NCBI RefSeq assembly: GCF_000165395.2
Contig: NC_067396.1
Span: 868,001 to 932,000, forward strand
From: Babesia bovis T2Bo
Lineage: Eukaryota; Apicomplexa; Aconoidasida; Piroplasmida; Babesiidae
DNA: 64,000 nt
Reading direction: 5' to 3'
The stretch's first letter is position 1. Each line of letters begins with the position of its first letter. Positions 1 to 64,000 of this stretch are shown here, piece after piece. Below the pieces are notes generated by a model. That model worked only from the letters and a program-made list of their open reading frames with translations, was not told the DNA's origin and did not search any database. Made by a program: the position numbers and the translations under genes.

Positions 1-38
1 AAGGAATGGAACTGGTGGAGTATTTTGGTAGGAAGTAG
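1..38 (+). pseudogene. 3' end of an orphan ves1 terminal exon (cut by window edge)
   Basis: Reads GMELVEYFGRK then stop at 36-38. The sequence from base 1 matches 16,706 onward by eye, so this is the last unit of a terminal-exon array lying to the left of the window. Confidence 0.8.
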
Positions 39-267
39 TGGCGACGTAGTGTTGGAGATTGTAAATAAATACAGTAAAAAGTAATACAATACACCAAGTA
101 GCCAACACGCGTTACCTAGCATTACAGACAACTAGTCATAATAGTAGCACTCATTCACCACTATTTTAGTGATAAGAGTAGCAATTTTATGAGGCATACA
201 AGTTACACGTCTTCACATAGTTACTGCCAATGCATAGTTGTATGTGCAGTAAAACATTGGTACTACT
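39..267. other. Left flank of repeat block, copy A
   Basis: A non-coding junction between the orphan exon and the first minisatellite. It is the same as 16,744-16,972 and nearly the same as 35,366-35,594 and 55,420-55,648. Unlike other orphan exons, this one is not followed by the GC hairpin. Confidence 0.7.
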
Positions 268-800
268 TTTAATAGTGATTTCTTTAAGGGTTGATAGTGG
301 TTTCTTGAAGGGATTGATAGTGATTTCTTAAAAGATTGATAGTGGTTTTCTTGAAGGATTGATAGTGATTTCTTAAAAGATTGATAGTGTTTTCTTGAAG
401 GATTTGATAGTGGTTTCTTGAAGAGTTTGATAGTGGTTTTCTTTATGGATTTAATAGTGATTTTTTTAGGGATTGATAGTGATTTCTTTAGGGATGGATA
501 GTGATTTTTTTAGGGATTGATATTGATTTCTTTAAGGGTTGATATTGATTTCTTTAAGGATTGATAGTGGTTTCTTGAAGGGTTTGATAGTGATTTCTTA
601 AAGGGTTGATAGTGATTTCTTTAGGGTTTGATAGGGTTTTCTTTAGGGTTTGATAGGGTTTTCTTAAAAGATTGATAGTGATTTCTTTAGGGATTGATAG
701 TGATTTCTTTAAGGATTTTATAGTGATTTCTTTAGGGATTGATATGGTTTTCTTTAAGGTTTAATAGTGGTTTTCTTAAAGGTTTAATAGTGGTTTTCTT
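268..800. repeat. Minisatellite 1, copy A (21-24 bp unit)
   Basis: About two dozen imperfect units of the type GATAGTGATTTCTTTAGGG or GATAGTGGTTTCTTGAAGG in tandem. It appears identical to 16,973-17,505. Confidence 0.9.
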
Positions 801-1545
801 AAAGGTTTGATTATCTTTAATAGTACTTTTTATTGAATGTTTGAAGGTGTTCGGTGATGTGGGTATATTATGCCGCTGACAGCTGATCCATCTTTGTAAG
901 ATTTTTTCTGAGGCATATATCACCCTAGTGGCATTTGATGTGACACGTAGTGTCTATACAGTGACTAAAGCTGTCCACTACATGAGGCTACACCAGGAAG
1001 CCCAGATGGTAGCTGTATCCATGGAACTAGAGAGTCACTAGCCTACACAGTTGTAACAACGTAGAGGATGGCGATGTAGACTAGTGAAGTACCAATGTTA
1101 CAGAAATACTCTATATGCGACCAATATATCTCCCCACTGAATGCCGCATAAAACTGCGTCGATAACACTGTTAAGATTCCACAGGTAATGTGCACACTAT
1201 CAACACTTGAAAAACACCGACTTCTCCACAAAACCTCTGCTGCAACTACTGTCAAACTATGGTACAAAACATTTAGCCACAATAAGGCTAATCTTTCATG
1301 GAATATTTAATAAACATACTGCATTACTCCAAATAATTACACGAGAAAACTCATTTACAGCAAATTACATAAACCCAAAATATACTTCACAAAACCACTG
1401 TTTGAAATCACTAGCCTGAAGAGAACCCCGAACACCTTCAAACATTCAATAAAAAGTATCAACAAACCCTAACCGGACTTTTTGGAAAACCTTATCAAAA
1501 GTAGTACCAAAGTTTTACTGAAAATGGAACTAAAGAATTACACTA
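801..1545. other. Invariant core of repeat block, copy A
   Basis: About 740 bp of non-repetitive sequence, kept almost unchanged in four copies (17,506, 35,926 and 56,989). It holds a minus-strand ORF of 79 codons at 1,043-1,282 with two hydrophobic stretches, a plus-strand ORF of 70 codons at 1,207-1,419, and the start of a 63-codon minus ORF that runs into minisatellite 1. The DNA is equally conserved outside these ORFs, so conservation does not show coding. I recognise no family. Confidence 0.65.
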
Positions 1546-2175
1546 CCAATGTGTAAACGTCACTAGAGCCAGGTCACAGCATTGACTACCAATGTGTAAA
1601 CGCTGAACTACCAATGTGTAAACGTCACTAGAGCCAGGTCACAGCATTGACTACCAATGTGTAAACGTTGAACTACCAATGTGTAAACGTCGCTAGAGCC
1701 AGGTCACAGCATTGACTACCAATGTGTAAACGTCACTAGAGCCAGGTGACAGCATTGACTAACTATGTGTAAACATCACTAGAGCCAGGTCACAGCATTG
1801 ACTACCAATGTGTAAACGTCACTAGAGCCAGGTGACAGCATTGACTACCAATGTGTAAACGCTGAACTACCAATGTGTAAACGTCACTAGAGCCAGGTCA
1901 CAGCATTGACTACCAATGTGTAAACGTCACTAGAGCCAGGTCACAGCATTGACTACCAATGTGTAAACGTCACTAGAGCCAGGTCACAGCATTGACTACC
2001 AATGTGTAAACATCACTAGAGCCAGGTCACAGCATCGGCAACTATGTGTAAACATCACTAGAGCCAGGTCACAGCATGGCAACTATGTGTAAACATCACT
2101 AGAGCCAGGTCACAGCATTGACTACCAATGTGTAAACGTCACTAGAGCCAGGTGACAGCATTGACTAACTATGTT
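1546..2175. repeat. Minisatellite 2, copy A (~43 bp unit)
   Basis: About 13 units containing ACTAGAGCCAGGTCACAG and CCAATGTGTAAACG. Some are extended by an extra half unit reading CTGAACTACCAATGTG. Confidence 0.9.
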
Positions 2176-2290
2176 TCCTTTAGCCTACCCCGAATAGCCC
2201 CTACATTTCTACCAAAGTTTTGTCAACATTGGCACCAAACTTTTATGAACTTTTCATGTAACCTTGTACTACTATATACAAAAACGTTAG

Positions 2291-2605
2291 CCAGTTTTAC
2301 GTTTCCCTACTGTTGAAAACCCACCCAAGGGATAGCCAGTTTTACGTGTACCTGCTGTTGAAAACCCACCCAAAAGGTAGCCAGGTTTACGTGTACCTGC
2401 TGTTGAAAACCCACCCAAGGGATAGCCAGGTTTACGTGTACCTGCTGTTGAAAACCCACCCAAGGGATAGCCAGTTTTACGTGTACCTGCTGTTGAAAAC
2501 CCACCCAAGGGATAGCCAAGCTTAAGTTTCCCTACTGTTGAAAACCCACCCAAGGGATAGCCAGTTTTACGTGTACCTACTGTTGAAAACCCACTAAAAA
2601 GTTAG
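2291..2605. repeat. Minisatellite 3, copy A (45 bp unit)
   Basis: Seven units at exact 45-bp spacing, each with TACTGTTGAAAACCCACC or its CTGCTG variant. Because 45 is a multiple of three, open frames run on both strands: 15-residue repeats GGFSTAGTRKPGYPL on minus and KTHPRDSQVYVYLLL on plus. A short spacer (2,176-2,290) precedes it and another (2,606-2,710) follows; both are conserved in all copies. Confidence 0.9.
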
Positions 2606-2710
2606 CCAACCTTCTCATGAATCACCACTAGAATATAGTAGAGGTATCACTAGGCTTTTTCTAATGTGATTACATGAATATTCCTCAGATGCCACTAGAA
2701 TTCTACAATA

Positions 2711-3140
2711 CCGTCTAACCCTGTGTATACCTAGTATCACTACCGGTAACCCTGTGTATACCTAGTATCACTGCTTGTAACCCTATGTATACCTAGTATC
2801 ACTATTGTCTAACCCTGTGTATACCTAGTATCACTACCGGTAACCCTGTGTATACCTAGTATCACTATTGTCTAACCCTGTGTATACCTAGTATCACTAT
2901 TGTCTAACCCTGTGTATACCACAGTATCACTATTGTCTAACCCTGTGTATACCTAGTATCACTATTGTCTAATTCTGTGTATACCTAGTATCACTATTGT
3001 CTAACCCTGTGTATACCTAGTATCACTATTGTCTAACCCTGTGTATACCTAGTATCACTATTGTCTAACCCTGTGTATACCTAGTATCACTATTGTCTAA
3101 CCCTGTGTATACCTAGTATCACTGCTTGTAACCCTATGAA
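2711..3140. repeat. Minisatellite 4, copy A (~32 bp unit)
   Basis: About 13 units carrying GTGTATACCTAGTATCAC joined by ATTGTCTAACCC or CCGGTAACCC. Confidence 0.9.
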
Positions 3141-3640
3141 AACACTCTGTAATCTAATCCATTTATTACCCCTAACAACTACTACATTTCTATGAAACCC
3201 CTGCCAAAATGCCACTACTTTTCTGTGAAACCCCTGCCAAAAGTGCTACTACTTTTATACTAAACTTTTACCAAAACTGCTACTACTTTTCTATGAATGC
3301 TTTACCAAAACGCTACTACCTTTCTGTGAAACCCCTACCAAAAACGCTAGTACTTTTCTCTGAAACCTCTACCAAAAACGCTAGTACTTTTCTACTAAAA
3401 TTTTGCTACTACTTTTCTGTGAAACTTTTACCAAAACTGCTAGTACTTTTCTATGAAATTTTTACCAAAAGTGCTACTACTTTTCTATGAAACCTTTACC
3501 AAAACTGCTACTACTTTTCTACTAAAATTTTGCTACTACTTTTCTGTGAACCCTCTGCCAAAACGCTACTACTTTTCTGTGAAACCTTTAGCAAAAACGC
3601 TACTACTTTTCTACTAAGCTTTATCTTGGGTTACAACTAG
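3141..3640. repeat. Minisatellite 5, copy A (~33 bp degenerate unit)
   Basis: Units of the type TACTACTTTTCTATGAAAC plus CTTTACCAAAACGC. It is the reverse complement of the degenerate spacer repeats between the plus-strand orphan exons (e.g. 15,240-15,460), so one repeat family faces inward from both ends of a module. Confidence 0.85.
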
Positions 3641-3705
3641 TCATCGACAAATGTTGATGCCACATTACCCTTAGTTATCGCGCCGAAGGCGCCACTACTT
3701 TGCCA

Positions 3706-4019
3706 CTATGTCCCACCAAAAAACTCCAATATACCCCTCCCCTTCTTCTTTCCCACCATCAGTACCTCCCATGGACTCAGACTACCCTTCCTGAACCATC
3801 CCCTACAATGCGACCTCATATGTGTCCAGTCCAGTGGCCATATGGCGCCAAAGGCAAGGTAGAGTACCGCCACTAGCCAGGCCATGGTCAGCACAAAGAT
3901 CCAGGGGAGCCTGGTGGTGTAGATGAGTTGGTTGATGGAGGTGGTGAGTTTTGTGAACTCGGTGCTCGCTTCTACTTTCTTCAAGGTCTCCAGGAACTCG
4001 TGGCACCGCTTCTTCTGAC
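3706..4019 (-). pseudogene. Orphan ves1 terminal exon, beta-type tail
   Basis: A minus-strand reading frame starting just after a TGTAG splice-acceptor-like site (4,020-4,024). It encodes a short helical lead, the membrane segment LPWIFVLTMAWL and the beta-type tail CRGWFRKGSLSPWEVL ending in EFFGGT. No upstream ves exon is attached. The GC hairpin lies at 3,680-3,692, after the stop. Confidence 0.8.
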
Positions 4020-5349
4020 CTACATCACCATAACTACCCCGAAAAGCCACTACTTTTATACTAAGCTTTCAGGAAAAGTGCCACAAAAGCTCTAGAAAAC
4101 TTTTAGCAGTAAATTACCCAAAGCTAAGCCGCAGTGTCAGTGGAGACACAACTAAAACGTATAAACTACCTGACTAAAGCTATACTAACGCCATGTAAGT
4201 AGCCACCAATGCCTAGCCTGGTAGCTACTTTATAGCATGCATGGACTCTGTAATTCACGTCAGGACCTCCATCTGTGATCATTACCCAATGCTTGTATCT
4301 TTTATTACCAAGCTTAACACCACTATAATTCTAGATACCTTGGGTGCCATGGTTTGTCCAGGTGTATACTTCCATAATGCTGCCTACCGTGGTTGGTCCA
4401 GGCTAACATACGGTACCACTAGTCCTGCTCACAGCCCCTAGAGGCCTTACTGCTCCTCCCAGTTTTCGAGCGAAACTCATGTAAAACTTGTGCAGAATGT
4501 GCTGCTTGTTGTGTAATTCATCTGTTTCTGAGTGTTGTGTGAACTACCCCTAGGGCACTGTTGCGCCGAAGGCGCCCTTATAGAACTTTCAGCAAAAGTG
4601 CTACCAAACTTTTGTGAAACTTTTATCAAAACCACTACTAAACTTTTACTGAATATACGATGAAAATTTTAATAAAATCACTACGAAATGTTTACTAACA
4701 ATGCTACTGGAGTTTTACCATAGCGGCTATTAATACATTACGACACCTTTACTAACATTTCTAGAGTAATTCTCCGTCGGACCTACTACACCATTACTCC
4801 ACATGACCACCCCTAAGGCACTGTTGCGCCGAAGGCGCCCTTATAGAACTTTCAGCAAAAGTGCTACCAAATTTTTACTTAGAAGACCACTACAATACAC
4901 TATAGGTATCACTACGGTCTAACTGTATGAAAACACTGTGTAACCCTATCCACATCACCATCCCTAACAGCTACTACTTTTATACTAAACTTCTATGAAA
5001 CCTTTACCAAACGTCTGGCTACATTCTCCCTAGCACTATCACTACCCCTAGGGCACAGTTGCGCCGAAGGCGCCCTTATAGAACTTTCGGCAAAAGTGCA
5101 ACCAAACTTTTATGAAACCTCTACCAAAACCAGTACTTAACCTTTACTGAATATACGATGAAAATTTTAATAAAATCACTACGAAACCTTTACTAACAGT
5201 GCTACGTAACTCTAAGAAAACACTCTGTAACCCTATCCACATCACCATCCCTAACAGCTACTACTTTTATACTAAACTTCCATGTAACTTTTGATGAACA
5301 TATCTACATTATCCCTAGTTATCGCGCCGAAGGCGCCACTACTTTGCCA
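4020..5349. other. Degenerate ves spacer with free-standing intron cassettes
   Basis: No complete gene. It holds decayed linker sequence related to 21,173-21,866 (4,080-4,200), minisatellite-5-like stretches, and three near-copies of the hairpin-containing cassette normally found inside beta introns (about 4,545-4,620, 4,785-4,870 and 5,035-5,105; hairpins at 4,563, 4,826 and 5,061). The one at 4,785 still ends with the acceptor side of an intron next to a few codons of a last-exon start. The hairpin following the beta1 stop is at 5,334-5,346. Confidence 0.65.
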
Positions 5350-8300
5350 CTATGTCTTACCAAAAAACTCCAATATCCCCCTTCCCTTCTTCTTACCCAC
5401 CATCAGTACCTCCCATGGACTCAGACTGCCCTTCCCGAACCATCCTCTGCAATGCGACCTCATATGTGTCCAGTCCAGTGGCCATATGGCTCCAAAGGCT
5501 AGATACAGTACCGCCACTAGCCAGGCTACCGTGAGGACAAAGATCCAGGGGAGCCTGGTGGTGTAGATTAGTTGGTTTATTTCGTGGTGGAGCCCTGATT
5601 GAGAGCCATTCTTGAGGTGGTTACCCTCTAGGACCTTGTTCAGTGTCGTTAGGAAGTCGTGGCACTTCTTGTTCTGCGTACCACCACCTACTACACCATG
5701 ACTCCACATGACTACCCCTAGGGCACAGTTGCGCCCAAGGCGCCCTTATAGAACTTTCAGCAAAAGTGCTACTAAACTTTTGTGAAACTTTTACCAAAAC
5801 TACAGCTACACTTTCACCAAGACTGTCTTTACAGTGTTACTAAAACTTACCTTGTGCCTTGTGCAACTCCGTTACATCACCATACCCAAAGCCATACCTG
5901 TACAACACCGGCAGTACCCCGGTACATGATACGACAGATGGACATTTACATACGCCTTCATTAGCACTACCACCTTCGCATGTAGTACCATGATTACCCT
6001 GTCGACACTGATCTCCACATCCAGCAACTCCCGCCTTATCTACTAGATCATTAAAACATGACTATGTGGCGCGCCATAATATAGCATTAGAACTTACCCT
6101 TACACTCATCCTTGCACTGTATATTCAAATACTCTTTCTTGAGATCCTCCAGTCCCTTCTGGAACTCCCCTATCAAATAGACCAACCATGACAGGTAGGT
6201 CCCGGCCATCGCTGGACTCAACTGGCCATACTGCTGGCCACTCAGAGGAGAGAGGTATTGAGAGCATTGGCCGGTATTGGCACTGTTATCGCATTTATAT
6301 AGGCACTTAAGGGCACCAGTAGTGCCTGTCTTGCAATCTCCACCGTATTCCTTTAGTGCCTTGACCACTGCATTATTACCACTACCAATGGAAAGCATGT
6401 ACAGTTTAGATTCCCTTTCGAGCTCTCCTAGCTTCTTCTTCACTTCACTACTTCCACCACCCTTTTGTCCCCCAATGTAGACTATATAGTAATAGAACCC
6501 AAAGAGGTCACCCAGGGTCCGTGGCACCGTGGGAGTAATACAGGCCAGCAGTCTCAGTAGTACCACTAGGGTGCCATGTTGCTTTTCTGGGTCACAGTAG
6601 TACTCCAGGAGTAGCGACAGTGTATTCCCAGTGCAGTGGGCAGGATATGTGCCAGGAGTGCCTACTACAGGATTAGTCCATGTAGTATATTGTGGCACTT
6701 ACCAGTACCTCCTGTCAGTTTCGCTGTCTTGTGGCTTCCATTGTTCAAATCTGTGCATACCATGAGTCACTGTTAGTCACTAGGGCTACTGTGGCGCCCA
6801 GGGGGTGCCCCTAGTATATATACAGTGCTTTGGGGGTACCATATAGTACTGGGGCGTACCTTTGAAGTGGTTCTCTCTTTGTTGAGTACTGCCACTACCA
6901 CTTTCTGCGCTCCAACCCATTGGAACAGGGCACAACTTGGGGTAATTGAGGTCTGGCGTGCCAAAGTGACCTTTAGGATTATCATCTTTAGTGGTCCAAT
7001 GAGTCTCAATAGGTGGATAATCATCCACACCTTTGCCTACAGTGCTTTTGCACGCCATTAATCCTATTCCGTCACACAGGAATAACATCAATGGTGATTT
7101 ATGACTGGCGCTCTCCTTGCACTTGCAGTTGCCATTACTGGTACCTGCTACACCATTATTCCATATAGACACGTTTGCGCTGAAGCCGCCTTTTTAGCAT
7201 ATGGCGCGCATAGAACATGTATTACCACCTACCTTCCGCTTCACATATCCAAGAATATGAATTGCTCACTCCAGCATTTGGATTGACTCCACTACCATAC
7301 CTACAACTTTTCCAGCCCAGCACTGCCTTGTCCACACCCACTGTGCACTGCTTCCTTAGGAAATAGAGCTGGTAGAAGCAGTGGTAGACATATACCCTCA
7401 GTTGGTCCAGGCACTGGGCGGGAGAGCCGTCCATGTCAAAGCCAAAGAGCCCATTGGCGTACATCCCATGGAGGGGGCCTATAGAGTGTTAGGGAGTGTT
7501 AGACAGTGACTGAGTGGTACTAGTGGGTACCACTGTGACTAGTAGTGGTATACTAGGGTACTTACCAAACTTGGAGACTGCCAGGTGGTACCCGCCGTAG
7601 CAGACTTGACCGGCTTGGAGTTCTTGTCCGTTGGCGGAACCTCCCGTTGCCTGTTGTTTTCCTATATCTTTAGGGTTACACCTCTCGTGAGGTTTTTCTT
7701 TGTGATTGGAGCACTTGTTAGTACTCTGAGCAGTACCAGCAGTTCCACTTCCTCCTCCTGGACCTACTACACCATTAGTCCACATGACTACCCCTAGAGC
7801 ACTGTCGCGCCGAAGGCGCCCTTATATATCACTGTCTATATCACTCACCTCCACCTGGTGTATCTGTCTTCACTTCCCTTTCTATGGTCCCCTGGATACC
7901 GATGAGTACCAGTGGGCAGTAGCCACAGGCGGCCAGTAGGTAGTGGGTAATGTCCTTACGCTGGAGAGTGGTACTGGCATTACCAGCAGCTTTTTCATCG
8001 TACAGTTTGATTTCTGTCTCTCCGCTCCCATTGGTCACCTGATCCGTCTTCTCTTTCATCCTATCCACCAGCTTTCTGTACTTCTCACTATAGGGCAATG
8101 CACTTAGCCAGTATAGGATCTCCCGTATAGTCCTAGGTTTCCTAGAAGAGGGAGTGTCTTTTTTGGTATCACTCCCAGGGGCCGGCTTTGCCGGCGGAGT
8201 GACATTCTTCGCCCCTGCACTACCTGCCCTGAAGTACCCACTGGCCAGGATGTGGAGTACCAATAGGGGGTACTGCTCACATAATTGCTCTGTCTTGAGC

Positions 8301-9492
8301 TTCTTTTCCACTGCAGTCTTGGCCTTCTCATAGATACTGCTATAGTACTCAGCTACACTGTCTAGGGCACATTGGTACTATTGAGGAGGTGGGACTTACC
8401 CTTAGAAGTACTGTCTCCCTGGAATTCTTTCCATTGGATGCCTTTCTTTTCATCAGGATGCTTTCCCGTCAACAATTGTTGCACAAAATCTCCCGTCTTC
8501 GCGGGACCTACTACACCATAAGTCCACATGACCACCCTAGGCAGTACTCACCTCCTGTACCACCACTCCCATTCAACCTCTCCAGGTCATAGCCCATGGC
8601 CGCCATGAATGATCCGAGTCCCTTTTCGACATCACTCAGCGTATCATCCTTCCACCTCTTCTCTGTGCCACCACTCCCTTCCTTAGTTAGGAACCCCAAC
8701 TGACTGAGTCCACTCCAGATGAGACATACTGACCCTAGGAAAATACGGGCCAGGAGGTGGACCTTATCAGCGTCACTGGAGATGGTGGGCCAGTAGAATT
8801 CTGCTGTAGGGGGACTACTGGGAGGAGTTGTTGGTCTGCAGTAGGCCGATTGGTAGCACTTGTTTTTACCACTAGGACCACACGTGCCACACTGATGACA
8901 AGGAGTAGTACCACTACCACTGGTACCACAACAGTTACCACCAACACCAACACCACCAGGACAATCACACTTCCTTCCTATACCCTCTGTTCCCTTAAGA
9001 CAACAGGTATCCCCTTCCTGCCACCCTACCCACTTCTCTAGTCCCAGTGCCAACTGGTCTATCAGTGTCCCTATGACCTCGGTGCCACCAGCGCAAGTAG
9101 AGGTAGCACTAGTGCTGTCACTATTGACCAGTCCCAGGTCCTGGAGCACTGGCTTGACTATGGACTGTTCCTCTGTTAGGAGTATGTCGTCCCAGTTCCT
9201 CTTAGGGCTGGGACCAGGGAACCCCGGGTCCTTGGCGTCGTACAGTAGGTCCTTTATTGCTTTGGCCAAGTAGCAGAGGCAGTCTGTATGGTCATGTGGG
9301 AGCTAGTGTTAGTACTATTGACTTACGGGGGCCATTGCTAGTGCTTGCCGCAGCAGCTGCAGCAGCTGCCGCTGGTTTCTCATTCTTCTTACCATCCCTA
9401 CCAGTTACCCTAAGGACCCAGTCAATGGCCTCCTTCAGGTTGGTGGGAGCCTCAGTTAGGGAGGAGTGTGGCTTCCAGGTATCTTTAGACAT
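5350..9492 (-). CDS. ves1β: ves1-beta, VESA1b variant erythrocyte surface antigen (beta1, 11 exons)
   Basis: Predicted exons, all on minus: 9492-9327, 9283-8552, 8510-8400, 8361-7849, 7766-7566, 7478-7233, 7147-6860, 6750-6703, 6664-6098, 6042-5851, 5690-5350. They join into 1,134 codons plus stop with no internal stop, and every intron is phase 1. Seen in order: PTNLKEAIDWVLRVTG near residue 20, a poly-Ala linker, a Cys-rich segment, ARIFLGSVCLIWSG, RTIREILYWLSALPYS, CLDQLRVYVYHCFYQL, CTGNTLSLLLEYYCDPEK, a Cys-rich exon 10, a membrane segment from about residue 1068, and the tail ending GRGILEFFGKT. There is no N-terminal signal peptide and no long coiled coil. In this family VESA1b pairs with VESA1a on the red-cell surface. 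The ATG at 9490-9492 was chosen because all four beta genes start in the same context. It diverges from alpha1 over a 454-bp intergenic region. Exon edges come from GT/AG and reading frame only. Confidence 0.88.
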
Positions 9493-9946
9493 TATGTTAC
9501 CACCCCTTGTTGAGAGAGTGTCCACTAGCACTGGTAGTCAGTGGTACTCAGTGATAGTGACAATGTAGGTATCAGGGTGGAATCCTAGGGTGGTAATGCG
9601 CGCCCTAAGAACGGTATTTGACAGTGCCCGTTACGGAGGCGCGCAGTGTGAGTAAAAGTGATTCCACCACTAGTGGTAGTGTATCCGTAGAATAATATGG
9701 ATTATCCAGTACCGGTAGATTCCGTATAAGCAACCGCGTTCTGCTGTGACGATGACATCAACACCGTGGCACTACAGTGGTGGAATCCTACGCAACAGTA
9801 TGCGCGCCACTGTAACGGTTACTGTCGCGCCGAAGGCGCCCCTTTTACACGGGCGCGCTCAGTATATATAGGATTCCACCCCGATAGCCGGACCAGTGCT
9901 TCCATACCACTGTGAGTACTACTGAGTACTCCTATAGGTACAGACA
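9493..9946. promoter_or_regulatory. Divergent ves1 intergenic promoter 1
   Basis: 454 bp between two start codons. It contains two quasi-palindromes with the same plan. GGTGGAATCC at 9,576 pairs with GATTCCACC at 9,660 on the beta side; GGTGGAATCC at 9,779 pairs with GGATTCCACC at 9,871 on the alpha side. Each encloses GCGCGCC...GGCGCGC arms (9,598-9,644; 9,802-9,858), and the alpha-side one also encloses the GC hairpin (9,827-9,839). A central block, ATAATATGGATTATCCAGT at 9,692-9,710, is shared with promoter 2. A TATATATA lies at 9,863-9,870, about 80 bp before the alpha ATG. Divergent quasi-palindromic ves promoters are known in B. bovis; which arm drives which gene is inference. Confidence 0.8.
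9802..9858. repeat. Composite palindrome (outer GCGCGCC arms, inner GC hairpin)
   Basis: Outer arms GCGCGCC and GGGCGCGC surround ACTGTAACGG and the inner hairpin GCGCC-GAA-GGCGC. The same composite occurs inside beta introns at 22,509-22,564 and 60,484-60,541. Confidence 0.75.
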
Positions 9947-12900
9947 ATGGCCCCTGCAAGCACTTTCACGCCGAAGGCGTCGCTATGCGACTCTCCTACC
10001 AACCTCAAGGAAGCCATTGACTGGGTCCTCAGGGTAACTGGTAGGGATGGAAAGGCACTGAACAAGGACAATGGAGGTACGTTACTGTAGACATATGGAT
10101 AGTATGCGCGCCCTAAGGACAGTACTTGACAGTGCCCGTTACAGTGGCGCGCCCAGTACTATTGGAGTCACTCATGTACAGAATGCATATGTGGCTTGGC
10201 GGCGGCAGTGACTGACCTACTGCAGTCAGTAGAAATCGAGTACAATGGTAAGTACCTAGTACTAGAGTAGTACTATCTAGTACCACTACTGGTATACAGT
10301 ACCTCATGGTGTCCTATAGGCTATCAAGGCGATGTCAAAGACAGTGCTACCACCAACAAAGGCGCCACCAAAGAAGAAGTAACTAACCACCTCAACGAGC
10401 TATTCTCCCTGGTCCAGGGACTAGGTGGTACTGCAGTGGTACGGACCTATATAGACCAGCTGGCACAAGTACTCAGTGCACTAGTTGGGTGGAGTAAGAT
10501 AGTGAAGTGTGAGAATGGTGGCAAGTGCAAGACGGTTCATAGCAGCGATCTCAATGGCAATCCACACGGAAGTGATGGCTGCAAGTATCTAGAGGATAAA
10601 GACTCGGAGAACAAGTGTGACGACTGTGGGTGCATGAAATGGAAAGTATTCAAGGACATCGATTGGGTACAACTGGGCAGGGGGTGTACAAGGTGTAAGG
10701 GTAGTGGTAGTGAAGAAGAGGCGAAGAAGAAACCGTGTGGGTGTAGTACTGGTGGCAGTGACTCCTGTAGTGCTGGAAAGGAGTGTAAATGCGCTAAAGA
10801 AGGCAAATGCTGCAAGTGTTGTTGTACGGGTTGTAGGGGGAAGTGTAATGAAAAGGCAAAGTGTAGTTGTATCGAAGAGGGAAAAAATTTTGGCCATGAT
10901 GAATACCATAAAGACAGCTATAGGTCGGCGTACCCTAGTGGGACAGTTTACACAAGAGACTCATTTGTTGAATCCAAGCAGGTAGATGTCAAACCATACT
11001 GGAATGATCTTACCAATAGTCCTGATCGTAACCACTGTGCCCGTATCCTTCTAGGATCAGTATGTCTCATTTGGAGTGGCATTACCTACATGCATTGGAC
11101 AGGCAAGTATGAAAAAACCAGCCCCCGGTGGAACAACCACATCCTGGATGGCTCTGGTCTAGATGACGGTACCCTGTCCCAATGGCTACAGGCCCTAGGG
11201 TTTCCTAAAGATATGCTGAATGACAAAGGGCCGAAAAATAGATTAGATCAGGTCATATGGGATGGGTTTATGGGACGACTGTTTCTAGGGTTTACCCACC
11301 CTAGTGGCAGTGGTGCCGTTGACGGTAATACAGCAAAACAACCGTACCATATGAACTATGCCGGATTTGTGCATACTGCACATAGGGATTCATTCAATAA
11401 TGAAGCTAGAGTATTCCCTAATGGCAGTGGCTCTAGTACCACTGGCCAAATCAGTGACACTAACCAGCACAAGATTGGTGCCATTTTCAAGCTCTATATT
11501 CTATCATGTGCCTATTTTACTGGGTTACAGAAGAAGACTACTCACAGTACCCCTAGGAATCCCAAGACAATCCGTGAGATCCTCTACTGGCTTAGTGCAT
11601 TGCCCTATAGTCAGGCCTATAAGGATATGCTAGGTTACGCTAAGGAAAGACTAGCAGAAGTACTCAAGAAACCCGGAGACAATGCATCCACGACCGAGCA
11701 GTCCGAACTGAAATTCCACCAAACAGGCCGTTGGCATCCCATTACAGTTCATCAATATAACCTATTTGCCCACTTCCAAGCAGTGACTCAGTACTGCCCA
11801 CTGGTGCTCATAGGTATCCAGGGTGGCATACACAGTGCCACTAAAGGCACTGACAGGACTATGGAACCTGCCATTCACTCTCTATACTCCAACACTGAAT
11901 GCCACTTCACCTACCCAGCAGTTGATATCCAAGCATACAACCAGGTGGTACACTACATTAGGGCTCTGTTCTATCAGTTGTATTTCCTTAGGAAGCAATG
12001 TGCAGTTAAAGTGGCTCTAGGAGGGAAATGGCGTGAGTGTAGGTATGGCAATGGAGTAGAGTCAAAGGGGGTAATCAGCTGGATGTGCCTGGGGTGTAGC
12101 CCCATGGAACATGATAGGAAATGTAGGGTAGAGGATTTGAAGAAATGTTTAGTGGGGGTAACAAGTGGAACAGGTAAAAAGGAAGTGTTGGAGAAGGTAA
12201 AAGATTTACTGGAGAAGATTGGTGAAGTGGTGGTACAATTGGGTAATGCCCAGGAGAGGTTGGATAGGGGAAAGTCAGATCTACAGGGAGTGAGGCAGGC
12301 ACTAAAGAATGTATTTGATGGGGTGAATGGTGGGGATCCATTCAGGACTGTACTACAGAATGTACTAGGGAAATTGGCGGAGGAGAAGGTGAAGGGACTA
12401 GAGGATAGTGGACTAGAGGGGGTGACTAAACTAAAGGAGGCTGCTACGAAGGCTAAGGCGGCACTACAGGAGGCTAAAGAGGCAGTAGGAAGTGGTAGTG
12501 GTGATATTGATCCATGTAAGAATGCAGTGAGTGCTGCTATCCACGGGTTTCATCAGGTATTGGAGGCATTGAAGGATTGGTGTAATAAAATAAATGCAAA
12601 CGTTTGCCGACACAATATAAAAGACGCCATTATAAATGCCATCGACCAGCTCATCTCCATCTGCAACTCTCCCAAGTGCAGTGCATGTGACTCACACTCC
12701 AAGAAGTGTGGCAAACAGCCAGTGTCCAAGTACTGTGACAAATGCCACCAACAATACATGGACGGCACACCATCCCCCCTCCAGGCATTCCTCGAGGACA
12801 GGCTACCAGGTTTTAGTTGTAAAGAGGTGGTGGACGATGACACAGATAAAGACACAGTGTATCCCTCCGCTGCATCCCACCTAGACCACTGTAATGGCTC

Positions 12901-14110
12901 CGGCCAGTGCTGTCCACTGCCAATGGGTTTCAGAAATCAATTCTATAGTGGCAGTACCACTGATAGTACCGGCAAACGCCTTTACGGCATCCTGTACTTC
13001 TTTAGTAATGAGAACATGATGCAGTCGTGTGTTTATACACTGGTGAGGGTGACAGCAGCACTCAGTGCCACTACACCACAGGTACTGGGTGACGTATTCG
13101 GGTTCTTTAGGGGTGGAATAGGGGAGAAGGAACAAGGAAAGAACAAGAATGATAGGGAAGTGCCATGTGGGCACACCAAGGACCCGTCTACAAAAGGAGA
13201 AAATGACTACTACTGCGGCTGGTGTGCCTCTGGGTTACGTGAAGAAGTAAAAAAGATAGAGTGGATACCAAAGGGGTCGGACGCAGGAGGACAGTACATG
13301 AAGACTGTCGGTGATGCTCTGATTAATATTAAAGGCGAGAAGGACGCTACCAGTGACTCTCCACAGTCCAATAATACATCCCTATCACGACTCACTAAGA
13401 ACTGCCAGTACCTCTCCCCCTTAACCGGTGAACTCTATACCGCAGTGAGTGCCACCTTCGGTGGAACATACCTCTCATGGGTACTATATCTATCAGATGC
13501 GCTTCATTCAGGACTAGAGTCACTGTCTGACGCATTCAAGCAGATTGAATGCCGTGGATGCAAAGTCTGCGACCCCAATAAGTGCAAGAAGGGAGCCCAT
13601 GGTGACAATGGCGGTGGACAGTGTGGATGCCAATCAATCGTATCATGTACCGGGGTATTACCAGTGTTGTATAGACATGGCTTCAGTTACGGTAACCCAT
13701 TCAATCTGGAGGGGTTCCACCAGAGGGATGGGAAGACGGATGGACAGTATGACATCGTGAAGGCCGGCGGTACTAAACGGTGTCATGAGTTCTTGGACAG
13801 TCTTCAGGATGTGATCGAGAACCAGCAGGACACATCTAAGGTCGCCTCTCAGAATCATCCACTGACAGAGCTCCTAAAGCAAGTCGGCCAGCTCCAATAC
13901 GACATACGGCTCCCGTGGATCTTTGTACTGACCTTAGCCTGGCTAGTGGCGGTACTGTACCTTGCCTTTGGTGCCATATGGCCACTGGACTGGACACATA
14001 TGAGGTCACATTGGTTACGGGGTGGAGCACACCAGTGGCAGTCTATGTGGTATAAGGTGATGACGGGACGCAAAGGAATGGAACTGGTGGAGTATTTTGG
14101 TAGGAGGTAG
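9947..14110 (+). CDS. ves1α: ves1-alpha, VESA1a variant erythrocyte surface antigen (alpha1, 3 exons)
   Basis: Predicted exons 9947-10076, 10182-10247 and 10320-14110; both introns are phase 1; 1,328 residues. Exon 1 carries PTNLKEAIDWVLRVTG; exon 2 encodes CICGLAAAVTDLLQSV. Then come a Cys/Lys-rich domain (about residues 129-250, with CKCAKEGKCCKCCC), CARILLGSVCLIWSG (~305), RTIREILYWLSALPYS (~481), CHFTYPAVDIQAYNQ (~592), a charged heptad-like coiled-coil region (~666-790), SPLQAFLEDRLPGFSC (~883), YGILYFFSN (~953), CGWCASGL (~1031), a membrane segment (~1262-1285) and a basic tail ending EYFGRR. No signal peptide is visible. Family role: red-cell surface antigen and cytoadhesion ligand. 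The N-terminal linker contains an in-frame hairpin, ACGCC-GAA-GGCGT (9,968-9,980). Intron 1 carries a GCGCGCC inverted-repeat element at 10,106-10,153. Confidence 0.92.
10106..10153 (+). repeat. ~50-bp GCGCGCC inverted-repeat element in alpha1 intron 1
   Basis: GCGCGCC, then a core containing TTGACAGTGCCCGTTACAG, then GGCGCGCC. Close relatives lie in promoter 1 (9,598-9,644), alpha3 intron 1 (43,991-44,039), two beta3 introns (40,305-40,352; 41,231-41,280, reverse orientation) and a spacer (59,687-59,735). In introns it lies in the same sense as transcription in both gene types. Confidence 0.75.
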
Positions 14111-14700
14111 TGGCAAAGTAGTGGCGCCTTCGGCGCAACAGTGATATAATGTGGTAGTTAGTATCGGGGGTAGTAATGTGGAGCAGTCTAGTGGTAGAGT
14201 TAGAGGACCAATGATACTCATAAGGTATACATAGAGTTATAGTGGCAATGTTAGTAAAGGTTTAGTACTGGTTTTATTAAAATTTTGGGTCGTACGTCCA
14301 GTACAAGCTTAGTAGGATTTTGGTAAAGGTTTGGCATTAGATGTGATAAATGTTTCATAGAACTGTAGTGGCACCTTTGGTAAAAGTTTCACAAAAGTTT
14401 AGTAATAGTTTTGTTGAATGTTTGGTATAACTTTGGCAAATGTTTCACAGAAGTTTAGTAGCACCTTTGCTGAAAGTTTGGTATAACTGTGGCAAATGTT
14501 TCACAGAAAACTAGTAGCACTTTTGGTGAATGTTTGGTATAACTTTGGCAAATGTTTCACAGAAGTTTAGTAATAGTTTTGTTAAATGTTTGGTATAAAA
14601 GTAGTAGTTGTTAGGGTTGGTGATATGGATAGGATTACACAGTGTATTGCTTGGATTTTCGTAGCAATGTTGGTAAAGGACTCATAGAGTTTTGGTGCAG

Positions 14701-14975
14701 TGATCACGACAAAGAGTACCACTCCCCTCACCAACCTCCTCTCCCAGGTCGGCAAGCTCCAATATGACATACGGCTCCCCTGGATCTTTGTCCTCACGCT
14801 GGCGTGGCTAGTGGCGGTACTCTACCTTGCCTTTGGAGCCATATGGCCACTGGACTGGACACATATGAGGTCACACTGGTTACGGGGTGGAGAGCACCAG
14901 TGGCAATGTATGTGGTATAAGGTTATGACGGGACGCAAAGGAATGGAATTGGTGGAGTATTTTGGTAGGAGGTAG
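14701..14975 (+). pseudogene. Orphan ves1 terminal exon, alpha-type tail (array 1, unit 1)
   Basis: An open frame starting right after TTTTGGTGCAG. It encodes TTPLTNLLSQVGKLQYDI, the membrane segment and the alpha-type tail ending ELVEYFGRR. The two leading bases fit a phase-1 exon. Homology to the alpha genes begins exactly at the GCAG. No upstream coding part exists. Confidence 0.8.
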
Positions 14976-15564
14976 TGGTGACGTAGTGGCGCCTTCGGCG
15001 CAACAGTGCTATAATGTGGTAGTTAGTATCGGGGGTAGTAATGTGGAGCAGTCTAGTGGTAGAGTTAGAGGACCAATGATACTCATAAGGTATACATAGA
15101 GTTATAGTGGCAATGTTAGTAAAGGTTTAGTACTGGTTTTATTAAAATTTTGGGTCGTACGTTCAGTACAAGCTTAGTAGGATTTTGGTTGAGGTTTGGC
15201 ATTAGATGTGATAAATGTTTCATAGAACTTTAGTGGCACTTTTGGTAAAGGGTTCACAGAAAAATAGTAGCAGTTTTGGTGAATGTTTGGTATAACTTTG
15301 GCAAATGTTTCACAGAAGTTTAGTAGCACTTTTGCTGAAAGTTTAGTATAACTTTGGCAAATGTTTCACAAAAGTTTAGTAGCACTTTTGCTGAAAGTTT
15401 AGTATAACTTTGGCAAATGTTTCACAGAAGTTTAGTAGCACTTTTGCTGAAAGTTTAGTATAAAAGTAGTAGTTGTTGGGGGTGGTATATGGATGAGATT
15501 ACAGAGTGTGTTGCTTGGATTTTCGTAGCAATGTTGGTAAAGGACTCATAGAGTTTTGGTGCAG

Positions 15565-15866
15565 TGATCGAGAACCAGAAGGAAGTCGATCAGAAGGGCC
15601 AGGACATCAAGCACCCCCTGACAAAGTTACTATCAGAAGTCGGCAAGCTCCAATACGACATACGGCTCCCCTGGATCTTTGTCCTCACGATAGCCTGGCT
15701 AGTAGCGGTGTTCTACCTAGCCTTTGGTGCCATATGGCCACTGGATTGGACACATATGAGGTCACATTGATTACGGGGTGGAGAACACCAGTGGCAGTGT
15801 ATGTGGTATAAGGTGATGACGGGGAGGAAGGGAATGGAATTGGTGGAGTATTTTGGTAGGAGGTAG
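15565..15866 (+). pseudogene. Orphan ves1 terminal exon, broken (array 1, unit 2)
   Basis: A longer lead with ENQKEVDQKGQDIKHPL, then the membrane segment. A TGA at 15,768-15,770 replaces the Trp codon after MRSH that is present in every other unit. Sequence homology continues to the usual stop at 15,864-15,866. A near-copy with the same lead but an intact frame is at 35,064. Confidence 0.85.
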
Positions 15867-16468
15867 TGGCAAAGTAGTGGCGCCTTCGGCGCAACAGTGA
15901 TATAATGTGGTAGTTAGTATCGGGGGTAGTAATGTGGAGCAGTCTAGTGGTAGAGTTAGAGGACCAATGATACTCATAAGGTATACATAGAGTTATAGTG
16001 GCAATGTTAGTAAAGGTTTAGTACTGGTTTTATTAAAATTTTGGGTCGTACGTCCAGTACAAGCTTAGTAGGATTTTGGTAGAGGTTTGGCATTAGATGT
16101 GATAAATGTTTCATAGAACCTTAGTGGCACTTTTGGCAAATATTTCACAGAAGTTTAGTAGCACTTTTGCTGAATGTTTAGTAAAAAAGTAGTGGCAGTT
16201 TTGGCAAATGTTTCACAGAAGTTTAGTAGCACCTTTGCTGAAAGTTTGGTATAACTGTGGCAAATGTTTCACAGAAAACTAGTAGCAGTTTTGGTGAATG
16301 TTTGGTATAACTTTGGCAAATGTTTCACAGAAGTTTAGTAATAGTTTTGTTAAATGTTTGGTATAAAAGTAGTAGTTGTTAGGGTTGGTGATATGGATAG
16401 GATTACACAGTGTATTGCTTGGATTTTCGTAGCAATGTTGGTAAAGGACTCATAGAGTTTTGGTGCAG

Positions 16469-16743
16469 TGATCACGACAAAGAGTACCACTCCCCTCACC
16501 AACCTCCTCTCCCAGGTCGGCAAGCTCCAATATGACATACGGCTCCCCTGGATCTTTGTCCTCACGCTGGCGTGGCTAGTGGCGGTACTCTACCTTGCCT
16601 TTGGTGCCATATGGCCACTGGACTGGGCACATATGAGGTCACACTGGTTACGGGGTGGAGAGCACCAGTGGCAGTGTATGTGGTATAAGGTGATGACGGG
16701 GCGCAAAGGAATGGAACTGGTGGAGTATTTTGGTAGGAAGTAG
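16469..16743 (+). pseudogene. Orphan ves1 terminal exon (array 1, last unit)
   Basis: An intact frame with an alpha-type tail ending EYFGRK. The Thr in DWTHMRS is Ala here (DWAHMRS). It joins repeat block copy B directly, without the hairpin seen after other units. Confidence 0.8.
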
Positions 16744-16972
16744 TGGCGACGTAGTGTTGGAGATTGTAAATAAATACAGTAAAAAGTAATACAATACACC
16801 AAGTAGCCAACACGCGTTACCTAGCATTACAGACAACTAGTCATAATAGTAGCACTCATTCACCACTATTTTAGTGATAAGAGTAGCAATTTTATGAGGC
16901 ATACAAGTTACACGTCTTCACATAGTTACTGCCAATGCATAGTTGTATGTGCAGTAAAACATTGGTACTACT
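16744..16972. other. Left flank of repeat block, copy B
   Basis: Identical by eye to 39-267. No gene seen. Confidence 0.7.
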
Positions 16973-17505
16973 TTTAATAGTGATTTCTTTAAGGGTTGAT
17001 AGTGGTTTCTTGAAGGGATTGATAGTGATTTCTTAAAAGATTGATAGTGGTTTTCTTGAAGGATTGATAGTGATTTCTTAAAAGATTGATAGTGTTTTCT
17101 TGAAGGATTTGATAGTGGTTTCTTGAAGAGTTTGATAGTGGTTTTCTTTATGGATTTAATAGTGATTTTTTTAGGGATTGATAGTGATTTCTTTAGGGAT
17201 GGATAGTGATTTTTTTAGGGATTGATATTGATTTCTTTAAGGGTTGATATTGATTTCTTTAAGGATTGATAGTGGTTTCTTGAAGGGTTTGATAGTGATT
17301 TCTTAAAGGGTTGATAGTGATTTCTTTAGGGTTTGATAGGGTTTTCTTTAGGGTTTGATAGGGTTTTCTTAAAAGATTGATAGTGATTTCTTTAGGGATT
17401 GATAGTGATTTCTTTAAGGATTTTATAGTGATTTCTTTAGGGATTGATATGGTTTTCTTTAAGGTTTAATAGTGGTTTTCTTAAAGGTTTAATAGTGGTT
17501 TTCTT
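16973..17505. repeat. Minisatellite 1, copy B
   Basis: Identical by eye to copy A (268-800), including the order of variant units, which points to a recent block duplication or conversion. Confidence 0.9.
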
Positions 17506-18250
17506 AAAGGTTTGATTATCTTTAATAGTACTTTTTATTGAATGTTTGAAGGTGTTCGGTGATGTGGGTATATTATGCCGCTGACAGCTGATCCATCTTT
17601 GTAAGATTTTTTCTGAGGCATATATCACCCTAGTGGCATTTGATGTGACACGTAGTGTCTATACAGTGACTAAAGCTGTCCACTACATGAGGCTACACCA
17701 GGAAGCCCAGATGGTAGCTGTATCCATGGAACTAGAGAGTCACTAGCCTACACAGTTGTAACAACGTAGAGGATGGCGATGTAGACTAGTGAAGTACCAA
17801 TGTTACAGAAATACTCTATATGCGACCAATATATCTCCCCACTGAATGCCGCATAAAACTGCGTCGATAACACTGTTAAGATTCCACAGGTAATGTGCAC
17901 ACTATCAACACTTGAAAAACACCGACTTCTCCACAAAACCTCTGCTGCAACTACTGTCAAACTATGGTACAAAACATTTAGCCACAATAAGGCTAATCTT
18001 TCATGGAATATTTAATAAACATACTGCATTACTCCAAATAATTACACGAGAAAACTCATTTACAGCAAATTACATAAACCCAAAATATACTTCACAAAAC
18101 CACTGTTTGAAATCACTAGCCTGAAGAGAACCCCGAACACCTTCAAACATTCAATAAAAAGTATCAACAAACCCTAACCGGACTTTTTGGAAAACCTTAT
18201 CAAAAGTAGTACCAAAGTTTTACTGAAAATGGAACTAAAGAATTACACTA
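17506..18250. other. Invariant core of repeat block, copy B
   Basis: Same as copy A; the 79-codon minus ORF is at 17,748-17,987 and the 70-codon plus ORF at 17,912-18,124. Confidence 0.65.
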
Positions 18251-18988
18251 CCAATGTGTAAACGTCACTAGAGCCAGGTCACAGCATTGACTACCAATGT
18301 GTAAACGCTGAACTACCAATGTGTAAACGTCACTAGAGCCAGGTCACAGCATTGACTACCAATGTGTAAACGCTGAACTACCAATGTGTAAACGTCACTA
18401 GAGCCAGGTCACAGCATTGACTACCAATGTGTAAACGTTGAACTACCAATGTGTAAACGTCGCTAGAGCCAGGTCACAGCATTGACTACCAATGTGTAAA
18501 CGTCACTAGAGCCAGGTCACAGCATTGACTACCAATGTGTAAACGTCACTAGAGCCAGGTCACAGCATTGACTACCAATGTGTAAACGCTGAACTACCTA
18601 TGTGTAAACGTCACTAGAGCCAGGTGACAGCATTGACTAACTATGTGTAAACATCACTAGAGCCAGGTCACAGCATTGGCAACTATGTGTAAACATCACT
18701 AGAGCCAGGTCACAGCATCGGCAACTATGTGTAAACGTCGCTAGAGCCAGGTCACAGCATTGACTACCAATGTGTAAACGCTGAACTACCAATGTGTAAA
18801 CGTCACTAGAGCCAGGTCACAGCATTGACTACCAATGTGTAAACGCTGAACTACCAATGTGTAAACGTCACTAGAGCCAGGTCACAGCATTGGCAACTAT
18901 GTGTAAACGTCGCTAGAGCCAGGTCACAGCATTGACTACCAATGTGTAAACGTCACTAGAGCCAGGTGACAGCATTGACTAACTATGT
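18251..18988. repeat. Minisatellite 2, copy B
   Basis: About 14 units, in a different order from copy A: the first extended units are duplicated, and several GGCAACTATGTG variants occur around 18,675-18,900. Confidence 0.9.
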
Positions 18989-19104
18989 TTCCTTTAGCCT
19001 ACCCCGAATAGCCCCTACATTTCTACCAAAGTTTTGTCAACATTGGCACCAAACTTTTATGAACTTTTCATGTAACCTTGTACTACTATATACAAAAACG
19101 TTAG

Positions 19105-19820
19105 CCAGTTTTACGTTTCCCTACTGTTGAAAACCCACCCAAGGGATAGCCAAGCTTAAGTTTCCCTACTGTTGAAAACCCACCCAAAGGATAGCCAGTT
19201 TTACGTGTACCTACTGTTGAAAACCCACCCAAAGGATAGCCAGTTTTACGTGTACCTGCTGTTGAAAACCCACCCAAAGGATAGCCAGGTTTACGTGTAC
19301 CTGCTGTTGAAAACCCACCCAAAAGGTAGCCAGTTTTACGTTTCCCTGCTGTTGAAAACCCACCCAAAGGATAGCCAGGTTTACGTGTACCTGCTGTTGA
19401 AAACCCACCCAAAGGATAGCCAAGCTTACGTGTACCTACTGTTGAAAACTCACCCAAAGGATAGCCAGTTTTACGTGTACCTGCTGTTGAAAACCCACCC
19501 AAAAGGTAGCCAGGTTTACGTGTACCTGCTGTTGAAAACCCACCCAAAGGATAGCCAGGTTTACGTTTACCTACTGTTGAAAACCCACCCAAAGGATAGC
19601 CAAGCTTAAGTTTCCCTACTGTTGAAAACCCACCCAAAGGATAGCCAAGCTTAAGTTTCCCTACTGTTGAAAACCCACCCAAAGGATAGCCAGGTTTACG
19701 TGTACCTGCTGTTGAAAACCCACCCAAGGGATAGCCAAGCTTACGTGTACCTACTGTTGAAAACCCACGCAAAGGATAGCCAGGTTTACGTGTACCTACT
19801 GTTGAAAACCCGCTAAAAAG
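19105..19820. repeat. Minisatellite 3, copy B (45 bp, 16 units)
   Basis: Sixteen units at exact 45-bp spacing. The minus frame stays open for 223 codons (19,101-19,772) as GGFSTAGTRKPGYPL-type repeats, and a plus frame stays open for 145 codons (19,172-19,609). Confidence 0.9.
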
Positions 19821-19935
19821 TTAGCCAACCTTCTCATGAATCACCACTAGAATATAGTAGAGGTATCACTAGGCTTTTTCTAATGTGATTACTTGAATAT
19901 TCCTCAGATGCCACTAGAATTCTACAATACCGTCT

Positions 19936-20105
19936 AACCCTATGTATACCTAGTATCACTATTGTCTAACCCTATGTATACCTAGTATCACTATTGTCTA
20001 ACCCTATGTATACCTAGTATCACTATTGTCTAACCCTGTGTATACCTAGTATCACTATTGTCTAACCCTATGTATACCTAGTATCACTGCTTGTAACCCT
20101 ATGAA
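19936..20105. repeat. Minisatellite 4, copy B (~5 units)
   Basis: The shortest copy of this array, with mostly CTATGTATACC variants. Confidence 0.9.
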
Positions 20106-20139
20106 ATCACTCTGTAATCTTATCCACTTAATACCCCTA

Positions 20140-20790
20140 AAAGCTACCACTTTTCTATGAATGCTTTACCAAAACGCCACTACATTTCTATGAAACCTTT
20201 ACCAAAAACGCTACTACTTTTCTCTGAAACCTCTGCCAAAAATACTACTACTTTTCTGTGAAACCTTTACCAAAATGCTACTACTTTTCTATGAAACCTT
20301 TACCAAAATGCTACTACTTTTCTATGAAACCTTTGCCAAATACGCTACTACTTTTCTGTGAAACCCCTGCCAAAAACGCTACTATTTTTTTGTGAAACCC
20401 CTGCCAAAACGCTACTACTTTTCTGTGAAACCCCTGCCAAAATGCTACTACATTTCTGTGAAATGTTTACCAAAACCGCTACCACTTTTCTATGAAACCC
20501 CTGCCAAAACCGCTACTACTTTTCTATGAAACCCCTGCCAAAACCGCTACTACTTTTCTATGAAACCTTTACCAAAACGCCACTACATTTCTATGAAACC
20601 CCTGCCAAAAACGCTACCACTTTTCTGTGAATGCTTTACCAAAATGCCACTACTTTTCTATGAATGCTTTACCAAAATGCTACTACTTTTCTATGAAACC
20701 CCTGCCAAAACGCTACTACATTTCTGTGAAACCCCTGCCAAACATGTTACTAAACTTCTATGGAACCTTTACTAACATTGCTACTAAACT
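20140..20790. repeat. Minisatellite 5, copy B
   Basis: About 18 units, the longest copy. It ends near 20,790 and runs through about 40 bp of spacer into a hairpin at 20,836-20,848. Confidence 0.85.
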
Positions 20791-20861
20791 TCCATGTAAC
20801 TTTTGATGAACATATCCACATTATCCCTAGTTATCGCGCCGAAGGCGCCACTACTTTGCCA

Positions 20862-21172
20862 CTATGTCTTACCAAAATACTTCACCAGTTCCATTCCTTT
20901 GCGTCCCGTCATCACCTTATACCACATACACTGCCACTGGTGTGCTCCACCCCTTAACCAATGTGACCTCATATGTGTCCAGTCCAGTGGCCATATGGCT
21001 CCAAAGGCTAGGTAGAGTACCGCTAATAGCCAGGCTACCGTGAGAACAAAGATCCAGGGGAGCCTGGTGGTGTAGATGAGCTGGTTGATGGAGGTGGTGA
21101 GTTTTGTGAACTCGACGCTTTTTTCTACGTTACCCAGTGTCTTTAGGAACTCGTGGCACCGCTTCTTCTGAC
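20862..21172 (-). pseudogene. Orphan ves1 terminal exon, minus strand
   Basis: Begins after a GACGTAG acceptor-like site. It encodes QKKRCHEFLKTLGNVEKS, the membrane segment LPWIFVLTVAWL and an alpha-type tail ending VKYFGKT. It is the inverted twin of 30,974-31,284. Confidence 0.82.
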
Positions 21173-22027
21173 CTACGTCACCATAATTACCCCGAATAAG
21201 CACTACTTTTATACTAAACTTTCAGCAAAAGTACCACAAAAGCTCTAGAAAACTTTTGTGAAAGAATTACCCAAAGCTAAGCCACAGTTTCAGTGGAAAC
21301 ACAACTAAAACGTATAAACAATCTGACTAAAGCTATACCAACAGCATAACAACATTTGCGTTACACCGTCCTGGAGACCCATAATTATAATAACACTGTT
21401 CCTTTCCTTCAATTGTTACTACACTTGTCTATAGTAACACTGTTTCCTTCAATTGGTGCCAAAGGCTGGGTGGAACCCATGGGCTTTCTATGTTACAATT
21501 ACTCCACATCACCACCCCTAGAGGCACCGTTGCGCCGAAGGCGCCATATTATAACCCCCAATGACAATGTACTGTGTGTACGTCATAAGTTGCACTACCT
21601 ACTGCAGTCACTGCCATGCTATGGAACCCACTGGCAAATTTGAATGTGTGTGGTACCACGGAAGGGCTATCAGTAGCTCCTCAGTGAACTAACTGCAGCC
21701 TTCCACAGATATCCCACTTACTCTATATTAGCACTGCTTAATGCACTGGTTTCACCGGAATGTGTACCCTGTTAATGCCCATTATAGGATCACTACCTAT
21801 ACCGCTACTATATATAGTGAGTGACACTAGTGTATATCATTTAGCACCGTTGCGCCGAAGGCGCCACTATGTCTTACCAAAATACTCCACCAGTGCCATT
21901 CCTTTGCGTCCCGTCATCACCTTATACCACATGCATTGCCACTGGTGTTCTCCACCCCGTAACCAATGCGACCTCATATGTGTCCAGTCCAGTGGCCAAA
22001 TGGCACCAAATGCTAGGTAGAGCACTG
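20871..22027 (-). repeat. Inverted copy of the alpha2 3' region (~1.15 kb)
   Basis: Matches the reverse complement of about 30,119-31,275 with a constant coordinate sum (52,146) and no length change. It covers an orphan exon, a ~690-bp linker and the 3' end of the beta2 last exon. A direct third copy lies at about 47,864-49,020. The linker (21,173-21,866) has two GC hairpins and short unconvincing ORFs, and no gene that I recognise. Confidence 0.85.
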
Positions 22028-25000
22028 CTACTAGCCAGGCCAACGTGAGCACAAAGATCCAAGGGAGCCTGGTGGTGTAGATGAGCTGGTTTATCTCGTG
22101 GTGGAGGCCTGTTGTGGAGCCATTCTTGAGGTGATCTCCTGTTAGGACCTTTTCCAGTGTTCCCAGGAACTCGTGACACTTCTTCGTACCTACTACACTA
22201 TGACTACCCTAGGGCACAGTTGCGCCGAAGGCGCCCTTATAGAACTTTTGCCAACTATACTACTACACTATCTCTACACTATTCACACTACTATACTACA
22301 ACTTACCTCCAGTGTCGTGCAACTCCTTTACATCACCATACCCAAAGCCATACTTGTACAACACTGGTAGTACCCCGGTACATGATACGATTGATGAGCA
22401 GCCACAACAGTTATTCTTGTCTCCATGATTACCCTGTCGACACTGATCTCCACATCCAGAAGCAGCTCCTCCCACACCTACTACACCATGAATCCATATG
22501 ATACGGTTGCGCGCCGCCTGTTACACTGTCGCGCCGAAGGCGCCCCTATCTCCATGGGCGCGCCCATATACCACTGAAACTAACCTGTACCACACTCATC
22601 CTTGCACTGTATATTCATATAATCCTCCTTCAACTTATCCAACCCTCCCTGGAACTCCCCTATCAAATAGACCAACCATGACAGGTAGGTCCCGGCCATC
22701 ACGGGACTCAACTGGCCATACTGCTGGCCACTGAGGGGGCTTAAGTATTTGGCGCCAGTACCATAAGCGCAGTCTACTAGGCACTTAAGGGAGCCATTTT
22801 GTGTGCCTGTCTTGCAATCTCCACCGTATGTCTCGAGGGCTGTTACCACTGCATCAGGACCACCACCAATAGACGGCATGTGCAGTTTAGATTCCTTTTC
22901 TTTTCCTTTCAGTTTATCATACACTCCCTCTCCAACACCCTTGTTTCCCCCAATGTAGACTATATAGTAATAGAACCCAAAGAGGTCACCCAGGGTCCGT
23001 GGCACCGTGGGAGTAATACATGCCAGTAGTCTCAGTAGTACCACCAAAGTGCCACTCTGGCACTTTTCGGGGTCACAGTAGTACTCCAGGAGTAGTGACA
23101 GTGTATTCCCAGTGCAGTGGATGGGATAGTTACCAGGGCTAACACCACTACCTGCTACACCATTAGTCCATGTGACTGCCGTGTTGCCCTTATATACTAG
23201 GGTGGGACGTACCTTTGTCGAGCCCAGCTATCTTGTGCGTCTTGCTTAAATCTGTGCATACCATAAGTCACTATTAGTCACTAGGGCTACTGTGGCGCCC
23301 AGTGGGTGCCCCTAGTATATATAGTGTTATAATGGGACGTACCTTTGAAGTGTTTCTCCTTATCCATGCTCCAACCCATAGGGACTGGACAGTGTATGGG
23401 CGGTTTGCCAATATGCCCCAAAGGAGAAATGTCTTCGGGATCCATATGCTCCTTAATTTCCGGATATTCTTCCACATTGCCCTTACCGATTATGGCTTTA
23501 CACCTCAGTGATCCTAATCTATCACACAAGAAGCTCTGTAAGGGTGACTCAGTACGATTACTTGTACCTTCGAAAACACCACACTTTTTGGTGTGGTCCT
23601 TTCCATCCTGAGCAGTAGCAAGTCCTCCTGTACCTACTACACCATTAGTCCATGACTACCCCTAGGACACTGTTGCGCCGAAGGCGCCCTTATAAAGCAC
23701 TAGAACATACCATCTGTCTGACATATCCACTTGTTACTAACTTTTCCATCCATTTTTCCAACTTGGAAACCATACCTACAACTCTTCCAGCCCAGCACTG
23801 CCGTTTTATCCGTTGCCACCCCCTCCTTGCATTGCTTCCTCAGGAAATAGAGCTGGTAGAAGCAGTGGTAGACATATGCCCTCAGTTGGTCCAGGCACTG
23901 GGCGGGAGAGCCGTCCATGTCAAAGCCAAAGAGCCCATTGGCATACATCCCATGGAGGGGGCCTATAAAGTGTTAGGGAGTGGTACTGCTAGGGTACTTA
24001 CCGAAATCCTTTACTGCCAGGTGGTACCCGCCGTAGCAGACTTGGCCGGGCTTGAGTTGTTGGCCGGTGGAAGCTGACGGTGGTGCCGGTGCCTGGGTAG
24101 CTGCCTCTGCAGCCTTGTCTTTATCATCAAGGGTACACCTCTTAGATTTAGGGTCTTTCTTGTGTTCAGGACACCTGTTCTTCTCCGCAGCAGCAGCAGC
24201 TGGAGATACAGCTCCAGGTACTCCTACTCCGGGTACCCCTACCCCTGGAACACCTACTACACCATTAGTCCACATGACTACCCCTAGGGCACTGTTGCGC
24301 CGAAGGCGCCCTTATATATAGCACAAGACTAATGTACTCACCTACACTCGTGACTTCCCTTTCTATGGTCCCCTGGATACCGATGAGTACCAGTGGGCAG
24401 TAGCCACAGGCGGCCATTAGGTAGTGGGTTATACAGTCCCTCTTGAGGGTGGTACTGGCCTTAGCAGCACTGGTATCGTACAGCTCTATCTGGCCCTTTT
24501 TATCCTCAGAGTTCCCCTGGGTCACCTGATCCGTCTTTTGTTGCATCCTCTCTACCAGTGCCCTGTATCCCTGACTATATGGCAATGCACTGAGCCAGTA
24601 TAGAATCTCACGGATAGTCCTAGGTTTCCTAGGAGAGGGTGTTTCTTTCTTTTCAGTGGCCGGCGAAGCCGTCACAGTTACCTTATTGGCCCCGGCACTA
24701 CCTGCCCGGAAGTACCCACTTGCCAGGATGTGGAGTACCAATAGGGGGTACTGCTTACATATTTGCTCCGTTTTGAGCTTCTTTTCCACTGCAGTCTTGG
24801 CCGTACTATAGATACTGCTGTAGTACTCAGCTACACTACCTGGGTCACATTGGTCCTACTGAGGAGGTGGACTTACCTGAATCAGCGCCTTTAGTGAATT
24901 CTTCAAATGCTCCTGGTTTATCGTTTTTTCCAGCAAATATATTCCATAATAAGTATCCACTTCCTTTATACAACTTATCCAGGTCATAGCCCATTGACGC

Positions 25001-25805
25001 CATGAATGAGCCGAGACCGGCATTGGTATCACTGATATCGTACAAACTACTTTGCCTCCACCTATTGTCTCCTACCAACCACCCCAACTGACTGAGTCCA
25101 CTCCAGATGAGACATACTGACCCTAGGAAAATACGGGCCAGGAGGTGGACTTGATCTGGCTGGTCCGAGATGGTGGGCCAGGAGCATTCTGAAGGGGGAA
25201 TGGAAGCATCGTTAGGGGTACTAGCGCAGTTATCATATGATGATTGATACTCCTGCTCCACATTCCCTGCAGTCCATTGACTACCGATGCCGGAACCGTC
25301 ACAGTATCTTATGGTGGCGTTACTGTGTTTCCCCTGATCCTGCCACCCAACCCACTTCTGTAGTCCCAGTGCCAAGTGGTCTATCAGTGTCCCTATGACC
25401 TCGGTGCCACCAGCGCAGGTATCCCTGGCAGCACTAGTGCTGCCACCACTTAGGAGTCCCAGGTCCGTGAGCACTGGCTTGACTATGGACTGTTCCTGGT
25501 CTAGAAGTATGCCATCCCAGTACCTCTCAGGGTGTGGACCAGGGGACCCCGGGGACCTGGCGTCGTACAGTAGGTCCTTCACTGCCTTGGCAAGGTAGCA
25601 CAAACAGTCTGTGTGGTCATGTACGTACTACAGTGAGTACTATTGACTTACGGGGGGCATTTTCAGGCTTTGGTGGCGGCTGCGCCGCTTCATTCTTCTT
25701 ACCATCCCTACCAGTTACCCTCAGGACCCAGTCAATGGCCTCCTTCAGGTTGGTGGGAGCCTGGGTGAGGCTGTCGTGTGGCTTCCAGCCCTTTGCTGCT
25801 GCCAT
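21867..25805 (-). CDS. ves1β: ves1-beta, VESA1b (beta2, 10 exons, alpha-type tail)
   Basis: Predicted exons on minus: 25805-25652, 25608-24877, 24839-24342, 24256-24002, 23962-23711, 23636-23343, 23251-23213, 23154-22585, 22480-22307, 22192-21867; 1,097 residues, all introns phase 1. It lacks the intron that splits exons 2 and 3 of beta1. It has the beta features PTNLKEAIDWVLRVTG, ARIFLGSVCLIWSG, RTIREILYWLSALPYS, a VGVPGVGVPGAV linker, CLDQLRAYVYHCFYQL and YLSPLSGQQYGQLSP. The Cys-rich segment of exon 2 is much reduced compared with beta1. The membrane segment starts near residue 1032. The tail is alpha-type (HQWQCMWYKVMTGRKG, ending ALVEYFGKT), unlike the other three beta genes, because the 3' end lies in the inverted copy of alpha2. 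Four of its introns share the hairpin cassette. Confidence 0.87.
22509..22564 (-). repeat. Composite palindrome in a beta2 intron
   Basis: GCGCGCC arm, TGTTACACTG, inner hairpin GCGCC-GAA-GGCGC at 22,531-22,543, then a GGGCGCGCC arm. It sits in the intron between the exons ending at 22,585 and starting at 22,480. Same plan as the promoter element at 9,802-9,858. Confidence 0.75.
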
Positions 25806-26233
25806 TATGTTACCACCCCTAGTTTCGAGAGTGTCCAGTAAGGGTGGCACTATATGGTAGTCAGTGGTAGTGACAGTGTAGGTATCGGGGTGGAATCCTA
25901 GGGAGGTGGAGCGCGCCTTTGGAGATAGTGGCGCCTTCGGCGCGACAGTATTTTGGTGGCGCGCAGTGCGAGTAAAGGGAAATCCACCACTCCTAGTAGT
26001 GTATCTGTAGAATAATATGGATTATCCAGTAGCGGTAGATTCCGTATAAGCAATTCAGCATTCCACTATAACAGTTGCATCACCACCACGATGCTAGTCT
26101 GGTGGAATCCCATAGAATAGTATGCGCGCCACCAATCTACGGGCGCGCTCAGTATATATAGGATTCCACCAGACTAGCCACTCCACTACCTCACCACTGT
26201 GAGTACTGCTGAGTACTCCTAAAAGCACTGATA
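25806..26233. promoter_or_regulatory. Divergent ves1 intergenic promoter 2
   Basis: 428 bp between beta2 and alpha2 starts. On the beta side GGTGGAATCC at 25,889 faces a degenerate AATCCACC at 25,981, enclosing a composite palindrome (25,911-25,964, inner hairpin 25,931-25,943). The central block ATAATATGGATTATCCAGT is at 26,012-26,030. On the alpha side GGTGGAATCC at 26,101 faces GGATTCCACC at 26,161, enclosing GCGCGCC arms but no inner hairpin. TATATATA is at 26,153-26,160. Confidence 0.8.
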
Positions 26234-29200
26234 ATGTCTTCTTTTAAGCCCTATTCTTCACTAACTGACGCTCCCACCAACCTGAAGGAGGCCATTGACT
26301 GGGTCCTGAGGGTTACTGGTAAGGATGGAAAGCCACTAGACGAGAAGAATGGAGGTACGTTGCTGTAGACACAGATATAAGGGCGCCAAAGGCGCCCAGT
26401 AGTATATAGACTCACCCCTGTACAGAATGTATATGTGGCCTGGCGGCGGCAGTGACTGACCTACTGCAGTCAGTACAACTGGAGTACCATGGTAAGTAAT
26501 CAGTACTAGAGTAGTGCTATCTAGTACTCCTACTGGTATACAGTACCTCATGGTGTCCTATAGGCTATGAAGGTGAAGCTCCAAACAATGGCCCCCCAAA
26601 AGATCAAGTAACACAATACCTCAATGGACTCTTCTCCCTAGTCCAAGGCCTAGGTGGTACTGCAGTGGTCCGGACCTATATAGACCAGCTGGCACAGGTA
26701 CTCAGTGCACTCGTTGGGTGGAGTAAGATAGATAAGTGTTGGGACAAGGGCAAATGCCAGAAGGGTGGCAATGGATATCAACATGGCATAAAAACGGAAT
26801 GCGGATATCTAAAGGATGTAACACCAAACACGCCGTGCAAGGAATGTGGGTGTATGAAATGGAATGATCCCAATCCGAGCAGTAATGAAGGACACCACCT
26901 AGGAAGGAGGTGTACAAAGTGTAAGGGTAGTGGTGATAGTACAGGGTGTAGCTGTAGTAGTGCTGGTGGCAAGCAGTGTACTGCTGACAAGGAGTGTAAA
27001 TGCGACAGAAAATGTGAATGTACCAATGGTACATATAGATCGGCATATGGAGAGAATGTCAGCTACCAATCATACATAGGAGAAATCCACCAACTATGTA
27101 GACCACCGAATTGGGAGTATTTAAAGCGTGGCCCTCCTGGTTTCAATGCTGATGGCAAGCAGATAAAGGACGGATTGACCCCCTCCCAACGCCGACACCA
27201 ATGTGCCCGTATTCTCCTAGGGTCAGTATGCCTCATCTGGAGTGGACTTACATATATGTATTGGACTGGTAAATGGGCCAAGAGTAGTCCCCGGTGGAAC
27301 AATCACATCCTGGATGGCACTGGTCTAGATGATGGTACCCTATCACAATGGCTTCAGGCCCTAGGGTTTCCTAGGGAGATGTTGAATGACCATGGTCCTG
27401 GAAATAGATGGGATCAGGTTATTAACAATGACTTTGTACAAAAGTTTTATTTAGGTTTCGCGGATACAAGTGGAAGTAGTGGCAATAATGGCCATGGCAA
27501 TGACATCAATGGTACTACATTTAGGAATCCATCTAGCATGAACTATGCTGGATATATACATACTTTAGAGAAGGGTGCATTTTGCAGCAACGCTACCGTC
27601 TTCAAGAAAGCTAATGGCGCCACAATTACTGAGGAAAACATACACAAATGTGGCGCCTTGTACAAGCTTTACATTCTATCATGCGCTTACTTTACTGGAT
27701 TGCAGAAAAAGCGTAGTACCCAGAGCAATACTCCTACGACTCCTAGGACAATCCGAGAAATCCTCTACTGGCTCAGTGCATTGCCCTATAGTCAGGCATA
27801 CCAAGAGATATTGAAGCATTCCAAGGAAGTATTGAAGAAGGTAGCACCAGATAAGGGTGGTACTAAAACGCTCTCATTTATCCAAACAGGCCGTAATGCT
27901 CCCATTACCGTTCATGAATTCAACCTGTTTGCCCACTTCCAAGCAGTGACTCAGTACTGCCCACTGGTCCTCATATGTATCCAGGGTGGTATACACAGCA
28001 CTAACAGCAGTACTCCTGCCATTCACTCCCTCTATGCCAACACTGAATGCCACTTCACCTATCCCACTGTATCCATCCAAGCATACAACCAGGTGGTACA
28101 CTACATTAGGGCTCTGTTCTACCAGCTCTACTTCCTTAGGAAGCAGTGTGCAGTGAAAGTTGCCCTAGGAGGTAAATGGCGTGAGTGTAGGTATGGTGAT
28201 GGGGTAGTCTCTAAGGGGGTTATTAGCTGGATGTGCCTGGGGTGTAACCCCATGGAACATGATAGGAAATGTAGGGTGGATGAGTTGGGGAAGGAGTTGG
28301 TGGGGGTAATAAATAAGCTAACGGCATTGGAATGGCGAAAGGCTGAGGAGACGAAAAAGAGAGAAGAAAAACTAGAGAGGGCTGAGAAATTGATAACTCT
28401 ATTCGAAGCTATTGGGAATGTAGTGGTACAATTGGGTAATGCCCAGGAGGCATTGGAAGGGAAGAAGAAAGAGGCGATAGAGGCGGTGAAGACGAAACTA
28501 ACGGCGGCTAGGACGGGACTACATAGTGCTAAGGAGAAGTTGAATGAGAATGGGCTGAATGAGGAACTAAAGGATGCTAAGGCAGCACTAGGGGTGCTGA
28601 CGAATGGTGGTGGTGGTAATGGAGGAATACTAGAGAAGTTAATAGGGGGTGATGGACTAGATAAGGCTAGTAATGGTGAAGAAAACCAGAGGGACTTCAG
28701 TAGTGGGAAGGACAGGATAAGTGAGGCTATCAATAAGGTACATGAAGTAATGAAGCTTATAAAGGAGTGGGCGGAGCAAGATAAAGACGAGGTTATATGC
28801 CATCTGAAGGACCCATATAATGAATTCCTCAAGGCTATCGAAGACCTCATTTCAATCTGCACCTCTCCCAAGTGCCCGCCATGTGAATCACACTCCAAAA
28901 AATGTGGCCAACCATCCACACCCAGTATCTGTAGGACCTGTCTCCAACCCACTACCACTGGTGTCCCCTCCCCCCTCCAGGCATTCCTCGAGGATAGGCT
29001 ACCAGGTTTTAGTTGTGACGAAGTGGTGAACGATGACAAGGACAATCCAGATTATCCACCCGCTGCATCCCACCTAGAACACTGTAATGGCTCAGGCCAG
29101 TGCTGCCCACTGCCAATGGGTTTCAGGGGGCAGTTCCTCAAGGGAGGCATCAGTGATTGTACCGGCAAACGCCTTTACGGCATCCTCTACTTCTTCAGTA

Positions 29201-30279
29201 ACGGGGACATGATGCAGTCGTGTGTTTATACACTAGTGAGGGTCACAGCCGCACTCAGTGCTACGACACCACAGGTATTGGGTGATGTCTTTGGGTTCTT
29301 TAGAGGTGGTGTGGGAAATCCAGAGCAACAGGAGGGGCAACAGAAGGGGACAAATGCCAACAAATGTGACCACAGTAAGAAGCTGTCTGATAAAAAAACT
29401 GATGACTACTTTTGCGGCTGGTGTGCCTCTGGGTTACGGGATGAAGTACAAAAGATAGAGTGGATACCATTTGACAGTACTCCAGGTGGACAATACCTGA
29501 GCACTGTCGGTAAAGCGCTCAGAGATATTAAGGGGGATAAGGGCAGTAGTGGCAAACAGACAGGCACTACTTCCCTCTCGGCACTCACTGACAGTAACCA
29601 CTACGTATCCCCCCTAACCGGTGAACTCTATACCGCTGTGAGTGCCACCTTCGGTAACACATACCTCTCATGGGTACTATATCTATCAGATTCCCTATAC
29701 TGGGGATTACAGTCACTTGCCAGTGAGTTCAAGCAGATTGAATGCCGGGGCTGTAAGGGACAATGTGACCCCAATAAGTGCAAGAAGGGACATCATGGAG
29801 CAAGTAGTGATGGACAGTGTGGATGCCAATCAATCGTATCATGTACCGGGGTACTGCCGGTATTGTACAGACATGGCTTTAGCTATGGTAACCCATTCAA
29901 TCTGGAGGGGTTCCAGCAGAGTGGTAAGGACAAGGGGGATTATAGTATACAGAAGGCACAGAGTACTAAGCAGTGTCATCAGTTCTTGGACAGTATCAAT
30001 GCAGTGATCAAGACAGAGAGTACCACTCCCCTCACCAACCTCCTCTCCCAGGTCGGCAAGCTCCAATACGACATACGGCTCCCCTGGATCTTTGTCCTCA
30101 CGTTAGCCTGGCTCATGGCAGTGCTCTACCTAGCCTTTGGTGCCATATGGCCACTGGACTGGACACATATGAGGTCGCATTGGTTACGGGGTGGAGAACA
30201 CCAGTGGCAATGCATGTGGTATAAGGTGATGACGGGACGCAAAGGAATGGCACTGGTGGAGTATTTTGGTAAGACATAG
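26234..30279 (+). CDS. ves1α: ves1-alpha, VESA1a (alpha2, 3 exons)
   Basis: Predicted exons 26234-26354, 26426-26491 and 26564-30279; 1,300 residues, both introns phase 1. Domain order as in alpha1, but the Cys/Lys-rich domain is shorter: the second Cys cluster (KCCKCCC in alpha1 and alpha3) is missing and it reads ECKCDRKCECTNG. The N-terminal linker reads SSFKPYSS and has no hairpin; intron 1 instead carries GGGCGCC-AAA-GGCGCCC (26,381-26,397). The coiled-coil region (about 28,270-28,800) is unlike alpha1 and alpha3. From about 28,970 to 29,578 the DNA is nearly identical to alpha3 (46,718-47,326), then a ~110-bp diverged patch, then near-identity again through the 3' end. The membrane segment starts near residue 1235; the tail ends ALVEYFGKT. 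Confidence 0.92.
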
Positions 30280-31275
30280 TGGCGCCTTCGGCGCAACGGT
30301 GCTAAATGATATACACTAGTGTCACTCACTATATATAGTAGCGGTATAGGTAGTGATCCTATAATGGGCATTAACAGGGTACACATTCCGGTGAAACCAG
30401 TGCATTAAGCAGTGCTAATATAGAGTAAGTGGGATATCTGTGGAAGGCTGCAGTTAGTTCACTGAGGAGCTACTGATAGCCCTTCCGTGGTACCACACAC
30501 ATTCAAATTTGCCAGTGGGTTCCATAGCATGGCAGTGACTGCAGTAGGTAGTGCAACTTATGACGTACACACAGTACATTGTCATTGGGGGTTATAATAT
30601 GGCGCCTTCGGCGCAACGGTGCCTCTAGGGGTGGTGATGTGGAGTAATTGTAACATAGAAAGCCCATGGGTTCCACCCAGCCTTTGGCACCAATTGAAGG
30701 AAACAGTGTTACTATAGACAAGTGTAGTAACAATTGAAGGAAAGGAACAGTGTTATTATAATTATGGGTCTCCAGGACGGTGTAACGCAAATGTTGTTAT
30801 GCTGTTGGTATAGCTTTAGTCAGATTGTTTATACGTTTTAGTTGTGTTTCCACTGAAACTGTGGCTTAGCTTTGGGTAATTCTTTCACAAAAGTTTTCTA
30901 GAGCTTTTGTGGTACTTTTGCTGAAAGTTTAGTATAAAAGTAGTGCTTATTCGGGGTAATTATGGTGACGTAGGTCAGAAGAAGCGGTGCCACGAGTTCC
31001 TAAAGACACTGGGTAACGTAGAAAAAAGCGTCGAGTTCACAAAACTCACCACCTCCATCAACCAGCTCATCTACACCACCAGGCTCCCCTGGATCTTTGT
31101 TCTCACGGTAGCCTGGCTATTAGCGGTACTCTACCTAGCCTTTGGAGCCATATGGCCACTGGACTGGACACATATGAGGTCACATTGGTTAAGGGGTGGA
31201 GCACACCAGTGGCAGTGTATGTGGTATAAGGTGATGACGGGACGCAAAGGAATGGAACTGGTGAAGTATTTTGGT
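30119..31275 (+). repeat. alpha2 3' region, template of the inverted and direct copies
   Basis: It spans the alpha2 membrane segment and tail, the linker and the next orphan exon. It pairs with 20,871-22,027 (inverted) and 47,864-49,020 (direct, offset 17,745). The linker 30,280-30,973 holds hairpins at 30,284-30,296 and 30,603-30,615; its 95-codon minus ORF (30,503-30,790) has no recognisable features. Confidence 0.85.
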
Positions 31276-31284
31276 AGGAAGTAG
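30974..31284 (+). pseudogene. Orphan ves1 terminal exon (array 2, unit 1)
   Basis: Begins after GGTGACGTAG. It encodes QKKRCHEFLKTLGNVEKS, the membrane segment and an alpha-type tail ending VKYFGRK. Compared with its inverted twin only the last residues differ (GRK against GKT). Confidence 0.82.
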
Positions 31285-31963
31285 TGGCGCCTTCGGCGCA
31301 ACAGTGATATAATGTGGTAGTTAGCATCGGGGGTAGTAATGTGGAGCAGTCTAGTGGTAGAGTTAGAGCACCAATGATACTCATAAGGTATACATAGAGT
31401 TATAGTGGCAATGTTAGTAAAGGTTCATACTGGTTTTATTAAAATTTTGGCTCGTACGTTCAGTACAAGCTTAGTAGGATTTAGGTAGAGGTTTGGCATT
31501 AGATGTGATAAGTGTTTCACAGAACTTTAGTGGCACTTTTGGTAAAAGTTTCACAAAAGTTTAGTAATAGTTTTGGTGAAAGTTTAGTATAACTTTGGTA
31601 AAAGTTTCAAGGAAGTTTAGTAATAGTTTTGGTGAATGTTTGGTATAACTTTGGTAAAAGTTTCACAGAAGTTTAGTAATTGTTTTGGTGAATGTTTGGT
31701 ATAACTTTGGTAAAAGTTTCACAAAAGTTTAGTAATAGTTTTGGTGAATGTTTAGTAAAAAAGTAGTGGCAGTTTTGGCAAGAGTTTCACGGAAAAGTAG
31801 TAGCACTTTTGGCAAATGTTTGGTATAAAAGTAGTAGTTGTTTTGGTGAATGTTTGGTATAAAAGTAGTAGTTGTTGGGGGTGGTATATGGAAGAGATTA
31901 CAGAGTGTATTGCTTGGATTTTCGTAGCAATGTTGGTAAAGGACTCATAGAGTTTTGGTGCAG

Positions 31964-32238
31964 TGATCACGACAAAGAGTACCACTCCCCTCACCAACCT
32001 CCTCTCCCAGGTCGGTAAACTCCAATACGACATACGACTCCCCTGGATCTTTGTCCTCACGTTAGCCTGGCTAGTAGCGGTACTGTACCTTGCATTTGGT
32101 GCCATATGGCCACTGGACTGGACACATATGAGGTCACATTGGTTACGGGGTGGAGAACACCAGTGGCAATGTATGTGGTATAAGGTGATGACAGGGAGGA
32201 AGGGAGTGGAATTGATAGAGTATTTTGGTAGAAGGTAG
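31964..32238 (+). pseudogene. Orphan ves1 terminal exon (array 2, unit 2)
   Basis: Intact frame after TTTTGGTGCAG; membrane segment and alpha-type tail ending ELIEYFGRR. Confidence 0.8.
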
Positions 32239-32828
32239 TGGCGACTTAGTGGCGCCTTCGGCGCAACAGTGATATAATGTGGTAGTTAGTATCGGGGGTA
32301 GTAATGTGGAGCAGTCTAGTGGTAGAGTTAGAGCACCAATGATACTCATAAGGTATACATAGAGTTATAGTGGCAGTGTTAGTAAAGGTTTAGTACTGGT
32401 TTTATTAAAATTTTGGGCCGTACGTTCAGTACAAGCTTAGTAGTGGTCTAGGTAAAGGTTTGGCATTAGATGTGATAAATGTTTCATAGAACTTTAGTGG
32501 CACTTTTGGTAAAGGGTTCACAGAAAAATAGTAGCAGTTTTGGTGAATGTTTGGTATAACTTTGGCAAATGTTTCACAGAAGTTTAGTAGCAGTTTTGCT
32601 GAAAGTTTGGTATAACTGTGGCAAATGTTTCACAAAAGTTTAGTAATAGTTTTGGTGAATGTTTGGTATAACTTTGGTAAAAGTTGCACAAAAGTTTAGT
32701 AGCACTTTTGCTGAAAGTTTGGTATAAAAGTAGTAGTTGTTGGGGGTGGTATATGGATGAGATTACAGAGTGTATTGCTTGGATTTTCGTAGCAATGTTG
32801 GTAAAGGACTCATAGAGTTTTGGTGCAG

Positions 32829-33103
32829 TGATCACGACAAAGAGTACCGCTCCCCTCACCAACCTCCTCTCCCAAGTCGGCCAGCTCCAATACGACATAC
32901 GGCTCCCCTGGATCTTTGCACTGACCATAGCCTGGCTAGTAGCGGTGTTCTACCTAGCCTTTGGTGCCATATGGCCACTGGATTGGACACATATGAGGTC
33001 ACATTGGTTACGGGGTGGAGAACACCAGTGGCAGTGTATGTGGGATAAGGTGATGACAGGGAGGAAGGGGGTGGAATTGATGGAGTATTTTGGTAGAAAA
33101 TAG
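32829..33103 (+). pseudogene. Orphan ves1 terminal exon (array 2, unit 3)
   Basis: Intact frame. The membrane segment reads LPWIFALTIAWLVAVFYL and the tail has MWDKVMTGRKG where others have MWYKVMTGRKG. Confidence 0.8.
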
Positions 33104-33738
33104 TGGCGCCTTCGGCGCAACGGTGATATAACGTGGTAGTTAGTATCGGGGGTAGTAATGTGGAGCAGTCTAGTGGTAGAGTTAGAGGACCAATGATACT
33201 CATAAGGTATACATAGAGTTATAGTGGCAATGTTAGTAAAGGTTTAGTACTGGTTTTATTAAAATTTTGGGCCGTACGTTCAGTACAAGCTTAGTAGTGG
33301 TCTAGGTAAAGGTTTGGCATTAGATGTGATAAATGTTTCATAGAACTTTAGTGGCACTTTTGGTAAAGGGTTCACAGAAAAATAGTAGCAGTTTTGGTGA
33401 ATGTTTGGTATAACTTTGGCAAATGTTTCACAGAAGTTTAGTAGCACTTTTGCTGAAAGTTTAGTATAACTTTGGCAAATGTTTCACAGAAGTTTAGTAA
33501 TAGTTTTGGTGAATGTTTGGTATAACTTTGGTAAATGTTTCATAGAACGTTAGTGGCACTTTTGGTAAAAGTTTAGTATAACTTTGGCAAAAGTTTCACA
33601 AAAGTTTAGTAGCACTTTTGCTGGAAGTTTGGTATAAAAGTAGTAGCTGTTGGGGGTGGTATATGGATGAGATTACAGAGTGTATTGCTTGGATTTTCGT
33701 AGCAATGTTGGTAAAGGACTCATAGAGTTTTGGTGCAG

Positions 33739-34013
33739 TGATCACGACAGAGAGTACCACTCCCCTCACCAACCTCCTCACCCAGGTCGGCCAGCTCCAA
33801 TACGACATACGGCTTCCCTGGATATTTGTACTGACCCTGGCCTGGCTAATAGCGGTACTCTATCTCGCATTTGGTGCCATATGGCCACTGGACTGGACAC
33901 ATATGAGGTCGCATTGGTTACGGGGTGGAGCACACCAGTGGCAATGTATGTGGTATAAGGTGATGACAGATAGGAAGGGGGTGGAGTTGATAGAGTATTT
34001 TGGTAAGACATAG
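33739..34013 (+). pseudogene. Orphan ves1 terminal exon (array 2, unit 4)
   Basis: Intact frame; tail variant KVMTDRKGVELIEYFGKT. A hairpin follows the stop at 34,018-34,030. Confidence 0.8.
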
Positions 34014-35063
34014 TGGCGCCTTCGGCGCAACGGTGCTGTAATGTGGTAGTTAGTATCGGGGGTAGTAATGTGGAGCAGTCTAGTGGTAGAGTTAGAGGAC
34101 CAATGATACTCATAAGGTATACATAGAGTTATAATGGCAGTGTTAGTAAAGGTTTAGTACTGGTTTTATTAAAATTTTGGGTCGTACGTTCAGTGCAAGC
34201 TTAGTAGGATTTTGGTAGAGGTTTGGCATTAGATGTGATAAATGTTTCATAGAACTTTAGTGGCACTTTTGGCAAATATTTCACAGAAGTTTAGTAGCAC
34301 TTTTGCTGAATGTTTAGTAAAAAAGTAGTGGCAGTTTTGGCAAAAGTTTCACAGAAGTTTAGTAGCACCTTTGCTGAAAGTTTGGTATAACTGTGGCAAA
34401 AGTTTCACAGAAGTTTAGTAATTGTTTTGGTGAAAGTTTGGTATAACTTTGGCAAAAGTTTCACAGAAGTTTAGTAATTGTTTTGGTGAATGTTTGGTAT
34501 AACTTTGGTAAAAGTTTCACAAAAGTTTAGCAGCACTTTTGCTGAAAGTTTGGTATAAAAGTAGTGGCAGTTTTGGCAAAAGTTTCACAAAAGTTTAGTA
34601 ATAGTTTTGGTGAATGTTTGGTATAACTTTGGTAAAAGTTTCACAAAAGTTTAGTAATAGTTTTGGTGAATGTTTAGTATAACTTTGGTAAAAGTTTCGT
34701 GGAAAAGTAGTAGCAATGCTAGTGAAGGTTTGGTATAACTTTGGTAAATGTTTCACAAAAGTTTAGTAATAGTTTTGGTGAATGTTTGGTATAACTTTGG
34801 TAAAAGTTTCACAAAAGTTTAGTAGCACTTTTGCTGAAAGTTTAGTATAACTTTGGTAAAAGTTTCACAGAAGTTTAGTAATAGTTCTGGTGAATGTTTA
34901 GTATAACTTTGGTAAAAGTTTCACAAAAGTTTAGTAATAGTTTTGGTGAATGTTTCACAGAAAAGTAGTAGCTGTTGGGGGTGGTATATGGATGAGATTA
35001 CAGAGTGTATTGCTTGGATTTTCGTAGCAATGTTGGTAAAGGACTCATAGAGTTTTGGTGCAG

Positions 35064-35365
35064 TGATCGAGAACCAGAAGGAAGTCGATCAGAAGGGCCA
35101 GGACATCAAGCACCCCCTGACAAAGTTACTATCAGAAGTCGGCAAGCTCCAATACGACATACGGCTCCCCTGGATCTTTGTACTGACCATAGCCTGGCTA
35201 GTAGCAGTGCTCTACCTAGCCTTTGGAGCCATATGGCCACTGGACTGGGCACATATGAGGTCGCATTGGTTACGGGGTGGAGAACACCAGTGGCAATGTA
35301 TGTGGTATAAGGTGATGACAGGGAGGAAGGGAGTGGATCTGATGGAGTATTTTGGAAGGAGGTAG
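35064..35365 (+). pseudogene. Orphan ves1 terminal exon (array 2, last unit)
   Basis: Same long lead (ENQKEVDQKGQDIKHPL) as the broken unit at 15,565 but with an intact frame, ending DLMEYFGRR. It joins repeat block copy C without a hairpin. Confidence 0.8.
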
Positions 35366-35594
35366 TGGCGACGTAGTGTTGGAGATTGTAAATAAATACA
35401 GTAAAAAGTAATGCAATACACCAAGTAGCCAACACGCGTTAACTAGCATTACAGACAACTAGTCATAATAGTAGCAGTCATTCACCACTATTTTAGTGAT
35501 AATAGTAGCAATTTTATGAGGCATACAAGTTACACGTCTTCACATAGTTACTGCCAATGCATAGTTGTATGTGCAGTAAAACATTGGTACTACT
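35366..35594. other. Left flank of repeat block, copy C
   Basis: Same as copies A and B apart from a few substitutions. No gene seen. Confidence 0.7.
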
Positions 35595-35925
35595 TTTAAT
35601 AGTGATTTCTTTAAGGGTTGATAGTGATTTCTTGAAGGGTTTGATATGGTTTCTTGAAGGGTTTTATAGTGATTTCTTAAGGGATTGATAGTGATTTCTT
35701 TAGGGATTGATAGTGTTTTCTTGAAGGGTTTTATAGTGATTTCTTAAAGGGTTTGATATGGTTTTCTTAAAGGGTTTGATATGGTTTTCTTTAGGGTTTG
35801 ATAGTGATTTCTTTAGGGATTGATAGTGATTTCTTTAGGGTTTGATAGTGATTTCTTTAGGGATTGATATGGTTTTCTTTAAGGTTTAATAGTGGTTTTC
35901 TTAAAGGTTTAATAGTGGTTTTCTT
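35595..35925. repeat. Minisatellite 1, copy C (~14 units)
   Basis: About 200 bp shorter than copies A and B. Confidence 0.9.
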
Positions 35926-36665
35926 AAAGGTTTGATTATCTTTAATAGTACTTTTTATTGAATGTTTGAAGGTGTTCGGTGATGTGGGTATATTATGCCG
36001 CTGACAGCTGATCCATCTTTGTAAGATTTTTTCTGAGGCATATATCACCCTAGTGGCATTTGATGTGACACGTAGTGTCTATACAGTGACTAAAGCTGTC
36101 CACTACATGAGGCTACACCAGGAAGCCCAGATGGTAGCTGTATCCATGGAACTAGAGAGTCACTAGCCTACACAGTTGTAACAACGTAGAGGATGGCGAT
36201 GTAGACTAGTGAAGTACCAATGTTACAGAAATACTCTATATGCGACCAATATATCTCCCCACTGAATGCCGCATAAAACTGCGTCGATAACACTGTTAAG
36301 ATTCCACAGGTAATGTGCACACTATCAACACTTGAAAAACACCGACTTCTCCACAAAACCTCTGCTGCAACTACTGTCAAACTATGGTACAAAACATTTA
36401 GCCACAATAAGGCTAATCTTTCATGGAATATTTAATAAACATACTGCATTACTCCAAATAATTACACGAGAAAACTCATTTACAGCAAATTACATAAACC
36501 CAAAATATACTTCACAAAACCACTGTTTGAAATCACTAGCCTGAAGAGAACCCCGAACACCTTCAAACATTCAATAAAAAGTATCAACAAACCCTAACCG
36601 GACTTTTTGGAAAACCTTATCAAAAGTAGTACCAAAGTTTTACTGAAAATGGAACTAAAGAATTA
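35926..36665. other. Invariant core of repeat block, copy C
   Basis: Same as copy A by eye; the 79-codon minus ORF is at 36,168-36,407. Confidence 0.65.
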
Positions 36666-37252
36666 CACTACCAATGTGTAAACGTCACTAGAGCCAGGTC
36701 ACAGCATTGACTACCAATGTGTAAACGCTGAACTACCAATGTGTAAACGTCACTAGAGCCAGGTCACAGCATTGACTACCAATGTGTAAACGTTGAACTA
36801 CCAATGTGTAAACGTCGCTAGAGCCAGGTCACAGCATTGACTACCAATGTGTAAACGTCACTAGAGCCAGGTGACAGCATTGACTAACTATGTGTAAACA
36901 TCACTAGAGCCAGGTCACAGCATTGACTACCAATGTGTAAACGTCACTAGAGCCAGGTGACAGCATTGACTACCAATGTGTAAACGCTGAACTACCAATG
37001 TGTAAACGTCACTAGAGCCAGGTCACAGCATTGACTACCAATGTGTAAACGTCACTAGAGCCAGGTCACAGCATTGACTACCAATGTGTAAACATCACTA
37101 GAGCCAGGTCACAGCATCGGCAACTATGTGTAAACATCACTAGAGCCAGGTCACAGCATGGCAACTATGTGTAAACATCACTAGAGCCAGGTCACAGCAT
37201 TGACTACCAATGTGTAAACGTCACTAGAGCCAGGTGACAGCATTGACTAACT
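36666..37252. repeat. Minisatellite 2, copy C (~12 units)
   Basis: The unit order largely follows copy A with one extended unit fewer, so A and C are closer here than A and B. Confidence 0.9.
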
Positions 37253-37370
37253 ATGTTTCCTTTAGCCTACCCCGAATAGCCCCTACATTTCTACCAAAGT
37301 TTTGTCAACATTGGCACCAAACTTTTATGAACTTTTCATGTAACCTTGTACTACTATATACAAAAACGTT

Positions 37371-37815
37371 AGCCAGTTTTACGTGTACCTGCTGTTGAAA
37401 ACCCACCCAAAAGGTAGCCAGTTTTACGTGTACCTACTGTTGAAAACCCACCCAAGGGATAGCCAGTTTTACGTGTACCTGCTGTTGAAAACCCACCCAA
37501 GGGATAGCCAGGTTTACGTGTACCTGCTGTTGAAAACCCACCCAAGGGATAGCCAGTTTTACGTGTACCTGCTGTTGAAAACCCACCCAAGGGATAGCCA
37601 GTTTTACGTGTACCTACTGTTGAAAACCCACCCAAGGGATAGCCAGTTTTACGTGTACCTGCTGTTGAATACCCACCCCAAGGATAGCCAGGTTTACGTG
37701 TACCTGCTGTTGAAAACCCACCCAAGGGATAGCCAGTTTTACGTGTACCTGCTGTTGAAAACCCACCCAAGGGATAGCCAGTTTTACGTGTACCTACTGT
37801 TGAAAACCCACTAAA
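37371..37815. repeat. Minisatellite 3, copy C (45 bp, 10 units)
   Basis: Ten units at 45-bp spacing. The minus frame is open for 133 codons (37,369-37,770) and the plus frame for 143 codons (37,383-37,814). Confidence 0.9.
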
Positions 37816-37931
37816 AAGTTAGCCAACCTTCTCATGAATCACCACTAGAATATAGTAGAGGTATCACTAGGCTTTTTCTAATGTGATTACATGAATATTC
37901 CTCAGATGCCACTAGAATTCTACAATACCGT

Positions 37932-38685
37932 CTAACCCTGTGTATACCGCAGTATCACTATTGTCTAACCCTGTGTATACCACAGTATCACTATTGTCTA
38001 ACCCTGTGTATACCTAGTATCACTATTGTCTAACCCTGTGTATACCACAGTATCACTATTGTCTAACCCTGTGTATACCTAGTATCACTATTGTCTAACC
38101 CTGTGTATACCTAGTATCACTACCGGTAACCCTATGTATACCTAGTATCACTACCGGTAACCCTATGTATACCTAGTATCACTATTGTCTAACCCTGTGT
38201 ATACCTAGTATCACTATTGTCTAACCCTGTGTATACCTAGTATCACTATTGTCTAACCCTGTGTATACCTAGTATCACTACCGGTAACCCTGTGTATACC
38301 TAGTATCACTACCGGTAACCCTGTGTATACCTAGTATCACTGCTTGTAACCCTGTGTATACCACAGTATCACTATTGTCTAACCCTGTGTATACCACAGT
38401 ATCACTATTGTCTAACCCTGTGTATACCTAGTATCACTATTGTCTAACCCTGTGTATACCTAGTATCACTATTGTCTAACCCTGTGTATACCACAGTATC
38501 ACTATTGTCTAACCCTGTGTATACCTAGTATCACTATTGTCTAACCCTGTGTATACCGCAGTATCACTATTGTCTAACCCTGTGTATACCACAGTATCAC
38601 TATTGTCTAACCCTGTGTATACCTAGTATCACTATTGTCTAACCCTGTGTATACCTAGTATCACTACTTCTAACCCTATGAAAAC
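37932..38685. repeat. Minisatellite 4, copy C (~23 units)
   Basis: The longest copy, mixing TACCTAGTATC, TACCACAGTATC and TACCGCAGTATC variants. Confidence 0.9.
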
Positions 38686-38715
38686 ACTCTGTAATCTAAT
38701 CCATTTATTACCCCT

Positions 38716-39165
38716 AACAACTACTACTTTTCTCTGAAACCCTTACCAAAAACGCTACTACTTTTCTATGAAACTTTTACCAAAACTGCTAGTACTTTTC
38801 TACTAAAATTTTGCTACTACTTTTCTGTGAAACATTTACCAAAACTGCTAGTACTTTTCTATGAAACCTTTACTAGCATTGCTACTACTTTTCTGTGAAA
38901 CCTCTGCCAAAATGCCACTACTTTTCTATGAAACCTTTACCAAAACCGCTACTACTTTTCTGTGAAACCGCTGCCAAAATGCCACTACTTTTCTATGAAA
39001 CCTTTACCAAAATGCCACTACATTTCTATGAAACCCCTGCCAAAATGCCACTACTTTTCTACTAAAATTTTGCTACTACTTTTCTGTGAAACTTTTACCA
39101 AAACTGCTACTACTTTTCTGTGAAACCTTTAGCAAAAACGCTACTACTTTTCTACTAAGCTTTAT
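38716..39165. repeat. Minisatellite 5, copy C (~13 units)
   Basis: Ends about 70 bp before the hairpin (39,221-39,233) that follows the beta3 stop. No orphan exon lies between it and beta3, unlike copies A and B. Confidence 0.85.
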
Positions 39166-39235
39166 CTTGGGTTACAACTAGTCATCGACAAATGTTGATG
39201 CCACATTACCCTTAGTTATCGCGCCGAAGGCGCCA

Positions 39236-42200
39236 CTACCTCCCACCAAAATACTCCAATATCCCCCTCCCCTTCTTCTTTCCCACCATCAGTACCTCCC
39301 ATGGACTCAGACTACCCTTCCTGAACCATCCCCTACAATGTGACCTCATATGTGTCCAGTCCAGTGGCCATATGGCACCAAATGCAAGGTACAGTACCGC
39401 TACTAGCCAGGCTAGCGTGAGAACAAAGATCCAGGGCAGCCTGGTGGTGTAGATGAGCTTATTGATCTCGTGGTGGAGGCCTCCTTTGGTGCCGTCTTTC
39501 TTGAGGTGCTGGCCATTTAAGACGCCCTTTAGCGTCGTTAGGAATGCATCACACTTCTTCGGACCTACAACACTATTACTACCCCTAGGACACAGTTGCG
39601 CCGAAGGCGCCCTTATAGAACTTTTACCAAAACTGGTACTACACTACCTCTACACTATCCATACTACTATACTACAACTTACCTCCACCCGTAGGCTTGT
39701 GCAACGTCTCTACATTACCATACCCAAAGCCATACTTGTACAACACCGGCAGTACCCCGGTACATGATACCACAGATGGGCATTTACATACTCCGTCACC
39801 ACCATCGCTATTTCCATGTGTTCCTCTAGTACACTGTCCACCACCACATCCAGCTCCTCCTGCACCTACTACATCATTAATCCATATGACACCATTGCGC
39901 CGAAGGCGCCCCTTCTCCATAGGCGCGCCCTTATATAGCACTGTCTACACTACTCACCTCTGTGGCACTCTGAATCCTTACAACTAATCTGCTGGAACTC
40001 CCCTTTCAACCCCTCCAGTCCTGTCCTGAACCCCTCTATCAAATAGACCAACCATGACAGGTAGGTCCCGGCCATGGCTGGACTCAACTGGCCATACTGC
40101 TGGCCACTCAAAGGAGAGAGGTATGGACAACACTTATTAGTGCCACCACTAGCACTACTACAGCCAAATAGGGTCTTTAGGGAGCCATCCGTAGTGCTGT
40201 GACTACAGGCACTACCACTAGTACTACTACTACCTACACCACCATGAGTCACTGTCAGTGGTACTACTCCATTACTCTACATCACTACCCTCTACACTAC
40301 CAGTGCGCGCCACCGTGACGGACACTGTCAGGTACTATCCTTGTGGCGCGCCCCTATAGCACTAGACCAGTACTACTCCCTGTATGTATACTTACCGTTC
40401 CACTTGGTCAGTGCCTGGACCACTTTATTATCTTTACCCATATGGAGCAGCACCTCTTTTTCTAAATCTCCTAGCTTCGTATACACCTCCTTTTTACCAC
40501 CACCACCACCCTGGTTTCCCCCAATGTAGACTATATAGTAATAGAACCCAAAGAGGTCACCCAGAGTCCGTGGCACTGTGGGAGTAATACAGGCCAGTAG
40601 CCTCAGTAGTACCACTAGGGTGCCATGGCACTTCTCTGGGTCACAGTAGTACTCCAGGAGCAGTGACAGCGTCCTGCCAGTGCAGTGGGCGGGGTACTTG
40701 TTCTGAGTGCCTTGTCCTGCTACACGATGAGTCCATGTGACTACCGTGGCACCCTTATAGAACTAGGGTGGGACGTACCTTGTGCCGGTGGTGACAGATC
40801 CGCTGTCTTATGGGTACCCTTGGTTAAATCTGTGCATACCATGAGTCACTATTGGTTACTGTGGCGCCCAGGGGGTGCCCCTAGTGTATATACAGTGCCT
40901 TAGGGGTGCCATAGAGTACTGGGACGTACCTTTGAAGTTAGTTTCCTTTTCCCAGCCCATTGGGACTGGACAGTGTTTAGGAGCTCCTTCATAATGCCCC
41001 GGTGGATTTTCATACTTGGTAGTCCAGTGCTTTTCTATATCTGGGTATCTTTTTACACTACTTCCTGTAGTTTCCTTGCATTTTAGTGAACCGAGAATAT
41101 CACACAAGAAGCTCTGTAATGGTGATCCTTCACCGGGTGATCCACCCGTGTGCTGGATAGCTCCGTCTGCCAGACATTTACACTTCTGTCCAGCACCATT
41201 ATCTGCTACACCATTATTCCAATAGCACTGGGCGCGCCACTGTAACGGTCACTGTCAAGTACCATCTCTATACGGCGCGCATAATGCGATATCACTTACC
41301 TGTACACTGCCACTTATTGGTAACTTTCCCATCCCTCATTGCCACCTGATAACCATACCTACAACTCTTCCAGCCCAGCACTACTCCTGATCCCACTCCT
41401 GCCCCTCCTCCGGCCGCTATCGCGCCCGTACTACATTGCTTCCTAAGGAAGTAGAGCTGGTAGAAGCAGTGGTAGACATATACCCTCAGTTGGTCCAGGC
41501 ACTGGGCGGCAGAGCCGCCCATGTCAAAGCCAAAGAGCCCATTGGCATACATCCCATGGAGGGGGCCTACACATAGTGTTAGGGAGTGGTACTACAGGGT
41601 ACTTACCGAAATCCTTTACAGCCAGGTGGTACCCGCCGTAGCAGACTTGGCCTTTCTCCAGGGGTTTTCCGGTGGAAGCTGCTGCCGGTGCCGGTGCCTG
41701 GGGAGCTGCCTTGGCTGCGTCTTCAAGGGTACACCTCTTATTGCGGTCCTTACTGTGTTCAGGACACTTCTTCTGGTCAGCACTACCAGCAGCACTTCCA
41801 CTACTACCTACCACACCATAAGTCCACATGACTACCCCTAGGGCACTGTTGCGCCCCTGGCGCCCCTATAGAGCACTAGACTAATGTACTCACCTGCGGT
41901 AGTAGAATCAGTGTCAGTGCCACTGGTATTGATGGTCCCCTGGATACCGATGAGTACCAGTGGGCAGTAGCCACAGGCGGCCATTAGGTAGTGGGTAATG
42001 TCCTTACGCTGGAGGGTGGTACTGGCAATAGAACCACCTTTGTCATCGTAGAGTTTGATGTCCTTCTCTTGGTTCCCATTGGTCACCAAATCCGTCTTTT
42101 GTTGCATCCTCCCTACCAATTCCTTGTATCCCTGACTATATGGCAATGCACTAAGCCAGTAGAGGATCTCACGGATAGTGCGTGGTTTCCTAAGAGAGGG

Positions 42201-43544
42201 AGTCTCTTTCTTGGTATCACTAGTGGCCGGCTTCGCCGGCGTCACTTTATTGGCCCCGGCACTGCCTGCCCTGAAGTACCCACTGGCCAGGATGTGGAGT
42301 ACCAATAAGGGATAATCCTGACATAATTTCTCAGTGGTACTGCCCTTGGCAGCACCCTGTGCTGCACCATAGATACTACTGTAGTACTCAGCTACACTAT
42401 CTGGGTCACATTGGTACTACTGAGGAGGTGGACTTACCACCAGTCTTGTCACCTAACGAGGCAAATTCTTTCCACGGGATGCTATTTTTCTTATCTTTAC
42501 CCGCAAGTATTTTCCACACGACGTATCCAGTCCCATTTTTAATCCTATCCAGGTCATAGCCCATGGCCGCCATGAATGATGCAAGTCCCTTATTCTCAGC
42601 ATTCTCTATGTTGTTCAAACTACTTTCCTCCCACCTTCTCTCGCTGCCCTTAGCGTTGCACGTCAGGAACCCCAACTGGCTGAGTCCACTCCAGATGAGA
42701 CATACTGACCCTAGGAATACCCGGGCCAGGAGGTGAACATCTGTAGTACTGTTGGTAGTACTGTTACAATAACGTACCTTGGGCGGCCTTCACTGGGTTG
42801 ACAGTAACTGCACTACCAGCACTTCCACTTCCTCCGGCACCTACTACAGGATAACTCCATATGACTACCAGTGGGTACTTACCTGTGGTACCATTGACTA
42901 TGTTCGTCCATAAGGCCGAGTCCTTGTTGTAGGCTGACTTATAGCAATTGTTCGCAGAGGCACAGGTACAAGTACCACTAGAACCGGTACAACAACCGCC
43001 AGCACCACCACCAGGACATGTACACTTCCCTCCTATCCCAGTTTCCGTATCTAGACAACAGACTTCCTTGCCTTTCTGCCACCCAACCCACTTCTGTAGT
43101 CCCAGTGCCAAGTGGTCTATCAGTGTCTTAATGACCTCGGTGCCACCGGCGCAGGTATCCCTAGCAGCACTAGTGCTGTCACCAAGGAGTCCCAGGTCCG
43201 TGAGCACTGGTAGCACTAATGTCTTCTCCTGGTCTAGGAGTAATGTGTCCCAGTACCTCTGTTGGCTGGGACCAGGGGACCCCGGGTCCTTGGCGTCATA
43301 CAGTAGGTCCTTCACTGCCTTGGCCAAGTAGCACAGACAGTCTGTGTAGTCATGTGGGTGCTACTGTGAGTGCTATTGACTTACGGGGGGCATTGCTAGT
43401 GCTTGGCGGCGCCGCCGGCGCCGTCTTCTCATTCTTCTTACCATCCTTACCAGTTACCCTCAGGACCCAGTCAATGGCCTCCTTCAGGTTGGTGGGAGGC
43501 TTAGTGAGGCTGTTGTAAGGGGTCCAGGCCTGTGCTTGTGCCAT
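39236..43544 (-). CDS. ves1β: ves1-beta, VESA1b (beta3, 13 exons)
   Basis: Predicted exons on minus: 43544-43385, 43341-42883, 42843-42778, 42740-42438, 42400-41894, 41807-41607, 41566-41300, 41205-40930, 40829-40779, 40719-40396, 40233-39958, 39868-39683, 39564-39236; 1,134 residues, all introns phase 1. Three introns (42,844-42,882; 42,741-42,777; 40,234-40,395) are absent from the other beta genes, and the beta1 intron between exons 2 and 3 is absent here. Conserved blocks: PTNLKEAIDWVLRVTG, a Cys-rich segment with CTCPGGGAGGCC, ARVFLGSVCLIWSG, RTIREILYWLSALPYS, CLDQLRVYVYHCFYQL, VVSCTGVLPVLYKYGF, a membrane segment from about residue 1068 and a beta-type tail ending LEYFGGR. The acceptor of the exon starting at 41,807 is moved 3 bases because the usual TGTAG is TGTGG. 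The last exon has no Met and depends on splicing. Confidence 0.86.
40305..40352 (-). repeat. ~50-bp GCGCGCC inverted-repeat element in beta3-specific intron
   Basis: Lies inside the 162-nt intron that only beta3 has. On the coding strand it has the order GGCGCGCC, GTACCTGACAGTGTCCGT, GGCGCGC, matching the alpha intron 1 elements. Confidence 0.75.
41231..41280 (-). repeat. ~50-bp GCGCGCC inverted-repeat element in a beta3 intron
   Basis: Within the intron 41,206-41,299, in the orientation of transcription. At the same intron position beta1 has a decayed trinucleotide-loop hairpin and beta2 an intact one. Confidence 0.72.
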
Positions 43545-43837
43545 TGTGTCACCACCCCTTGTTTCGAGAGTGTCCAGTGAGAGTCAGTGGTAGTCAAGGT
43601 CAATGTATCGGGGTGGAATCCTATATAATACAGTGGCGCCTTCGGCGCGACAGTGTCCTAGGGGATTCCACTGTAACAACGGGATCATCTCCACCGTATG
43701 ACCTGGTGGAATCCCATAGAATAGTATGCGCGCCACCAATATACGGGCGCGCTCAGTATATATAGGATTCCACCCCGATAGCCAGACCACTACCACACCA
43801 CTGTGAGTACTGTTGAGTACTCCTAAAGGCACTGACA
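43545..43837. promoter_or_regulatory. Divergent ves1 intergenic promoter 3 (short form)
   Basis: Only 293 bp. The beta-side GGTGGAATCC (43,612) is followed by a bare GC hairpin and GGATTCCA (43,663), with no GCGCGCC arms. The central block ATAATATGGATTATCCAGT found in promoters 1 and 2 is missing. The alpha-side palindrome (43,705-43,774) with GCGCGCC arms and TATATATA at 43,757-43,764 is intact. Confidence 0.78.
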
Positions 43838-46800
43838 ATGGCCCCTGCAAGCGCTTTCACGCCGAAGGCGTCACTAACCGACGCTCCCACCAACCTGAAG
43901 GAGGCCATTGACTGGGTCCTGAGGGTTACTGGTAGGGATGGTAAGGCACTGAGTGATGATGGTACGTTACTGTAGACACATAGATTGTATGCGCGCCCGT
44001 AGAGATAGTACCTGACAGTATCCGTTACAGTGGCACGCCCAGTACTATTGGATTCACCCCTGTACAGAATGTATATGTGGCCTGGCGGCGGCAGTGACTG
44101 ACCTACTGCAGTCAGTAGAACTGGAGTACCATGGTAAGTACCCAGTACTAGAAGTAGTACTGTATAGTACTACCACCGGTATACAGTATCTCATGGTGCC
44201 CTATAGGCTATCAAGGTGATGTTATGAATGGTAGTCCTGACGCTGCTGACAAAACCAAAACCAAAGGCGCCACTCAACAGCAAGTCAAAGGCCACCTTAA
44301 TGGACTCTTCTCCCTAGTCCAGGGACTAGGTGGCACTGCAGTGGTACGGACCTATATAGACCAGCTGGCACAGGTACTCAGTGCACTCGTTGGGTGGAGT
44401 AAGATAGTGAAGTGTTGGGACAAGGGCAAGTGCAAGGGGACTAATGGCGATAGCAAACCGCACGGCCAAAGTGGCAGTGGTGGCACTGGTGGCAAGTGCC
44501 AATATTTAGAGGATGTAAAGCATGAGAACAAGTGTGAGACGTGTGGGTGTATGAAATGGGAAGTGCCCAAGCCGGGTGAACACAGTAAAGGACACCATCT
44601 GGGCAGGGGGTGTACAAGGTGTAGTGATAGTAGTGATCAGTGTCAGTGTAGTAGTAGTGGTGATTGTAGTTCTGGCAAGGAGTGTAAATGCGCTTTAGCA
44701 GGCAAATGCTGCAAGTGTTGTTGTACGAATTGTAGGGGGAGGTGTAAGAATGGTTGGGGTGGAGAAAAAGAATGTATATGTAAAAACGCAGAGGACAGCT
44801 ATCGATCGGCATACCCAGGAGAAACATATTATAAGAGAACATCATACGTTGAATCAATAAAAATAGAAAACACACCATCGTGGAACAATCTACAGCACTT
44901 ACCACCTGGTAGTACTATCAATAGTACTACTATTACTCAACGCCGTCACCACTGTGCCCGGATCCTACTAGGCTCAGTATGCCTCATATGGAGTGGACTC
45001 ACTTATATGTATTGGACTGGTAAGTGGGCCAAGGGTAGTCCCCGTTGGAACAACCATATCCTGGATGGTACGGGTCTAGATGACGGTACCCTGTCCCAAT
45101 GGCTACAGGCCTTAGGGTTCCCTAAAGCAATGCTTAATAATAGTGGGCCACAGAATCGACTTGATAAGGTCATATGGGATGGACTTAGTGATAAGTTGCT
45201 TCTAGGGTTTGCTAAGCCTAGTGGCGCCACTGGCTGGGACAGTGAGGGTAATACAGCAAGGAATCCATTCGCTATGAACTATGCCGGTTTGGTACATACT
45301 ATACATAGGGATTCATTCAACAATGATGGTGCTATTGTGTTCCCTAATGGCTCTTCCTCAAGTAGTAATGACATTGACCAGCACAAACGAGGTGCTCTCT
45401 TCAAGCTCTATATTCTATCATGTGCTTACTTTACAGGGTTACAGAACAAAGCTCCGCCGAAGGCGGACAATAAAGCTCCCCGTACTATCCGGGAAATCCT
45501 CTACTGGCTAAGTGCATTGCCCTATAGTCAGGCATATCCAATGATATTGAAGCATGGTAAGCATAGACTAACCGAGGTACTCAAAAAACCCGATGGGAGT
45601 GACTCTAGTACTGACAATGACCAGAAACAACTGAAGTTTCACCAGACAGGCCGCACAGCACCCATTACCGTTCATGAATTCAACCTGTTTGCCCACTTCC
45701 AAGCGGTGACTCAGTACTGCCCACTGGTGCTCATAGGTATCCAGGGTGGACTACACAGCACTAACAGCAGTACTCCTGCCATTCATTCCCTCTATGCCAA
45801 CACTGAATGCCACTTCACCTATCCCACTGTGTCCATCCAAGCATACAACCAAGTGGTCCACTACATTAGGGCTCTATTCTACCAGTTATACTTCCTTAGG
45901 AAGCAATGTGCAGTTAAAGTCACTTGTGGAGGGAAATGGCGTGAGTGTAGGTATGGCAGTGGAGTGATTGGGAAGGATGTAGTTAGCTGGATGTGCCTGG
46001 GGTGTAGCCCCATGGAGCATGATAGGAAAAAGAGGGTTGAGAAGGTAAATGGGGAGTTGGGGAAAGTATTGCCCCAGGGGAAATCAGAGGAAGAAGATGA
46101 TGAAGCTATTGCAAAGACTTTGAAAACATTATTGGAGAATATCGGAGAAGTAGTGGTGCAATTGGGTAATGCACAGGAGGCATTGGAAAGGAGGAAGGGA
46201 ATAGATGGGGTGAAGCGGGCACTAGATAGGGCTAAGGATGGACTACAGAGGGCTAAAGAGAATGATGGGGAAAACGTGGGAACTAGGTTATATGGGATAC
46301 TAGAGGAGAAGGTGGATGAAGGGGTGGAGGATAAGCTGAAGGATAATCTAACAAAGGTTAAGGATGCACTAAACGCATTGACGACGAATGGTGGTAATGG
46401 AAAACTGAAGGATGTAGTGGATAAACTAGGTAACGATCCCAGCAGTGCTAAGGATAATATAAGTGCTGCTATCCATAACGTACTAGAAGTACTGAGGGCA
46501 CTAATGAAAGGACTTGAAGCAGCAGGAAAAAATGAAGAGGCAAAGAAGAAACTGGGTAACCATCAAGAAGCACTGCTCAATGCCACAAGCAAACTCAAAG
46601 AGATATGCAGCATCGCCAGGTGCCCAGGATGTAACGACCATTCCAAGAAGTGTGGCCAAAAGCCAGTGCCCACCACCTGTAATACCTGCCACCAACAATA
46701 CATGGACGGCTTTCCCTCCCCCCTCCAGGCATTCCTCGAGGATAGGCTACCAGGTTTTAGTTGTGACGAAGTGGTGAACGATGACAAGGACAATCCAGAT

Positions 46801-48024
46801 TATCCACCCGCTGCATCCCACCTAGAACACTGTAATGGCTCAGGCCAGTGCTGCCCACTGCCAATGGGTTTCAGGGGGCAGTTCCTCAAGGGAGGCATCA
46901 GTGATTGTACCGGCAAACGCCTTTACGGCATCCTCTACTTCTTCAGTAACGGGGACATGATGCAGTCGTGTGTTTATACACTAGTGAGGGTCACAGCCGC
47001 ACTCAGTGCTACGACACCACAGGTATTGGGTGATGTCTTTGGGTTCTTTAGAGGTGGTGTGGGAAATCCAGAGCAACAGGAGGGGCAACAGAAGGGGACA
47101 AATGCCAACAAATGTGACCACAGTAAGAAGCTGTCTGATAAAAAAACTGATGACTACTTTTGCGGCTGGTGTGCCTCAGGGTTACGGGATGAAGTAAAGA
47201 AGATAGAGTGGATACCATTTGACAGTACTCCAGGTGGACAATACCTGAGCACTGTCGGTAAAGCGCTCAGAGATATTAAGGGGGATAAGGGCAGTAGTGG
47301 CAAACAGACAGGCACTACTTCCCTCTCGACCCTGACCAAGGATTCTGAGTACCTTTCCCCCCTAACCGGTGAGCTTTATACAGCGGTGAGTGCTACGTTC
47401 GGCAGCACATACCTCTCATGGGTACTATACCTATCAGATTCCCTATACTGGGGATTACAGTCACTTGCCAGTGAGTTCCTTCAGATTGAATGCCGTGGTT
47501 GTAGAGAGTGTGATCCCAATAAGTGCAAGAAGGGACATCATGGAGCAAGTAGTGATGGACAGTGTGGATGCCAATCGATCGTCTCATGTACCGGGGTACT
47601 GCCGGTATTGTACAGACATGGCTTTAGCTATGGTAACCCATTCAATCTGGAGGGGTACCAGCAGAAGGATAAGGACAAGGGGGATTATAGTATACAGAAG
47701 GCACAGAGTACTAAGCATTGTCATCAGTTCTTGGACAGTATCAATGCAGTGATCAAGACAGAGAGTACCACTCCCCTCACCAACCTCCTCTCCCAGGTCG
47801 GCAAACTCCAATACGACATACGGCTCCCCTGGATCTTTGTTCTCACGGTAGCTTGGCTAGTAGCGGTACTGTACCTGGCCTTTGGAGCCATATGGCCACT
47901 GGACTGGACACATATGAGGTCGCATTGGTTACGGGGTGGAGAACACCAGTGGCAATGCATGTGGTATAAGGTGATGACGGGACGCAAAGGAATGGCACTG
48001 GTGGAGTATTTTGGTAAGACATAG
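43838..48024 (+). CDS. ves1α: ves1-alpha, VESA1a (alpha3, 3 exons)
   Basis: Predicted exons 43838-43961, 44068-44133 and 44207-48024; 1,335 residues, both introns phase 1. The N-terminal linker repeats the alpha1 form with the in-frame hairpin ACGCC-GAA-GGCGT (43,859-43,871). The Cys/Lys-rich domain has both Cys clusters (CKCALAGKCCKCCC). A second in-frame hairpin, CCGCC-GAA-GGCGG (45,454-45,466), encodes APPKAD in the linker before RTIREILYWLSALPYS. The coiled-coil region (46,030-46,610) is unlike alpha1 and alpha2. The part after SPLQAFLEDRLPGFSC is nearly identical to alpha2 except for a short patch. The segment around CHFTYPTVSIQAYNQ is also shared with alpha2. The membrane segment starts near residue 1270; the tail ends ALVEYFGKT. 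Confidence 0.92.
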
Positions 48025-49020
48025 TGGCGCCTTCGGCGCAACGGTGCTAAATGATATACACTAGTGTCACTCACTATATATAGTAGCGGTATAGGTAGTG
48101 ATCCTATAATGGGCATTAACAGGGTACACATTCCGGTGAAACCAGTGCATTAAGCAGTGCTAATATAGAGTAAGTGGGATATCTGTGGAAGGCTGCAGTT
48201 AGTTCACTGAGGAGCTACTGATAGCCCTTCCGTGGTACCACACACATTCAAATTTGCCAGTGGGTTCCATAGCATGGCAGTGACTGCAGTAGGTAGTGCA
48301 ACTTATGACGTACACACAGTACATTGTCATTGGGGGTTATAATATGGCGCCTTCGGCGCAACGGTGCCTCTAGGGGTGGTGATGTGGAGTAATTGTAACA
48401 TAGAAAGCCCATGGGTTCCACCCAGCCTTTGGCACCAATTGAAGGAAACAGTGTTACTATAGACAAGTGTAGTAACAATTGAAGGAAAGGAACAGTGTTA
48501 TTATAATTATGGGTCTCCAGGACGGTGTAACGCAAATGTTGTTATGCTGTTGGTATAGCTTTAGTCAGATTGTTTATACGTTTTAGTTGTGTTTCCACTG
48601 AAACTGTGGCTTAGCTTTGGGTAATTCTTTCACAAAAGTTTTCTAGAGCTTTTGTGGTACTTTTGCTGAAAGTTTAGTATAAAAGTAGTGCTTATTCGGG
48701 GTAATTATGGTGACGTAGGTCAGAAGAAGCGGTGCCACGAGTTCCTAAAGACACTGGGTAACGTAGAAAAAAGCGTCGAGTTCACAAAACTCACCACCTC
48801 CATCAACCAGCTCATCTACACCACCAGGCTCCCCTGGATCTTTGTTCTCACGGTAGCCTGGCTATTAGCGGTACTCTACCTAGCCTTTGGAGCCATATGG
48901 CCACTGGACTGGACACATATGAGGTCACATTGGTTAAGGGGTGGAGCACACCAGTGGCAGTGTATGTGGTATAAGGTGATGACGGGGCGGAAGGGGGTGG
49001 AATTAGTGGAGTATTTTGGT
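47864..49020 (+). repeat. Direct copy of the alpha2 3' region at alpha3
   Basis: Offset 17,745 from 30,119-31,275 with no length change. It includes the alpha3 tail, the linker 48,025-48,718 (hairpins at 48,029-48,041 and 48,348-48,360; no gene seen) and the first orphan exon. Confidence 0.85.
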
Positions 49021-49029
49021 AGAAGGTAG
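48719..49029 (+). pseudogene. Orphan ves1 terminal exon (array 3, unit 1)
   Basis: Same lead as 30,974 (QKKRCHEFLKTLGNVEKS), but the tail ends VELVEYFGRR, so the near-identity with array 2 ends within this exon. Confidence 0.82.
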
Positions 49030-49474
49030 TGGCAACGTAGTGGCGCCTTCGGCGCAACAGTGCTATAATGTGGTAGTTAGTATCGGGGGTAGTAATGTGG
49101 AGCAGTCTAGTGGTAGAGTTAGAGCACCAATGATACTCATAAGGTATACATAGAGTTATAGTGGCAATGTTAGTAAAGGTTCATACTGGTTTTATTAAAA
49201 TTTTGGCTCGTACGTTCAGTACAAGCTTAGTAGGATTTAGGTAGAGGTTTGGCATTAGATGTGATAAGTGTTTCACAGAACTTTAGTGGCACTTTTGGTA
49301 AAGGGTTCACGAAAAAGTAGTAGCACTTTTGCTGGAAGTTTCACAGAAGTTTAGTAGCACTTTTGGTGAATGTTTGGTATAACTTTGGTAAAAGTTTCAC
49401 AAAAGTTTAGTAGCACTTTTGCTGAAAGTTTAGTATTAAAGTAGTGCCTTTTCGGGGTAGTTATGGTGATGTAG

Positions 49475-49782
49475 GTCAGAATAAGTGTCAAAACTTCCTG
49501 GAGACCTTGAAGAAAGTAGAAGCAAGCACCAAATTCAAAGAGCTCACCACCTCCATCAACCAGCTCATCTACACCACCAGGCTGCCCTGGATCTTTGTAC
49601 TGACCCTAGCCTGGCTAGTAGCGGTACTCTACCTTGCCTTTGGTGCCATATGGCCACTGGACTGGACACATATGAGGTCACACTGGTTACGGGGTGGAGA
49701 GCACCAGTGGCAATGTATGTGGTATAAGGTGATGACGGGACGGAAGGGGGTGGAATTGATAGAGTATTTTGGTAGAAGGTAG
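49475..49782 (+). pseudogene. Orphan ves1 terminal exon (array 3, unit 2)
   Basis: Begins after GGTGATGTAG. The lead reads QNKCQNFLETLKKVEAS, related to the minus-strand orphan at 3,706, but with an alpha-type tail ending ELIEYFGRR. It looks like a beta-type lead joined to an alpha-type tail. Confidence 0.8.
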
Positions 49783-50203
49783 TGGCAACGTAGTGGCGCC
49801 TTCGGCGCAACAGTGCTATAATGTGGTAGTTAGTATCGGGGGTAGTAATGTGGAGCAGTCTAGTGGTAGAGTTAGAGCACCAATGATACTCATAAGGTAT
49901 ACATAGAGTTATAGTGGCAATGTTAGTAAAGGTTTAGTACTGGTTTTATTAAAATTTTGGGTCGTACGTTCAGTGCAAGCTTAGTAGGATTTTGGTAGAG
50001 GTTTGGCATTAGATGTGATAAATGTTTCATAGAACCTTAGTGGCACTTTTGATAAAAGTTTCACAGAACTTTAGTAGCACTTTTGCTGAATGTTTGGTAT
50101 AAAAGTAGTAGCTGTTGGGGGTGGTATATGGATGAGATTACAGAGTGTATTGCTTGGATTTTCGTAGCAATGTTGGTAAAGGACTCATAGAGTTTTGGTG
50201 CAG

Positions 50204-50487
50204 TGATCACGACAAAGAGTACCACTTCCCTCACCAATCTACTCCTCCAGGTCGGCAAACTCCAATACGACATACGGCTCCCCTGGATCTTTGTACTGAC
50301 CTTGGCCTGGCTAGTAGCGGTACTCTACCTTGCCTTTGGTGCCATATGGCCACTGGACTGGACACATATGAGGTCTCATTGGTTACGGGGTGGAGCACAC
50401 CAGTGGCAATGTATGTGGTATAAGGTGATGACGGGACGGAAGGGAAGAGTAGTGCTAGAAGGAGTGGAGTATTTTGGTAGAAGGTAG
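50204..50487 (+). pseudogene. Orphan ves1 terminal exon (array 3, unit 3)
   Basis: Intact frame with a three-residue longer tail: GRKGRVVLEGVEYFGRR. First of three units at exact 705-bp spacing. Confidence 0.8.
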
Positions 50488-50908
50488 TGGCAACGTAGTG
50501 GCGCCTTCGGCGCAACAGTGCTATAATGTGGTAGTTAGTATCGGGGGTAGTAATGTGGAGCAGTCTAGTGGTAGAGTTAGAGCACCAATGATACTCATAA
50601 GGTATACATAGAGTTATAGTGGCAATGTTAGTAAAGGTTTAGTACTGGTTTTATTAAAATTTTGGGTCGTACGTTCAGTGCAAGCTTAGTAGGATTTTGG
50701 TAGAGGTTTGGCATTAGATGTGATAAATGTTTCATAGAACCTTAGTGGCACTTTTGATAAAAGTTTCACAGAACTTTAGTAGCACTTTTGCTGAATGTTT
50801 GGTATAAAAGTAGTAGCTGTTGGGGGTGGTATATGGATGAGATTACAGAGTGTATTGCTTGGATTTTCGTAGCAATGTTGGTAAAGGACTCATAGAGTTT
50901 TGGTGCAG

Positions 50909-51192
50909 TGATCACGACAAAGAGTACCACTCCCCTCACCAATCTCCTCTCCCAGGTCGGCAAACTCCAATACGACATACGGCTCCCCTGGATCTTTGTA
51001 CTGACCTTGGCCTGGCTAGTAGCGGTACTCTACCTTGCCTTTGGCGCCATATGGCCACTGGACTGGGCACATATGAGGTCGCATTGGTTACGGGGTGGAG
51101 CACACCAATGGCAATGTATGTGGTATAAGGTGATGACGGGGCGGAAGGGAAGAGTAGTGCTAGAAGGAGTGGAGTATTTTGGTAGAAGGTAG
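50909..51192 (+). pseudogene. Orphan ves1 terminal exon (array 3, unit 4)
   Basis: Same extended tail GRVVLEGVEYFGRR, with DWAHMRS. By eye identical to the next unit. Confidence 0.8.
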
Positions 51193-51613
51193 TGGCAAAG
51201 TAGTGGCGCCTTCGGCGCAACGGTGATATAACGTGGTAGTTAGTATCGGGGGTAGTAATGTGGAGCAGTCTAGTGGTAGAGTTAGAGCACCAATGATACT
51301 CATAAGGTATACATAGAGTTATAGTGGCAATGTTAGTAAAGGTTTAGTACTGGTTTTATTAAAATTTTGGGTCGTACGTTCAGTGCAAGCTTAGTAGGAT
51401 TTTGGTAGAGGTTTGGCATTAGATGTGATAAATGTTTCATAGAACCTTAGTGGCACTTTTGATAAAAGTTTCACAGAACTTTAGTAGCACTTTTGCTGAA
51501 TGTTTGGTATAAAAGTAGTAGCTGTTGGGGGTGGTATATGGATGAGATTACAGAGTGTATTGCTTGGATTTTCGTAGCAATGTTGGTAAAGGACTCATAG
51601 AGTTTTGGTGCAG

Positions 51614-51897
51614 TGATCACGACAAAGAGTACCACTCCCCTCACCAATCTCCTCTCCCAGGTCGGCAAACTCCAATACGACATACGGCTCCCCTGGATCT
51701 TTGTACTGACCTTGGCCTGGCTAGTAGCGGTACTCTACCTTGCCTTTGGCGCCATATGGCCACTGGACTGGGCACATATGAGGTCGCATTGGTTACGGGG
51801 TGGAGCACACCAATGGCAATGTATGTGGTATAAGGTGATGACGGGGCGGAAGGGAAGAGTAGTGCTAGAAGGAGTGGAGTATTTTGGTAGAAGGTAG
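51614..51897 (+). pseudogene. Orphan ves1 terminal exon (array 3, unit 5)
   Basis: By eye identical in sequence to unit 4, 705 bp downstream. Confidence 0.8.
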
Positions 51898-52645
51898 TGG
51901 CAAAGTAGTGGCGCCTTCGGCGCAACGGTGATATAACGTGGTAGTTAGTATCGGGGGTAGTAATGTGGAGCAGTCTAGTGGTACAGTTAGAGGACCAATG
52001 ATACTCATAAGGTATACATAGAGTTATAGTGGCAATGTTAGTAAAGGTTTAGTACTGGTTTTATTAAAATTTTGGGTCGTACGTTCAGTACAAGCTTAGT
52101 AGGATTTAGGTAGAGGTTTGGCATTAGATGTGATAAATGTTTCATAGATCTTTAGTGGCACTTTTGGTAAAAGTTTCACAGAAGTTTAGTAATAGTTTTG
52201 GTAAAAGTTTCACAGAAGTTTAGTAGCACTTTTGGTGAATGTTTGGTATAACTTTGGTAAAAGTTTCACAAAAGTTTAGTAATAATTTTGGTGAATGTTT
52301 AGTATAAAAGTAGTAGCGTTTTTGGCAGGGGTTTCATAAAAAAGTAGTAGCAGTTTTGGCAAAAGTTTAGTAATAATTTTGGTGAATGTTTAGTATAAAA
52401 GTAGTAGCGTTTTTGGCAGGGGTTTCATAAAAAAGTAGTAGCAGTTTTGGCAAAAGTTTGGTATAACTTTGGTGAAAGTTTGGTATAACTTTGGTAAAAG
52501 TTTCACAAAAGTTTAGTAATAGTTTTGGTGAATGTTTAGTATAAAAGTAGTAGCTGTTGGGGGTGGTATATGGATGAGATTACAGAGTGTATTGCTTGGA
52601 ATTTCGTAGCAATGTTGGTAAAGGACTCATAGAGTTTTGGTGCAG

Positions 52646-52920
52646 TGATCACGACAAAGAGTACCACTCCCCTCACCAATCTCCTCTCCCAAGTCGGTAA
52701 GCTCCAATACGACATACGGCTCCCCTGGATCTTTGTTCTCACGCTAGCCTGGCTAGTAGCGATACTCTATTTAGCATTTGGTGCCATTTGGCCATTGGAC
52801 TGGACACATATGAGGTCGCATTGGTTACGGGGTGGAGAGCACCAGTGGCAATGTATGTGGTATAAGGTGATGACAGATAGGAAGGGGGTGGAGTTGATAG
52901 AGTATTTTGGTAGGAGGTAG
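52646..52920 (+). pseudogene. Orphan ves1 terminal exon (array 3, unit 6)
   Basis: Intact frame; membrane segment variant WLVAILYL; tail KVMTDRKGVELIEYFGRR as at 33,739. Confidence 0.8.
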
Positions 52921-53397
52921 TGGTGACGTAGTGGCGCCTTCGGCGCAACAGTGCTATAATGTGGTAGTTAGTATCGGGGGTAGTAATGTGGAGCAGTCTA
53001 GTGGTAGAGTTAGAGGACCAATGATACTCATAAGGTATACATAGAGTTATAGTGGCAGTGTTAGTAAAGGTTTAGTACTGGTTTTATTAAAATTTTGGCT
53101 CGTACGTTCAGTACAAGCTTAGTAGGATTTTGGTAGAGGTTTGGCATTAGATGTGATAAATGTTTCATAGAACTTTAGTGGCACTTTTGGTAAAGGGTTC
53201 ACAGAAAAATAGTAGCAGTTTTGGTGAAAGTTTAGTATAACTTTGGCAAAAGTTTCACAAAAGTTTAGTAATAGTTTTGGTGAATGTTTAGTATAAAAGT
53301 AGTAGCTGTTGGGGGTGGTATATGGATGAGATTACAGAGTGTATTGCTTGGATTTTCGTAGCAATGTTGGTAAAAGACTCATAGAGTTTTGGTGCAG

Positions 53398-53672
53398 TGA
53401 TCACGACAAAGAGTACCACTCCCCTCACCAACCTCCTCACCCAGGTCGGCCAACTCCAATACGACATACGGCTCCCGTGGATCTTTGTTCTCACGGTAGC
53501 GTGGCTAGTAGCAGTGCTCTATCTCGCTTTTGGTGCCATATGGCCACTGGACTGGACACATATGAGGTCACACTGGTTACGGGGTGGTGAACACCAGTGG
53601 CAATGTATGTGGTATAAGGTGATGACGGGACGCAAAGGAATGGAACTGGTGGAGTATTTTGGTAAGACATAG
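53398..53672 (+). pseudogene. Orphan ves1 terminal exon (array 3, unit 7)
   Basis: Intact frame; lead LLTQVGQLQYDI as in unit 33,739; tail ending ELVEYFGKT. Confidence 0.8.
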
Positions 53673-54240
53673 TGGCGCCTTCGGCGCAACAGTGATATAA
53701 TGTGGTAGTTAGTATCGGGGGTAGTAATGTGGAGCAGTCTAGTGGTAGAGTTAGAGGACCAATGATACTCATAAGGTATACATAGAGTTATAGTGGCAAT
53801 GTTAGTAAAGGTTTAGTACTGGTTTTATTAAAATTTTGGCTCGTACGTTCAGTACAAGCTTAGTAGGATTTTGGTAGAGGTTTGGCATTAGATGTGATAA
53901 ATGTTTCATAGAACTTTAGTGGCACTTTTGGTAAAGGGTTCACAGAAAAATAGTAGCAGTTTTGGTGAAAGTTTAGTATAACTTTGGTAAAAGTTTCAAG
54001 GAAGTTTAGTAGCATTTTTGTTGAAAGTTTAGTAAAAAAGTAGTGGCAGTTTTGGTAAAAGTTTCACATAAAAGTAGTAGCAGTTTTGGCAAATGTTTCA
54101 CAAAAGTTTAGTAATAGTTTTGGTGAATGTTTGGTATAAAAGTAGTAGCTGTTGGGGGTGGTAAATGGATGAGATTACAGAGTGTATTGCTTGGATTTTC
54201 GTAGCAATGTTGGTAAAGGACTCATAGAGTTTTGGTGCAG

Positions 54241-54515
54241 TGATCACGACAAAGAGTACCACTCCCCTCACCAATCTCCTCTCCCAGGTCGGCAAGCTCC
54301 AATACGACATACGGCTCCCGTGGATCTTTGTTCTCACTATAGCCTGGCTAGTAGCGGTACTCTACCTTGCCTTTGGTGCCATATGGCCACTGGACTGGAC
54401 TCATATGAGGTCACATTGGTTAAGGGGTGGAGAACACCAGTGGCAATGTATGTGGTATAAGGTGATGACGGGGCGCAAAGGAATGGAACTGGTGGAGTAT
54501 TTTGGGAGGAGGTAG
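54241..54515 (+). pseudogene. Orphan ves1 terminal exon (array 3, unit 8)
   Basis: Intact frame, ending ELVEYFGRR. The hairpin after the stop is about 40 bp farther away than usual. Confidence 0.8.
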
Positions 54516-55144
54516 TGGCGACGTAGTGGTAGTATTGTAGAGACAGTGAATTAGTGGCGCCTTCGGCGCAACAGTGCTATAATGTGGTAGTTAGTATCGG
54601 GGGTAGTAATGTGGAGCAGTCTAGTGGTAGAGTTAGAGGACCAATGGTACTCATAAGGTATACATAGCGTTATAGTGGCAATGTTAGTAAAGGTTTAGTA
54701 CTGGTTTTATTAAAATTTTGGGTCGTACGTTCAGTACAAGCTTAGTAGGATTTAGGTAGAGGTTTGGCATTAGATGTGATAAATGTTTCATAGATCTTTA
54801 GTGGCACTTTTGGTAAAAGTTTCACAGAAGTTTAGTAATAGTTTTGGTAAAAGTTTCACAGAAGTTTAGTAGCACTTTTGGTGAATGTTTAGTAAAAAAG
54901 TAGTGGCAGTTTTGGCAAATGTTTCACAGAAGTTTAGTAGCAGTTTTGGCAAAAGTTTGGTATAACTTTGGTGAAAGTTTGGTATAACTTTGGTAAAAGT
55001 TTCACAAAAGTTTAGTAATAGTTTTGGTGAATGTTTAGTATAAAAGTAGTAGCTGTTGGGGGTGGTATATGGATGAGATTACAGAGTGTATTGCTTGGAA
55101 TTTCGTAGCAATGTTGGTAAAGGACTCATAGAGTTTTGGTGCAG

Positions 55145-55419
55145 CGATCACGACAAAGAGTACCACTCCCCTCACCAATCTCCTCTCACAGGTCGGTGCC
55201 CTCCAATACGACATACGGCTCCCCTGGATCTTTGTTCTCACGCTAGCCTGGCTAGTAGCGATACTCTATTTAGCATTTGGTGCCATTTGGCCATTGGACT
55301 GGACACATATGAGGTCGCATTGGTTACGGGGTGGACAACACCAATGGCAATGTATGTGGTATAAGGTGATGACGGGGAGGAAGGGGGTGGAGCTGGTGGA
55401 GTATTTCGGAAGGAAGTAG
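55145..55419 (+). pseudogene. Orphan ves1 terminal exon (array 3, last unit)
   Basis: The first codons differ (GCAGCGATC, so no GTG), but the frame is open to ELVEYFGRK. It joins repeat block copy D without a hairpin. Confidence 0.8.
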
Positions 55420-55648
55420 TGGCGACGTAGTGTTAGAGATTGTAAATAAATACAGTAAAAAGTCATGCAATACACCAAGTAGCCAACACGCGTTACCTAG
55501 CATTACAGACAACTAGTCATAATAGTAGCACTCATTCACCACTATTTTAGTGATAAGAGTAGCAATTTTATGAGGCATACAAGTTACACGTCTTCACATA
55601 GTTACTGCCAATGCATAGTTGTATGTGCAGTAAAACATTGGTACTACT
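55420..55648. other. Left flank of repeat block, copy D
   Basis: Same as the other copies with few changes. No gene seen. Confidence 0.7.
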
Positions 55649-56988
55649 TTTAATAGTGATTTCTTTAAGAGTTGATAGTGATTTCTTGAAGGGTTTGATA
55701 GTGATTTCTTAAAAGATTGATAGTGGTTTCTTGAAGGATTGATAGTGATTTCTTGAAGGATTGATAGTGATTTCTTAAAGGATTGATAGTGGTTTTCTTG
55801 AAGGTTTAATAGTGGTTTCTTAAAGGGTTTGACAGTGATTTCTTAAAGGATTGATAGTGGTTTCTTGAAGGTTTTCATAGGGTTTTCTTTAGGGATTGAT
55901 AGTGATTTCTTGAAGGGATGGATAGTGGTTTTCTTTAGGGATTTAATAGTGGTTTCTTAAAGGATTGATAGTGATTTCTTTAGGGTTTGATATGGTTTTC
56001 TTAAAGGGTTGATAGTGGTTTCTTGAAGGATTGATAGGGTTTTCTTAAAGGATTGATAGTGATTTCTTAAAGGATTTGATAGTGGTTTCTTAAAGGATTT
56101 GATAGTGGTTTCTTAAAGGATTGATAGTGGTTTCTTGAAGGGTTTGATAGTGGTTTTTTTGAAGGATTGATAGTGATTTCTTAAAGGATTGATAGTGGTT
56201 TCTTGAAGGTTTAATAGTGGTTTTCTTAAGGGTTTAATAGTGGTTTTCTTTAGGGTTTGATAGGGTTTTCTTTAGGGATTGATATTGGTTTCTTTAAGGG
56301 TTGATAGGGTTTTCTTAAGGGATTTGATATGGTTTTCTTTAGGGGTTGATATTGATTTCTTTAAGGGTTTGATAGTGATTTCTTAAAAGATTGATAGTGG
56401 TTTCTTGAATGGATTGATAGTGATTTCTTAAAAGATTGATAGTGGTTTCTTGAAGGATTGATAGTGATTTCTTTAAGGGTTGATAGTGATTTCTTTAAGG
56501 GTTGATAGTGATTTCATTAAGGGTTGATAGTGATTTCATTAAGGGTTGATAGGGTTTTCTTAAAGGGTTTGATATGGTTTTCATGAAGGGATTGATATTG
56601 ATTTCTTTAGGGTTTGATATGGTTTTCTTTATGGATTTAATAGTGATTTTTTTAGGGATTGATATTGATTTCTTTAAGGGTTGATAGGGTTTTCTTAAGG
56701 GATTTGATATGGTTTTCTTTAGGGGTTGATATTGATTTCTTTAAGGATTGATAGTGGTTTCTTGAAGGGTTTGATAGTGATTTCTTTAGGGTTTGATATG
56801 GTTTTCTTTAGGGTTTGATATGGTTTTCTTTATGGATTTAATAGTGGTTTCTTTAAGGATTTTATAGTGATTTCTTTAGGGATTGATAGTGATTTCTTTA
56901 GGGTTTGATAGTGGTTTCTTGAAGGTTTAATAGTGGTTTCTTGAAGGTTTAATAGTGGTTTTCTTAAAGGTTTAATAGTGGTTTTCTT
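55649..56988. repeat. Minisatellite 1, copy D (~58 units)
   Basis: By far the longest copy, about 1.34 kb, with internal higher-order duplications such as the repeated stretch near 56,330-56,760. Confidence 0.9.
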
Positions 56989-57725
56989 AAAGGTTTGATT
57001 ATCTTTAATAGTACTTTTTATTGAATGTTTGAAGGTGTTCGGTGATGTGGGTATATTATGCCGCTGACAGCTGATCCATCTTTGTAAGATTTTTTCTGAG
57101 GCATATATCACCCTAGTGGCATTTGATGTAACACGTAGTGTCTATACAGTGACTAAAGCTGTCCACTACATGAGGCTACACCATGAAGCCCAGATGGTAG
57201 CTGTATGCATGGAACTAGAGAGTCACTAGCCTACACAGTTGTAACAACGTAGAGGATGGCGATGTAGACTAGTGAAGTACCAATGTTACAGAAATACTCT
57301 ATATGCGACCAATATATCTCCCCACTGAATGCCGCATAAAACTGCGTCGATAACACTGTTAAGATTCCACAGGTAATGTGCACACTATCAACACTTGAAA
57401 AACACCGACTTCTCCACAAAACCTCTGCTGCAACTACTGTCAAACTATGGTACAAAACATTTAGCCACAATAAGGCTAATCTTTCATGGAATATTTAATA
57501 AACATACTGCATTACTCCAAATAATTACACGAGAAAACTCATTTACAGCAAATTACATAAACCCAAAATATACTTCACAAAACCACTGTTTGAAATCACT
57601 AGCCTGAAGAGAACCCCGAACACCTTCAAACATTCAATAAAAAGTATCAACAAACCCTAACCGGACTTTTTGGAAAACCCTATCAAAAGTAGTACCAAAG
57701 TTTTACTGAAAATGGAACTAAAGAA
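56989..57725. other. Invariant core of repeat block, copy D
   Basis: Differs from A-C at only a handful of bases (e.g. GATGTAACACG near 57,127). The 79-codon minus ORF at 57,231-57,470 is unchanged. Confidence 0.65.
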
Positions 57726-57729
57726 TTAC

Positions 57730-58188
57730 ACTACCAATGTGTAAACGTCACTAGAGCCAGGTCACAGCATTGACTACCTATGTGTAAACGTCGCTAGAGC
57801 CAGGTGACAGCATTGACTAACTATGTGTAAACATCACTAGAGCCAGGTCACAGCATTGACTACCAATGTGTAAACGTCACTAGAGCCAGGTGACAGCATT
57901 GACTACCAATGTGTAAACGCTGAACTACCAATGTGTAAACGTCACTAGAGCCAGGTCACAGCATTGACTACCAATGTGTAAACGTCACTAGAGCCAGGTC
58001 ACAGCATTGACTACCAATGTGTAAACATCACTAGAGCCAGGTCACAGCATCGGCAACTATGTGTAAACATCACTAGAGCCAGGTCACAGCATTGGCAACT
58101 ATGTGTAAACATCACTAGAGCCAGGTCACAGCATTGACTACCAATGTGTAAACGTCACTAGAGCCAGGTGACAGCATTGACTAACTAT
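57730..58188. repeat. Minisatellite 2, copy D (~10 units)
   Basis: The shortest copy of this array. Confidence 0.9.
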
Positions 58189-58308
58189 GTTTCCTTTAGC
58201 CTACCCCGAATAGCCCCTACATTTCTACCAAAGTTTTGTCAACATTGGCACCAAACTTTTATGAACTTTTCATGTAACCTTGTACTACTATATACAAAAA
58301 CGTTAGCC

Positions 58309-58975
58309 AGTTTTACGTTTCCCTACTGTTGAAAACCCACCCAAGGGATAGCCAGTTTTACGTTTCCCTACTGTTGAAAACCCACCCAAGGGATAGCCAA
58401 GCTTAAGTTTCCCTACTGTTGAAAACCCACCCAAAGGATAGCCAGTTTTACGTGTACCTGCTGTTGAATACCCACCCAAAGGATAGCCAGTTTTACGTGT
58501 ACCTGCTGTTGAAAACCCACCCAAAGGATAGCCAGGTTTACGTGTACCTACTGTTGAAAACCCACCCAAAGGATAGCCAGTTTTACGTGTACCTGCTGTT
58601 GAAAACCCACCCAAAGGATAGCCAGGTTTACGTGTACCTGCTGTTGAAAACCCACCCAAAGGATAGCCAGTTTTACGTGTACCTACTGTTGAAAACCCAC
58701 CCAAAGGATAGCCAGGTTTACGTGTACCTGCTGTTGAAAACCCACCCAAAGGATAGCCAGGTTTACGTGTACCTACTGTTGAAAACCCACCCAAAGGATA
58801 GCCAGGTTTACGTGTACCTACTGTTGAAAACCCACCCAAAGGATAGCCAGTTTTACGTGTACCTGCTGTTGAAAACCCACCCAAAGGATAGCCAGTTTTA
58901 CGTGTACCTGCTGTTGAAAACCCACCCAAAGGATAGCCAGTTTTACGTGTACCTACTGTTGAAAACCCGCTAAAA
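58309..58975. repeat. Minisatellite 3, copy D (45 bp, 15 units)
   Basis: Fifteen units. The minus frame is open for 208 codons (58,303-58,929) and the plus frame for 184 codons (58,419-58,973). Confidence 0.9.
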
Positions 58976-59094
58976 AGTTAGCCAACCTTCTCATGAATCA
59001 CCACTAGAATATAGTAGAGGTATCACTAGGCTTTTTCTAATGTGATTACTTGAATATTCCTCAGATGCCACTAGAATTCTACAATACCGTCTAA

Positions 59095-59455
59095 CCCTGT
59101 GTATACCTAGTATCACTACCGGTAACCCTATGTATACCTAGTATCACTACCGGTAACCCTATGTATACCTAGTATCACTATTGTCTAACCCTGTGTATAC
59201 CTAGTATCACTATTGTCTAACCCTATGTATACCTAGTATCACTATTGTCTAACCCTATGTATACCTAGTATCACTACTTCTAACCCTGTGTATACCTAGT
59301 ATCACTATTGTCTAACCCTATGTATACCTAGTATCACTGCTGGTAACCCTGTGTATACCTAGTATCACTACTTCTAACCCTGTGTATACCTAGTATCACT
59401 ACCGGTAACCCTATGTATACCTAGTATCACTATTGTCTAACCCTATGAAATCACT
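59095..59455. repeat. Minisatellite 4, copy D (~11 units)
   Basis: Mixed ATTGTCTAACCC, CCGGTAACCC and CTTCTAACCC joiners. Confidence 0.9.
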
Positions 59456-59489
59456 CTGTAATCATATCTATTTAATACCCCTAACAACT

Positions 59490-59620
59490 ACTACTTTTCT
59501 ATGAAACCTTTACCAAAACTGCTACCACTTTTCTATCAAACCTTTACCAAAACTGCTACCACTTTTCTATGAAACCTTTACCAAAAGTGCTACTACTTTT
59601 CTACTAAACTTTATCTAAAG
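59490..59620. repeat. Minisatellite 5, copy D (~4 units)
   Basis: The shortest copy of this array. Confidence 0.85.
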
Positions 59621-59842
59621 TTATTAGTGAACGCTAACAAATATTGCTACCACATTACCACTAGCGTTAATCCATATGATACTGTTGCGCGCCACTGTAA
59701 CGGACACTGTCAGGTGCTATCTCCACGGGCGCGCCCTTATATCACCGTTGCGCCGAAGGCGCCCCTATCTCTCACTACCCAACCCCATCAACATCGGGTA
59801 AAACACAGAATATTATCCCTACTTGTCTCGCCGAAGGCGCCT
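59621..59842. other. Spacer downstream of beta4 with palindromic elements
   Basis: Holds a ~50-bp GCGCGCC element (59,687-59,735), a GC hairpin near 59,748-59,763 and, next to the beta4 stop, a hairpin with one decayed pair (59,829-59,841). No orphan exon. Confidence 0.7.
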
Positions 59843-62800
59843 CTATGTCTTACCAAAAAACTCTAGTATCCCCCTCCCCTTCTTCTTACCCACCATCAGT
59901 ACCTCCCATGGACTCAGACTACCCTTCCTGAACCATCCCCTACAATGTGACCTCATATGTGTCCAGTCCAGTGGCCATATGGCACCAAATGCTAGGTATA
60001 GCACCGCCATTAGCCACGCTACCGTGAGAACAAAGATCCAGGGCAGCCTGGTGGTGTAGATGAGCTTATTTATTTCATGGTGGAGGCCTTTTTTGGCGCT
60101 GTCCAATTGCTCACCGCCTAGGACTCCCTTCAAGGTCTCCAGGAAGTCGTGGCACTTCTTCGGACCTACTACACTATGACTACCCCTAGGGCACTGTTGC
60201 GCCGAAGGCGCCATTATAGCACTGTCTCTACACTATCCATACTACTATACTACAACTTACCTGGACCATTGTGCAGCTTCTCTACATTACCATACCCAAA
60301 GCCATACTTGTACAATACCGGTAGTACCCCGGTACATGATACGACAGAGGCACACTTACAGACTCCGCCACTGCCACTACCACCAGTGCACTTATCACCA
60401 TGGGTTCCACTGGTGCATGTACCATTGCCACATCCACCACCAGCTCCCTGACCTACTACACCATTAATCCATATGACACGGTTGCGCGCCACCTGTTACA
60501 CTGTCGCGCCGAAGGCGCCCCTATCTCTCCATAGGCGCGCCACTATAAGCACTAGAACTCACCTCTACCACACCCATCACCCTTACAATCCACCTTCTTG
60601 AACTCCTCTTTCAACCCCTCTAGTCCTTTCTCAAACTTTTCAATCAAATAGACCAACCATGACAGGTAGGTCCCTGCCATCAAGGGACTCAACTGGCCAT
60701 ACTGCTGGCCACTCAGAGGAGAGAGGTATTGAGAGCATTGACCACTAGGGGCACCCGTATTGCACCCTGTTAGGCATTTGAGGGTTCCTTTTGTGCCTGT
60801 CTGGCAATCTCCACTGCTCCACCCAGTGAGTGCCTCGACCACTTTATCACCTTGACCCATATAGAGTACCACCTCCTTTTCTAAATCTCCTAGCTTCTTC
60901 TTCACTTCATTACTTCCATTCCCATTTCCCCCAATGTAGACTACATAGTAATAGAACCCAAAGAGGTCACCCAGAGTCCGTGGCACCGTAGGAGTAATAC
61001 ACGCCAGTAGTCTCAGTAGTACCACTAGGGTGCCACTTTGGCACTTTTCTGGGTCACAGTAGTACTCCAGGAGATGTGACAGTGTATTCCCAGTGCAGTG
61101 TACAGGGTAAGTGCCTTGGCCTGCTAGAGGATGAGTCCATGTAATATACTGTGGGACGTACCTGGTTGCTGTAGTGCCTCTGTCTTGTGCGTCTCTTTCA
61201 AATCTGTATACACCATGAGTCACTGTTGGTCACTAGGGCTACTGTGGCGCCCAGGGGGTGCCCCTAGTATATATACAGTGCCTTTGGGGTACCATGGAGT
61301 AGTGGTTTATAGAGTAATGAGACGTACCTTTGAAGTGACCATATTTACTCTCTGACTGCCATCCCATAGGAACAGGACATATCTGAGGGAACTTCAGCAG
61401 TGGCGGGTCGAAGTGACCCTTAGGATTGTCATCCTTAGTGTTAATATGCTCAATAATTTCGGGATAGGTGTTCGTATCACTATCGGGGGTTCTTTCCACT
61501 GTCCTTTTGCAGACCATAGATCCTATTCCATCACACAGGAATAACATCAGTGGTGAGTCCTTACCACTGACAGTCTTGCACTGACAGTCCGTCCCACCTG
61601 CTACACCATTAGTGCATGACTACTCTGTAGCGCCATATAAGACACTGATAACGTTCTCTATTATACACATGGCCCTCCCATAGTATCTGTACTAAAACCT
61701 ACTTTTGGTCTCACATAACCAAGGATGTGAATTCTTGACTCCACCACTGGGATTCACTCCACTACCATACCTACAACTCTGCCAGCCCAGCACAGCCTTC
61801 TTGTCTCCTGCCACTCCCACCGTGCATTGCTTCCTCAGGAAATAGAGCTGGTAGAAGCAGTGGTAGACATATACCCTCAGTTGGTCCAGGCACTGGGCGG
61901 CCGAAAGGTCCATCTGGAAGCCAAAGAGCCCATTGGCGTACATCCCATGGAGGGGGCCTACACATGGTGTTACGGAGTGGTACTGCTAGGGTACTTACCG
62001 AAATCCTTTACTGCCAGGTGGTACCCCCTGTAGCATACCTTTCCTTGCTTGGTGAGTTCATTATCTTTGTTGCAATCTGTCTTTTCTTCTTTCTTCTTGC
62101 CATAATTGGTGCACTTATTCTCCGCAGTACCAGCAGCAACTCCTCCGGCACCTACTACACCATTAGTCCATATAACTACCCCTAGGGCACTGTTGCGCCG
62201 AAGGCGCCCCTATAGATCCCTGTCTATATCACTCACCTGTAGCAGGAGCACTTTCAATGCCACTGGTAGCTATGGTCCCCTGGATACCGATGAGTACCAG
62301 TGGGCAGTAGCCACAGGCGGCCATTAGGTAGTGGGTAATACAGTCCCTCTTGAGGGTGGTATTGCCATTCTGCTCACCGTGAAGCACTATTTCCGTCGCT
62401 GTTTCCTGTGGTTTGCCCTCTTTCCTAGGATACTTTTGTTGCATCCTCTCCACCAGTGCCTTGTATCCCTGACTATAGGGCAATGCACTTAGCCAGTATA
62501 GGATCTCCCGGATTGTCCTAGGTTTCCTAGGATCACTAGATGGCGCCGAAGGCGCCACAGGTACTTTATTAGCCCCGGCACTACCTGCCCTGAAGTACCC
62601 ACTGGCCAGGATGTGTAGTACCAATAGGGGGTAGTCCTTACAGATGGATTCAGTAGTACTCTTGGCAGCCTCCTTGGCCTTCTCATAGATTTCACTATAG
62701 TACTCAGCTACACTACCTAGGGAACATTGGTACTATAGAGGAGGTGGACTTACCCTTAGTAGCACTGTCTCCCTGGAATTCCTTCCATTGGATACCATCC

Positions 62801-63806
62801 TTTCCACTTGGATCCGTTCCCGATAGTAACTTTTGCACAAACTGCCCCGTCTTATCACCTACTCCACCATAAGTCCACATGACTACCCTAGGCAGTACTT
62901 ACCTCCACTCCCCTGATTCAACCTCTCCAGGTCGTAGCCCATCGCCGCCATGAATGAGCCGAGACCGGCATCGGTACCATCTATCTTGTGCAAACTACTA
63001 TTCTTCCACCTATTGTCCTTGCCACCACTCCCCTTTCCTGTTAGGAATCCCAACTGACTGAGTCCACTCCAGATGAGACATACTGACCCTAGGAAAATAC
63101 GGGCCAGGAGGTGGACTTGATCTGCCTTGTCCGAGAGGGTGGGCCAGTAGTAGTCACCTTCAGTGTTGCTGCCACCACCAGAAGTGGCGGTCTTTTTGCA
63201 ATAGGCTGACAAGTAGCATTTTTGGCCAGCACTACTGGTACCACACTTGCCACAATCATGACAAGTAGTACCAGCACTACCACTGGTACTACAACAATTG
63301 GCACCAACACTACTACTACCAGTACATTTACACTCCCTTCCTATCCCATTACTCTCTCCACCTGTTCCTTTAAGACAACACGTATCCCCTTCCTGCCACC
63401 CAACCCACTTCTGTAGTCCCTGTGCCAACTGGTCTATCAGTGCCCTTATGACCTCGGTACCACCGGCGCAGGTAGTACTAGCAGTAGTGCTATCAGTGCT
63501 GCCACCATTAAGGAGTCCCAGGTCCGTGAGCACTGGATTGACAATGTCACTCTCCTGCTCTAGGAGTATGCCATCCCAGTACCTCTCAGAGCTGGGACCA
63601 GGGGACCCCGGGTCCTTGGCGTCATACAGTAGGTCCTTCACTGCCTTAGCGAGGAAACAGATGCAGCCGAATTGGGGCGGCGAAGCCGCCGCTGCATTCT
63701 TCTTACCATCCTTACCAGTTACCCTGAGGACCCAGTCAATGGCCTCCTTCAGGTTGGTAGGTGCTTGGGTGAGGCTGGAGTAAGGCCAGGTGGACTGTGT
63801 AGACAT
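59843..63806 (-). CDS. ves1β: ves1-beta, VESA1b (beta4, 10 exons, first intron missing)
   Basis: Predicted exons on minus: 63806-62903, 62861-62754, 62716-62237, 62154-61999, 61957-61703, 61600-61328, 61203-61162, 61123-60563, 60455-60261, 60168-59843; 1,099 residues, all introns phase 1. The first 43-nt intron of beta1-3 is absent: PTNLKEAIDWVLRVTG runs straight through an Ala-rich linker into CICFLAKAVKDLLYDAKD. The intron after DLERLNQGSG is present, as in beta1. Other blocks: a Cys-rich segment with CCLKGTGGESNGIGREC, ARIFLGSVCLIWSG, RTIREILYWLSALPYS, CLDQLRVYVYHCFYQL, YLSPLSGQQYGQLSP, a membrane segment from about residue 1033 and a beta-type tail ending GRGILEFFGKT. The linker after FRAGSAGANK contains an in-frame hairpin, GGCGCC-GAA-GGCGCC (62,542-62,556). 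An alpha partner is expected to the right of the window. Confidence 0.87.
60484..60541 (-). repeat. Composite palindrome in a beta4 intron
   Basis: Same plan as 22,509-22,564, in the same intron position of beta4: outer GCGCGCC/GGCGCGCC arms and inner hairpin at 60,506-60,518. Confidence 0.75.
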
Positions 63807-64000
63807 TATGTCACCACCCCTTGTTTCGAGAGTGTCCAGTGAAGGTCAGTGGTAGTCAAGGTCAATGTATCGGGGTGGAATCCTAGGGAGGTGGAGCGCG
63901 CCGTAAAGAGATAGGGGCGCCTTCGGCGCGACAGTATTTTGGAGGCGCGCACTGGGAGTACAAGGATTCCACACTTACAACGGGATCATCTCAATGGCAC
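63807..64000. promoter_or_regulatory. Divergent ves1 intergenic promoter 4 (beta-side half)
   Basis: GGTGGAATCC at 63,874 faces GGATTCCAC at 63,964, enclosing a composite palindrome (63,896-63,950, inner hairpin 63,917-63,929), as in promoter 2. The central block is not reached before the window ends. Confidence 0.75.

What the first reader, a model, noticed from the sequence alone, without database searches (positions are those of the whole stretch)
5350..63806. Introner-like introns: the same cassette in several introns of one gene, with presence/absence between paralogs
Seen: in beta2 four introns (about 22,193-22,306; 22,481-22,584; 23,637-23,710; 24,257-24,341) contain a GC hairpin and end in very similar sequence, with GGTGTAG or AGTGTAG before the exon; three also share a CCCTAGGG-type run. 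Beta1, beta3 and beta4 show the same. Intron sites differ between paralogs: the 41-nt intron at 8,511-8,551 has a near-identical counterpart in beta4 (62,862-62,902) and none in beta2 or beta3; beta3 alone has introns at 42,844-42,882, 42,741-42,777 and 40,234-40,395; beta4 alone lacks the first intron. Near-identical introns at non-homologous sites are the hallmark of introner-like elements in other eukaryotes. I know of no such description for Babesia ves genes, but could not search.
Basis: partly seen in the sequence, partly recalled or inferred. Interest (0 to 1): 0.82.

Follow-up and report, generated by a model that had tools for sequence, protein, structure and literature searches.

The report
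Shared recombining introns in Babesia antigens
In a cattle blood parasite, the genes for one half of its variable surface protein carry look-alike introns at different places, nearly all cutting the code at the same frame position, and at least two of these introns look like joins of two others, so antigen genes may be rejoined there without breaking the reading frame.

Summary
The window is a ves1 alpha/beta array of Babesia bovis T2Bo. Its four beta genes hold 40 predicted introns at 13 sites (S1-S13). Introns at eight sites (24 of 40) share a 3' module, some also a GC hairpin. Across 26 beta genes 479 of 24,299 cross-site pairs are alike end to end; a 4,000-pair sample gave 73 real against 0 shuffled. 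The 100 listed (of 123) genomic copies of the module lie within 7.9 kb of a VESA1_N match.

The introner reading is only partly supported: the family stays inside one gene family, most sites keep their own subtype, and no target-site duplication is shown.

New: (1) 244 of 246 site-assigned introns are phase 1, which AG|G availability in alpha and beta exons does not explain. (2) Sites S4-S13 are uninterrupted in three alpha and three gamma-like genes, which favours gain in beta over the published loss in alpha. (3) Two introns clearly combine two sites, joined in the hairpin module; one (C1:998,719) sits in a beta gene that lacks six exons and stays in frame.

Best reading: a copied intron family that can act as frame-safe recombination joints. 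Splicing is inferred, not observed.

The parts
5688..5850 (-). beta1 S13 intron, class C, two-site intron: S13-type left of the hairpin, S6-type right of it
6040..6097 (-). beta1 S12 intron, class C
6662..6702 (-). beta1 S10 intron, class C
6751..6859 (-). beta1 S9 intron, class N (donor GTACGC set by homology)
7145..7232 (-). beta1 S8 intron, class C with decayed hairpin; the gene finder stopped 45 nt short (7190-7232)
7479..7565 (-). beta1 S7 intron, class N
7764..7848 (-). beta1 S6 intron, class C, hairpin
8353..8399 (-). beta1 S5 intron, class N
8508..8551 (-). beta1 S4 intron, class C without hairpin
9284..9326 (-). beta1 S1 intron, class N
22190..22306 (-). beta2 S13 intron, class C, hairpin
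22478..22584 (-). beta2 S12 intron, class C, hairpin nested in longer palindrome
23152..23212 (-). beta2 S10 intron, class C
23252..23342 (-). beta2 S9 intron, class N
23634..23710 (-). beta2 S8 intron, class C, hairpin; 91% identical over 76 aligned positions to an S6 intron of another gene
23963..24001 (-). beta2 S7 intron, class N
24254..24341 (-). beta2 S6 intron, class C, hairpin
24831..24876 (-). beta2 S5 intron, class N (annotated acceptor 9 nt upstream)
25609..25651 (-). beta2 S1 intron, class N
39565..39682 (-). beta3 S13 intron, class C, hairpin
39866..39957 (-). beta3 S12 intron, class C, hairpin (annotated protein differs here)
40234..40395 (-). beta3 S11 intron, class C with long palindrome (annotated protein uses another donor)
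40717..40778 (-). beta3 S10 intron, class C
40830..40929 (-). beta3 S9 intron, class N
41203..41299 (-). beta3 S8 intron, class C; 88% identical over 66 aligned positions to alpha1 intron 1
41567..41606 (-). beta3 S7 intron, class N
41808..41893 (-). beta3 S6 intron, class C, variant hairpin
42392..42437 (-). beta3 S5 intron, class N (annotated protein differs here)
42741..42777 (-). beta3 S3 intron, class N
42841..42882 (-). beta3 S2 intron, class C; open frame, annotated as coding; doubtful
43342..43384 (-). beta3 S1 intron, class N
60166..60260 (-). beta4 S13 intron, class C, hairpin (annotated protein differs here)
60453..60562 (-). beta4 S12 intron, class C, hairpin nested
61121..61161 (-). 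beta4 S10 intron, class C (annotated protein skips the exon before it)
61204..61327 (-). beta4 S9 intron, class N (annotated protein skips the exon after it)
61598..61702 (-). beta4 S8 intron, class C
61958..61998 (-). beta4 S7 intron, class N
62152..62236 (-). beta4 S6 intron, class C, hairpin
62708..62753 (-). beta4 S5 intron, class N (annotated acceptor 9 nt upstream)
62859..62902 (-). beta4 S4 intron, class C without hairpin
10077..10181 (+). alpha1 intron 1 with the long palindrome shared with beta S8 and S11
26355..26425 (+). alpha2 intron 1 with a GGCGCC hairpin
43962..44067 (+). alpha3 intron 1 with the long palindrome

Best explanation
The ves1-beta genes carry one intron family that multiplied inside the family. 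Eight of 13 sites hold relatives of one intron: a GT donor, often a hairpin module (around TATAAGGGCGCCTTCGGCGCAACAGTGCCCTAGGGGTA) and a 3' module (CATRTGGACTAATGGTGTAGTAG|GT). Steps shown: between-site likeness, restriction of the listed copies to ves loci, near-uniform phase 1 at the assigned sites, absence of S4-S13 from the alpha and gamma-like genes read, and two introns whose halves belong to two sites with the join in the hairpin module. Steps inferred: (a) the introns were gained in the beta branch by copying an older family intron into Gly/Ser linkers, probably by the same short-tract, microhomology-tolerant repair that drives segmental gene conversion in this parasite; (b) the shared hairpin module can work as a joint where introns of different sites recombine; (c) because both partners are phase 1, such joins keep the reading frame, as in the S6/S13 two-site intron at C1:998,719. 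The phase uniformity is best read as the result of copying from phase-1 introns plus survival of frame-keeping joins.
For: Cross-site likeness: 744 BLAST rows against 0 in 5 shuffled rounds; end-to-end pairs 479 of 24,299, and 73 against 0 in a 4,000-pair sample. Phase 1 in 244 of 246 site-assigned introns; AG|G sites in phase 1 are only 26% (alpha) and 30% (beta exons); proteasome introns of this genome are of mixed phase. S4-S13 uninterrupted in 3 alpha and 3 gamma-like genes. Two-site introns among 64 hairpin introns examined: beta1 S13 (left 63.5 to S13 against 12.0 to the next site; right 43 of 43 to S6 against 27.0) and L021 (left 30.5 of 33 to S6 against 16.5; right 34 of 34 to S13 against 20.5), the latter with S6 and S13 exon flanks. 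L021 lacks the exons between, and its last exon is open to the stop in phase 1. Beta2 S8 is S6-like over nearly its whole length. The hairpin is sense-oriented in 40 of 40 window copies outside the divergent promoters. Gene models: annotated proteins agree at 21 of 30 junctions of beta2-beta4.
Against: No RNA evidence. Six class C sites keep their own subtype (112 of 112 nearest neighbours at the same site), so exchange is rare there and the spread is old. Of the 11 of 24 S8 introns nearest to another site, only four score 30 or more; the rest are weak. Likeness between sites is no higher within a gene than between genes (0.369 against 0.366). S13 and S8 are weaker members. AGGT in two gamma ORFs is phase 1 in 15 of 19, which weakens the phase argument if AGGT is the target. 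Of 56 gene-finder calls not assigned to a site, 30 are not phase 1. Filled S4 and S11 sites carry extra codons. Beta2 S8 and L030 S8 have ambiguous left halves, so only two introns are clear two-site joins. These could be assembly errors in repeats; reads were not seen.
Confidence: 0.53

Rival explanations
1. True introner-like element: a mobile intron with its own insertion mechanism (DNA transposon-like or RNA-mediated) that inserted at AG|GT sites of ves1-beta genes.
For: End-to-end similar introns at different sites; sharing largely confined to the intron plus AG|GT; sense-only orientation of the hairpin outside promoters; absence from alpha and gamma-like genes at S4-S13. The survey of PMC9860276 removes paralogous families by design (passages), so it would probably have missed this.
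Against: No copy away from ves loci among 100 listed of 123; no target-site duplication shown; uniform phase 1 not predicted; extra codons at filled sites; folds not exceptional.
Confidence: 0.18
2. Palindromic repeats dispersed in ves loci inserted secondarily into old, unrelated introns and into intergenic DNA, so the likeness is of the inserts, not of the introns.
For: The hairpin 13-mer occurs 243 times in the genome; in the window also 3' of genes, in promoters and once in an exon; a second palindrome is shared by alpha intron 1, beta S8 and S11.
Against: The S2, S4 and S10 introns shown lack the exact hairpin yet share the 3' module up to the acceptor; 479 pairs are alike end to end.
Confidence: 0.2
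3. All sites are ancestral to ves1; alpha and gamma lost their introns by reverse transcription, and ectopic conversion made the beta introns alike.
For: The published view is that alpha came from an incompletely spliced beta transcript (PMC4066756, section 22 part 1); alpha keeps two 5' introns, as 3'-biased loss predicts; S1 and an intron at S2/S3 are shared with gamma-like genes (by eye).
Against: Needs two separate near-total losses (alpha and gamma) and conversion between sites whose exon flanks share little; the class N sites were not made alike.
Confidence: 0.2
4. Shared splicing-control module: selection keeps the same branch-point and acceptor block so that beta introns are spliced together under one regulator.
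For: The conserved block includes CTAAT/TTAAT and the acceptor; intron ends are more conserved than both adjacent exon flanks at S4, S5, S6, S8, S9, S10, S11 and S12, not at S1, S2, S3, S7 or S13.
Against: Class N introns of the same genes lack it; likeness extends over hairpins and whole introns; the two two-site introns follow ancestry, not function.
Confidence: 0.09

Closest known systems
Introners / introner-like elements (Micromonas, fungi, dinoflagellates; passages of PMC9860276 and PMC3443670 seen)
   Same: Similar introns at non-homologous sites, sense orientation, similarity reaching near both splice sites in 479 of 24,299 cross-site pairs.
   Different: Listed copies confined to one paralogous family; near-uniform phase 1; no TSD or TIR shown; sites mostly keep subtypes; two introns join halves of two sites; the published pipeline filters paralogous families.
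Segmental gene conversion of ves1 genes in B. bovis (PMC7485966, passages seen)
   Same: Same gene family; short tracts (mean about 109 bp in wild type) with microhomology or none at the joints; Rad51 not essential.
   Different: The published tracts concern ves1-alpha transcripts; the word intron does not occur in that main text. Here the joins lie in introns and between different sites.
Exon shuffling with symmetric class 1-1 exons (recalled, animal modular proteins)
   Same: Internal exons are bounded by phase-1 introns, so a join between two introns keeps frame.
   Different: Exons are not duplicated modules; exchange is inside one gene family.
Stwintron propagation in Hypoxylaceae fungi (search listing and start of abstract only, PMC8469720, PMC12403724)
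   Same: Sequence-similar introns at new positions within one lineage.
   Different: Those are nested introns, as far as the abstract starts tell.

Membership tests
Introner / introner-like element | Groups of introns alike up to near both splice sites at non-homologous positions | tested here: met
   479 of 24,299 cross-site pairs meet a both-ends criterion modelled on PMC9860276 (within 10 intronic bases); 73 real and 0 shuffled in 4,000 pairs
Introner / introner-like element | Present in many unrelated genes | tested here: not met
   100 of 100 listed of 123 module copies lie within 7.9 kb of a VESA1_N match; 23 copies were not listed
Introner / introner-like element | Insertion mark (target-site duplication or terminal inverted repeats), seen in part of known families | tested here: inconclusive
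   AG|GT flanks cannot tell TSD from protosplice site; empty sites are diverged or the filled ones carry extra codons
Introner / introner-like element | Stable RNA fold (fungal ILEs) | tested here: not met
   12 introns folded (11 beta, 1 alpha): z from -1.6 to +1.4 for the 11 beta introns; alpha1 intron 1 reaches -2.5
Introner / introner-like element | Efficient splicing | not testable with these tools
   no RNA data held
Exon-shuffling-competent gene (symmetric 1-1 exons) | All introns in one phase | tested here: met
   244 of 246 site-assigned introns in phase 1; 56 unassigned calls (26 phase 1, 13 phase 0, 17 phase 2) left out; proteasome control mixed
Exon-shuffling-competent gene (symmetric 1-1 exons) | Observed in-frame join between introns of different sites | tested here: met
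   L021 S6/S13 intron, last exon open; one case, assembly not checked against reads
Tandem exon duplication as the source of like introns | Exons between the like introns are homologous | tested here: not met
   The 15 best of 184 cross-exon BLASTP rows (E up to 10) are a fused first exon and short or Cys/Gly-rich matches, best 1.6e-6

The most novel reading that the evidence does not exclude
Introns as built-in joints for antigen diversification: a phase-locked intron family with a shared hairpin lets segmental recombination join any intron of a ves1-beta gene to any other without a frameshift, so coding blocks behave as exchangeable cassettes. On this view the introns of beta were gained, and alpha did not lose them.
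Probability: 0.28. Interest if true: 0.82.

Novelty: new variant of a known kind. Interest (0 to 1): 0.6.

Why it matters
It gives a case of intron multiplication inside a single antigen family, a place that the large introner survey excludes by its paralog filter. It questions the published explanation that alpha is a retro-copy of beta, because gamma-like genes lack the same ten introns. It also offers a testable route by which noncoding DNA could shape antigen-gene recombination: the introns share one phase, and the two clear joins fall in a shared hairpin module.

Tried and rejected
Tandem exon duplication: the best cross-exon matches are short or Cys/Gly-rich. Within-gene homogenisation: between-site likeness equals that between genes. 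RNA structure as the driver: of 12 folds only alpha1 intron 1 has z below -2. Bare-intron insertion with a duplicated target: filled S4 and S11 sites carry extra codons, and upstream exon sharing ends at AG. S2 as a secure intron: doubtful, open in frame in 4 of 6 copies and annotated as coding in beta3, while 2 of 6 hold a stop. A phase-0 call near the start, alike in 8 genes, was judged false: in beta4 the annotated protein starts inside that stretch. Intron phase in print: one search gave three papers, none read for it. Literature: searches listed no title on shared ves introns or introners in Babesia; the lists were cut at 20 of 43, 20 of 76 and 25 of 27. The B. bovis genome paper is not held; papers on ves1-beta cDNA in subscription journals were not seen. 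Rows dropped: of 302 gene-finder calls, 56 not assigned to a site (noise before the start or after the stop, some fused real introns in L012, L020 and L028), 2 in phase 0, 7 second copies; S13 calls ending CCCTAG were left out, and S11 also out of the nearest-neighbour count. S1 counts are lower bounds because some stretches began too late (beta1 S1 was missed). Proteasome junctions: 5 of 12 gave no candidate and one of the 7 is ambiguous.


Full report
Setting. The window is C1:868,001-932,000 of an 8.23-Mb assembly. Proteins of the region are recorded as Babesia bovis T2Bo VESA1 subunits, and the long frames match VESA1_N, PF12785. [quoted passage not shown] The recombination biology of this family (segmental gene conversion, divergent promoters) is known from PMC7485966 (passages) and PMC4066756 (passages, and section 22 part 1 of 2).

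Observation. A coding/splice-site Viterbi search gave the beta gene models, which I curated to 40 introns in four genes at 13 sites, S1-S13. Three annotated VESA1 beta proteins match beta2, beta3 and beta4 and agree with 21 of my 30 junctions (8 of 9, 8 of 12, 5 of 9), with one residue between exons as expected for phase 1 and the distal AG. The nine differences are S5 in all three, S2, S11 and S12 in beta3, and S9, S10 and S13 in beta4. The annotation is itself a prediction as far as I know. Beta1 had no such match among the 23 proteins used. Beta1 S8 was called 45 nt short; its sequence shows the module ending at 7145.

Two intron classes. S4-S6 reach 89%, S2-S4 and S2-S6 80%, and the lowest class C pair is 37% (S10-S13), so S13 is a weak member. 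Pairs involving class N sites (S1, S3, S5, S7, S9) range from 8 to 38%, against 26% for shuffles. BLAST over whole introns, alpha introns included: 744 cross-site rows, 0 in five shuffled rounds. Both-ends similarity: 479 of 24,299 pairs; in one 4,000-pair sample 73 real and 0 shuffled. Some S9 introns also pair with S6 (22 pairs), so S9 may be a distant member.

Where the sharing stops. Over class C pairs of different sites, identity falls to background upstream of AG|; downstream it stays at 0.88 and 0.69 for GT and 0.26-0.45 for the next 16 bases, which are Gly-rich, against 0.24-0.28 in frame-matched exon further on. Of the 300 best pairs the right-hand similarity ends at or before the acceptor in 157, at +2 or +3 in 56, at +4 to +9 in 28 and at +11 or beyond in 59; of the top 25 it ends by +3 in 11, and beta2 S8 against several S6 introns runs 21-29 bases into the linker.

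Confinement. The 23-base 3' module has 123 places with up to 3 mismatches and 0 in the reversed control. The 100 listed places lie within 7.9 kb of a VESA1_N match, while 13% of C1-C5 lies within 10 kb of one. The hairpin 13-mer has 243 copies and 0 in the control. In the window it is sense in 40 of 40 copies in beta introns (10), 3' regions (29) and one exon; in the divergent promoters it is 3 to 1.

Phase. 244 of 246 site-assigned introns are phase 1; 56 further calls without a site were left out (26 phase 1, 13 phase 0, 17 phase 2). AG|G is in phase 1 in 26% of cases in alpha, 30% in beta exons and 44% in two gamma frames; AGGT in 32%, 25% and 79% (n = 19 in gamma). In proteasome genes of the same assembly the 7 of 12 junctions that gave a candidate have best phases 0, 2, 2, 1, 1, 0, 0, one of the zeros being ambiguous. 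So neither the genome nor the alpha and beta target makes phase 1 the rule; the small gamma AGGT count points the other way.

Polarity. Three window alpha genes and three gamma-like genes (C3 near 0.696, 1.498 and 1.541 Mb) run through the regions of S4-S13 in one frame. That these are the published gamma genes (N = 3 in PMC4066756) is inference. S1 is shared with gamma, and one gamma-like gene has an intron whose donor matches S2 and whose acceptor matches S3 (read by eye). Thus S1 and S2/S3 are old, and S4-S13 were seen only in beta. The published account derives alpha from an incompletely spliced beta transcript. With gamma also intronless there, gain in beta needs no second mass loss; but the published tree is unrooted, and I could not see ves1 gene structures of other species.

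Exchange. Six class C sites are self-contained: all 112 nearest neighbours lie at the same site. S8 is not: 11 of 24 introns are nearest to another site, four of them with a score of 30 or more (beta2, L016, L025, L030), the rest weakly. Splitting 64 hairpin-bearing introns at the hairpin gives two clear two-site introns. Beta1 S13 has an S13-type left half (63.5, next site 12.0) and a right half equal to an S6 intron (43 of 43, next site 27.0). L021 (C1:998,719-998,798) has an S6-type left half (30.5 of 33, next 16.5) and a right half equal to an S13 intron (34 of 34, next 20.5), with S6 upstream and S13 downstream exon flanks. Beta2 S8 and L030 S8 have S6-like right halves and ambiguous left halves; the S12 cases tie or nearly tie between S12 and S8 or S11; L036 S6 points to beta1 S13 only because that one is S6-like. 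The six exons between S6 and S13 are missing from the L021 gene (matches to middle exons elsewhere on L021 lie on the other strand, where the neighbouring alpha gene is), and the last exon is open to its stop. This looks like a natural intron-to-intron recombinant that keeps frame because both sites are phase 1.

Mechanism. Shown: likeness, confinement of the listed copies, phase, absence in relatives, two joins. Inferred: copying into Gly/Ser linkers by the family's repair-driven conversion, and the hairpin module as a joint. The extra Gly/Ser codons at filled S4 and S11 sites (by eye) suggest that the copied unit carried some codons, which would also fix the phase; exon sharing beyond GT is too weak to prove this.

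Standing. By sequence criteria these introns work like introners; by distribution they are not filed as such. The survey that searched for introners broadly removed paralogous families and named var genes as the clearest case (passages), so this pattern falls in its blind spot.

Noticed in passing
window 62543-62555: The hairpin 13-mer lies in a coding exon of beta4 (S5-S6), in a Pro/Ala/Ser-rich linker.
   Followed up: partly
window 3709-4020, 20865-21173, 14740-14975, 15560-15870: Extra copies of the last (membrane) exon lie downstream of beta1, beta2 and alpha1; possible alternative terminal exons.
   Followed up: partly
window 42741-42882 and L038 (C3:695000-697500): In six beta genes S2 and S3 flank a small Gly-rich exon, where a gamma-like gene has one intron from the S2 donor to the S3 acceptor; the exon may be a new exon inside an old intron.
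   Followed up: partly
window 49796-51923: Four hairpin copies spaced exactly 705 bp apart downstream of alpha3.
   Followed up: no
window 272-3123, 16977-20103, 35595-38677, 55653-59447: A similar set of tandem arrays (22, 43, 45 and about 32 bp units) recurs between successive ves pairs; three of the four 45-bp arrays lie in open frames of 156-239 aa.
   Followed up: no
L021 5324-5623 against window 42438-42740: One exon of the L021 beta gene is 99% identical in protein to beta3, while other beta3 exons match it at 63-75%, a sign of recent segmental conversion.
   Followed up: no
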